Shown here: piece by piece, positions 1 to 64,000 of the stretch | How positions within the stretch are numbered: the first letter of the stretch is position 1 | How the letters are laid out: the number at the start of each line of letters is the position of its first letter | Assembly: GCF_000189635.1 (NCBI RefSeq) | Contig: NW_002476417.1 | Coordinates: 496,001-560,000 of the forward strand | Reading direction: 5' to 3' | DNA length: 64,000 nucleotides | Origin: Tetrahymena thermophila SB210 | Lineage: Eukaryota > Ciliophora > Oligohymenophorea > Hymenostomatida > Tetrahymenidae | Translations under genes and position numbers: made by a program | The notes under the pieces: generated by a model | Told to the model about the DNA's origin: nothing | Databases searched by the model: none | Seen by the model: only the letters and a program-made list of their open reading frames with translations

Positions 1-205
1 TCTATTATAATAATAAAAATAGAAAATTAAGTTGAATATATTTTCTATCTATTATTTGTGTATCTTTCAAGAATTGAATTTAGAAATTAATCATCGAATA
101 TATTAATCAAAGTATCTATAGCTGGGAAATTATAATAAACACACACAATCATTTATTGAATCATTATAATTTATTTAAAATTTAAAAAAACCAGTTAGAC
201 ATATT

Positions 206-1656
206 TCATTTTTAAAATCTACCCTACCCTGACGACTAACTAAAACAAATAAATATATATTTAAATATTATAAAAATACCTTATTTCATCACCCCAGAAT
301 TCTAAGTAATCAGCTTTTATGTCTTCAATTGCTTATTTATAACTTTTATTTGCTTCGATTTATTTCTTTTTGACTTCTTCTCTATTTATTCTCTACTTGT
401 ACTCATCTGAATTAGGATCATTGGGGTCAGTAGGTTTTTTGATTATTCCTAAAAACTCTAATTCCTATTATCTCATGAAGTAAACCTTTTCTCTTGATTT
501 AAATCCTTTATAGTATTTTTAAACTACTAAAACAGCAGCTTCTCTTTCAGTCTCCTCTCCAATATCATGTCCTTATCTCAGTTTGTTATTTTTTTCAATT
601 CTTTAGTGGTCTTACTTTCTTAGAGTTTTAGCAATTAATGCTCTTTCAATACCCTAACGACCTATATATTAAAAATTTAAATTTAAATAATTTGTTGTTT
701 TTTCTTGGGATAACACTACAAATATCTTTAAATAATAGTAATTAACTCTTTTATTTAAAGTTAATAAACTTTTAGTTTATAATTATAATTGTATTTTACC
801 TCTTTCATTTTTTTATATACAACAAATAGCATGTTCAATTTTATTGTCAAAAAATGTTGCTCTTTCTACAAAAATTTCTTCTTCTGGAGCAGTTGTTTCG
901 TGGAAATTCATCATTAATTTTTTAATCATCTAGTTTCTTTTATCTCTATCTTCTTAGTTATCCTCAACCAAATATTTAGGAACAGGAATTTTAAGCGCTT
1001 CAGGTGTCATCTTTAAATCTTTTAGTGTATCATCTAGATTTGGATATTCACTACGCACGCTATTAGTGGTCGTATTATAGTATATTAAATCCTTTAAAGA
1101 TAAAAGTAATAGCTTAGATTTAAATACATCAAAACTAAAAAATCTGATTGATTTTTTTTGTTTAATCATCAAAATATCATTTTACCTTTTTGACTTATAT
1201 CATTCTTAATGTTGTATTATCTAAGAGCTCCTTGAGAAGCACTCTTTTTTGAGGGTTAATCATTTAATCATAACTATCTTCTAATCTCTTATAGCATTCT
1301 ATATATCGAATGTATAAATGAGCATAGTAATTAAACCACTCTACATCACTTCTCTTATATTTTATCTTTTTATTTTAAAATTTATTTTTGTTTACCATCA
1401 ATCAACTAATCTATCATTTTCAAAAATATGTCATCGCTTGTTGGATAAAATTCCCTCTCAAAATATAAAAAATTCCAAATATTTTACTCCCTTCGTTTCT
1501 AGATTCTCATCTAGAGGGTGCATTTCCATGTTAAGTTGAAGGGTGAGCTCTTTGATAGCCTGCTTCCATTGCAAATTATAAAAACTATTTTTAATTACAT
1601 TAATAATTAAAGCTTTTATTTCAAACGATTGCCTATTATAATTACTTCGTAGACAT
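206..1656 (-). CDS. DRC11/IQCA1-like axonemal protein, N-terminal half (3' end uncertain)
   Basis: Likely subunit of the ciliary nexin-dynein regulatory complex. Exons read on the minus strand are 1656-1646, 1584-1488, 1353-1186, 1112-800 and 661-280. Joined, they keep one frame and give the family landmarks in order: YNLQWKQAIKEL near the N-terminus, AHLYIRYIECYKRLE, NPQKRVLL, a LDDTLKDLKMTP stretch followed by IPVPKYL, then NERGRQG, an IQ-like QKYYKGFKSREK and YLEFWGDEI. The order matches IQCA1/DRC11. The start is the ATG in an 11-nt first exon (MSTNFY after splicing). After position 280 a 40-nt intron seems to lead to a short exon ending at TGA 206-208, giving about 335 residues. Family members are usually around 800 residues with a C-terminal AAA+ domain, which is not seen. 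Either this is a truncated paralog or the gene continues past the left edge after a longer intron. Family call fairly sure, 3' end unsure. Confidence 0.72.
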
Positions 1657-2428
1657 GGAAGTTTTTTGGTATCAGCTACGCTCCTTTATTTAAATGTTTT
1701 ATCCTACTATTATTTAACTTGATATACCTACTTTTATCAGCCTTTTATGTTTTCTTGTAAATTAAGTGTAGCTAAAGGCCAGAAAAAGATATTACTTTTT
1801 TTATTACCTTTGCCTTATCAAATTAAGAAAAGTTTTATTGATTAATGCTTGATAATTTTATTAAAGACTCTTAATTTTATTTAATAATCTGAAGCTTGTT
1901 ATAACTTCTTGGCCATATATTTGTTTTAAATATATAAATTGAGGGAATTTTAAAAATTCAAAACTTATTCATAACATTTTTCCCAAATATTCCTTAAACA
2001 AATAATTTATTCAAATATTTTTGTGGTTTAAAAAGCACAAAAATAGCAATTAATAAAAATAAAACAGCTTATTATTTAACTTTTAATCTATTTTTTTTTG
2101 ATTAGTATTTTAGAAGTTAGTTTCATATTTTTAAACCCTTGCTTTTAATAATTCATAAAAATATTATTTTCTATAAAATGATAAACTTTTTTGAATTAAT
2201 AAATTTTATTTAAATAATTAATTTTATTATGAAAAATGCAAAAATAATTTAGAAAATTATAATAAAAAGACTTAGAAAAATGACAAATATTTTTAAAAAG
2301 CAATTAATCAAAATTGTTTTTTGCAATATTTCACAAATGTTATTATTTAAAAATAAATTTTTTTTACTGAAATACATTTTTGTATTAAACAATAGAATTT
2401 TATTGAATATTTATTTTTTTAATTGATT
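1657..2428. other. AT-rich intergenic region
   Basis: About 770 bp between the start of the DRC11-like gene and the stop of the next minus-strand gene. It should hold the DRC11-like promoter and the downstream gene's 3' UTR. I see poly-A/T runs only and no coding signal or RNA gene. Confidence 0.5.
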
Positions 2429-5400
2429 TCACTCTGATTTTTCACTTTCGTTTGAGTTTTACTCTTCGATCCCTTGATGTGAGATATCAATAAATTTGTT
2501 TTATTTTTAAAATGAAACATTATTGCTTAAAGATCTTAGCTTTTTCTATGGACTCTCAAATCCTGGATTGTTAACACTTGAAATAGATAAATCAGCTTTT
2601 TTTAGTTCAGGAGATTACATAAAAATGCTTGGTTGCTTTTAATCGCTTTAATCAGTAATAAATGATTATTGATTGGAAAAACTTTTAACAGTGTCATTAA
2701 AATGGTTTTCTTTTTCATCTCCTCTTAATGAAAATTAACTTTTAAGCAAGAACATTTTTGATTTTTAACTTATTAGTTTTTAAAAGATTTTACTATTTTA
2801 TTTTATCAATTTTTTTTCACTAGGCTCTTGTTCATCTCCAAACTCATCTTTTTCCTCAAATTAATGCTTCTTTGGATCAAATTCATCTCTTATTTTAAAA
2901 TGAAATTATCTGATTATGTACTCATCTTGATGTATTATTCTTATTAATATATCATCATATAAATCTTATGATTAAGGAATTCCTTCTAAAATAAGAGTAT
3001 TAGAAGAAATAGTCAAATTTAACCAATTTGGAATTTCATTGATTTTTGAAAAGCTATAAGGCACATAATCCATATCTAAATATTTTCTTATTCTCATGCA
3101 GTAAGAGCTTGGGATCTTTTTGAATGCTTGCACTTTTAAAATATCTTATCTTTCTAAATGTAAAGATTCTCCTACTGAGGGGTACAGTAAAGGTGGGTCT
3201 TCATAGAGAATTCCTAATGCATCAGCAAATAAGACATTTTCTATTAAATAAGGGTTAACTTCACATATAGATATATTGTGAAATTTTTGTCCTAACTAAT
3301 TATGTAGTTGTATATCTATTAAAATTGAGTTTAGTATGTCTTCTTTCAGCTAAAGTTTGGGAAAAGGAACTAAATTTCCTTTTTAATCTAGTTGTGTTAC
3401 ACAAGGATCTATATCAATAATTGATAGATACCAATCATTCTAATTATTATCAAGTATATTCTAACAGTAATATTTGATATATTAATAAACTTCATTTGAT
3501 CTATTATCTAGTGATAGGAAGTATCTAGCAGCATTATACTTCAAACAGTTGTATAAACAACTATCTTTATTGAATAATTCTGGCTTAATTGACTCAGCAG
3601 TAATTTACTTAGCCAGTAAAGAAAATGAAATATTTTTATTTAGTATTCCATTTATCAAAGCAGTCATTTTAATTTAACCATTTTCTTTTAAAAAATCTTG
3701 CTCTAATCTTTAGAAAAATTTATCTTTAAGAGGGCGAGTCTAAAAGATAAGGTTAATAATTTTCTTTTTCATTTAGGCAAGTTACAATATTTTTTATTTT
3801 TTATTTTTATCTTGTTTACTTTTGGTTTATATTTATTCATTTTAACCATTATTTTATTAAATATTTATTGGATTTACAGGCACTTATACATTTGTATCTT
3901 TATACTGCTAGGTTTAAGCCTCCTTGGAATGTTAATAGCTATCTTCATTATATATCATAGATGGGTTATCGATATCCTTAATAGATATTGGATTAATCTC
4001 ACTGCTTTTATATTCTATCCTATTGGCATTATTATAGTCAGATAACCCTTGATGTAGATCTTGTATTGGTTTTAATCTTCGAATTTATTAGTTATTTATT
4101 TATGTTGCCATTATGTTATTCTTTTCTTACTTAATAGTTGTTTAATCTAGGTCTTAACTAATTTATTTTTCAAAGTTATTTTTTATCAGGTAATTTGGTA
4201 AATTGTTATAGTACTTAAAATCTGTTTAATACTGGCTAATAAAATACTTAAACAATAACAGAGCTTTTTGAGCATCTAAAGAAAGGATAGGTATTTTCTT
4301 TTAATATAAATATCCCAAACATACTATTTCTTCAGAATAAGTAACTCGTTTCCTAAAAGCTATGTTAAAAAGTAATCCTCTATATTACCAAAATCCTAAT
4401 GCTCCTAATAAAGGTCCAAATATAGTAATAGTGATATTTAATATATAAATGAATGGAATAGTGTCTACATAAAAACAAAAAATATCACTAGCCTAGCTAT
4501 ATTAATTATCTGCAGTTATATTTACACAAATTTTATCTCTAAAAGAAGTAGTAGGAGGTGTACCAAAAAAACTCATATCATAAACATTTACAGAAGATTA
4601 AAGCCAGGAATTATGACTTAGCAAAGATTAAAATTCACCATCATTCACATTATATAAGCTTGAGTATTATATTTGAGGAAATCCATATGGATATTCAAAG
4701 GCACTGTCCTTAAAGCTTATTTTAAAGTAAGATGTTATATCAATACTTGAACCTCCATTTAAAGAATTAAATTAGGCCTACAGAGTACTATTTTACTATT
4801 AAGTGGGCTTTATTTATTTCTAAACATTTAAAAATGATTAACTACAATCAGAGAATTTTAAATTTATGTTAGAAGGATAGTTCATTTAATCATCAATATA
4901 AACCTAAACTTGATAGCTAGTATTAGATAATTACTCTTCTGTCAGTTAACAATAAAATAGTATTTTACCAATCAAAACTAAATTTATACTATCCAGAGTA
5001 CCTTAGATCACTAATAAATTCTGATTTGAATTAAGAGAAGAAACAACCCCGTTGTAAGGAATATTTACAAATTTTCCTAATTCTGAAGGAATGGAAATTT
5101 AAAAAGTTATTTATTACTTTGACTTAGTAGAAAGGTATTGAAAACTATTGTTACCTTAACCGATTTACCCTAATGTAAATTCCAATGAACTGTAAGCATA
5201 AATATAAATTGGATTAAAAAATATAGAATTCAAAAAGGTTTTTTGAACTCTTTAGCAAAGAGCTTAATTTTATGAATTTTAAGTGCCAAGAGTGAAATTA
5301 AACGAAGTATCTAAAGTAAATTTCGAAGTTATAATGCCGTTCTTATAAATGTATCCTTATTCAACTAAATAATTAAAAATGAATATAGAATCTTACTAAG

Positions 5401-8255
5401 ATGTTGTGTCACTTTAATCATTTATCTTAGTAGATGTTTAGTAATAGAAGCTTTATGGGCTTAGAGGTAATTAAATTTTTATCAGAATAATATTTTAAAA
5501 TCCTTCAGTTTTATCTTTTCCTAAGGCATTTTTATCGACTTTAATAATTAGTTTGCTTTAATTTTAATCAAATTCCAACCAAGATGGAAGTGGTCCTGCT
5601 TTACTAAGCTCTATCGTAAAATAAGTTAATTCTACTATTTATAGTTCTAATATTGGATATATAGGAATTAAACTCAAAGAAATATCTTGCCCAACATACA
5701 TTTTTAAATCTGCAGTATCAGAGGTATTATTATTCACAATGTATTATATCTAACCACTTCCGTTTGTTAATACCTCGATTAATTCAGAATGTATGAGAAT
5801 TTAAGTTTTGAGAGGGAGTCCATATACACCTAAGTTGTTATTTATAAAAATGAAATCAAAACTTTCATATGATATCTATTAGTCATTCATTTCTATTTAG
5901 TTTTAATTATTTAACAAGCATATTGATTAACTTGACTAACTTTCATATTAAAATGATATTATAAGTTTTATATTAGTTTTGTTAGAAATATCGATAACCG
6001 ACAGCATTCCTGCTTCTGATTGGCCTACGAAAATATAATTGTCATGTAAAGTGTTATTTTTATAACTTGGGATTGTAACCATGAAATTCGTCCACCCTTT
6101 TAGTTTCACTCTAGATGCTATGTGTATTTTAGGTAAATATAATAAATCTACAACAGCAACACCTTGCATACCATCGCTTAAATATGCAAATGTATTCTCA
6201 TATTTCGAGAGAATTAAACACTCTGCACCCAAAGTCAATAATTTATCTACTTAATTTAGCTAAATTTAATTCGATGCATCAACTGCAAAAACTCCATACC
6301 CTCTTATTGTACCAAGTATCCATCTATTATCTTTAGTCATGATTACAGAGGAATATTCTCCATTAGTCGACTAAGGTTCCACCCAATTAGCGATTATTTT
6401 CAAATCTTATTTATCACTAGAATCTATTAGAAGAAAACCTTTTGCTTAGGTTAACAATAAGTAGTTACCATCTTAACTTATAAACAAACTTTCACCATAT
6501 TATGCCTTTTTTCCATTGATAGTTCTTAATGTTTATAAGTATTAAATATTCTCTGGAATAGTAATATCATAAATTCTCATGATTTCATCATTTATCTAAA
6601 CTGGAACATACATATATACCTTAGAATCCTATACAAAAAATTATAAAGACTCAACTAAATATTAATCAAACTAAAGATTATTTATATTTTCGAGTTAATA
6701 ACTGTTGTCAATAGAGTTTATTTGATTTATATAAAAGCCTGAAGAATCAAAAGCTCCAAAATAGTATAGTTTATTGTTAATTTCTTTAATATAGCAACGC
6801 CATTTATAAAAAGATGATGAAAACTAATATACTTAAATTTAATGCTAATTAAATAAATTAGGAGCTGAGTCGTTAAAATTAGATAACCTCCTTTAGTATA
6901 CATAAATTGATAAACTATTTGAAAAATATAGCTAACTTTAATCCAAATTAAAACCGATAGACACTGCATGCCCATTACAAGGAATTTGTTAGAAGAGGAT
7001 TGGGTTTGATCTGTCAGATATATCTAAGATGTACATTCCTTAAGATCGCACTCCTAGCACAAGAAATTGTTCTACTTAGTTTTCCTTTTGAGGAGTTTGC
7101 ATGGATTTAATAAGCTTTAAAGAATACAAAGAAGGATTGATTGAACTTGAGAACCAATATTTAGACAATTTTATTGAAATTATTTAAAAATGCTAATTAT
7201 TCTAAACTAATTGTTAATTCACTTATTAGTAAAATGAAGTTAGATTTCCAATAAATAAGCCATTCCAATTATCAGCAACGTAAACAAAATTTTAATCATT
7301 AGTAATAACAGCATCTCTAGTTTTAAAAATCACTGCTCCTCTACCTACAATTAAAAGATTTCTATTACTTTTATCTATTTTATAACTCCTGACAATCGTT
7401 AATCCTTTCAGATCATCACTTAGGTAAAGCCAATCAATATTCTACTTTGAGTCTCTATATATACAATTTATTTATAATTATTTATACTTTTAAAAATATT
7501 TACAAAATAAACTTGTCATAACATATATTTTTATAGCAAAAAACAAAAAATAATTTAGCAATTTTATTAAAAAGATTCTTAAAAGAAATAGCTTTGAAAT
7601 TCTACTTAGTAGGAATAAGTAACATTTAAATAATTTTTTACGTAAAAATAGAACTTTTATAGATACCATTTGAACCTGTGTTTAATTAACCAACAAGACT
7701 GATCTAATTTCTATTACTAATGTCATAAGCAGCGACTGTACCATAAAGTCCTACTGCATATAAAGTACTTTCATCGCTATTAAGTAAAATTTCTAAGACG
7801 CTGTTTCCGTTTTTACTATAAAATGCATTACTGAGTTATTGAAGTTAGTTTTTGATTTAATCATAATGAAAGCAATATAATTAAGAATCTATGTTAAAGA
7901 ATAAATACTATCCATTTTGTGTAACAGCTAATGATTATACTTCTCCAGATGAAGTAAATTATTTCTTTATCATTTAACTATTTAGATCTATAATTATTAT
8001 TCCTCCCTATCCTCCAGCAACAAACATAAGGTTTGATGATTGAGCGATTTTAATTTGTAGAGGTGATATAGAATTTTAATCAAAATCAAATTAGTTGACC
8101 TAAAATGGTGAGTAAATATAATTAATATTATTTAACTAACTGGTTCTTAGTGTCAATAATAAAAGGCATACAATTTTATGAAAGAAAAATTCATTATTTA
8201 TTAAAATAAAATGGCTAAAGATATTGTACTTTATTGATTTTTTTTACCTCTACAT
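2429..8255 (-). CDS. LVIVD beta-propeller / dystroglycan-type cadherin-like membrane protein
   Basis: Large predicted surface protein of 1,868 residues from three exons: 8255-8248, 8214-7642 and 7454-2429 (introns 33 and 187 bp). The joined length is a multiple of three. A hydrophobic signal-like stretch (CLLLLTL) follows the start. The first ~650 residues hold repeated LVIVD-type blades such as GMYILDISDRSNPILF, GVFAVDAS and GVAVVDLLYLP. Cadherin-like segments with the P-x-W-L motif follow (PSWLEF). A single membrane segment lies near 4400-4490 (ITITIFGPLLGALGFW), then a basic FRKR stop-transfer and a Gln/Lys-rich tail of about 650 residues. The tail contains another P-x-W-L stretch (IPNWLNLTI). 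The ATG is chosen because the tiny first exon joins in frame to the signal peptide. The stop is TGA at 2429-2431. Ligand and role are unknown; domain calls rest on visible motifs only. Confidence 0.78.
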
Positions 8256-8538
8256 TACTTAGGTTATTAATAATCTATTTTGTATGATTTTATTTTAAAT
8301 TATATAATCCTTGTTTTAAGAAAAACTAAAAAAATAAATTATGTTAAACAAGTAGGATGAATTTTTAATTAAAAATATGTAATTTATTAATACTAAACCG
8401 ATTATTAAGTTAAGGATTAACCTTTACATTTAAAAAATTAAAAATATTCTATATATTTATAGATAAAAATAAAGGAATTTTTAATTCAGAATTTTTTATT
8501 TTTAATTAAACTTATTTTTATTGCTAACAATCAATCAA

Positions 8539-11068
8539 TCATTTAAGCTCCTCTCCAGGTTCACAGAGTTTTACATATTTAACATTATAAATCATCTTGT
8601 AATTTACTACAAGTTTTGGGTTATTAGGGTCTAGCTCCTTAGCCTTTTCAAAATCTTCTGAAGCTAATTCGTATTTTTTAAGAGATTTAAGAGCAAACCC
8701 TCTTCCAAAATAGGCATGAGGATTTCTGGGCTGCAGTTCAATAACTCTTGTGAAATCATCAACAGATTTTTAATATTCACCCACAAGAAGATATGATTTT
8801 GCTCTTTCATGGATATAACAAGGCTCATACTTAGAAAGCTAAATAGCTTTAGATAATGGTTCTATTGATCTTTCATATATTTCCATATTAGAATAAGAAA
8901 TTCCCAAATGGTAGTGAATATCACTTTCGTAACTGTAATAAGGTTTATTTTCTAAAGCTCTGAATAGATCTTTAATAGCCTTCTCAAATTATTTATTTTT
9001 ATAAAAAGCTAATCCTCTTTTGTATAATACTTAAGGATCCAAAGGTTTCTTCTTCAATGCTTCAGTTAAATCATCAATAGCATCCTTTTTTATAGAATTT
9101 TATTAAAAAAATATGAAAACATAATTTAATAATTATTACCTAATATTTTCCTATATCTACATAAATATTTGATCTCTATACAAGAAACTCTTCATTTCCA
9201 GGGCTTTTGTCTAAAGCTTGATTTAGATAATAAAGAGCTTTTTCAAAATTTTTAAGAAAACGATAGGATTGGCCTATACCACTGAATATACCAGGGTTTT
9301 TTGAGCCTAAGTCTAGGGCTTTATTAAAATCCTCAATTGCATCAATTAATTTCTTTTACTCTATTCTACTAAGACCTTTATAATAGTATATTTCAGCATA
9401 ACCAGGTTCTAATTCAATAGCAGCATCAAAATCTTAAATGGCATACTCATGGTTTTTCATTTCTTGATAAACTAAACCTCTACTTTCATAGACAAGTCTA
9501 TCATTTCCTATTGCTTACAAAACTTTAGTAAAAGATTCAAGGGCTTCGTTTAAATCCCCATTTTTATGTTGCATTAAACCTAAATGGTAGATTGAAGGCA
9601 CATGATCTTCTTAAATGACCAAAGCTTTTTTAAAAAACTAAATAGCATTTATATAATCACCTACATCTTGATAAGCTAAACCCTTTGAGTGGTAAAATTT
9701 AGGATTATTAGGACTTAATCTGATAGCACTGTCAAAGTCTTCATGAGCTTACTTATTTTAACTGAAAAAAACTTTCAAACAAAGTAGTTAATAATAAATA
9801 AATATTTACCCTAAAGCTAGATAAGTGTTACCTCTATTATAAAGTGTACGAGCATCATTTGGATCTACCTCAATTGCTTTGTTATAAACAGTAAGAGAAA
9901 AATCCAATTACCCTAAATGATATAGAGCTAAAGCTTTGTTATTATAATAAGTAGCTTTGGAGTCATCTAAATCAATGGCATTTTAAAACTTAGCTAAGGC
10001 CTTAAATTTATAGTTTAAAAATATTTTAGAAGCAAATAAAAATCAATTTTATTTTGATTTACTTGTTCATAAAGTTGATTTTCAAAATAAGATAAACCCA
10101 AGTTGTTTTATGCAGGAGGATTATCTTTTTTAATTTCGCATGCTTTTTATAGATCTTCTATGGACTTATTGTACTCCTTAATCTGTCTGTAGCAATTACC
10201 TCTATGAAAATAAGCTTTAAATTCAGCATTTACATTCTTTGATTCACTCTTGGATTAAGGAATTTTTTAAAGTGCACTTGTGTAATCTAATATTGCATTC
10301 TAAATAATTTATAATTTTTACTTTAATTTTAACATAAAAAATTTCTTTTTACATGATAATCTTCTAATCTAGCATATACTAGAGCTCTATTTAAGTAACT
10401 ATATCCATCAGAAGGCTCTAACTCTATAGCCTTTTAGAATTCTTCTAATGCCTCCTTAATCTGATTTAATTAAAGCAAACAATTACCTCTACTACCTTTT
10501 ACAGTTTAAATTAGTTACTTAATATTATTTTTGAAAAAAATATACTGTAATATTCAGCTTCTGTTTCTTAAAACCTAACTGCAGCAGAAAAATCATAAAG
10601 AGCTCTCTGATACTGACCATTTTCCATAAAGGCATTACCTCTTGCTGCATAATATCTTGCATATGTTTTTTCGCTTTAGTTTGGAGCTGTTTAACTAATG
10701 TGAAATGGGAATAAATATTATCAATTATTATGCCTTTAAATATAAATTAAATAATTTTATACAGTAGAGTGATAGCTTCAGAAAAACACTAAATAGCCTT
10801 TTCTATTTCTCCTTACATTTTAGATTCTTATTTCATGATAGATTTACCTGTATTAAACTTTTTATTTGCCTATTTTATAATTAATCAGCATTAATCTTAG
10901 TTTTTATCAAGCCAACCTAAATAATCTAAATGAAGAAATGCAATATTATCAAATAACTAACATTTTTTTTATGTTTATTCAAATTTTTATTACTTCATTT
11001 GCTTTATTCTAAGAATCTTTATTATCTGCTGCATTTTTCTCTCTCTTTGAGATGAATGGCGTTGTCAT
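8539..11068 (-). CDS. Tetratricopeptide (TPR) repeat protein
   Basis: Minus-strand gene of roughly 700 residues made almost entirely of 34-residue TPR units. Each has the expected pattern of small and aromatic residues, for example AIQCFSEAITLL, AYFHRGNCYRQI and NNLGLSYF. The start ATG (11068) opens a short exon (MTTPFISKREKNAADN) that splices at 10994/10869 to KKFNTGKS and the first TPR. Further short introns appear near 10690-10760, 10500-10550, 10303-10353, 10010-10060, 9763-9806 and 9102-9140; their exact ends are not all fixed. The protein ends ...CEPGEELK with TGA at 8539-8541. There is no signal peptide or membrane segment, so a cytosolic or ciliary scaffold is plausible. TPR arrays do not identify a partner, so no function is assigned. 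Confidence 0.78.
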
Positions 11069-12274
11069 TTAACCTATCTACTTACCCTTATTAAATACTT
11101 TATTATTCAGATTATTACTAAAATAATAATTTTTAACTGTTTTTTTTATCAAGTTAAATTCAGAAATATTTAATAAAATCTAAATTTTGATATCTTAATA
11201 TAAAAGTGATATAATTATCACTAATCATGTAATTACATAATTTTGAAATTAATAAACTTCATCTCAAGCCAAATACACCTTTAATCAATACAAAAGAATG
11301 ATGAAATAAATATTCAATTTGTGGTTAAAAAATGTTAGCAATTAGAGCTAAAAAATAAAATAATTTAGGAATTAAAAAGATAAAGTAAAATTTTTGTATT
11401 AATTAGTAAAACAAAATATTGAAAAATAATTATTATTTTTCTAGACAAATAATTTGTGTTCATGAAAAAAAATAGTTTTTTTGAATAATTATATCCATTG
11501 AGTTAATCAAATATTTTTATATAATATAAAAACTATAAAATATATAGCCAAATGCCATTCAAAAATTTAGTGAATTGAGATCACTATTTTTTTGAATGGC
11601 TGATGCGTTTGAACATTATTCATATAAAAATAAATAATTTTATAATAGAATTTAATTAATAATATTTATAATTAATTTTAATTAAAATCAATCTTTATGA
11701 TTTTTCTATTAAATTTTTAATTATGAATCAGGGTGTGTAAAAGTGGTATTTGTAAATACTTACCAATAATGATTTTCAGCAATACCCTATATAAACTTCT
11801 ATCTTTTAAAGGTGCTCTAATATTTAATTATTATCGCCAAGCTTAATTACAAAAATTTAATTTTCACTATAAACTTTAACATATTTATTTTACTAATATT
11901 TTATTTTAAAAATTTAGATTAATTTTATCTTAAAATATTTCAATGTTTATTAAATAGAATAAAATTAAAAATTTTTCAATTTAGTGTTATTAGATTGCAC
12001 AATATTTTACAAAGTCAGATTTATTTCGTAATAGTGAGTAAAAATTTAAGTTAATTACATATATCTAACACCAAAATAATACCAAATGAAATAAAAACCA
12101 TTAATACTAAAATTTCTTTAACTATAATATACATTCCTTCTATTCGATTTTTATACATTTATTAATTTACATCAAAAATTTATAATAATAAGATTCTTTA
12201 TTAAGAAAAATAGATAAAGTAGAAAGAAAGATTTCTTAAAATATTTTTTATAGTAGCTTTTCATCTAATAGAAA
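11069..12274. other. Divergent intergenic region
   Basis: 1.2 kb between the TPR gene (minus) and the syntaxin gene (plus), so it should carry both promoters. Sequence is AT-rich with no convincing coding stretch. The only clear structure is the inverted repeat at 11554-11600. Confidence 0.5.
11554..11600. repeat. Short inverted repeat, 20-nt arms with a 7-nt loop
   Basis: Arm 11554-11573 (begins gccattcaaaaa) pairs with arm 11581-11600 (ends tttttgaatggc). The arms match at 18 of 20 positions, with the mismatches inside the central A/T part. The loop is attgaga. It lies between two divergently transcribed genes. It could be a hairpin-forming RNA, a binding-site palindrome or the remains of a small inverted-repeat element; the sequence alone does not decide. 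Confidence 0.7.
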
Positions 12275-13738
12275 ATGAACAATAGATTACTCGAATTAAA
12301 GGAGGTAAAATATTATCATTATTAATTTTTTATTCTCATTTTTTATATTAATTTAGATGGGCTCTTCTAAATCATCTGGCTATAAATAAATGAATGAAGA
12401 TTTTAGTAGCTCTATTTTACCAGAATTTTAATAGGAAATAGCAAAAGTAAAAAAAATTATCAAAGAAATCGAATTTTGTAATGAAGGAATTGAGGAATTA
12501 AGACAAAAATACTCAAAGGCAACAACAGCAGTCTAAGAAAAAGGTAAAAAAAATCATTTATTTTATTAAATAATTCATTATGAAAGCAGAACTAAATATA
12601 TTATGTATCAATAGATATAAATAGCAAAATAAACTAGATTATAAAGGAAGCCACAATGAAAAATACATAATTAAAGCAAGTCTTAGATATAATCGAAAAA
12701 TAGGTCAAAGATTCTGTAGCTTCAAAACCAGTAAATTGTTAATATAAATAACTTTAATAAAGTTTCCCTTTTTGAAGGCATAATAATAAATAATTTCACT
12801 ATAAAGTGCACTTTTATTGGGATATTTAATCTCCTTCTCTATGAAAAAAATGCAATTTTATATTTAGTAATGTTAAAATTATTTTTAAATAGGATGATCC
12901 AGAAACAAATATAAAAACAACAAATTTAAACGCTATTAAGTGTAAGGTAAAGGAAGTTTTGTAAGACTTTTAGGCTACTTAGATAAGCTACAAGCAAACA
13001 GTGAAGGATAAAATAAAAAGAGAAGCATAATACATGGATAGTTCTTTATCTGAAAGAGAAGTTGAAGAAATTTGCAATGACCCTACTGTAAATTTTGTTT
13101 TTTAATGATAATCAAATAAATAAATAGCCATAAAACTTTTTTAGTTTACTTTAAATATTTATCACAAATTATAAATAAATTGCAAAAATAATTTGTTATA
13201 TTCTGATTTCGATTTTTTTGAGATCTGTAATTAGAAATGCATTGAATTTTTATATTCAAATAATTATAGTAAGTGAGTTAAATGATGTAGAAGCGCTTTA
13301 ACTAGTCAGCAACTGTTTAATAGCTAAATACATTTAATGACATCTAGGAAAAGCATAAAGAAATTATAGAACTAGAAAAGGTATATTTTTTATTTAATTC
13401 AAATAACCATTTTATGAAATGTGAATAAATATTATTAGAGTGTAAGATAAGTAGATGAATTGTTTAAAGATTTAGCAATGCTTGTGCATCATTAAGGACT
13501 TATGATTGATGATATAGAGTCTAATGTAAAGACTACTAAAACCAATACTACCTTAAGTAATAAGCATTTGGGATCTGCAAAAACATTACATTAAAAATCA
13601 AAAAAAGTAAAAATATTGTTAACTAATTAATAAATTAAAGTTATTTTTATCTTTAACAATAATTAGAAAATGTGTTGCTTAATTATGATTGGAGTTATAA
13701 TTTTAGTTGCAATTATTGTTCCAGTTTCTTTAAAATGA
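12275..13738 (+). CDS. Syntaxin (Qa-SNARE), tail-anchored
   Basis: Membrane-fusion SNARE of 292 residues. Exons: 12275-12304, 12357-12543, 12615-12730, 12893-13087, 13270-13380, 13439-13606, 13667-13738. All junctions keep the frame. The N-terminal half is helical and charged, as expected for a Habc bundle (FQQEIAKVKKIIKEIE, EELRQKYSKATTA). The SNARE motif lies near residues 205-260 and contains ELFKDLAMLVHHQGLMIDDI, where the Gln of HHQG fits the zero-layer Q. A 20-residue C-terminal anchor (LIMIGVIILVAIIVPVSL) ends the protein two residues before TGA, typical of tail-anchored syntaxins. The first exon adds MNNRLLELKE before a second possible start (MGSSKSSG) in exon 2; I chose the upstream ATG because the splice is in frame. 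Which membrane it serves cannot be told. Confidence 0.88.
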
Positions 13739-14640
13739 AAGCATAATTGAGCTTTACTTAAATTAGATTTATTCAACAATGTATAATAATTTATTTATTT
13801 GAATTAAATTAAATACTTTATATTTAAATGTCTTTCTTCTCTGTTATGTCAATAAAAGTATTTTCTTCTTTTCAATAATCTAAAAAAATAATTTATATTT
13901 TAAATATTTATTAATTCATCTGAATTTCTTTAAAAATTAAAAAATTAACTAAAATATATTATTATTGCTAATAAAATTAATTAATTAATTTTTTTATATA
14001 ATACACATTGTAAATTTTATTTAATTAAAAATTAAAATATTTAAGATTTTTAAACCAAAAAAATTGAATTTTTATTTTAAAACTGATATCACTTAATATA
14101 TTTAAAATATTAAGATAAATGGTATTACAGTAAGTAAATCTTTTGTTGTGTTGGAATACATTTTATTAATTTTTTTTTTAAAAAGTAAAAGTTTAAGATA
14201 ATGTTAAGCATTTTAAATGTTATAATAATTAATGTTAATAAAATAAAGTAAATAATACAAAAACATTTAGCAGGATTAATTTTTTTCTGGTATATCATAT
14301 GTAGTACAATTTTATCATACTTTTCTTCTCATTTAGGTTTAATAAACTCTCAAAAAAAAATAAATATGACTTTTTCGACAAAGTAACAATTAAAATGAAG
14401 AGCAAATATATTTATATCGATTCTTAAATATGATTAAGTTATGGATAGAGTAAATTATTTAGTATTTGATTATTATTTACTTATATCTTATTTCCATAAA
14501 AAAGTAATCAATTTTTAATATGTATTAAAATTTAGTGAATATTTTTCTTAACATTCTTTGCGATTTTCTTGGCTTTAAAATATACAAAAAATCACACAAA
14601 AAAAAAAGCAATAATAAGATAGTAAACTAAAATTAATTAA
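13739..14640. other. AT-rich intergenic region
   Basis: 900 bp between the syntaxin stop and the start of the first cysteine-rich gene. It presumably holds a 3' UTR and a promoter. I see no gene, repeat or RNA signal in it. Confidence 0.5.
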
Positions 14641-17600
14641 ATGAATTTAGTTATTACCATTCTCATACTTCTCTTATTGAAAAGGTATTAAGCATTCTAA
14701 GCTACTTAAGTCTTTTCTTCATAAAAGAATAATCTTTACACAGCAGTATTTTACTCTGATGATTATATCCTTATTTCTAACTTAGATTATGAGGAAGATC
14801 CATTTTATAGTAAATCAAAAATATCTTCGTTTCTTAATATTGAATAATGGTATTTATTTAAAAGCTGTCTAAATATCTACTAAAAACTAATAGAGTTATG
14901 CTAATCCTTCATTCTGCTAAAACGCCTACCTAAAAGATGTAAATTAATTTTTTTTTAACTTATTTAAATTGAAATTCTATAAAATAGATTGATCAATTAA
15001 TAATTATTGGTCTTAAATATGAAATTAAATGTAAATTAAAGAATAAATATGTAACAAAGAATTGTCTTCATTTTTTATTTAGATGTTAAGATGAGTGGTA
15101 TTTCTACAACTGATGAAAAACAAGTTAATATTATAGAAAAAAATAAACCGATTAGTTAAGTTTTTATCCTAAACCCAAATGAAGTAACTTCTAATCTCAA
15201 TTATAGAGTTATTATATTGAAATTTTTATTTTAGGAAGTGTATGCTTACAGTAAGGACTCTCAAAGAGAAGTTTATTGTAAATTTCAAGTTTAAGTTTCC
15301 TAAATACAAATAAATTTAATTTTAATTATCGAAGGGTATGAGAGTAAAACATAATAAAAAGCTAAATTAACTGGTTGTGATAAATAGATAAATGGACTTT
15401 TTGAATATGGAGTAATTATATTAATTTTTAAATGAATATATAAATTAAGACCAACAATTTTATAACTAGCCTACTATGATAATAGCTCTATGTGAAAAGA
15501 AGCTAATGTGTAAATTATAAAAGAACATAAGAAATATAAGATTAAAATTAAATATTATATTATAGATTGGATGAAAAAAGATAGTAAAACATTAGAGAAA
15601 AATGATCTAAATCATGATAGTATAAACCCTTAATAATTTTCTATGGTATTTAAATAAGATGTAATAAATATATTTCATTTTACTAAAATCCTTTTGTAAA
15701 AATATGTTTTTTAAATAAAGAAAGAAAAGTATAAATTTATTTTAATAATTGATAAAAAAATTTAATATTGCAGTGCAGATACAATGAGTAATAAAGTTAA
15801 TTATGAATTTTCAGTCGAAATTAAAAGTATACCTAAAGAAGTTAATGTGTTAAATGAAAATATATTTATTATAGATACCAACAGACAGATAATATGTATA
15901 CTTACTTAATTAATTTTAGATTTAATTTAAATTAACACAATTATTTTAAAATAAATAGATTACTAAATTGATGTTCTCAAAAAGACAATAAATTAACTTA
16001 ATATTTATTAACATAAAAATGATATAAGCAAACTTTAAATTTCTCCAGTAATTTAAAAAAATTTTTTCAATAGCATTCTTCTTTTTAGTTTTTATTTAGT
16101 ATTTAAAAAAGTAGTTATTAATTTATAAATTTTTTATTTTTATACTAAAGTTTATTAAAAATTTTATTTAAAATTAGAGTGGACAAAATTTAGTTTTTAT
16201 TGAAAGCAAATAAACTGTTTATAGTATTTAAATTTATTTTTTAAATATATATTAAATTTACATCATTTACACAAAGATATAATAGTCTAAGAACCACCTT
16301 AAATTGTCTGTAAAGCAGGAGAGATGAAAAAGGATAATTCTTGTGTGAAATGTGCTTACTTTTGTGAAACTTGCTCTACTGATATCAATAAATGCGACTC
16401 TTGTGTAAGTGGTAGTACTTTTAGAAATGATGTTTCATAAAATTGTTCTTGCTGGGATTCATATTACGATAACTTAAATAATCCTATATGCTTAAAATGC
16501 CCTTATAATTGTATAACATGCCAGTTATAACCTGGAAATAAAATACTATAATGTTTGTCTTGCAAAGATAGTTTAGTAAGCAAAAGGAAATAAAATACAG
16601 AAGATTGCTCTTGTTTAGAAGGGTATTATGATGATGGTTAAAGTTAAAATTGTATTAAATGTCCAGATAATTGTTAAATTTGCAAATTTAGTTCTGGAAA
16701 AGTATAATGCTCATAATGTGTTGATGGCTACTATTGGAGTATTCAGGCATAAATGTGTTAGCAATGTAATTAAAAATGTCAAACATGCGTAAATGAGTCT
16801 TTTAAGTGCTTATCTTGCTATACTTCACAAAATAGAGAGCTTATAGGTTCAGATTGTGTGTGCAAATAGAACTATTCAGAGTAAAATTCTAGAGAGCCAG
16901 TTTGTTTATTAAATAAAGGCTGTGATAGGACATGTGAAAATTGCTTGTAACCAAATAAAGAAGACTAGTGGTAACTGATTTTCTTTAATATTTTATTATA
17001 TTTTTTATGAAATAAAATAGTATTACTTGTCCGTCAGAAAGAGAGCTAATAATAGTAGGAAATTAAAAATTTTGTAAATGTAGGTCTGGATATTATTCTT
17101 CACCAGAATAATAGTGCTTTTAATGTCATAGTATTTGTAAATCTTGTAATGGGCCAACTGAACGTGATTGTCTAAATTGTTTAGAAACAGAATAAAACAG
17201 ATATTTTGACATAGTAACTTAAAAATGTAAGTGTAAGGATGGGTATTTTGAAGAAAATAGTTTATGCCATAAATGTGATTCTAGTTGTAAAACATGCTCA
17301 GGAGGTGCTTCTAATTAATGCATAAGCTGCTACGAAAGCTAAAATAAAATTAATTAAAATGGTTAATGTATTTGTAAAGATGGTTTTTATCTAAGTAGCG
17401 ATTAATGTCTATAATGTCATATTTCATGCAAAACTTGTTTTGGTGAAGGAGATAATTAATGCCAAACATGTAATGAGGTTGAGGGGAAAAAATTAAAAGG
17501 TAGTAAATGCATATGTGAGATAGGTAAATCCTAAGTTAATAATACATGCATACCTTGTGATTTAACTTGCAAAACATGTTCTGATACAAATAACTTAAAT

Positions 17601-20060
17601 TGTGAATCATGTGATGAGAGCTAAAACAGATAGTTAGTAAATAATAAATGTCTATGTAAAGATGGATTTTTTGAATCTAAAAGTAAATAATGTGAAAAGT
17701 GTCATGAAAACTGTAAAACCTGCAAAGGTCCAGAAAGTTCATAGTGTACGACCTGTGATGTTAATGCAAACAAAATAATATCGAATTCAGAGTGTATATG
17801 CAAAGAAGGTTTCTTCTTGAATAATTGGCAGTGCTTTTAATGTGATCCTAGTTGTAAATTATGCAATGAGAAAGGACCCAATAGCTGCACAGATTGTGAT
17901 GTATCTCTAAACAAAATTTTAAAAGAAAAATAATGTGTTTGCTAAAGCGGTTACTTTGAAGTCAAAAATACATGCTTGCGTTGCCACGAGAGCTGTGAAA
18001 CTTGCTCTAATCAAAGTAAAAATTTTTGTTAATCATGCTATTAAAATTAGAATAGATATTTGTCTAGTTAAGAATGTTTATGCAAAGAAGGATACTTTGA
18101 ACGATCTGGTAATTTAGAATGCCAGAAATGCAGTCCCTTTTGCTAGAAGTGTGATAGTGAAAAATGTTTATAGTGTCTTCCAAATTTAAATAGAGGAATT
18201 GACTCTAAAGGCTAATGTGAGTGCTTAGAAGGGTATTATTCTATTGAAGGAGAAAGTGCCTGCTTTAAATGTGGCAGTTAATGCAAAAGTTGTATTTAAT
18301 CAGAAAGTTAATGCACATCATGCAATTCTGATTTGAGAGTTTTATCGTAAAATTAAGAATGTTTATGTAAAGATGGCTATTTTGAAGATCCTTCATCAAA
18401 ATAATGCTTAAAATGTTAAAATGGATGTTCTTCATGTTAAAGCTTGGCAGTATGTTCATAGTGTGATGCTAATTTTTAACTTGACTCAAAGGGAATTTGC
18501 TAAAAAGTAATTCCTTCTACAATATCAAAAGAATAACTTAAAACTGTAAGCAGTGCGACTGAATAAGCCACTACGGTTGTGATTGGTTCTACTATAACAT
18601 CATCTTTCTTGCTTTAGTCAGTTCAGCCAAATGCTAGTATTGCTTCTTCATTTTTAAAGCTGTAAAAACTTTACTTCCTGCTTTTAATTAAGACATCTTA
18701 TCCAGAACTTCTTTAGACATTTTTTAAGGCATTTGGAGGTAAGTCTCCCATCGATTAGATAAACAAATTTAATTTATTGACAAAACAAATTTTTGGAGAA
18801 GAAAAGGGAACTTTATTGCCAAATAAATTTGGCTTAGAAAAAATTGGAGAAAATATCCTCTTTAATTGTGGAGGTAGTATTTGCATAATTATTATGTTTT
18901 GGGCAATATCTTTACCGTTTTTAATCTATTATAAAAATTAATAAAAAAAATAGCAAATGGTAGAAGTTAAAGATAAATTTTTAAAATTCGTTTGCTTTTT
19001 TAATGAAAGTTTATTTCCTTTCCTTCTTATACTGATACATTAAATATTAATTACGATAGTCTTTTTTAGCACTGGGGTACAGTTCTATTCTATAGCAATC
19101 TATGATGCTTATGAATTAGATCTAATATTAGTTAAAATGATTGCCACTGTTATTGTTTTGGTTTATTTTTTAATTTGTCTTTTCAAACTGTGTAAATTAG
19201 TTAACAATCAAAATAACTACCAGCCTGAAAATATTTATTTTAACTAGAAAAGTATCGAGATATTAATATACGAATAGTTCAATTAAGAAACCAAATCATA
19301 ACCAGAATTAGCTCGAAATTTTTAATTAATTTACATTGTTTTTGAAAATGTATTATTCCCTTTGCTAATTACGTTTGCAGAATCGAGCTTTATGCCTTAA
19401 ATATTCAGTTGCTTATCAGTGCAGGTCACTTTATTCTCTATATCTTTATTACTAAGACCTTTGAAGACCTGCGCTTAGAATGTTTTTCTTATAATTGAGC
19501 AAGCTCTATGGGTGATTGTACTTTTGGGTATTTATTTTGTAGGAAACAGAGTTTCTAATTTGGAAAACTTAAAAATCGTTCCAGAATCTGAAATAAATCT
19601 ACTGACAAACCTAAGCTGGATTATTATGGCATCTTGCTTATTTATTTTAATTTTGAACCCTATTTCTATGTTCATAGATATTTTTGTCAAAAGGAAATTA
19701 ATAAAATAAAAGATATAAGAAATTCTAGCGGACATAAAAGAGAAGATTTGCAAATAGAAATAATAAAAGAAATAAGAAATAACTGAAAACGATCAGCCAG
19801 ATAATAGTTTATCAATCAACTCAAAAAATTTATCTTACAACCTAATTAATTAAAAAAGTATTAAAAAATATAATTCATCTAAAAAGCAAGACTCTTCTGG
19901 TATGAGTATCTTTAAGGTTAAAAAATCTTAAATTTAAGAATGCCATCTAAGGAATAATCAATTTATGTAAACTAATAACAGCAGGCGTATAAATCTAACT
20001 TAGAAATAATCAAGTTACCATAAAAAAGAAAATTAAATTGAATTATTTACTAGAAAATGA
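14641..20060 (+). CDS. Cysteine-rich (furin-like repeat) multi-pass surface protein 1
   Basis: Predicted secreted/plasma-membrane protein. The start ATG opens a signal peptide (MNLVITILILLLLK). An N-terminal region without many cysteines follows, spread over several AT-rich introns between 14938 and 16280; only the first junctions are clear. From about 16300 to 18500 there are dozens of CxxC...CxxCxG-type units (for example CQTCNEVEG, CKTCSDT) resembling furin-like/growth-factor-receptor cysteine repeats. A linker with FGGKSPI is followed by a membrane module of six or seven hydrophobic segments between about 18860 and 19690, beginning with NCGGSICIIIMFW. The Gln/Ser-rich cytoplasmic tail ends at TGA 20058-20060. 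It shares this architecture with the next two genes, so the trio looks like an old tandem family. Ligand unknown. Reading through TAA/TAG is required everywhere. Confidence 0.8.
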
Positions 20061-20594
20061 TTATTAATTGATAATTAGTATATCTAATTGAATTTACTTT
20101 TGTAAATATTGAAAGAATATGTAGACTAATTATCATATTTAATAATAATCTTTTTTAATAAATAATTTCTTGCTTGATTTTTACTAGATATATATGTATG
20201 TATGTGTTATTATATTTAAATTAAGAAATACATTAAAAATAAATTAAGTCCATTAGTTTATTTTATCACAAAGTAAATAACATGCGTATATATTAGGTTG
20301 TATTTTTTATCAGTGAAAATAATTTATAGAAATTTTCATTTAAATTCTTATTTTGTAATGTTATTGATTTTTATGGATTTGATTAACATGAAAAATGAGT
20401 TGAATTAAAGGAGTGAATGAATGGATGATTTATTAAAATTTCTTTGTTAAAGAATGTAAACAATAGAATTGATTAATTGATTTGAAAGAAATTTTTAACT
20501 ATACTTTGTATGCATAAATAATAATAATTATAAAGTAAAAAGAAATAATCAAACAATAACAAGGCTCAATAAGTTAATTAATTCATATACAAAT
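20061..20594. other. AT-rich intergenic region
   Basis: 530 bp between the first and second cysteine-rich genes. It is low-complexity A/T sequence with short direct tatgtatg-type runs near 20190; nothing else is recognised. Confidence 0.45.
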
Positions 20595-23500
20595 ATGGTT
20601 TTCTTTAGTATAAAATAAAAGTGGCTCATTATTTTCAACTTACACATTTCTACCTTGATCTGTACTTCTCCTTTGATTAATTTTTCATCTTAAATCTCAT
20701 AGATAACTATGTTGACCTTTTATTCTAATGATTATTTAATAGTTATCAATACTGATCAAAAACTAATTAGTAAAATAGATTTAAAAAATGCTGCTTGTTT
20801 ATGATAAATTAATTATTTTTAGCTTATTAAATATCAAGCAATTAAACATCAACATATAGTAATGGGAAATGTATTAACGCATACTATTATCAGGTAATTT
20901 CTTTCAAAACCAACTCTCAAATTATTTCTTTTACTTATTTTACTTACTGAAATTTATTTTAGGATATGTACGTATATGGGGGAGGAGACAACAATTTTCT
21001 TTATAGTATAAATCTACAAAAAAGCAAATTATTTATCGTTAATTATTTATTTAATAGATGCACTTTTTGTTAATTTGAATTTGAGTAAATACAACTAATA
21101 CTCTTAGTTATAATATTCAGATAGTCGCCTACAATCGTTAGTGGTTCTTTCTGGTCAGGATAATGTAAAAAATATATTTGCAATTAAATAAGCGATCTTT
21201 AATTAAAATGTTATTAATTATAAACTAACAGGTAGTATCTATAAAGTAAAACAATATTATACAATGTAACTTAAAACAGATAAGATATTCTAATATAAAA
21301 ATAACTAATAAATTTAAAAATAAGGGATGTATTCTAATAATAAACTCGTTAATTTGAATGGATGCACTGGATAATTCAGAGGATTAATTTCATTTAAAGT
21401 AAATTTTCTTTTAAAAAAATACATAAATAAGAATTAATTATTTTTTTATATTTACTCCTTTTTAATAATATATTTACTTATTACTTACTTAATTTCTAAC
21501 TAATAACTAAAATAATAGTAATCTTAAAAATTTTTAGCTTTGTGCGGTGAAATATTAATATGTAACCTTTTCTTTATTAAATAATTTTTTTTATTTATTT
21601 TTTAAATTATAAAGAATGGGAGTAAACAACTACATCCAGTTAGATTAATGCATCTGTTGTAATAATATAACCATTTATAGCTGCAGGTTGTTAGTATTTA
21701 TAAATTGTGAAGTTAGGAGGAGTATTCATTTAAATACATAGATTTTTTACTTAGCTTACTTAATTTTATAATTTAATTAGCCAATAGGAGATTCTACAAT
21801 TTAAGATTTTATTTTGGTAGAAGACAATTTAGTTACTCTCTGTACATATAGTAATGGGCAAGTTACAAGAAAGCAATCAACTCAGCTTGCTTCTAGACCT
21901 AGTTAAGTTTTGATTTCATAGTGGAGATTTTTCTATATTGATTCTTCAAAAACAAATATCTTTAGTAAATTTTGAAATTTAAAATAATTTAAAATATTAA
22001 AAAATATTTAATTGATAGTGTATGAAATTTTATAAAATAACAATCTCATTTATAGAGCAAATATAAACGGTACTTTTACCTTATCAGCTATGGCAATATC
22101 ACCCGTATCTTTTATCAAAAACAAGTTATTTTAATATAAATATATTTATATTTTTAAACAATTAAGGATAACTCATAACTTGCATATGCTGATCAGACAT
22201 CAGTCTCAGGTAAAAATTATAATATGATAAATCGTAATTAAAAAAATAATTATTATTTAAACATAAATTTAGTGTGGAGATATACATAAGGTATATGCTA
22301 AACTGGATTTATGTGGGACAAAGATTAGTAGCTTTGTGTTTAATGTTCTTATTATTGCTCTTCTTGTTCTCAGTCTATCAGTTAATGTGATGCTTGCTAA
22401 ACTGCCTCTAATGGCTTAAGTATTTACAGATAAGATAAATAAAATAATTGCCAATGCTAAAGTGGTTACTATGATAATGGTAGTTTGGTATGTGCTTAGT
22501 GTCCTTACTATTGTTAAACTTGTTCAAAAAATAACTAAGGAAATGTTTAATGTACATCTTGTTCTTAAAATAGCTCTAGAGACTAAAATAATATTTGTAG
22601 TTGTCTTAAAGGATTCTATGATAACGGAACAAGTGTTTGCTAAAAATGTGATTAAACTTGTATGACTTGCTAAAAAATTTAATAAATTGTATAATGTACT
22701 TAATGTGATCCTAATTCATTTAGAATTTTGAATGCAGGAAAATGTGTTTGTCAAACTGGTTATTAAGAATATACAGTTCCTTAGTCAAAATGTCTTTCTT
22801 CAGCCTGCTTTTCAACTTGTAAAACATGTTCCTAACCCTAAGATTAATTTTCATGGTAAAAGTCTATACTTATATATATATATTTTTTGTTTCTCCTTAT
22901 AATCAGTTTAGATAGCTAATCATTTTTTTAAAAGGTGATTAAAAATCGAACTTATTAATTAAAAATAGGACTATTTTATCAAACTAATTTACAAATAATA
23001 TTTTTATCTTATGTTTATTTTTTAAAATTAATTAAACTTACTATTTTTAAATAATTTTAAAGAACAAACAAAATAATTTTATTTCATTTAAGCTATGATT
23101 CTAAATATGCTTATTTTTTAGTTTTTTGTTTTAAGCAATTTTATATTCGTTAAATAATTACAGATATTTATTTGTTTTAAAATTTTATTTCTATTAAAAT
23201 AAAGTTCATCTTGCTCTCCTGACAGAACATTAGTTTAACAATAGAATGGAAATATTTGCTAATGTAATCCAGGCTTTTACGAGAATAATAAATTTGTTTG
23301 CACACCATGCCATAGCACTTGTAAGACTTGCAACGGTGGTCAAAATAATAATTGCCTAACATGCGATTCTAACTAAAATAGAATATTAGACTCAAAAACA
23401 AATACTTGCATTTGTTAAGATGGTTTTTTTGATTAAAGTGGTGTTTGTGTTTAATGTGATTAGACATGCCAAACATGCTAAGGTAATGGACCTTAGAACT

Positions 23501-25605
23501 GCACATCTTGCTTTTAGAAACAATACAGAAATTTATCCCAAAATTAATGCATTTGCAATTAAGGATTTGTTTCTGTCAATAATAATTTAATTTGCTAATA
23601 ATGTGCTGATAATTGTCAAACTTGCAATGTCAACTAACCTTTAAAATGTTCAGTCTGTTTACCAAATACAAACAGAATGTTAAATGCTTAGACAGGAAAT
23701 TGTGATTGCTAAAATGGGTATTTTTAAAATGGATCTAGTAGTATTTGCTCTCAGTGTGATTAGTCATGTAAAACTTGCTCAAATTCAAGTAAAAACTGTC
23801 TATCATGTAGCGATCCACTAAAAATTTTATAAGGCAATACTTGCATTTGCTAAGAAAGTTATTTTTAATTAGAACCAACTAATTTATGTTAAAAATGTAC
23901 ATCCAATTGTTTAAAATGCTCAAATTCTTAATCTTGTTAAAAATGCTAACAAAACTTTGAATTGAGTAATAATAATTTATGTGTTCAAATAATACCATCC
24001 ACAATACCTCAGGGAACTCTTCACTTAGTTTAGAATAGCACAAAAACAGCTGTATATGCATCTGTGGGTTCAACTGTAGCAGGCTCAATTTTTCTGTCTT
24101 CATTTTAACCAAACTCAAGCATAGCTACTTAGCTCCTATTACTACAAAAATTTAACTTTATGCTCTTAATAAATATCGCATACCCTTAATTACTGCATGA
24201 ATTTTTTATTATATTTGGAGGAACTTCACCTATTTCCAGCTTACATAAATTTAATATCATAGATAAATACTTTATAAAAACTGAAGACAGTCCAGTTTAT
24301 ATTAGCAATTAATTTAATTAGGAAAATATTAGCGATAGCATACTTAAAAATAGTGGAGGCTGTGTAGTAATCATAACCATCTTTTGGATAATATCTCTTC
24401 CTTTTATAATCTTTTATAAAAAAAACGAAATTATTAGAAACGCTGAAGAGATTAAGTATAATTCTACAAAATTGATAAAAAATATAGGAGAAAACTACTA
24501 TCCTTATTTCTTAGTATTAATCCACTAAGTTCTGAGCCTTATAATATTTTTCTCAGTTTTTCTATAGATAGCTGCATTTATAAAATTTGATCCTGTTTCA
24601 GATAGCTTATTTGTTCCTAAGATTATACTTTTAATAATAGTAGGAATATATATTTTTTTTATTGCTGGTAAATCTTTATTCATAGTTAACTCTATAGGAA
24701 ATTATTAACAAGATGTAAGCTTGCACAGCACAGAAAAAATAGAGCAGTCAATTTATTCTAACATAAATTTGAACTAAAAGGGAAACACCTTCTTTAGGAG
24801 AAATTACAAACTCATTTAAATAACAATTGAGAATATTTTCATTCCAATTTTTATTATATTTTTTGGATTTGATTCATAGATACAGATTGGCCTTTGCTTA
24901 GGTTTTTATGTTCTTTTATTCATACTAACTGTAGCAACAAGTCCTATGAATAAGTTTATTGATAATCTATTTTTAATCTTAGATTAATCATGTTGGATTA
25001 TCCTTTATGCCACAATTCTTTTTATAGCAGTGAAACTTTCATTTATATTAGACTTTAATCAAATAAGTGAAAAAGACATCTAATTGTTTACTACTTTAAG
25101 TTGGGTTGCAATAGGATCTTGCATAATGATTTTACTATTAAATCCTATTTATTTGATAGTTCAATTATTTAGTCTCAGAAAAGAATATCAAGCTTAAATT
25201 AAAGAAATATGCAACAAAATAAAGCAGAAATTTTAGAAGAATGAAAGTTAAGATCAAGAAAGTGTTACAAACTATGACAATGTAAGTCTTTATGATTTTA
25301 CTCTAAAAAATACGTCTAAACTTTGGGATAGATCAACTATACATTAATAGCATATGCTAGAATAATACAGATCTATGAGATAGCTTTAGTCTAACCCTTC
25401 TATTTTTAATTCACCTCCTTTATTAAGCTAAGTTAAAAAAATAAAACTAAATAAATAAATTGAGCTTTCAAAAAAACATGAAATAGAATTACCAACTAAA
25501 AGTATATCTCTTTAACAATCAACAAAAGCTTAATAATAAGAAAAAAATCATAAACAAAAGAATGAAAAATTAGATTTAAAAAAAATAAATGATAAATTAA
25601 TGTGA
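20595..25605 (+). CDS. Cysteine-rich (furin-like repeat) multi-pass surface protein 2
   Basis: Second member of the trio. The ATG at 20595 starts a signal-like N-terminus (WLIIFNLHISTLICT). The first exons encode a propeller-like region (YSNDYLIVINTDQ, YVYGGGDNNFLYSINL) broken by many small introns. Cysteine units begin near 22270 (CQTGFMWD, CDACQTASNG) and run to about 23970, split by a 349-bp intron (22856-23204) that rejoins in frame inside a TGT codon. A linker with FGGTSPIS leads to the membrane module from NSGGCVVIITIFW onward, with about seven hydrophobic segments up to 25190. A long Gln/Lys/Ser-rich tail ends at TGA 25603-25605. The module aligns segment by segment with those of the neighbouring genes. 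Role unknown; a receptor, channel-like or adhesive surface protein is possible. Confidence 0.8.
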
Positions 25606-26165
25606 ATTAATTTAAAACTCTCTTTTATTCAAAAAAAAATTTCAAAAGTTAAAAAAAAATTAATATATTTATTATTTTATTTATATTATTAGCAACATAT
25701 ATTAATTAATTTTAATATTTTAAACTCATTCGATTTTATTTAAATAAACCTTAAATATCTAAACAAAACATTATTTAAATTAATTTCACAATAAATAATC
25801 GAAAAGTTTAATCTTTTAGTTCTAAAGGTTAATAAAAATACAATTTAATAATTGATGGTTTTGTTTGAAAGATAAATTATTTATAATTCAAAATATTAAG
25901 AAGTATATTCATTTAGAGAAGTATTATTAAGATTTATTTTCATTTAGTAATGAAACGTTATTATTTTAAATAATCAGTACTGCGTGTTGAAAGTACTTTT
26001 TTAATATCTTTATTTTCTACTTTTATGATTTATCTTAAGTGATATTAAATAAACAATTAAAATATTAGTGAAAAAAAAGAAAGAGTAAATTAAAGTTAAA
26101 TAATAAAAAAAAGGCAAAATTAGTTAATTAATTAATTAATTTAGAAAACATATTCGAGATTAAAA
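25606..26165. other. AT-rich intergenic region
   Basis: 560 bp between the second and third cysteine-rich genes. A small run of repeated ttaa units sits near 26124-26141. No coding or RNA signal is seen. Confidence 0.45.
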
Positions 26166-29100
26166 ATGTAGTTAATCAATTTTGTCTAGCTATTTGAATC
26201 TAATACTGCAATAATCTTATTTTTCATTCTCATTTTTAGAAAAATTAGCTGCGAGTTAACAGACATTTTTTCTAATAATTATGGGTATGAAATTGTATCT
26301 GCAATTTTATTGGATGATACATATTTTGCGTATTGCAACAAATAGGATTATAATATCTATGGTAAAATATTAAAAAGAAATAAATATATTTTTTATTTTT
26401 TACTTGTAGTATAAGATTATTTGAATAATGTAACTTACAGTTAGCCACTCGCCATTAATTAGATTTGTTAAAATTTATTTTAGCTCTCCAAAGTAACTTT
26501 AATTTGTTATTAAACTATATTTATTAGCATTTTTAAATAGGATTCTGTTAAAAGTAGCTTCTTAATTGTTTATTAAGATTCAAACAACTATAACTACTAC
26601 TTGAAATGTATCTTACAACAAAAAACTCTATTATTTAAATTTAATAATGTTCTTATTAAAAGTATGTGAATTTATCTCTAAAAACCAAGAATTTCAGATA
26701 TCGAATTAAGATACTCTTCTCTAAAATAATATATAAAATTACTCATTAGTTAACTCTAAAAATGTAAATTAATTTATTGTTTACTACTTTTAATGCCCAA
26801 CTATATCTTACAATTGATTTTAAATAAAAAGATGACTTTAACTTTTTTAAGATATTTTTGTGGTTAGAATAAACAGAAACTATAATTAATTATAGAAGAA
26901 TATTTATTTACTTTCTATAACATTTTTACTTTTTTTTATTTTTTATTTAGTATTTAGCAGTTTTAACTATCTAGCTCGATTAAAATAACATATATTGTAA
27001 GATTTTAATTCCATTTTACTAGCTTTTATTTTAATTTTTTTTAAGACTTAGATACCAGTTTTAACTTGATCCAAGTCCGCTTAAATCCATTTTGCACTTA
27101 ACAAATTTAAGGAATATGGTATTCAGATGTAAATAAAAATATTTACTTTCATCAATTTATTTTATTTTTTATAAAATTAGAATCAAAACCCTTTAGCTCT
27201 CTGCAGTTAATAAAACTTTTATTGTAAGCTAATTCTAAAATTATTTATTAGTTTAATTATTTATAAAGAAATTTAGGGAATATCATGTTAGGCATTATCT
27301 TATCTTCCTACAGGCTTATCATAAATACCTACAAGTTTTATTTAACTCCAAGTAAAAAACATAAATTTTTATTTAAAATATAAATTTTTAAAATTAATTT
27401 TAAACAATTACACCAACCAACTACTATAAAATATTAATAATATTAAACTAACTTTTATTATAAAGCCATACAATTAAAACCAGATAATAGCATATTAAGG
27501 AAATTAATTAGTTATATACCAGCTTATAATTCAAAATTAATATTCTTTTGAAAGTATAATTTCAATAAATTTATAAGATATAACTAACTCACCTTTATCA
27601 AGCTATTATTAAATCAATTAATTGATAGCTACCTAGGCACCAAGTTAGATAAATTGTAAATTGTTAAAATCAAATATTTATTCAATTAAAATTTCTAATT
27701 AAATTAGCTATTTATCCTTTTGATAAATCACAAACCAACTTATTGTATCCTAATGGCTTACATTTAGTATCTACTATGCCTGTAAATTACTATTTTAAGA
27801 TATTATTTTAAAATAATTTAATTAATTTAGGATACTTAATTAATATTATATTCTGTTTCTTACTAGTTTGGTTACCCTGAAACTTTAAGTAAAATTTAAA
27901 ATTTGAATATCTTATTTAACTACTGTATAATCATTAGTTTCCCCCTACTTTAATTTAAAATACTTACTTTTATTTAAGTAAAGTGTTTTATACTTAAAAA
28001 TAAAAATGTTTAAACTATATAAATAGATATTTCAAAATATACAATTATTTTTAAATTAGTTATAACTAGATCTGATTAATCGTTTTAAAATTGTAGTGAT
28101 AGCAATATTTGTTAACCTTTGTGCTCTTAAATAAATGATTCTTCTGTTTGTAAATGCGAGTTAGCTGGTTATGATGGGTACTGTAAATGTAAATAAGGCT
28201 ATTACAAAGATCCTACTTTAGGTTGCTAGAAATGTCCTTATTTTTGCCAAACATGCGATTAAAGTAATTATTGCACATCTTGCCCTCAAGCTTCTAACAG
28301 AATGCAAATAACTGATTCTAATGTATGTGCTTGTTTAAATGGCTATCAAGATGATTAAAATTTATAAATATGTTATAAATGTGATGATTCTTGTTTGACC
28401 TGTAATGGCCCAAATAATAATAATTGGTAAAATAATTTAGCATATTAAATTACTTAAATTTTTTTAGTTTAACATGTAAGTATCCTCACACATAAATTTA
28501 AAATGGAGTATGTTAGTGTCTTCCAAGATATTATAAAACAAGTAGTAATTAATGCTCTTAATGTAATCCTTCCTGTTTAACATGCTCTGATGGGTCTTTA
28601 AATGGTTGTCTCACATGTAACTAAGATAATAATTTTATTAAATCTAGCTTAATTTCCTTATCCTCTTCATGTATCTGTAAAGATAATTATTACTAAAGCA
28701 GCGATTTAACAAATTGTTTATAGTGCCATCCTACTTGTTTAACTTGCTTAAATAGCTCTAGCAATAGCTGTATTTCCTGTGAAACTTCCAATAATTTCAT
28801 AAGATCAAACACATAAAATTAAACATCATAATGTATTTGCAAGGATGGGTATTATTTGAATAATTTTTAATGTATTATTGATTATTGTTAAGTTGGATGC
28901 TTGAATTGTGATAACTAGACAAGGTAATGCTTGTAATGCTAAAATAAATACAAACAAAATCTAACAACAACTGAATGTACTCTAGATTAAATTACAGAAA
29001 TTTAAGAAACCTATTAAATTAATAACAGCACAACCTATTAGAAAATGTAGAATGTAGTTATTGGTTCTGCCATTTTAGCAGTTAGTTCTCCTGGTATAAA

Positions 29101-30436
29101 CTTTTCTAAGTAGTTTCTAACAATTTAGAAGTTAAATTTTATTTTTATTATAGATATAACTTATAACGAATATATTTATTTGTTTATGTAATCTATCGTG
29201 GGATAAAATCCTTTAAATAAGCTTTAAAAGATTAATTTTTTAAGTAATAGCTGGTTCTAAGAGTCGTAAGATAGCTTAAATAACTAAATATTAACCAAAA
29301 AAATAGGACAAACAAGTATTATTTATAATGCTGGAGGAGTTTTTGCATGCATTTTAATTTGCTTAGCATTTAGCCTTCCAATATTCTTTATTAAATAAAA
29401 CAATTAATAGATAAATGCTTTAAATTAATAAAATATAACATATCAGCCATCAAGCTAAGAAAAAATAAAAGGCTATTATCAGATGATTTCTTTAAATGCA
29501 ATTAATTTCTTTAATGACTTAATGTGCTAAATCATATTTTTTGCAATATCCCTACAAATTATTAGCTTTATTCATAGTAAAATTTAAATCAAATTCTATG
29601 AATACAAAATTTTATTCATATTAATCTTTGGTGTTTATTTTATAGCAACTTTAGCGATTTACTATTTAATTTTAAATAAGTAATCAAATTTTATAAAAAA
29701 CCTCTAAAAAGATGCTGCAAAAACATACTCATAAGCATTTTATGAAATTCTTTTAAATGAAAAAATTGAATAAAATTTTATATCAAGAAATTTCAAGCTC
29801 ATTTAAATGTTAACCGAAAGTTTAATAATACCAATATTTATAGTTCTATTTTACTAATCGTATTAAATATAAACATTAAGTTGTGCTATATTCTATCTGA
29901 TATTTTTAAATTTATCAATAGTTTATAGGCCTTGTTAAAATCTCTTTGATAATATTTAATTAATTTTCGAATCTTTCTTGTGGTTGCTTACATTTTGCTT
30001 ACTATTTGCTTTAGGAATTTAAACAGATAAACTATTTGACAATCCATAATCAAAGGAGGGCTATTTAGAAATTGTTAACAACATAAGCTTATCTCTAATA
30101 GTAATATTTGTTATAATCCTCCTTTTAGGTCCTGTTATATCTATTTGTAAAGTGATGCAAATGATACCAGTATTAATATAAAAAGTTAAAGAATATTTAG
30201 AAAAGAAAAAGTAAGAGAAGAAAAATAAATTAGATAGCAAGAAAAGAGAAGATTTAATTGAGGATAATTTAAATTTATAGGGTTTTGCAAATAATAACAA
30301 TGTAAAATATGTTAGTCACATTAAAATACTAAACATTTTTAAAAAAAAATAGGTAAGTAATTCATTTGATAATGAACTTCTTTAAAATAAATCTATCTAA
30401 ATTTCAAATGATTAATTAGATAAAAATTAGATTTGA
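26166..30436 (+). CDS. Cysteine-rich multi-pass surface protein 3 (type-B membrane module)
   Basis: Third member of the trio. The ATG at 26166 gives MQLINFVQ and then a hydrophobic signal/anchor (TAIILFFILIF). The N-terminal half is cysteine-poor and interrupted by many short introns between 26350 and 28080, not all resolved. The cysteine units (CKCELAGYDGYCKC, CQTCDQSNYCTSC) run from about 28090 to 28990. The membrane module starts with NAGGVFACILIC and has about seven hydrophobic segments to 30170, including the conserved LLNEKIEQNF loop and a DNIQLIFESFLW segment. The tail ends at TGA 30434-30436. The loop and segments reappear almost unchanged in the type-B genes of the array at 44759 and 57775, so this locus is the closest relative in the window of the array's B-type C-terminus. 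Confidence 0.78.
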
Positions 30437-31546
30437 AAAATTAAATTTTAAAATGCAAGTAAAGTAGATTTTTTTAGAAGCCATAAATTCAATTTAATAG
30501 TTTGTTCATTGATTCTAATAAAATAAATTATCTAAATCTACAAAAATAATCATAATTTGTCTATAAAACAATTTTTTTTTAAATTCAAGATGAATTAAGT
30601 AAAAACATAAAGAAAAATAATTTAAAATTAATGAAAATAATAATATTATTTTGAAGTAAATTGTATGAATAAGCATTTAACATATAGCAAGCAATATGTT
30701 TCAGTTATACATTTTTAATTACTTCCTTAAATATATCTATCTTGCTTGAAAAATCCATAGATTATTTACAATGATAAATGCTTTGCTTGACAAAGATAAT
30801 CCTCCAAGTAATGACATGTGTGATTGGAATAAATAAATATAAGCTCTTTTTATAGATTAAAAATGTTTAGTTTGAAATAAAATAATACTAAATATGATTA
30901 GAAATAAAATTAAGATAGATACAAAATATTTAGAATTTAAAATAATTTATAAAATTTAAGAAAAATATGAAATTTAAAGTAATTAAACTTATCAAACAAT
31001 GCAGACTGAATACATTTTTAGTATTTATTTGTTAATTTTTATTTTTTTAAATTTAGTTATTACTAAAAAAATTAATTTGCTAAATGAATCTTAACCTATA
31101 CCTACATAGTATTGATAGCATAAACATATAAAGATATTCACTATATTTATTGTTTATTATTATTACAAAGTCTTTTCCTAGTGAACAGATTATAGGCTAA
31201 ACTGATACTATCTACAGTTTCGGTAGAATTAATTCTTGTTTTTTGTATACATTTGATTTTTTTATTGTAAACTAGTTATTAAAGTTACTCAACAAATTAT
31301 CTTGAAAAGATTAGCAAATGGATAAATTAAAACTATATATTATTCAACTATTTCTTAATATTCTATAAATACTTTTTATGACTTAAAGTGCTAAATAAGT
31401 TTGCTATTTAAGCAATAAAAGTGACAATTTAATTTATTTGTTTAAATTGAAAAATTTATAACAAAAATAAAATACAAACATTTAAAAGAATATTAGATAT
31501 TTCAAAATAATAATTATTTCTCATTATTTTATTACATAAATATTTT
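30437..31546. other. Convergent intergenic region
   Basis: 1.1 kb between the third cysteine-rich gene and the stop of the minus-strand DUF1295 gene. Apart from the degraded CDW-repeat fragment near 30690-30900, I see only A/T-rich sequence. The part from 31080 to 31450 is slightly less biased but has no continuous reading. Confidence 0.5.
30690..30900 (+). pseudogene. Degraded fragment of a CDW cysteine repeat
   Basis: DNA here lines up with the ~170-bp repeat unit of the array genes at 39.6-64 kb. A segment reading KDNPPSNDMCDWNK (30795-30836) matches the unit core NNPPxNTFCDWNK. The sequence before it (acttccttaaatat...) and after it (agattaaaaatgttta...) also resembles the same unit. The frame is broken by a TGA just after the aaatgcttt that corresponds to the unit's first cysteine, and later cysteines are lost. 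No ORF surrounds it. I read it as a relic of a former copy of the array gene or of a lost exon of the upstream gene. Confidence 0.6.
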
Positions 31547-32509
31547 TCAACTACTTTTTTATACTTTAGGTTTGTAGCTTATTCCAAGCAATGAAAGAAG
31601 CTATCTTGGGAAGAAACATGGAGTAGTTTCTATGTATTTAGCATATCCTGGTCTCTTTTGAACAGAAAAATGCTCAGCAGGTTTAGCTCCTGTCCAATAA
31701 ACTAAACAATTATACATGACTACAGGTATAAATAGAAGTTGTAAGCTGATTAATGATTTTATTGTAACACTTAAACCTAATCCATAAAACCAAATATGGA
31801 AAAGACTCATAGAAACATAGATTATCCATGTCATCCATTCAAAGAAATAGTTAGGATGTCTACACCATGACCACATACCAACATCACAAACTTTAGTTGT
31901 TCTGTCTTATGGTGTTGATTTTACTAACCATGATTTCTTAGTCATATCTGCTTTGTTTTCCAAATAAAGAGAAGTGAACCATAACATCATTAAAATTACT
32001 TCAAAGAAGTGAATGTTAGTATCAGGGTTTAATCCAATTACAAATGCAGGAAGATTCAATGTCACAATATTGGCAAAACACTATGTTAAAACATCAATCT
32101 AAATATTTAGGTCTAAATTCATTCCTTTTTTAGCAAATTTATCTTTGGCATATTAGTAGCGAGGAAGATCAGGTTTCTTAAGAGACCAAACTCCTCTGAA
32201 AACCATTCCCAAAGCACCTAAAAACATTCTTCCACCTTAGAAGAGGTAGCAAATTCCAATAAAAGTGCGGTGCCATGTGGAGGGAGCTGGGAAAAAGAAC
32301 AGTATTTGGATAGCTATTGCAGTTAATCCGCAAGGCCAAGCAATGTCAACAAACCACATCTTCTTTGTCAAATATGCAGGAATGCAGGCTACAGGAATGA
32401 AAATGGCTAACTATACAATCAGATTTCTAATAAAAGAATCATAAAATATAGGCTGAGTGAGTGTAATCAAAGTCAAAGCTATATTTGCTATAAATTTTAA
32501 GTCAAACAT
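31547..32509 (-). CDS. DUF1295 / steroid 5-alpha-reductase-like membrane enzyme
   Basis: Intronless gene of 320 residues with about seven membrane segments, in the DUF1295 branch of the isoprenylcysteine methyltransferase/steroid reductase superfamily. The diagnostic C-terminal block is present: GMWSWCRHPNYFFEW, then FIPVVMYNCLVYWTGAKPAE and KRPGYAKYIETTPCFFPR. The R-H-P-N-Y-F-E core and the KRPGY...Y motif are the expected conserved residues in a family thought to bind NAD(P)H and a lipid or sterol substrate. The start is ATG 32507-32509 (MFDLKFIANIA, leading into a hydrophobic segment); the stop is TGA 31547-31549. An ER location is likely by analogy. The substrate is unknown; DUF1295 proteins occur widely in bacteria and protists and few are characterised. 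Confidence 0.88.
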
Positions 32510-33883
32510 CTTTCTAAGTCTTAATCTATCTTTATTTGATAAACTTGATACAATTATAAATTAATTTGTTAATTTAATAATTATTGTAGAAGTTTATTAA
32601 GCGTTTGCTTTTGAAATATTTTTTGTCAAAAAAAATTACTATTTTACAAAATATTGCGAAATTTTAAGATTCTAAACCAAAAATTATGACATAATTTTTG
32701 TAAAAAAGAATAAATTTGAACATAAAACTAGTTGAAATAGTTGAAAAGAATGATTGAAGAATATTCGAAATTAGTAAATAATTAATTATTTTTAGAATTT
32801 CAATTTTTATAAAAAAATATCTTCAGTTTTATACAAATTTATAATAATATAACAAGTATATCTAATTTTGTCTTTACTTGCAAATTTTTGATTTTTAACA
32901 ATATGAAATTTTATTTTTTTTACATCTCAACACATTGCTTGCATGCAAAGGTGATTTAATCAAAAAGCAAAGATTATATAAATGAAGAAATAATAAAAAA
33001 TCCAACAAGTTTAGTGATGATAAAATATTTCTAAAATTCAAATGGTTTTTTAGTAATTTTAAATGCTATTAAAAAAGTTAAAATTATTTTCAATAAAAAG
33101 AAAATAATTCATCTTTATAATGAATTTTTTAAATTGGTGTTTTAATTTAAAATAAAAAATAAAAATACAACACCATAGTATCTATCTTTGGTCTTGTAAT
33201 TTTTAATAAACAAAATTTGAAAATAAAGTTATGAAATATATTTAATTAAGATAATAAATTTTTTTTTAAATTTAAAAAATAAATCAAAATTAATTATTTA
33301 TTTTATAAAAAGTATTTAAGTTAAATTAATTTTAATTTTAATTTAATTTACAAGTGCATTCTAGTTACATCTTAAAATCATATATAAAGAATAAAATGTA
33401 ATTGAAAAGTTTTATTAATAATGTTTTATAAAATAAAAAAATAATAAAAATAAATTAATAGATTTTGAAATGAAATTTAAATTTGCAAATATTTTAAAAT
33501 AAATAAATATTTATTTTAAGTTTAAATCAATAAATTGTAATGAAGAAATAATAATGAAAATGTAAAATTTTTAGGAGAGAATATATGATTATTTATCGTT
33601 TTGAAAAGAAAGTATTGCTTAATAATCATATAGAATATCCAAAATATAAAAAATGAGATATTTTTGATAGGAAATCCGATGATGATGCAAAATTTTTAAT
33701 ATTAAATTTTCTTCTTCTTCTACAGAGTTACTACATATAATATAAGGATAATTAATTAATTTCTCTTCAAGGAGATGATTTGAAAATATTAAAAAATTTA
33801 TATATTAATTGTATATAATTTTAATTAAATTTAAAAGGAAAAACTTCAAAATTTATAAAAAAAGAATAAAATTAAAAATTAGA
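32510..33883. other. Divergent intergenic region
   Basis: 1.37 kb between the DUF1295 gene and the REEP-like gene, so both promoters should be here. It consists of long A/T-rich runs. A gatgatgatg stretch near 33677 recalls a snoRNA box C but no paired box D is visible. No gene is recognised. Confidence 0.5.
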
Positions 33884-34502
33884 ATGTCCTGTTGTTGTAT
33901 TTGCAATTTACTCTGCTTAGCCATTTTCGCTGTTAGCACTGGTTACTGTCTTTACCAAGCTTCATACTGCCAAAAGCAATCTGCTGAAGTTCAAAAGAGA
34001 TGGTTCTACGTTTGGACCTTCATCGGAGCTTTGGCTTTAGTTGAAAAAATTCTATTCTTTTTACCTCTGTAATTAATTAATCAATTCTTAATTGACCATA
34101 TTTATACTATTTGAAAATGTTTTATCAAATAAGCTTGTTATATTGTTTTTATTTTAATTATAAATAGCATCCCTGGTTACTGCATTGTTAAGTCTTTGTT
34201 TATTGTCTGGCTCTATCATGAAAAATACAATGTAATTTTCTTTTTTAATTTGTATGCAGCTTTATTTACAAATAAAAAAATGATAGTTTTAAAATTTGAT
34301 ATTCAGATTAAAGAATTACAATTTAATGGTATTTTATTTAAAAAAAGGGTGCTTAATTCCTCTATCATACTTTCATCCAACCTTTTGATGCCCATTTAGA
34401 TATCGTCCTTAAGCCTTTGTAATTAAATTGATATATTTCTATTTAAAGCTCATTTATAATTTTAAAAAAAGGGCCATCCTTAACTTAGAAAAGAGCTAAT
34501 GA
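33884..34502 (+). CDS. REEP/Yop1/HVA22 (TB2/DP1) family ER membrane protein
   Basis: Small four-exon gene of 116 residues: exons 33884-34068, 34168-34231, 34348-34418, 34472-34502. Splicing restores the TB2/DP1/HVA22 signature: QKRWFYVWTFIGALALVE, then LPLIPGYCIVKSLFIVWLY, then GAQFLYHTFIQPF and a short DIVLKPL end, stopping at TGA 34500-34502. The family inserts hairpins into the ER membrane and shapes tubules. The N-terminus is cysteine-rich (MSCCCICNLLCLAIF), hydrophobic and unusually short for the family. Codon choice in exon 1 (TTC, TAC, GCT, AAG) is far less AT-rich than in neighbouring genes, suggesting high expression. An unspliced reading would end at 34114 after a low-quality tail; the spliced reading is preferred because it completes the domain. 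Confidence 0.8.
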
Positions 34503-35337
34503 TTGATAAAGCAGGATAATTCAAATAAATTTTAGGTTATAAAATAATAGATTTTAGCAAATTAAGATTTATTTAAGTAATTAACTTTATCGTCAATTAT
34601 ACATGCATGAACATCTAACATTGTCGACTAAATTAATGTTTAACTAACTTATTAAATAATTGAAATTAATTAGTGCGGTATATATTTTTTATTATGAAAT
34701 AGCTTATTGTATCATAAACCGACATTAAATATTTTCTACTTGTATGTGTTTTACTAAATATAGAAAAATTTTTGAGCCCTAAATCATAAAAATTTCATTT
34801 TAAATATATGCTTTTTGCATTATCTTTAAGCTAATAGATTAATATATCTGATTTCTCCTAAATTATTTTTCTTTATTATGAATGAATATTTGCGCAAAGT
34901 AAAGTTGAAAAGAAAAACAAAAAAATCTATTTTTGTAAAAAATTCAAACTAAATCAGCTAACAAGATATCAACAAAAGCGAATATCTCCTATTGTTATTA
35001 ATTTACTAAACTTAAATAATTATAAGAATGCATTCAAATATATTTAAAATAAATAATTTTGATAATTAAAAGAAAATAAATAAAATAAAATATTTAATTA
35101 AAAATATTATTATGTTTTTTTTATAAATTATTAATTGCTTTTAAAAACCTAACAGTATTAATTTTGACAAGAAAAATCTAAGAGTTTTATTTAATCTTAT
35201 CAAATGTTAAGGCATTCTAAGTTGTATTTGTTAATAGAATAAAGATTGGTTTAATCATAACTTTTAAGCTATTTTTTGTTATATACTTTAAAAAGCAAGC
35301 ATAGAGTAAAAAATTAATTAGTTGATATTTATTTTTA
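34503..35337. other. AT-rich intergenic region
   Basis: 830 bp between the REEP-like gene and the next plus-strand gene. It presumably holds a 3' UTR and a promoter. I see no coding or RNA signal. Confidence 0.45.
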
Positions 35338-38110
35338 ATGAGGCTGCAAAAGAAAAAGCAAGAATTAGAAGAGAAAGGATTTATCTTTGACCTTTATCAT
35401 TACCTTTGGTAGGACGAAGATCCATAGTAGAATAAGCATGTTGTACCTTCAGTTAATATACCAGATACAATTTATTACAAATATGGTGAACCTAGACTAT
35501 GGTTTTTTACAGATAAAAATGGCTAAGTTAAAAAAAAAATGAAAAACAAGTTAACAATAGAAAAAATTGAAGAGGAATTTCTTGATAAAGCTCCAGACTG
35601 CAATATAGTAGCATTTTTTGTATGGACTTCTTAGAATGGTTAAAATTACAGATTTGAGTATTTTAATCCAGATGATTTTGGTACTTTTTTAAACACTTCA
35701 ATATAATTAGGAGAATTAATAAAATTAATTATGAAATATTTAATTATCACAATCATAGGATTTTCTCATAAGTATTTTTTAAAATAGTCAAATTCTTATA
35801 TAGTAAAAGCTATGAAAAAGAAGGATATTTGCAGAGATTCATTTAATCAAAAGGAACTCATAACTGTAAATTCTACTTTCAAAAATTTTTGTTTAACTTA
35901 CTTCAAGCTATAAATGCTAATCAAAGCAATCTAAAATATCTAATTGCTACATAGAATTAAAATAACTTTTTTATGAAATTAAGCTGTTATTAAAACAATA
36001 TGGTCACCTAAAGTCTGCTTCCATGAGAAATATCAGAATCAATAACCTATAAATGACACAACTCTTGATATTTATTAAAGAGTTATCAATATTGAAACAA
36101 CAAAAAACCAGTGTGAAATCAGTAAACTTGTTAATATATTATATTTATTATTGAGTTTCAAATTTACAAAGAAGTTACTAAATTATTATTTTTTTACTTT
36201 AAAGCATAACTAAAAGGAAGATGTCTTCCTATCAAGATAAACGAACTATCTGAATAAATTGCTCTTCATCTAGAAAGAGTTTCCACTTAAAAAAAGAAAA
36301 TCAGATAAATGGAATTGATTTATAAATTAGATTAGCAAGACAAATTATATCTGCTATTTTGTTAAAATATTATTTCAGAAAGAGTAAAATTTATTAGCTG
36401 AAAGTTTAAATGTTATATAATTAATTTATATTTCAGGCCATAGAACTGTAATAGGAGTAAAACTAAGAATACTCATATTCTATTCCTAGCTATATAAATA
36501 CAGATAAAATATAACTCCCAAGACCATTAAATCTTTTAAAATCTAACTAGTAAATTAAAATTTAAAATGTATATAATTGAATAATATAAACTTTTAAATA
36601 GATGTCTGAACTGTGAAAAGCTATTAGATGAAGAGTCTGTATATTAAATAGATTTAGATACTATAATTTAAGCATGGGATTTTGATCATATTGCTGAAGA
36701 TCAATACTTAGCAGAATATGAAATTGATAAAGTATTTCAAAACATACAAAAATTACTATTTAAAAATCTTTAAAAAAACTCTTCATTTTTTATAAAAATT
36801 TTTATTTAATTTAATAGAATGAAAAGCTGATAAAAAAATAGAAAGAAGCAAAACAGCTGAACCCTTTAGAGAAAAGGAAAGATGCTACCTTTAACTTTTA
36901 TAGTGTAATAATCTAATATTCTAAATAAAATATGATTAAAATAAAAATTATAAATAGATAACTAAAAATTATTAAGTTCCTAATGTGTTAAGAAGAGTAT
37001 TTCCAAATTTAGAATATTAAGATTTGTTGGATAATAGAAGCAGTGCTGTTTTTTAAGTGTAAAAAATAACAGTATGTGAAGAGTGTTATTTAAAGGTTAT
37101 GGACAGTGCACATTATGGATAAAATCTTAAAAATCTTGCAAAGTACATAATAAAATCAAGTGTTCATAAAACTGATGATTTAGTTCCATTAAAAAATGAT
37201 AGAATATTTTTTCATAAATTTGTAATTCATTCTTTATTTTTATAATTTTATGATTATTAATTTTATATTTTAGAAAACATAAGCATTGAACGAAGAGAAA
37301 CAACTAAAAAATAAATCAATAGAAAAGTTTAAAAGTGAAAAAAGCCTAAACAAAAATTTTTTAGTACCAGATTCCTATAAAGACAGCAGTAAAACGAATA
37401 TGAATAGATCAAACAGTAGCTCGAAGATTTTTTCCTCTAGCTTTATCAGCAAGGAGTAAAATGAATCAAGTATAAAGCAAATATCTGAAATGTATTTGAA
37501 ATTTCCTTTTTTAGAAACAAATAAGTCACTTAAACCTTTAAAACTCCCATATAATATTGGATTATTAAATACATCTAAAAAAGAAGCTGGAAATTAAAAT
37601 ATTTTGAATTAGAATTAAAATAGTAATTTATAAGGTAAGTAAAGTGAAAGCATCATTGATAAGGATTATACTTAAAGTCAAATATCAATAAAATAGGATT
37701 AAAATAATACTGTAGCTGATGAAATTACTATAAAATCTCCTACTGTTTAATCTCCTAAGATTAATTTAAAATCTATTGACTCTGAAACAAAAGACTCAGT
37801 AACTTTACGAGGAAAAATATCTTAAATTTCAAACAGAAGTAATAAAATATTAAACTATAATATAAGCTAAAGATAGTATCTCAAACTTGCTAAATTGTAT
37901 CCAAATGAGATAAAAGATATGAATGTAATTCCAAATAGCTTTTCTCGCTATAAAAGTGAATCTCATTCTAAACATCACAAAAGTAATAGTTTCAGTTAAA
38001 TTTAAAATTCAATCACTTCTAAAAATGCTGAATAAAAACTACCATAAATATCTGATGATAACAAATAACAACTTGGTTAAAATAACTAATAAATTAATCA
38101 AAAATCTTGA
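35338..38110 (+). CDS. Unrecognised protein with paired CxxC motifs and a Ser/Gln-rich tail
   Basis: I do not recognise the family. The ATG at 35338 starts a charged segment (MRLQKKKQELEEKGFIFDLY) followed by a conserved-looking block with VPSVNIPDTIYYKYGEP, LWFFTDKNGQVKKK and NIVAFFVWTSQNGQNYRFEY. Several introns follow between about 35660 and 36600, not fully resolved. Downstream exons carry CLNCEKLLDEE (near 36604) and VCEECYLKVMDSAHYG (near 37076), two CxxC pairs that could together bind one zinc ion. The last ~270 residues are Ser-, Asn-, Gln- and Lys-rich and look disordered (SNSFSQIQN, KSPTVQSPK). The protein ends QINQKS with TGA at 38108-38110. There is no signal peptide. The exon list is incomplete, so the exact length is not given. 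Confidence 0.62.
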
Positions 38111-38548
38111 AATAAATGTAATATTATGAATAATAATAATAATAATTTAAACTCACTCATACATACATACGTACTTACAAATATGATTTTAAAATATAAA
38201 ATTTAAATAATAAATAAAAGCTTTAAAATTTAATAGAAAAATAATATTTATATTATATTAAATTATATTTATTTATATGCATACATATTCTGCTTGAAAT
38301 AAAATAAATTTCTTACTTTTTCTCCTTTAATTTATATTAATTTAAATTCCTAAATCTGGGAATGTTATTTTTTTAAAATATTTTTTTCTATTCTAGTGTA
38401 ATTTAGCTGCTATTTTTATTATTGTTAATAAAATTTTAATTAAATTTTAAAAATAAAAAAAAATATATCCAATTTTGTTATAATACATGATCTATTTACA
38501 AAATCCTATAGATGCATATAAATAATGATTCGACTTATTTGGTTAAAT

Positions 38549-38572
38549 TATATATATATATATATATATATA
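38549..38572. repeat. (TA)n microsatellite
   Basis: An uninterrupted run of about twelve TA units. It directly abuts the palindrome that follows. Confidence 0.9.
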
Positions 38573-38587
38573 GTACCCTAGGGTACT
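38572..38587. repeat. Perfect 16-bp palindrome agtaccctagggtact
   Basis: The 16 bases are identical to their reverse complement, with a GC-containing core (ccctaggg) that stands out in A/T-rich DNA. It sits at the end of a TA microsatellite and is followed by an unusually mixed stretch (gcctttttcaaggct). It may be a binding site, a hairpin/cruciform seed or a rearrangement scar; nothing decides between these. Confidence 0.75.
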
Positions 38588-38754
38588 GCCTTTTTCAAGG
38601 CTACATACACGAATGCTAATAAGATTATAATAAAAAATATAACTTGGGGGTTTTAAAAATATTTTATACTAGATTGAATTCAAAAGTATTTATATTTGTA
38701 AGATAAACATTGTAAGATAAGTAAAAAAGTTATTGAGAATGTAAAAAAAAAGTT

Positions 38755-39596
38755 GATCCCAAATCAAAAGCATTTACACTTTTTGAAAATAATTAAAAAA
38801 ATTAGTGAAAGAATATATATTTATTTGATTACAAAAGTTATCTATAACCTAAATTTATAAATTTCTTTAATACAATAAAAGAATATTAATTGATCTAATT
38901 AATTTAAAACCAAACGTAATTGATCATTGAAGGTCTAAAAAATAGATAAAAAAATACAATAATAATAATTGCAGTTTTCTTATCTTAATATGTAATATGG
39001 ATTATTTTAATAAAGCTTATTTACATCTTTTAAACTAAAAAAAAATAAATTCTAGAGTAATATTATTATATTAAGAATATTTTAAATATTTAATTTATTC
39101 TGATTAACTTACTTAAAAAGAAAATACATTAATAGCAATACTTATTACTCCCATTAATATAATTTTTTACTTATAAAAATGCGACCTTATAATATTAATT
39201 AAAAAATTTAAAAGAATTTTTTTATACAATCAAATGATTTTTAAAAGATACAGTTTCTTCTTAGAATGCAAAAAAATTTTTTTATGATCAACCTTACAAT
39301 TTAATGATTTCGAATTTATGACTTAAATTTCATTTTGCAGATTTCAGACTTATATTACGAAATTTAGATGTGGAGAAAATTATTGAGGCTCTAGATGTTT
39401 TTATCATACCAATCTATATTTAAATTGTAAATAAAAATTTTTGTTTTTGAATTTATTAGTAACATTAAGGATGCCTTTTGCAATTAGAACATCTTATTTC
39501 TAATTTTTATACTTCTCCACTTAATTACTTGAATGATAAAATTAAAGAAATAATAAATAAAAAAACAAAAAAGGATCAAATTAAAATAAAGGCAAG
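38755..39596 (+). promoter_or_regulatory. Type-A upstream block (copy 1)
   Basis: DNA before array gene A1 that closely resembles the DNA before A2 (about 49340-50201). Shared stretches include agcatttacacttttt, ttacaaaagttat and gatttcagactta. The last ~100 bp before the ATG, beginning with tacttctcca, is shared in altered form with the B genes too. It presumably contains the promoter and 5' UTR; no defined element is recognised. Confidence 0.6.
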
Positions 39597-42500
39597 ATGG
39601 TTTTGATAAAACTTGCTATAATTTGCACCTATTTGCTACTCATATTAAAATGCTAAATCATTTATTCTGATGAAGTTCCAATAGTGTATTTTCAATAAAA
39701 TATTTTGCTTTTTAAATATGGAGAAGATACTTATTAAGGCTCATAAATAATTGATTATTCAGCCAAATAATTTTAATAAATTCCTATTGTAATTCTAGGA
39801 ATAGAATTTTATAATAATTTATGGAATCCTTCAAATGGAGTAGATTTTGTACTTTCAGCATCATAAATAACAAAAACTAGTTGTACAGTTTAAACAGCTC
39901 GTAATAATGATAGCAAATTAGCTGGTATTTCTGTTAGTGCTTTAGTTATAGATACTTCATAATTTCCTTTTTTTATTAAAAATGATTAATAAATTTAAAA
40001 TATACATTTTACAAATTATGTTTATTCAAAGGTATATACCTTCTCTTCTGATATTCAAAATCAAAGTAATAAATGTGTTTCTGTTATATTAACAGGTTGG
40101 AAATCAGCTTATGATTCTTCAAATAAAATTTTCGCTCTAACTATTTAAGTGATTAACTTAACGGATTCTGGATATACTATTTAGATATCAACAGCTCAAG
40201 ACTCATAATAAATAATCAATGTATCTTTTGCTGTATTAGAATACATCAAAAATCCTCCAACTAGTGTATATGGAATAGTTTCAAATTATGATACTCAATA
40301 CTAATAACCAACAACTTAAAATTGTTTCTTCAATGATTAGTGTTCAAATTCTTAAAGATTCTTTCCTGTCTAATTTAATGTTTTCATACAAAACTCTCCA
40401 CCCTCAGGAAATTATCAGAATTTTTTTGTTTCTTTAAACTAATTATACTTCAATACAGCATATGACGGTTAAGATTTAAGAATTAGTGTCATAAATTAGC
40501 CACTCTCATCAAATAAAATATAGTATCAATATTCCGTTTGGGATGGTGCTTAATGTTTAGGAGCTACATCAACAGCCTTATACTTTTATAAAAGACCTTG
40601 TCCAAATAATTAATTTATAAATATTAACTCTAATAGTTGTTCTACTATTTGCTAAATTTAAGATCCTTCAAATAGCTCTACATGCTTAGATTGTCCTTCT
40701 GGATAGTATTTTTTATAAGACTAGAATGTATGCTAAGCAACTTAACCTATTGGTTATTATTGCTAAGTACCTAACACATAATTTAATTTTAGCGTTTGCT
40801 AAAATTGTAAAATTTCTAATTGCTAATTATGTTCATAAAATTCTAGTTAATTTACTTGCACTTAGTGTGTAAGTTAGTATTTTTTATACAATAACTAATG
40901 CTAATAAACATAACCTTCAAATACATTTTGTGATACTTAAAGTTATATTTGTAGTAAATGCTTAGATCCAGGTTGTTTAACTTGTAGCGATCCTAGTTAA
41001 TCATCTCCTTAGTGCTTAACTTGTGATACTAAATAAAAATAAATTTTATATTAAGGGAAATGTTATTCTCAAAGTTCTCCTCCTAATAATACCTTTTGTG
41101 ATTGGAACAAATTAGTATGCTTTTAATGTAGTGATAATAACTGTCTTTCTTGTAGTGACCCTGCTAAGTCACCATAAATTTGCAATAAGTGTGTACCAAA
41201 CTAATCTTTGATTTTATTTTAAGGTAAATGTTATAACTAGAATAACCCACCTCCTAACACGTATTGTGATTGGACAAAATTAACATGTTCTTTATGTACT
41301 GATATTAATTGTCTTACTTGTTCTGATCCTAGTATATCACCTTAATAATGCTTAAAATGTGATGTATACTAAAAATAAGTTCTTTATTAAGGTAAATGCT
41401 ACAATTAGAATAACCAGCCATCAAACACATTTTGTGATTGGAATTTATTATAATGTAGCAAATGTAATGATTCTAGATGTCTCTTTTGCAGTGATCCTAA
41501 TTTACCTCCTTAATTATGTTTATAATGTGATACTAGCTTATAAAAGTTAATACTATATTAGGGTAAATGCTTTAGCTAAAGTGATCCTCCTCCCTAAAAT
41601 ACATTTTGTGATTGGGACAAATTATAATGTTCTAAGTGTGATGATAACTAATGTTTTACTTGTAGTGATCCTAATAAAGCATCTTAAATATGCTTATCAT
41701 GTGATTCTAGCTAATAATAAATTCTTTATTAGGGTAAATGTTTTAACAAGAATAATCCTCCACCAAATACTTTTTGTGATTGGAATAAATTATAATGTAC
41801 TTAATGTACAGATTCTAGTTGCTTAGCTTGTAGTGATCCTACATAACCTCCATAAAAATGCTTATTATGTGATGCTAGTAAAAAGATGGTCCTCTTCTAG
41901 GATAAGTGCTATTCTTAAAGCTCTCCTCCTCCAAACACTTTTTGTGATTGGGACAAATTACAGTGTAACTTGTGTATGAACAAAAATTGTTAAACATGTA
42001 GTGATCCCAGTTAATCTCCTCAAGTATGCCTGTAATGTAATACTAGGATGATTTTATATGAAGGTAAATGTTATTGTGGAATAGGATTTTATTTTGATGA
42101 AAACAATAAATGCAGCAAAAATTGTAAAGAGAGTTGCTAATTTTGTTTAAATAGTAGTGATTGTGATAAATATTCAGATAATCGAGTTTATTCTGATAAT
42201 CAATGTGATTATTCTTGTTCAAAATGTTCTATACCCAATAAAAACTATGGATGTCTAGCATGTAGCTCAACAACTCGCTAGTTTGAATAAATGACAGGGT
42301 CATGCTTTTGTAAAGATGGGTATAGTGATGTAGGTGTTCCTGACTGCTAAAATGATAATAATCTTAAACCATAACAGTAAATTTAAACTGCAAGCTTCAA
42401 AATTTTATAAGGATTATTTATATTATATTTTCCATAACTTTTAATAAATATACATCCGTTTACTGATAGCTTTATTTATTAGATTTAATCACTGGGAAAC

Positions 42501-43532
42501 CTTTACTTTGCAAACCGAAATAATACTTAAATTTTGTATAAATCATTTGCAGCATTTAATTTTGTTAATATTTATTACTAATCATCAGAAGCAGATGATG
42601 TAAATGATATTTAGTATATTGTAGGAATAAAATATAAATTGATTATAGATAAGCTTGTTTCACAGAATTTAATTTTTCTCTCTGTTCCGATAGTTTTATT
42701 TAGTCTTTTAGCAGGAATTGTTTTACTATTTAGGAGTAAAATCAATTCATCTTTTGCAAAAAGTTATTTTCTTGGAAATGCTTAATTGAAATTAATAAGA
42801 ATAACAAGTAACTACTTTTTAGTAAATATATTTCTGAATGTGAGCCATCTTTCTTAGATGGATTTAATCTCTTTTGTCCTATTAGGAATTTTAACACCAA
42901 TTTACTTAGTGAATTTATTTGTAACCTTCAAAAAATCAAAAGACATAGATTTAAATACCTTTTTATATTTGCACCACAATTTAGATGTAAATAAATCTTT
43001 CAATAAATACTTTTGGCTGTTGCTCGAAATAAAAAAAATAATATTAATTATTTGCTTATCATTTTGTCCTATTAAATATTATCTCTTTATTATTTTAAGT
43101 ATCTCGATTTTATTTTGTTTGGCACTTGTCAAGTACAAACCCTTTCTTGATTGCAGAAGAGATTATATCTATTTGATATTTACTGAATTAATGATGATTA
43201 TACTTTGCATTTTTCCTTTGCTAATTCTCCTGATAGATGACTATTCCTAAACATGCAATCTAACAAATATAGCTAATATCACTATAATAATATATGTGAT
43301 ATTTTAATTTATTATAACTTTAGAATATATAATCAGAAAGTTAATAAATTATTCAAAGGATTTAAATAAATAAAAACTAATCAATAATAAATCTTATGTA
43401 GTTGAAATGGCTTTAGAAATTAATTTAGATAACTTAGATAGAATTCTGAATACTTCTAGGACAAGCAATAAATTCCTAAAAAGTAAATTTAAGTAAAAAG
43501 CTTAAATCAGTACACAAAGCTTTTAGATTTGA
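39597..43532 (+). CDS. Array gene A1: CDW-repeat surface protein with type-A membrane module
   Basis: Intronless, 1,311 residues. Signal peptide MVLIKLAIICTYLLLILKC. Residues ~60-150 (IPIVILGIEFYNN ... ISVSALVID) and ~255-345 (FNVFIQNSPPSGN ... SVWDGAQCLGATS) form two beta-rich domains. The first recalls an H-type lectin fold by its IPxVILGI...ITKTSCTV pattern; this is tentative. Cysteine-rich from ~330 to 920, with six ~56-residue units built on GKCYxQxxPPxNTFCDWxKLxCxxC...CLxCSDP, then different cysteine units (CFCKDGYSD). The type-A membrane module has about five segments (LIFLSVPIVLFSLLAGIVLL near 1024; others near 1087, 1150, 1190 and 1225). A Gln/Lys-rich tail ends at TGA 43530-43532. 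Predicted surface receptor or adhesin; ligand unknown. Nearly identical in layout to the gene at 50202. Confidence 0.85.
41055..42060 (+). repeat. CDW cysteine-repeat array, six units (gene A1)
   Basis: Six tandem coding units of about 160-170 bp starting near 41055, 41222, 41391, 41561, 41731 and 41901. Each begins with a ggtaaatg-like string and contains a ttttgtgattgg-like core coding for FCDW. The spacing is nearly constant because units vary little in length. Confidence 0.85.
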
Positions 43533-43849
43533 ATAAGAAATTAAAAGAATAAAATATACTATTTCAACAAAAAATAATGACATAATCCCTAAATATATAA
43601 ATAAATAATAAAGTTAATAAAATATTATAAAAAATATTAACAATTAAATTCTACAGTTATTAAAATATTTAAATAAAAAATAATTTATTGAAGATATAAA
43701 ACTAGTTTTTTTATTTTCAAAATTAATTATTTATAATTATTACACTTTATTAAATCAAAAATTTAACATATATTAAGTTGGTTTTTTTGGTCTGAGAAAA
43801 ATCAAAAGGTATATTTTAAATAAATTTGGTTTTTTATTGATAAATTATT
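43533..43849. other. 3' flank of array gene A1
   Basis: About 300 bp after A1. It resembles the 3' flank of A2 (54135-54430), for example ttgaagatataaaact and a ttaagttgg followed by a T-run, so the duplicated unit extended past the stop codon. No gene is present. Confidence 0.55.
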
Positions 43850-44758
43850 TAATAAAATTCATTGATATAAACTTAATTATTTATCAATCTTTTACAGTGT
43901 ATGAATGCTATTACAACTAACAACAATATATATTTAAATTTATAATATTTAATAATATATAATTATATTTATTTTTTTATCTTACTAAACAAATTTATTT
44001 GAAAATTAATTATTTTATTATATTTTATAAAAATGTTAACTTGGCAAAAATATAAATTAATCTATTTTAGTTTTAATTGGATGATGTAGAAAAAAATTTA
44101 TTTAGAAATTGTGGTAATAAATAGTTTAATTTGCAAATAATAAATTTTATTAATTAATTTACTTCAAATAATTCATGGAATTTAAGCCTATTAATTTACT
44201 GTAATATTGATATGTGATTACAAATAAATAGAAATTAGGTCAAAAACATTATAATTAAGTACGATAATGCATTCTCTTATAGGAAAATTATTAATCAATT
44301 TATTAATCATGATACACAATTTCATACTTTCTTTCAAAACAGATTTTGCCTTAGAGCATTTTAATACAAATTTGAATATCATTATAAAAAATTTTAATAA
44401 AATAAATAGATATAATTACTATTCTATATTTAATAAGAATAAATAACCATTTTTTATAGTAGAACAATGATAATATTATATTTAAAATCCTTTGAAATTT
44501 TTGAAAATGGATATAAATAGCTAATTAATTACGTATTTCATATTATTATAATGAGGGTAAAAATTAAATAATATACTTTAATAAAATTTGAAATTTAGGA
44601 TTTTTTTCTGCTTTAATTTAAAATCTCTACTTTTTTCTGTTTTCAAGGTCCCTGTTGATTTCTAATTTTTAGTGCTTCTTCACTTTATTATCTGAAAGAT
44701 AAAATAAAAAAAATACTAAATACAAAAACAAAAAGAATCAAATTTAAATAAAAACAAT
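43850..44758 (+). promoter_or_regulatory. Type-B upstream block (copy 1)
   Basis: DNA before array gene B1 that resembles the DNA before B2 (56770-57774) and before the last gene (61850-62905). Shared stretches include tttaataa near the left end, tatgaatgctatt, attcatggaatttaa and aaaattttgaaaatgg-like strings. It differs from the type-A upstream blocks except in the last ~100 bp. It presumably contains the B promoter. Confidence 0.6.
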
Positions 44759-47700
44759 ATGGTTTTAATAAAACTTGCTATAATTTATACCCATTTGTTA
44801 CTCATATTAAAATGCTAAATTACTTATACCGACTAAGTTCCAATAGTCTATTTTCAATAAAATATTTGGCTTTTTAAATATGGAGATGATACTTATTTAG
44901 GCTCATAAATAATTAATTATTCAGACAACTCATTTTAATAAATTCCAATTGTAATACTAGGAATAGAATTTTACAATAATTTTTGGAATCCTTCCACAGG
45001 AGTAGATTTTGTACTTTCAGCAGCAGATATAACAAAAACTAGTTGTAGAATTAAAACAGCTCGTAAAAATAATAGCGTATTATTTGGTATTTCTGTTAGT
45101 GCTTTAGTTATAGATACTTCATAACTTCCTTTTTTTATTAAAAATGATTAATAAATTTTAAATATACAATTTACAAACTATGTTTATTAAAAGGTATATA
45201 CCTTTTCATCTAATATCCAAAATCAAATTAATAAATGTGTTTCTGTTATATTGACAGGTTGGAAATCAGCTTATGATTCTTCTAATAAAGTTTTCGCTCT
45301 TACTATTTAAGTGGTTAAAATAACAGATTCTGGATATACTATTTAGATATCAACAGCTCAAGATTCATAATAAATAATTAATGTATCTTTTACTGTATTA
45401 GAATACATCAAAAATCCTCCAGCCAGTGTATATGGAATAGTTTCAAATTATGATACTCAATACTAATAACCAACAACTTCAAATTGTTTCTTCAATGACT
45501 AGTGTTCTAATTCTTTAAGGTTCTTTCCTGTCTAATTTAATGTTTTCATACAAAACTCTCCACCCTCAGGAAATTATCAGAATTTTTTTGTTTCTTTAAA
45601 CTAACTATACTTCAATACAGTATAAAACGGCTAAGATTTAAGAATTAGTATAATAAATTAGCCACTTTCTTCAAATAAAATATAATATTAATACTCAGTT
45701 TGGGATGGAGCTTAATGTTTAGGAGCTACATCAACAGCCTTATACTTCTACAAGAAAACTTGTCCAAATAATTAATTTATAAATATTAATTCTAATAGTT
45801 GTTCTTCTATTTGCTTGATTTAAGATCCTTCAAATAGCTCTAATTGTTTTGATTGTCCTTCTGGATAATATTTTTTATAAGATTAAAATCTATGCTAAGC
45901 AACTTAACCAAATGGTTATTATTGCTCAATTCCGAACACATAATATAATTTTAATGTTTGCTAAAATTGTAACATTTCTAATTGCAAATTATGTTCATAG
46001 AATTCTAATTAATTTACTTGCACTTAGTGTGTAAATTAGTATTTTTTATACAATAACTAATGCTAATAAACATAACCTTCAAATACATTTTGTGATACTT
46101 AAAGTTATATTTGTAGTAAATGCTTAGATCCAGGTTGTTTAACTTGTAGCGACCCTAATTAATCATCTCCTTAATGCTTAACTTGTGATACTAAATAAAA
46201 CTAAATTTTATATAAAGGGAAATGTTATTCTCAAAGTTCTCCTCCTAATAACACCTTTTGTGATTGGAACAAATTAGTATGCTTTTAATGTAGTGATAAT
46301 AACTGTCTTTCTTGCAGTGACCCTGCTAAGTCACCATAAATTTGCAATAAGTGTGTACCAAACTAATCTTTGATTTTATTTTAAGGTAAATGTTATAACT
46401 AGAATAACCTACCTCCTAACACGTATTGTGATTGGACAAAATTAGCATGTTCTTTATGTACTGATAGTAATTGTCTTACTTGTTCTGATCCTAGTATATC
46501 ACCTTAATAATGCTTAAAATGTGATGTAAACTAAAAATAAGTTCTTTATTAAGGTAAATGCTACAATTAGAATAACCAGCCATCAAACACATTTTGTGAT
46601 TGGAATTTATTATAATGTAGCAAATGTAATGATTCTAGATGTCTCTTTTGCAGTGATCTTAATTTACCTCCTTAATTATGTTTATAATGTGATGTTAGCT
46701 TATAAAAGTTAATACTATTTGAGGGTAAATGCTATAGCTAAAATGATCTTCCTCCCTAAAATACCTTTTGTGATTGGGAAAAAATATAATGTTCTAATTG
46801 TGTAGATAAAAAATGTTTAAGTTGCAGTGATCCTAATAAACCACCTTAAATATGCTTATCTTGTGATTCTAGCTAATAATAAATTCTTTATTAGGGTAAA
46901 TGTTTTAATAAGAATAATCCTCCATCAAATACTTTTTGTGATTGGAATAAATTATTATGTACTTAATGTAATGATTCTAGATGTCTCTTTTGTAATAATC
47001 CTGATTCCCCACCATAGATTTGTTTATCATGTTAATTTAACTCAAACTATATTTTATAAGAGGGAAAGTGCATATAAAATTGTTAATAAATATAAAACTA
47101 AGAAAATCAAGAATGCTCCTAAAATTAAATTATAGAGATATAAGAAACATATTAACTCAACAATGATTCAAATTATCAAAAGTACTAAAATTTAGTAGTA
47201 GGGTCCTCTGTTTTAGCTGTTACATCTCTAGGTATCAATTTTTCAAAATAATTTTTAACTATTCAAAAGGTTAACTTTATTTTAGTCATAGATATTATGT
47301 TTAACCAGTCATTATATTCCTTCTTAAAATCCATATAAGGATAAAATTTGATAAATCAACTTGTAGAATTTAATTTTTTAAACAAAATATTTTAAGAATC
47401 TTAAAATAGCTTAGATAATTAAATACTAACATTAAAAATTGGTTAAACTAGTATTATTTATAATGCAGGAGGAATGATTACATTCATGTTCATCAGTTTG
47501 TTAGTTATTTCTCCAACATTTATTTTGAGCTATAAAATATCACTTTAAAATAATATTTAAAGTACAACTAATGAGCCTACAATAAAAGAAAAAATAATCA
47601 GATAATACCAAACTTTTTCATTAAACATGATTAATTTCTTTAACGATTTGATGTTTCAAATAGGATTCTTTGAAATATCTCTTCAAATAATAAATTTAGC

Positions 47701-48532
47701 TTAAAGCTAATATGAGATTGAATTAACTGCTATTAAAATTATATTAATTATTATTATTGGAATATATTTATTAGCAATTTTTGCAGTATACTATTTCATA
47801 TTAAACAAAGAAGAAAATATTTTAAAAAATGGCAAGAAGGATAACCAAAAAACATTTTAATAAGCATTTTATACTATTTTATTAAATGAAAAAATAGAAT
47901 AAAATTTTTTTTAAAGAAATTTTAAGTTATTTTAAATTATAATTGAAAATCTACTTATTCCTATATTTATAGTATCATTTTATAAATCATATCAAGCATA
48001 AACACTAGTATGCGCTATAATATAATTAATACTATTCGTGATATCTTTAAAATTTAGACCTTTTTAAGATTTATTAGACAATATTTAACTAATCTTAGAT
48101 TCTTTTCTTTGGATGATAATATTTTGCTTACTATTTGCATTAGGAATTAAAACTAATTTGCTATTTGCTTATCATGAATAAAAGTAAAGTATTTTGCCTG
48201 ATATAAATAAAATTAGTACTTGTATTATTATCATTTTAGAAATTATTCTCTTCTTGACACCTCTTATCTAAATATTTAAATTAATAAAAATGGTACCAAC
48301 TTTGATTAAAAAGATTAAAATGTACTTGAATGAAAAAAAATAGCAAAAGAAAGTAGATTCTTTAGGCTAGTAATATCTAGAACTGATTGAAAAAAGTTAA
48401 AATTAGAAAAAGGAAAATGTTTAGTACTGTAATTAAAATTAAATGTAATATAAATTACAATTAAATTAGCAATAAATTTAATAAAACAAATTGAGGAAAA
48501 ATAATAAATCATTAAATATTTATTAAATTTGA
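44759..48532 (+). CDS. Array gene B1: CDW-repeat surface protein with type-B membrane module
   Basis: Intronless, 1,257 residues. The signal peptide, two N-terminal domains and cysteine repeats are nearly the same as in A1, often base for base. Only five CDW units are present, and after the last one (47060) the sequence departs completely from A1. The rest carries a short cysteine/Gln-rich linker and a type-B membrane module of about seven segments. Landmarks are NAGGMITFMFISLLV, LLNEKIEQNF, PFQDLLDNIQLILDSFLW and FALGIKTN, all with counterparts in the 26166-30436 gene. The tail is Lys/Gln-rich and ends at TGA 48530-48532. It is therefore a natural chimera of the A-type ectodomain and a membrane module of the other local family. 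Role unknown. Confidence 0.85.
46217..47060 (+). repeat. CDW cysteine-repeat array, five units (gene B1)
   Basis: Five coding units of ~168 bp starting near 46217, 46386, 46553, 46722 and 46892. The first four track A1 units 1-4 closely. The fifth begins like A1 unit 5 but its second half (GATTCTAGATGTCTC-like) resembles unit 3, so it looks like a hybrid unit. Confidence 0.78.
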
Positions 48533-49339
48533 TTTTTATATTATGAAGATTTAACAAAAGACTTGTTTAGAAGAGAATTAAGAAATATACTTAACAAAAT
48601 ATAAAAAAACAAATAATAAAGATTTGTCTTTAAAAATTAAACTTGGTAAAAAAAGAGTTTTACAATTTAAATTAATAAAAAAATACATGTTATTGTAAAT
48701 TTTATAACTTTAGGTGAATTATATAAGGTGATAAAAAAAGTATTTTTCCTATTACTTAATTGAATAATATTTAGTATTAATTTTTTAATATGATTCCTGC
48801 ATAATATTAATTACAATACATATAAATAAATTGAGTTTTTCATTAGAATTCTTAATTAGATTTTTTAAATAAATTTTACTCCAGAACAAATAAGGTTACA
48901 TCAATAATATTTTCCCTTATTGATTAAGTATGATGTGGATTTTCTTTTTGTTAATATAATTGTAATTTTAATTCAAATTAGAAATAAATGTTAAAAAAAG
49001 CTAAATTAATTTTATTTTAATTTTTTAAAAAAAATATCATTATAAATCTATTATTTAAATTTAAATAATTATTATATACACGCATATCAAAGAAATAGCA
49101 GATTCAAAAGAATACATTTTAAGTAAAGGTACTTATATTTTTCTAAATACACTTTAACTATTAAGTAAATTAAAAAAAAATATTTTTTTAAATTAATAAT
49201 AAGAGTTATTAAATCAAAAACAACAAATTTTAAAATATTTACATTTATAAAATAAGCATTTTAAAAGAAGCGAATGATTTCCTCAAGAAAAGGATATTGA
49301 TATAACTTTTACTATTGTGAATGAAATAAATAAAGTTAA
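48533..49339. other. 3' flank and spacer after B1
   Basis: About 800 bp of A/T-rich DNA. Its left part resembles the DNA following B2 (61207 onward), for example gaagatttaacaaaaga and ttagaagagaattaag. No gene is seen. Confidence 0.5.
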
Positions 49340-50201
49340 TTGCAAATAAAAAGCATTTACACTTTTTAGAAATAATTAAAAAATTAGTAAAAGAAATGAT
49401 ATAATTAGATTACAAAAGTTATTTATAACCTAAATTTTTTAATTTCTTTAACACCATAAAAGAATATTAATTGATATACTTTCAAATCAAACAAAAGTGA
49501 TTGTTTATTGTCTAAAAATTAGATAAATAAATACAATTATAATAATTGTAGTTGTTTTTCTTATTTAACTTAGCTTTATTAATTTTCTGTCTTTCACATT
49601 TCTTATTTTAGTATGAATTATTCTTATATTTCTAATACACATCATTTAAATTTAAAAAAATTAAATTCTTTAGTAAAATTATTACGTTCAGAATATCTAA
49701 AATATTTAACTTATTCTAATTCACCCTTTTAGAAAGTAAATACATTAATAACCAAACTTATTACTCCCCGTTGCATATTTTATACTTATAAAAATCCAAC
49801 CCGAAAACCTTAATTATCAAATTTAAAAGAATTTTTAATATATAATCTTATGAAATTTAAATATAGTTTTTTTGTCTTATCATATCAACCTTACAATTTA
49901 ATGATTTCAAATTTATGACTTCTATTTGTTTTTGTCGATTTCAGACTTAAATTAAGAAATTTAGATGTGGAAATAAATTATTGAGCTCTTGATGCTTTTA
50001 TCAAACCAGTTTTTTATTATATTGTAAATAAAAATTTTTTTTATTTTCAATTATTAATTATTGGTAACATAAAATCTGGTTTTTGCAATTAGAATGCCTT
50101 ATTTCTAATTTATATACTTCTCCACTACTATACATGAAAGATAAAATAAAAGAAATAATAAATACAAAAACAAAAAAGAATCAAATTTAAATAAAGACAA
50201 G
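49340..50201 (+). promoter_or_regulatory. Type-A upstream block (copy 2)
   Basis: Counterpart of 38755-39596 and similar to it along its length (agcatttacacttttt, gatttcagactta, tagatgtgga). It lies directly before gene A2 and presumably holds its promoter. Confidence 0.6.
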
Positions 50202-53200
50202 ATGGTTTTAATAAAACTTACTATAATTTTTTTTCATCTGTTATTCATGTTAAAGTGCTAAATTACTTATTCTGACCAAGTTCCAATAGTGTATTTTCAA
50301 TAAAATATTTGGCTTTTTAAATATGGAGATGGTACTTATTAAGGCTCATAAACAATTGATTATTCAGCCAACTCATTTTAATAAATTCCAATTGTAATAC
50401 TAGGAATAGAATTTTACAATAATTTTTGGAATCCTTCCACAGGAGTAGATTTTGTACTTTCAGCAGCAGATATAACAAAAACTAGTTGTACAGTTAAAAC
50501 AGCTCGTAATAATAATAGCTTTTTAGTTGGTATTTCTATTAGTGCTTTAGTTATAGATACTTCATAATTTCCTTTTTTTATTAAAAGTGATTAATAAATT
50601 AATAATATACAGTTTAAAAATTATGTTTATTAAAAGGTATATACCTTTTCATCTAATATCCAAAATCAAAGTAATAAATGTGTTTCTGTTATATTAACAG
50701 GTTGGAAATCAACTTATGATTCTTCTAATAAAGTTTTCGCACTAACCGTTTAAGTGGTTAGTATAACAGATTCTGGATATACTATTTAGATATCAACAGC
50801 TCAAGATTCATAATAAATAATTAATGTATCTTTTACTGTATTAGAATACATCAAAAATCCTCCAACCAGTGTATATGGAATAGTTTCAAATTATGATAAT
50901 CAATACTAATAACCAACAACTTAAAATTGTTTCTTCAATGATTAGTGTTCTAATTCTTAAAGATTCTTTCCTGTCTAATTTAATGTTTTCATACAAAACT
51001 CTCCACCCTCAGGAAATTATCAGAATTTTTTTGTTTCTTTAAACTAACTATACTTCAATACAGCATATGACGGCTAAGATTTAAGAATTACTATCATAAA
51101 CTAGCCACTTTCATCAAATAAAATATAGTATTAATACTCAGTTTGGGATTCATCTTAATGTTTAGGAGCTACATCAACAGCCTTATACTTCTACAAGAAA
51201 ACTTGTCCAAATAATTAATTTTTAAATATTAACTCTAATAGTTGTTCTTCTATTTGCTTGATTTAAGATCCTTCAAATAGCTCTAATTGTTTAGATTGTC
51301 CTTATGGATAATATTTTTCATAAGATTAAAATCTATGCTAAACAACTTAACCAAATGGTTATTATTGCTCAATTCCGAACACATAATATAATTTTAATGT
51401 TTGCTAAAATTGTAAAATTTCTAATTGCAAATTATGTTCATAGAATTTTAATTAATTTACTTGCACTTAGTGTGTAAGTTAGTATTTTTTATACAATAAC
51501 TAATGCTAATAAACATAACCTTCAAATACATTTTGTGATACTTAAAGTATTTGTAGTAAATGCTTAGATCCAGGTTGTCTAACTTGTAGCGACCCTAATT
51601 AATCATCTCCTTAGTGCTTAACTTGTGATACTAAATAAAACTAAATTTTATATTAAGGGAAATGTTATTCTCAAAGTTCTCCTCCTAATAACACATTTTG
51701 TGATTGGAACAAATTAGTATGCTTGTAATGTAGTGATAATAACTGTCTTTCTTGCAGTGACCCTGCTAAGTCACCATAAATTTGCAATAAGTGTGTACCA
51801 AACTAATCTTTAATTTTATTTTAAGGTAAATGTTATAACTAGAATAACCCACCTCCTAACACGTATTGTGATTGGACAAAATTAGTATGTTCTTTATGTA
51901 CTGATAGTAATTGTCTTATTTGTTCTGATCCTAGTATGTCACCTTAATAATGCTTAAAATGTGATGTAAACTAAAAATAAGTTCTTTATTAAGGTAAATG
52001 CTACAATTAGAATAACCAGCCATCAAACACATTTTGTGATTGGAATTTATTATAATGTAGCAAATGTAATGATTCTAGATGTCTCTTTTGCAGTGATCCT
52101 AATTTACCTCCTTAAATATGTTTATAATGTGATACTAGCTTATAAAAATTAATACTATATGAGGGTAAATGTCTTAGCTAAAATGATCCTCCTCCCTAAA
52201 ACTCATTTTGTGATTGGGACAAATTATAATGTTCTAAGTGTGACGATAACAAATGTTTAAGTTGCAGTGATCCTAATAAACCACCTTAAACATGTTTATC
52301 ATGTGATTCAAGCTAATAATAAATTCTTTATTAGGGTTAATGTTTTAACAAGAATAATCCTCCACCAAATACTTTTTGTGATTGGAATAAATTATAATGT
52401 ACTTAATGTACAGATTCTAGTTGTTTAGCTTGTAGTGATCCTACATAACCTACATAAAAATGCTTATCATGTGATGCAAGTAAAAAGATGGTCCTATTTT
52501 AGGATAAGTGCTATTCTTAAAGCTCTCCTCCTCCAAACACTTTTTGTGATTGGGGCAAATTACAGTGTAATTTGTGTATGAACAAATATTGTTATACATG
52601 TAGTGATCCCAGTTAATCTCCTCAAGTATGCCTGTCATGTAATTCTAGAATGATTTTATATGAGGGTAAATGCTATTGTGGAATAGGATTTTATTTTGAT
52701 GAAAACAATAAATGCAGCAAAAATTGTAAAGAGAGTTGCTAATTTTGTTTAAATAGTAGTGATTGTGATAAATATTCAGATAATCGAGTTTATTCCGATA
52801 ATCAATGTGATTATTCCTGTTCAAAATGTTCTATACCCAATAAAAATTATGGATGTCTAACATGTAGCTCAACAACTCGCTAATTTGAATAAATGACAGG
52901 GTCATGCTTTTGTAAAGATGGGTATAGTGATGTAGGAGCTCCTGACTGCTAAGATGATAATAATCTTAAACCTTAACAGTAAATTTAAACTGCAAGCCTC
53001 AAAATTTTATAGGGATTGTTTATATTATATTTTCCATAACTATTAATAAATATACATCCATTTACTGACAGCTTCATTTTCTAGATTCAATCACTGGGAA
53101 ACCTTTACTTCGCAAACCGGAATAACACTTAAATTTTGTATAAATCATTTGCAGCTTTTAATTTTGTAAATATTTATTACTAATCATCAGAAGCAGATGA

Positions 53201-54134
53201 TGTAAATGATGTTGAGTATATGGTAGGAATAAAATACAAATTAATTATAGATAAGCTTGTCTCACAGAATTTAATTTTTCTCTCTGTCCCAGTAGTTTTA
53301 TTTAGTATTTTAGCAGGAATAGTTTTATTATTTAGATATAATATCAAATCTTCTTTTGCACAAAATTATTTCCTTGGAAATTTTTAGTCTAAATTAATAA
53401 GAATAACAAGTAACTACTTTTTAGTAAATATATTTCTGAATGTGAGCCATCTTTCTTAAATGGATTTAATCTCTTTTATCTTATTAGGAATTTTAACACC
53501 AATTTACTTAGTTAACTTATTTGTAACCTTCAAAAAATCAAAAGACATAGATTTAAATACCTTTTTATATTTGCACCACAACTTAGATGTAAATAAATCT
53601 TTCAATAAATACTTTTGGTTTTTGCTCGAAATAAAAAAAATAATACTAATTATTTGCTTATCTTTTTGTCCTATTAAATATTATCTCTTTATTATTTTAA
53701 GTATCTCGATTATATTTTGTTTGGCACTTGTCAAGTACAAACCCTTTCTTGATTGCAGAAGAGATTATATCTATTTGATATTTACTGAATTAATGATGAT
53801 TATTCTTTGCATTTTTCCTTTGCTAATTATACTGATAGACGACTATTCCTAAACATGCAATCTAACAAATATAGCTAATATCACTATAATAATATATGTG
53901 ATATTTTAATTTATTATAACTTTAGAATATATAATTAGAAAGTTAATAAATTATTCAAACGATTTAAATAAATAAAAATTAATCAATAGTAAATCTTATG
54001 TAGTTGATATGGCTTTAGAAATTAATTTCGATAATTTAGATAGAATTCTGAATTGCTCTAGCACAAGCAGTAGATATAGAAAAAGTAAATTTAAGTAAAA
54101 AGCTTAAATCAGAACACAAAGCTTTTAGTTTTGA
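50202..54134 (+). CDS. Array gene A2: CDW-repeat surface protein with type-A membrane module
   Basis: Intronless, 1,310 residues, one codon shorter than A1 overall, with a 3-nt loss near 51549. Signal peptide, two N-terminal domains, six CDW units, the CFCKDGYSD cysteine block and the five-segment type-A membrane module all follow A1 closely. The segment at 53460-53852 (MDLISFILLGILTPIYLVN) differs from A1 by only a few residues. It ends SKFKQKAQIRTQSF-Q-F with TGA at 54132-54134. The high similarity to A1, and its place before a B-type gene in both cases, point to duplication of an A-B pair. Function as for A1. Confidence 0.85.
51656..52664 (+). repeat. CDW cysteine-repeat array, six units (gene A2)
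   Basis: Six coding units of ~168 bp corresponding one-to-one to those in A1. The fifth-unit start reads gggttaatg rather than gggtaaatg, turning the usual GKC into a form without that cysteine (GLM/GLC region at 52334). Confidence 0.75.
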
Positions 54135-54440
54135 ATAAAAGATTAAAAATAAAATATTCTTTTTAACAAAAAATAATGGAATGAGCCATAAAAAAATAAA
54201 TAAAAAATAAATTTAATATAAATCAAGTAAATAGGAATTTATAAAAAATTCCAAAAATTAAATTCATCAGTTTTTTAAATATTTAAATAAAACATAATGA
54301 ATTGAAGATATAAAACTTGTTTTTTTTATTTTAAAATTCATTATTTATAATTATTACATATTATTCAATAAATAGTTAGTATGGTCTCACTATTAAGTTG
54401 GTTTTTTTTTTCGATCTGAGGAAATCCAAAAGTAGATTTC
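54135..54440. other. 3' flank of array gene A2
   Basis: Matches the 3' flank of A1 up to about 54430 (gatctgaggaaatccaaaag versus gtctgagaaaaatcaaaagg). After this the two spacers diverge, which marks the left edge of the extra DNA in the A2-B2 spacer. No gene is present. Confidence 0.5.
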
Positions 54441-54899
54441 AAATTAGTTTTGTTTTTTTGTTCTTTATCAATAAAAATTTTAAACCTCGTATTATAAAAA
54501 ATTAAAATTAATAATGTTAAGCTGTGATTAAAAAACTTGTATAAGCTTATTAATCTATGCCAGGAGTATTGCCACAAATAGGTATACAGCCTGATTTATT
54601 TGCATTTACTTTAATACTTATTTTATTACAATCACTGCAGTTAATTTTTTACTTCTTTTTAAAAGTTTATCCAAAAAAAAGTTGGCTAATTTAATTGAAT
54701 AAAAAATTTTTTTTTGAATAATTATTAAATTATGAATTACTTTAAATAAAAATTTTTATAAAAATACATAAAAGGTATTTTATATAAATATAATAATAAA
54801 ATTTATTTCTTACCCCTTATTTTAACAAAATAAAATAAATTTTAATACACTTATAAACAAGCATATTTTTATTTTTTTTATAACACTTTATTTATAAGC
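54441..54899. other. Left part of the extra DNA in the A2-B2 spacer
   Basis: About 460 bp absent from the A1-B1 spacer. A/T-rich; I could not read transposase sequence or a terminal inverted repeat in it, although the element's end would be expected here. Confidence 0.4.
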
Positions 54900-55893
54900 A
54901 AAAGATTCTTTTGTTAGATGTTAGAGACTATTTCTATCTGTGATCAAAGACAGATCAAATATCATATTTACATCTATTAATTTTGATCATTTCAATAATT
55001 TTTTATCTTATTAGGTACAACTCTCAAAGTTTCGATTCTAAATCATGTTATCCTTCATATTTTATTCAAAATTGGACATGATTTGGTCAAGACTATGAAA
55101 TATATGAAGAATTTAGTGTGAAATTGGCTTTGATAAAGTTGAAGCCACTTCTGTAACTAAATGGAATGACTAAAACAATTCTTAAAATAGCCATAAATTT
55201 TTTCATTCATTTATTGAAGTTATAAATTTATTTCCTGATTTACCTTATGTAGCTAGGAAGTATTTTATTGATTCTTCTAATTAAATTGCTCTTTGTATCA
55301 TTAAAAAGGTACTGTTTCATCTATTGGGAATATCTAATATAGGCTTTAGCTATGAGTATTAAATAGATTCTTAAATTTCAAGAAATTCTTAAAGTTTTTT
55401 TGTATTTTTTCTTATTTTTTAAAACAAACATCTAATAGTAGAAAACTATTTTAAATTATTTGTTTAAATTTTCAATTCCAGTCTTAACGACTAAGTTGAT
55501 TATATGAGCTGAACACCTTATTTGATATACACGTAAACTATTATATTGACCAATGATAGCTATAAAATCTTAAACTCCTTTAACAATATTGGATCTATTT
55601 TCAGATATTAAAGAAATAATTTTATTTTATAAGTGGAAATAAATCTTCAAATAGCAAAAAATTTATTTTTATTTATTATCAATTATTTATTACACATTTT
55701 AATCAATATTCGAGATTTTAAACATCATTATCAATGTCATCTTAAATACTTTTTATTTTTAATACAATTATTTACTTTAACAATATTTTTATTTTCTTCC
55801 TCTTGTTTTCTTAAATGTTGGTTCTTCGATTTTATTGGTTTCTTTTTCATCAAATTAGTCAAGAAGATCAGAATTTTCAATATTTTTTTAATT
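54900..55893 (-). pseudogene. Decayed hAT-family transposase
   Basis: Read on the minus strand this carries hAT transposase landmarks in the right order. SENRSNIVKGVQDFI with IRCSAHIINLVVKTG (55620-55450) equals the family's TDNxxNxVKA ... CxAHxLNLVV block. LDIPNR-stop-NSTFLMIQRAI (about 55335-55285) equals the LDVxTRWNSTYxMLxRA block. Then NE-stop-KNLW, and ISHQILHIFHSLDQI matches the later helical region. It is broken: there is a frameshift between the first two blocks (55380-55430), TGA stands where the family has Trp in RWNST (55317-55319) and again in the NEWK-like position, and other TGAs follow. The Asp normally leading the first block reads Glu. Hence not an active transposase gene. 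Transposon ends and target duplication were not found. Confidence 0.72.
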
Positions 55894-56613
55894 TCAAAGT
55901 TTTGTTTCTTTCTAATCCTTTTTAGATTATTATGCCTTAGATTCTTTTTGCTCTGTTTTTTTCTTGCTGTTCTTAAATAAAATTAAATTTATAAATATAA
56001 TAGGAATATAAAATTTTACTTGTTTTACTTTATCTTATGATTTAAATAAGCTAATACTAAGATTATTTAGCTCAGCTTAAATATCTTCTTCTAGAGATAT
56101 CTATTTTTCTTAATATACTTTAAGTTGTTTATCCAATTTGGTTTCTAATGATTCTAGTTTTTAATAAATAAAAACAAGTTATTACTCCATATTTTAAGGA
56201 TATATTTATGATAAAATTCTTTTATTAGGATGTAGTTAAAAATAATTTATAGATTAAAAAGAATCAGATTATACAACTTAGCTTTAGATTTGATTACAAT
56301 TTTGAACATTTTCACAAATTTTTGGGTAACTTAATTATTTTATTTAAGCTAAACCTATGAAAACATCATTTTTAAAAACAATATTATTAGTTCCTTTAGT
56401 TAATTCTTTAAATTTTTCTTCAGTGCTTTAGTTTACAAATTCTTTTTAATTTTCAATTGTGCTAAACTTGACCTTTTGTATTAGATTTTTCTTATCACAA
56501 AATGAAAGATTTTAGGTTATCACCCTCCTAAATTAAATATTTTAATTCTAATTTTATTCCAATTTTAAATTTATTTATCCTTATTGACAAAAAATTATTT
56601 CATATACTTCCAT
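55894..56613 (-). CDS. Unrecognised 239-residue ORF with a coiled coil, next to the hAT relic
   Basis: Open from ATG 56611-56613 to TGA 55894-55896 in the ciliate code, 240 codons without a break. It starts MEVYEIIFCQQGQ, passes through a Gln/Asn-rich region, has three scattered cysteines (FCDKKN, KICENVQNC) and a predicted coiled coil near residues 150-200 (LESLETKLDKQLK, EKQISLEEDIQ). It ends in a Lys/Gln-rich segment. A 57-nt AT-rich stretch (GTAAAACAAG...TTTAAG) could be an in-frame intron just before that end. The transposase relic continues in the same frame after the TGA, so this may be the transposon's N-terminal part, a passenger gene, or an unrelated host gene. Its start lies in DNA also found in the last spacer (near 61710), where the ORF is broken. 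Function unknown. Confidence 0.45.
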
Positions 56614-57774
56614 ATTATATATTCAAATGAACCTTACAAAAGATAAATAAAAATAAAATGAAATGGTTCTAGTTAATTGATTTTTTAATTAAAAAGTATA
56701 TTATCATTTCTAAAGAAGTCTAGTAATCAAATTATTGAATTTTTATTTTTCAGAAAATTGGCAAATTATTTAATAACATTCTTATTGATATAAACTTAAT
56801 TAGTTATCAATCTTTTACAGCATATGAATGCTATTGCAATTAACAACAATATATGTTTAAATCCATAATATTGAATAGTTTATTGCAGTAATAAATAGAA
56901 AATATAAAATTATATTTGTTTTTTTTATTTTATCAAAATAATCTATTCATTTTAAAATTAGCTATTTTATTATATATTATGAAAAAATTTTAGCTTAGCA
57001 AAATATAAATTAATCCATTTTATTTTCGTTTCTTTTGGATGATGTGAAAAAATTTATTATCCTTTGTTTATATCTAAATATTTATACTATAACTTAATTA
57101 AATTAACAAAATTTGTGGTATGAAATTGTTTAATTTCCAAATGATAGATTAGAATGATTGATTAATATACTTTTAAATTAATTTCTTCAAATGATTCATG
57201 GAATTTAAATGTATTAATTTATTGTAATATTGATATATAATATAAATAAATAGAAATTAGATCAAAAACAATAGTAAGACAATACGTACTCATATACGAA
57301 AATTATAAATCAATTTATTAATCATGATCCACATTTTCTTAGTTTCTTTCAAAACAAATTTTGTTCTACAGTATTTTGATACTAATTTGAATATAATTTT
57401 TAAAAATTTTAATAAGATATAAATTGTTATTCTATATATAAATAAGAAGAAATAATAGTTTTTAAAGTAGAACAATGATAATATTATACTCATCTATTAT
57501 TTAAAGTACTTTGAAAATTTTGAAAATGGGTATAAATAAATAATTATATTTTCATATTATTATTATGAGGGTAAAAACTAAATAATATTCTTCTATTAAA
57601 TTTGAATTTAAAGATTTTAAAATATCTTTTCTTTTCTGCGCTTTATGCTATGTATTTTTTCAAGCTCCCTGCATATTTCTAATTTTTAGTTTTTTTTCAC
57701 TTTATTATTTGAAAGATAAATAAAAGAAATAATAAATTCAAAATAAAAAAAAATAAAATTAAAATAAAAACAAG
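56614..57774 (+). promoter_or_regulatory. Type-B upstream block (copy 2)
   Basis: DNA before gene B2. From about 56770 it matches the block before B1; from about 56600 it matches the block before the last array gene (61690-62905), including aaatgaaccttacaaa and tttttcagaaaattg. It presumably contains the B2 promoter. Confidence 0.58.
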
Positions 57775-60700
57775 ATGGTTTTAATAAAACTATTTATAAT
57801 TTGTACTCATTTGTTATTCATATTAAAATGCTAAATTACTTATTCTGACTAAGTTCCAATAGTCTATTTTTAATAAAGTATTTGGCTTTTAAAATATGGA
57901 GATGGTAATTATTAAGGCTCATAAACCATTGATTATTCAACTAAGCTATTTTAATAGATTCCAATAGTAATACTAGGAATAGAATTTTATAATAATTATT
58001 GGAATCCTGTAAACGGAGTAGATTTTGTACTTTCAGCAACATAAATAACAAAAACTAGTTGTACAGTTTAAACAGCACGCAATAATAATAGCTAATTAGA
58101 TGGTATTTCTGTTAGTGCTTTAGTTATTGATACTTCATAATTTCCTTTTTTTGTTAAAAATGATTAATAAATTTAAAATATACAATTTACAAATTATGTT
58201 TATTAAAAGGAGTATAGTTTTTCATCTAATATCCAAAATCAAAGTAATAAATGTGTTTCTGTTATATTGACAGGTTGGAAATCAGCTTATGATTCTTCTA
58301 ATAAAGTTTTCGCTTTAACTATTTAAGTGGTTATAATAACAGATTCTGGATATACTATTTAGATATCAACAGCTAAAGACTCATAATAAGTAATTAATGT
58401 ATCTTTTACTGTATTAGAATACATTTAAAATCCTCCAACCAGTATATATGGAATAGTTTCAAATTATGATACTCAATACTAGTAACCAACAACTTAAAAT
58501 TGTTTCTTCAATGATTAGTGCCCTAATTCTTTAAGATACTTTCCTGTCTAATTTAATGTTTTCATACAAAATTCTCCACCCTCAGGAAATTATCAGAATT
58601 TTTTTGTTTCTTTAAATCAACTATACTTCAATACAGTAAAAGACGGCTCAGATTTAAGAATTAGCATCATAAATTTGCCAGTTTCTTCAAATAAAATATA
58701 GTATCAATACTAAGTTTGGGATGGTGCTTAATGTTTAGGAGCTACTTCAACAGCCTTATACTTCTACAAGAAAACTTGTCCAAGTAATTAATTTATAAAG
58801 ATTAACTCTAATAGTTGTTCTTCAGTTTGCTAGATTTAAGATCCTTCAAATAGCTCTATATGCTTAGATTGTCCTTCTGGATAATATTTTTTATAAGATT
58901 AAAATATATGCTAAGCAACTTAACCAAATGGTTATTCTTGCTCAGTACCTAGCGCATAATTTAATTTTAAAGTTTGCTAAACATATAGAATTTCTAATTG
59001 TAAGAAATATGTATACAGTTCTAATTAATTTATTTGCACTAAGTGTGTAAGTTAGTATTTTTAACACAATAACTAATGCTAATAAACATAACCTTCAAAT
59101 ACATTTTGTGATAATCAAAGTTTTATTTGTAGTAAATGCTTAGATCCAGGTTGTTTAACTTGTAGCGACCCTAGTTAATCATCTCCTTAGTGCTTGACTT
59201 GTGATAAAAAATAAAACTAAATTTGATATTAAGGGAAATGTTATTCTCAAAGTTCTCCTCCTAATAACACATTTTGTGATTGGAATATATTATAATGTAC
59301 TTAATGTACAGATTCTAGTTGTAAAGCTTGTAGTGATCCTACATAACCTCCATAAAAATGCTTATCATGTGATGCAAGTAAAAAAATGGTTTTGTTCTCA
59401 GGTAAATGCTATTCTTAAAGCTCTCCTCCTCTCAATACTTTTTGTGATTGGAATAAATTAAAATGTACTTAATGTACAGATCCTAGTTGCTTAGTTTGTA
59501 GTGATACTGCATATCCTTCATAAAAATGCTTTTCATGTGATGTTAGTAAAAATATGGTCCTCTTCTAGGATAAGTGCTATTCTTAAAGTTCTCCTCCTCA
59601 CAATGCTTTTTGTGATTGGAATAAATTATTATGTACTTAATGTAACGATTCTAGATGTCTCTTTTGTAGCGATCCTAATTCCCCACCATAGATTTGTTTA
59701 TCCTGTTAAATTAACTCAAACTATATTTTAAAAGAAGGAAAGTGCTTATAAAATTGTTAATAAATATAAAGCGAAGAAAATGAAGAATGCTCCTAAAATT
59801 AAATTATAGAGATATAAGAAACATATAAACTCAACAATGATCCAAATTATCAAAAGTACTAAAATTTAGTAGTAGGGTCATCTGTTTTAGCTGTTACATC
59901 TCTAGGTACCAACTTTTCAAAATAATTTTTAACTATTCAAAAGGTTAACTTTATTTTAGTCATAGATATTATGTTTAACCAATCATTGTATTCCTTCCTA
60001 AAATCCATTTAAGGATAAAATTTGATAAATCAACTTGTAGAGATTAATTTTTTAAACAAAATATTTTAAGAATCTTAAAATAGCTTAGATAATTAAATAC
60101 TAACATTAAAAATTGGTTAAACTAGTATTATTTATAATGCAGGAGGAATGATTACATTCATATTCATCAGTTTGTTACTTATTTCTCCAGCTTTTATTTT
60201 GAGCTATAAAATATCACTTTAAAATAATATTTAAAATACAACTAATGAGCCTACAATAAAAGAAAAAATAATCAGATAATACCAAACTTTTTCATTAAAC
60301 ATGATTAATTTCTTTAATGATTTGATGTTTCAAATAGGATTCTTTGAAATAGCTCTTCAAATAATAAATTTAGCTTAAAGTTAGTTTGAGATTGAATTCA
60401 TTGCTATTAAAATTATATTAATTATTATTATTGGGATATATTTACTAGCAATTTTTGTAATATACTATTTCATATTAAACAAAGAAGAGAATATTTTTAA
60501 AAATGGCAAGAAAGATAACCAAAAAACATTTTAATAAGCATTTTATACTATTTTATTAAATGAATAAATAGAATAAAAATTTTTTTAAAGAAATTTTAAG
60601 CTATTTTAAATAATAATTGAAAATATACTTACCCCTATTTTTATAGTAGCATTTTACAAATCATTTCAAGCACAAACATTAGTATGCACTATAATATAAT

Positions 60701-61206
60701 TAATACTCTTAGTGATATCTTTAAAATTTAGACCTTTTTAAGATTTATTAGACAATATTTAACTAATCTTAGATTCTTTTCTTTGGATGATAATATTTTG
60801 CTTATTATTTGCATTAGGTATTAAAACTGATTTGCTATTTGCTTATTATGAATAAAAATAAAATATTTTACCAGATATAGATAAAATTAGTATTTGTATT
60901 ATTATTATTTTAGAAATTATTCTCTTCTTGAGACCACTTATCTAAATATTAAAATTGATAAAAATGGTACCAACTTTGATTAAAAAGATTAAACTATACT
61001 TGAATGAAAAGAAATAGAAAAAGAAAGTAGACTTTTTAAGCTAGTAATATCTAGAACTGATTGAAAAAAATTAAAATTAGAGCAAGTAAAATGTTTAGTA
61101 CTGTAATTAAAATAAAATATTATATAAATTACAATTAAATTAGTAATAAATTTAATCAAACAAATTGATGAAAAATAATAAATTATTAAGTATATATTAA
61201 ATTTGA
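57775..61206 (+). CDS. Array gene B2: short CDW-repeat surface protein with type-B membrane module
   Basis: Intronless, 1,143 residues. N-terminal half as in the other array genes. Only three CDW units remain (NTFCDWNILQC, TFCDWNKLKC, FCDWNKLLC), making it about 114 residues shorter than B1. The linker and type-B membrane module follow B1 closely: NAGGMITFIFISLLL, a changed loop LLNEQIEQKF against LLNEKIEQNF, and PFQDLLDNIQLILDSFLW. The tail ends at TGA 61204-61206. The last CDW unit and everything after match B1, while units 1-2 contain sequence most like the fifth and sixth A units, consistent with loss of units by unequal exchange. Function as for B1. Confidence 0.84.
59233..59737 (+). repeat. 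CDW cysteine-repeat array, three units (gene B2)
   Basis: Three coding units of ~168 bp starting near 59233, 59400 and 59569. Compared with B1, two units are missing. The first unit fuses a unit-1 start to a unit-5-like second half (cagattctagttg). Confidence 0.78.
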
Positions 61207-61849
61207 TTTAATATTGAGAAGATTTAACAAAAGACTTATTTAGAAGAGAATTAAGAAATATATTTGTTAAAATATAAAAAAATAAAAAAATAAAGTATAG
61301 TCTTAAAAATTAAACTTGGATCAAAAAGAATATTAAAATTGAAATTAATAAAAAATATATGTATTATAGTAAATTTTATAATTTAAGGTAAATTCTAATA
61401 AAAGGTGATAAAAAAAATAATTTAACCAATTCAACATTTAAAAAAAAAAATATATTCATTTTTGCAAGATTTAAATTTAAATTTGATTTAAAGAATTTAC
61501 AAGATTTATTATTTAATAAAATTATTAATAATTTATTAGACTGTTTACAAAATAATATTTGGTTAGTTCGAAATCAATTATTAGTTGAAATATAAATGAA
61601 TAATTTTAAATTAAATTAAAAAAAAAAGTTTTCAAGTTAATTTTTGAAAATCTTTTGATGTTTTTCCAATTTTATTGATTTGCATAGCAACCATTTCATA
61701 TTATTTCCATATTATATTATTTAAATGAACCTTACAAAGATAGATATAAATAAAATTAGATGGTTCTAGTGAATTTCTTTTTTAATTAATAAGTATATAA
61801 TCATTTCTCAAGGAGTTGAATAATCATATTATTGAATATTTATTTTTCA
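61207..61849. other. 3' flank and spacer after B2
   Basis: A/T-rich spacer. The first part matches the flank after B1. Near 61690 it joins DNA shared with the right edge of the A2-B2 spacer, including a broken version of the start of the 239-residue ORF (atggaaataatatga on the minus strand). No intact gene is present. Confidence 0.5.
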
Positions 61850-62905
61850 GAAAATTGACAAAATATTTAATAACACTCTTGTTGTTATAAATGTAATTAT
61901 TAATCAATTTTCCCAATATATGAATGTTATTCCAACTAACAAAAATATATATTTACATCTATAATATTGAATATATTGCAATAATATATAATATCTAATC
62001 ATATTTGTTTTTCTATCTCACTAAAACAATCTTTTCATTTTAAAATTAATTATTTTTATGTAAATTATAAAAATGTTACATTGGCAGAACAGGTTTCAAT
62101 TTATCTAAAATTTCGAAATAACTCTTATTATAGATAGCACTTCCACAAATTTAAAGGAAAGTTTCTTTTGGGTGATGTAGAAAAAAATATATTATCCTTA
62201 GTTTATATCTAAATATTTATACCATAACTTAATTAAATTAACAAAAATTGTGGTAAGAAATAGTTTAATTTCCAAATGATTGATTAATATACTTTTAAAT
62301 TAATATATTCAAATAATTCATGGAATTTAAACGTATTAATTTACTGTAATATTGATATGTATTACAAATAAATAGAAATTAGGTCAAAAACATTAAAACT
62401 TAGTAAGATAATATATACTCATATACAAAAATTATAAATCAATTTATTAATCATGATCCACAGTTCCTTTCAAAACAAATTTTGTCTTAGAGCATTTTGA
62501 TACTAATTTGAATATCATTTTTTAAAATTTTAATAAAATAAAAAGATATGAATTGTTATTCTATATATAATAAGAAGAAATAATGGTTTTTTAAAGTAGA
62601 GCAATCATAATATAATACTCATCTATTATTTAAAGTTCTTTGAAAATTTTTAAAATGGATATAAATAGATAATTATGTTTTCATATTATTATAATGAGGG
62701 TAAAAACTAAATAATATTCTTCTATAAAAATTGAATTTAAAGATTTTAAAATATCTTCTCTTTTCTGATTTTTTTGCTAAGCATTTTTTCAAGATCCCTG
62801 CATATTTCTAATTTTTAGTTTTTTTTCACTTTATTATTTGAAAGATAAAATAAAAGAAATAATAAATACAAAAACAAAAATAGATCTAAATTAAATAAAA
62901 GCAAG
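61850..62905 (+). promoter_or_regulatory. Type-B upstream block (copy 3)
   Basis: Matches the blocks before B1 and B2 rather than those before A1 and A2 (attcatggaatttaaacg, aatcatgatccaca, tcatctattatttaaagt). It directly precedes the last gene of the window and predicts that this gene is type B. Confidence 0.58.
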
Positions 62906-64000
62906 ATGATTTTTATAAAACTTGCTATAATTTGTACCCATTTTTTTTTCATATTAAAATGTCAAATTAGTTATACTGACTAAGTTCCAATAGTCTATTT
63001 TCAATAAAATATTTGGCTTTTTAAATTTGGAGATGGTACTTATTAAGGCTCATAAACTATTGATTATTCAGCCAACTCATTTTAATAGATTCCAATTGTA
63101 ATACTAGGAATTTAATTTTACAATAATTAGTGGAATCCTTCCACAGGAGTAGATTTTGTACTTTCAGCAGCAGATATAACAAAAACTAGTTGTACAGTTT
63201 AAACAGCTCGTAATAATAATAGTATATTAGCTGGTATTTCTGCTAGTGCCTTAGTTATAGATACTTCATAATTTCCTTTTTTTATTAAAAGTGATTAATA
63301 AATTTAAAATATAAAATTTACAAATTATGTTTATTAAAAGGTTTATAGCTTTTCAACTAATATATAAAATCAAAGTAATAAATTTGTTTCTGTTATATTG
63401 ACAGGTTGGAAATCAGCTTATGATTCTTCTAATAAAGTTTTCGCTCTAACTATTTAAGTGGTTGGCATAACAGATTCTGGATATACTATTTAGATATCAA
63501 CAGCTCAAGATTCATAATAAATAATTAATGTATATTTTACTGTATTAGAATACATTTAAAATCCTCCAACCAGTATATATGGAATAGTTTCAAATTATGA
63601 TAAACAATACTAATAACCAACAACTTAAAATTGTTTCTTCAATGATTAGTGTTCTAATTCTTAAAGATTCTTTCCTGTCTAATTTAATGTTTTGATACAA
63701 AACTCTCCACCCTCAGGAAATTATCAGAATTTTTTTGTTTCTTTAAACTAACTTTACTTCAATACAGTATAAGATGACTAAGCTTTAAGAATTACTATCA
63801 TAAATAAGCCTATTTCATCAAATAAAATATAGTATCAATACTCAGTTTGGGATGGTGCTTAATGTTTAGGAGCTACATCAACAGCCATATACTTCTATAA
63901 GAAAACTTGTCCAAGTAATTAATTGATAAATATTAACTCTAATAGTTGTTCATCAGTTTGCTTGATTTAAGATCCTTCAAATAGCTCTATATGCTTAGAT
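62906..64000 (+). CDS. Fifth array gene, partial (cut by the right edge)
   Basis: ATG 62906-62908 opens a frame that stays free of TGA to the end of the window, 365 codons. The signal peptide (MIFIKLAIICTHFFFILKC) and both N-terminal domains match the other array genes with scattered changes, for example FGDGTYQGSQTIDYS and FVLSAADITKTSCTV. The window ends just where the cysteine-rich region begins (DPSNSSICLD). The C-terminal type cannot be read, but the upstream DNA is type B. The first two spacer types and gene order suggest this is a second B gene in a row. Confidence 0.84.

Follow-up and report, generated by a model that had tools for sequence, protein, structure and literature searches.

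One strand of the Tetrahymena thermophila SB210 nuclear genome, read in ciliate code 6, carries a real tandem array of nine receptor genes, in which a lectin ectodomain cassette of about 2.4 kb is found on at least three classes of membrane tail in a pattern that points to gene conversion. The gene products are, from their sequences, predicted sugar-binding surface receptors of the H-type lectin kind. The window analysed is a stretch of 64,000 nucleotides (contig NW_002476417.1, positions 496,001 to 560,000); five of the genes begin inside it and four more lie downstream. The genetics of the locus is fairly well supported, and its function is one that we infer.

The five same-orientation starts of the original prediction were all confirmed, as follows:
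39597..43532, + strand: gene 1, 1311 aa with an A1 tail, intact when read in code 6
44759..48532, + strand: gene 2, 1257 aa with a B tail, intact
50202..54134, + strand: gene 3, A1 tail (52677-54128), 1310 aa, intact
57775..61206, + strand: gene 4, B tail (59755-61203), probable pseudogene
62906..64000, + strand: gene 5, continuing past the window to 67015, B tail (65564-67012)

The alternation of A and B tails described for this array holds for genes 1-4 and ends at gene 5, because the order of tails over the nine genes is A-B-A-B-B-A-A-A-A. Gene 4, whose in-frame TGA (codon 484, window position 59224) and damaged cysteines had been overlooked, has lost cysteines around residues 400-415 (alignment, by eye) and has fewer repeats; it is probably a pseudogene. 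A scan for ORFs of 150 aa in the bacterial code was empty, as were those for tRNA and Rfam families.

The proteins share a common layout: a signal peptide and a lectin ectodomain of about 300 residues are followed by cysteine-rich repeats, then by a membrane module of several helices and a short cytoplasmic tail. At the DNA level, the block in common extends from roughly -101 into the last repeats (the lectin region with its ~101-nt leader and most of the repeats), and over this length A and B genes are near-identical. The components in genes 1 and 2 are:
38731..39495, + strand: A-type 5' flank of gene 1, matching the flanks of genes 3 and 6 and not those of B genes
39496..41870, + strand: shared cassette of gene 1, 92.2% identical to gene 2 (44658-47032) over 2376 columns
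39597..40604, + strand: signal peptide and lectin ectodomain of gene 1, H_lectin at residues 55-114
40605..42074, + strand: cysteine-rich repeats of gene 1
42075..43529, + strand: A1 tail of gene 1, with a furin-like Cys region (42075-42350), a multi-TM region (42351-43529) and a C-terminal ILN motif
43836..44657, + strand: B-type 5' flank of gene 2, matching the flanks of genes 4 and 5 and not those of A genes
44658..47032, + strand: shared cassette of gene 2, 94.0% identical to gene 3 over 2376 columns
47081..48529, + strand: multi-TM module of the B tail of gene 2

Outside the block, both the upstream sequence and the tails follow type. The type-specific upstream flanks, absent from the original prediction, differ beyond about -101: among the 600-nt 5' flanks of genes 1-6, all six same-type pairs align over nearly their full length, and in all nine cross-type pairs the best match is limited to the last ~105 nt, with a second, short and off-register match in two of them. 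The 3' flanks also sort mostly by type, and searches with the A and B 5' flanks gave only short weak matches elsewhere. By eye, the three B genes agree in their last repeat and in their junction, and a third tail class, in gene 6, is joined to the same cassette. Three tail lineages (A1, A2 and B) and two upstream-flank lineages (A and B) carry it, and chance cannot yield kilobases of about 90% DNA identity.

The H-type lectin domain (Pfam PF09458) was found above its curated cut-off of 24 bits in three of four window proteins, the gene 2 protein scoring 21.7, under that cut-off; with E values up to 0.1, H_lectin was matched in 10 of 12 ectodomains. A search of PDB with the ectodomain profile gave a single match, at E 0.35. 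H-type lectins bind sugars of the GalNAc type as oligomers. The near-identity reported for the ectodomains was borne out, genes 2-5 showing 84.5-87.2% protein identity to gene 1, with dS of 0.09-0.27 among genes 1-6. The most divergent and fastest-evolving part is lectin domain 1, with a pN/pS of 0.88 (CI 0.51-1.58) vs 0.41 for the rest; free shuffling attained the observed ratio in 34 of 2000 trials and circular shifting in 27 of 739. The idea of one binding domain common to the array is weakened by this: since lectin domain 1 evolves fastest, the ligands may differ from copy to copy.

Several observations bear on how the heads have been kept alike. When the nearest neighbour of each cassette was sought in 72 windows, it was of the other type in 49, of the same type in 13 and tied in 10, which indicates gene conversion. 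Moreover, the tails of genes 6 and 7 are about equally far from that of gene 1 (dN 0.23 vs 0.20), with ectodomain distances to gene 1 of 0.07 for gene 6 and 0.31 for gene 7. Identical runs between types were as long as observed in 0 of 2000 permutations for genes 4-6, 3 for genes 1-2 and 6 for genes 3-5 (58 of 2000 for the last pair in a second set); same-type runs were also significant (genes 2-5, 0/2000; genes 4-5, 2/2000; genes 1-3, 5/2000), all these values being uncorrected for the 10 or 15 pairs compared. In the ectodomain tree, the B ectodomains of the array nest among those of A genes, and a tree uniting every B-gene ectodomain, C346 included, in one clade was rejected (p-AU 0.0022); a clade of genes 1, 3 and 6 was not (p 0.056). 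The likeness may also stem from the cassette having spread once, recently.

The tails themselves proved less foreign to each other than had been proposed. The joining of near-identical ectodomains to clearly different tails stands, but the A and B C-termini, said to be without recognisable similarity, match at the profile level: four comparisons of A- and B-family profiles gave 95%, 67%, 76% and 94%, over 75-90 columns. None of 260 column-shuffled controls reached the A/B score, nor did reversed ones, and the view of A and B as unrelated was rejected on these grounds. In the 94% comparison, 40 eight-column shuffles gave at best a probability of 80% (score 49.9 vs 63.6 observed), so that the score is not far above the closest control; in the 76% comparison, the best of 60 shuffles reached 22% (35.5 vs 47.3 observed). 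Families without array genes matched at 49% over 221 columns and 78% over 91 columns, the shuffle controls covering the profiles with array genes. Judged by profile, the two tail types are probably homologues that have diverged, and their outputs may therefore differ only in degree. The distinction of five versus seven segments did not hold either, as the count varies with the hydropathy threshold and the segments correspond by eye. Of the 11 A tails in C130/C13, 10 have a C-terminal ILN pattern and the last shows it by eye, whereas none of 15 B C-ends has it; in the A family, 6 of 17 rows lack it, namely C10, C116 and weak relatives. Profiles of both tails found no match in PDB at E up to 1, tail members gave scattered weak matches in Pfam (the best, to DUF3810, at E 0.001 in 1 of 14 B members), and AlphaFold modelled the B tail too poorly for use (mean pLDDT 42.4, pTM 0.30).

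The closest parallel for this organization is found among primate lectins. In Siglec-11 and Siglec-16, repeated gene conversion keeps the lectin ectodomains extremely similar and the signalling ends differ; a nonfunctional allele participates, and the converted exons are under relaxed constraint, as given in the excerpted account (PMC5701461). The array resembles this pair in its similar lectin heads tied to conversion, its differing ends and its nonfunctional copy. Siglec-11/16, in the same excerpts, are Ig-like lectins of primates with inhibitory and activating forms, whereas the array, known from its sequence, belongs to a ciliate and encodes H-type lectins with multi-TM modules, in three or more tail classes; the parallel is drawn as one of organization and carries no claim of homology. 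Two features of paired receptors are present, namely near-identical ectodomains joined to different tails and a similarity kept by gene conversion, as judged by discordance and runs. By this analogy, a Siglec-11/16-like set, with one lectin head on differing upstream regions and outputs, is the best explanation, to which we give an even chance.

Such a set would work as follows. Conversion between neighbours would overwrite the cassette, and exchange between A and B would halt where homology halts, at about -101 and within the last repeats, so that the A and B upstream regions and tails would stay apart. Similar sugar-binding heads would then be shown on the cell surface beneath two different upstream regions and would report via different membrane and cytoplasmic modules, A with a conserved C-terminal ILN motif and B without it, lectin domain 1 being tuned apart between copies. 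The array may thus act, by analogy, as a vertebrate-style paired-receptor set. The fullest form of the idea, a single-celled paired-receptor system in which a conversion-held lectin head, different promoters and three signalling tails give different responses to the same glycan cue, is tentative and rather doubtful. Candidate sources of the cue in that reading are self, mate, prey or microbe.

The strongest competitor, a real possibility short of an even chance, is ordinary concerted evolution of a repeat-rich tandem family, homogenised by unequal crossing-over and conversion, the tails being passive hitch-hikers with no paired function. The cysteine-rich repeats supply many sites of unequal exchange (self-matches), their number varies between genes, gene 4 is a decayed copy, as is the A-type one at 76.4-79.1 kb, and among fast-evolving Tetrahymena genes both GFR-type Cys-rich genes and tandem duplication are frequent, according to the excerpts of PMC6564038. 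Passive tails are at odds, however, with the purifying constraint on both types (pN/pS 0.19 between the A1 tails of genes 1 and 3 and 0.37 between the B tails of genes 2 and 5) and with the distinct upstream flank that each type keeps. Less probable still, and indeed unlikely, is a single capture of a B tail by an A gene, followed by tandem duplication, the genes being alike because young: the common last repeat and junction of the B genes, the similarly low tail dS (0.18 for genes 1-3, 0.13 for genes 2-4), consistent with duplication of an A-B dimer, the abutting units 38731-43835 and 43836-48746, and a clade of the heads of genes 2, 4 and 5 alone, which was not rejected (p 0.092), would all fit, but the different 5' flank of the B genes, the near-identical head of gene 6 on an old tail and the cross-type cassette neighbours are left unexplained, and the discordance strains it. 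An artefact of assembly or sequencing fusing A heads to B tails, near-repeats being a known hazard, is very improbable and was rejected, since the cassette copies differ at 5-9% of sites (10 of 15 pairs listed), the three B genes have one consistent junction with distinct flanks, and the 134 kb examined contain no N.

Other surface proteins of alveolates share part of the architecture. The CRMPs of Tetrahymena and Toxoplasma combine extracellular repeats rich in cysteine with several TM helices at the C-terminus, the TgCRMP complex contains a protein with an H-type lectin domain, and a role as contact sensors has been proposed, in the excerpts of PMC9670195. The array proteins are CRMP-like in their repeats and C-terminal multi-TM module, an architecture that gives no membership by itself; a tandem array with a common head is not described in the excerpted text (PMC9670195), the likeness being judged by architecture. 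The Tetrahymena mating-type genes MTA and MTB, in excerpted accounts (PMC3608545, PMC10901506), encode a Cys-rich furin-like (GFR) domain and five predicted TM helices, have shared and variable halves with conversion noted in MTB exons, and lie head-to-head, assembled by programmed joining. The furin-like Cys region, the multi-TM helices and the shared and variable halves recur in the array, but in MTA/MTB, as excerpted, it is the membrane half that is common and the ectodomain that differs, whereas here the head is shared and the tail varies. A mating-type locus was rejected, as the nine array genes lie on one strand and MTA/MTB are head-to-head. Ser-type surface antigens are GPI-linked and are not known to have a multi-TM module. 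The array proteins, with at least five hydrophobic segments in the C-terminal part, were rejected as antigens of this type, whose GPI linkage is given in the excerpts of PMC4136848.

Paired receptors with conversion-linked heads are known from vertebrate immunity (PMC5701461, in excerpt), and a literature search, partly by a loosely set query, found no description of the present locus. If true, the ciliate case would suggest that the arrangement arises wherever surface lectins need more than one reading, and in a clonal single cell it would be testable gene by gene.

Relatives of the B tail are also found upstream of the array:
28928..30187, + strand: B tail of a gene upstream of the array, with 56% identity to that of gene 2
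24055..25266, + strand: tail of the B family in a Cys-rich upstream gene (ORF 22939-25605)
18549..19745, + strand: tail of the B family in a Cys-rich upstream gene (ORF 16938-20060)

The gene with the tail at 28928..30187 is probably multi-exon (by eye), and five of its ORFs gave no H_lectin match. Finally, the genome contains at least 57 H-type lectin matches, and the array locus is therefore an entry to a large receptor family.

The array comprises nine tandem genes encoding putative H-type lectin receptors, each with a lectin ectodomain (head) and a multi-transmembrane tail of class A or B. Five same-orientation genes had been proposed, as found, and tblastn located four more past the window end (window coordinates):

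39597, + strand: gene 1, A tail
44759, + strand: gene 2, B tail
50202, + strand: gene 3, A tail
57775, + strand: gene 4, B tail
62906, + strand: gene 5, B tail
69880: gene 6, A tail (subclass A2)
80692: gene 7, A tail
88257: gene 8, A tail
94863: gene 9, A tail

A degraded A-type lectin pseudogene also lies at 76.4-79.1 kb (76400-79300, off-window), with several stops in each of three frames, and an intergenic element of about 520 bp at 54858-55378 is repeated between array genes at 68034-68547 (off-window), with 83% identity.

The alternation of A and B tails in the original prediction holds for genes 1-4 and breaks down from gene 5 on. Most simply, it would reflect duplication of an A-B dimer, since in the DNA comparison the units 38731-43835 (A) and 43836-48746 (B) adjoin without a gap, and gene 3 repeats the A unit, genes 4 and 5 the B unit. 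At codon 484, gene 4 is interrupted by a TGA. A lone stop might be an error of sequencing, but by eye in the alignment the gene has also lost cysteines kept in its relatives, which points to decay.

Genes 1-6 carry a common cassette of about 2.4 kb within type-specific flanks and tails, and their relationships are mosaic. Over the 600 nt preceding the start codon, in none of the nine A-versus-B pairs does the best match reach beyond roughly the final 105 nt, whereas nearly the entire stretch aligns in all six same-type pairs; a further short match, out of register, is seen in two cross-type pairs (genes 2-6 and 4-6). At the other end, DNA identity between the types stops within the last cysteine repeats, at 41870 in gene 1 and 47032 in gene 2, with some short cross-type matches in the 3' flanks; between these limits genes 1 and 2 are 92% identical and genes 2 and 3 are 94% identical. 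The B genes are thus more than A genes given another tail, their upstream region being different as well.

The ectodomains had been described as nearly identical even at silent sites, which is borne out by a lectin-ectodomain dS of 0.09-0.27 among genes 1-6, irrespective of type, the lowest values being cross-type (genes 2-3, 0.09; genes 2-6 and 5-6, 0.11). The gene 6 tail differs from those of genes 1 and 3 by a dS of about 1.4-1.5 and a dN of 0.23, and its head is near-identical to theirs; gene 7 has a tail about as distant, but a head dN of 0.31. Along the cassette (12 windows in each of 6 genes, A1 and A2 both taken as A), the nearest gene was cross-type in 49 cases, same-type in 13 and tied in 10. 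Long identical runs were found both across and within types.

Identical-run test: permutations, of 2000, reaching the observed run (uncorrected). First set, 10 pairs without gene 4; second set, 15 pairs, codons 1 to about 484.
Genes 4-6, cross-type: 0
Genes 1-2, cross-type: 3
Genes 3-5, cross-type: 6; second set 58
Genes 5-6, cross-type: 23 and 19
Genes 2-3, cross-type: 26 and 126
Genes 1-6, between A subclasses: 1; second set (shorter stretch) 1913
Genes 2-5, same-type: 0; second set 789
Genes 4-5, same-type: 2
Genes 1-3, same-type: 5; second set 181

The first-set runs of genes 2-5 and 1-3 adjoin the type-specific tails.

Trees of heads and tails were built separately. With contig C346 chosen as outgroup, the heads of genes 1-6 cluster together (98/99), followed by gene 7 and then genes 8-9. 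A single group of all B heads was rejected (p-AU 0.0022), and groups of genes 2, 4 and 5 alone (p-AU 0.092) or of genes 1, 3 and 6 (p-AU 0.056) were not. In the tail tree, the three array B genes (2, 4 and 5) join the gene at 28928 (100/100) and then C346 (98/96). Most simply, the heads of the array B genes would come from the A-gene side, not from a C346-like lectin-B ancestor.

The A and B C-termini had been taken as unrelated, a view that the profile comparisons do not support. By tblastn there were no cross-family matches at E under 1 with either query; when profiles of both modules were compared (hhalign), they matched each other at 95.1% (E 3e-8, 76 columns; 14 A, 15 B sequences), at 67%, or 76% after trimming, for a second alignment pair (14 and 14), and at 94% over 90 columns (22 A, 15 B). 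The observed score was reached by none of 180 and none of 80 column-shuffled controls (two alignment pairs), and reversed profiles stayed under 1%; the closest shuffled control still had a sizeable probability of 80% (score 49.9 vs 63.6 observed, in the 22 A/15 B comparison). With array genes left out and no shuffled controls, the match was 49% over 221 columns (8 A, 10 B) or 78% over 91 columns (16 A, 11 B). Homology is thus well supported at the K-x-[KR]-P-[FY] region and the helices beside it; over the remaining length it is probable, though less strongly supported. The hydrophobic segments line up by eye. A furin-like Cys region is present in array A tails and absent from B tails, and a cytoplasmic motif ending in ILN occurs in 10 of 11 A tails of C130 (the array contig) and C13 by pattern, the eleventh by eye; the pattern was found in 0/6 other A-family rows and 0/15 B C-ends, with one match elsewhere inside a B row.

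The Pfam H_lectin match spans residues ~50-114 and is the one part of the ectodomain with an assignment. Genome-wide, at least 57 matches were obtained at E up to 0.01, all over the cut-off, from 62 candidates scored, a lower bound because C130 has just four listed places and most array heads were missed; they lie largely in tandem clusters (contigs C10, C116, C13, C23 and others). Same-strand H_lectin matches precede 5/5 full A-like tails on C13, and 8 of 10 on C116, by 2-5 kb (places compared by eye; one tail fragment on C13 and two on C116 outside the count). The H-type lectin domains belong to a large family of predicted lectin receptors, A-like tails following them on C13 and C116. C346 has three genes with a related lectin head and a B tail. 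Since lectin heads lie by A-like tails on C13 and C116 and by B tails on C346, both combinations are old. Among the clusters compared (C130, C13, C116 and C346), the two combinations occur together only on C130. No H_lectin was found in the B-tailed gene at 28928 (five ORFs scanned). Directly upstream of the array lies a B-tailed cluster of two Cys-rich ORFs containing B-family tails, 16938-20060 (Pfam VSP match over cut-off) and 22939-25605 (under cut-off).

Selection was compared among the five intact genes (1, 2, 3, 5, 6), the ectodomain being cut into our own thirds, lectin 1-3, of which Pfam backs the first only. The pN/pS was 0.88 (0.51-1.58) in lectin 1, 0.43 in lectin 2, 0.31 in lectin 3, 0.44 and 0.43 in the Cys regions and 0.19 in A1 tails; B tails gave 0.37 (genes 2 and 5) and 0.54 (0.31-1.01; genes 4 and 5). 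The higher value of lectin 1 than the rest (0.41) is suggestive only, the observed ratio being reached by 34/2000 free shuffles and 27/739 circular shifts.

Gene conversion is the inferred cause of the common cassette and the mosaic relationships. The products would be displayed at the surface and act as lectins; their promoters would presumably lie in the upstream flanks, and the different tails might give different outputs. The nearest analogue of the array is the Siglec-11/16 pair (PMC5701461), and CRMPs (PMC9670195) and MTA/MTB (PMC3608545, PMC10901506) have the same Cys-rich plus multi-transmembrane plan, a likeness in architecture. Literature searches returned only Toxoplasma CRMPs for H-type lectin with Tetrahymena, and, among the papers listed, nothing on ciliates by title for ciliates with paired receptors; subscription journals are thinly covered, and such absence is weak evidence.

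The window covers positions 496001-560000 of a contig 819,503 bases long, in a ciliate-type nuclear genome of 101 Mb in 445 contigs. GC is ~17-28% per 2-kb window, and reading TAA and TAG as glutamine gives long uninterrupted frames, the ORF scan of the window with the bacterial code having yielded none of 150 aa. Other ORFs of the window are 2429-7969 (-), of 1846 aa with an LVIVD-repeat match, and 31550-32926 (-), which matches DUF1295 and steroid 5-alpha-reductase-type families.
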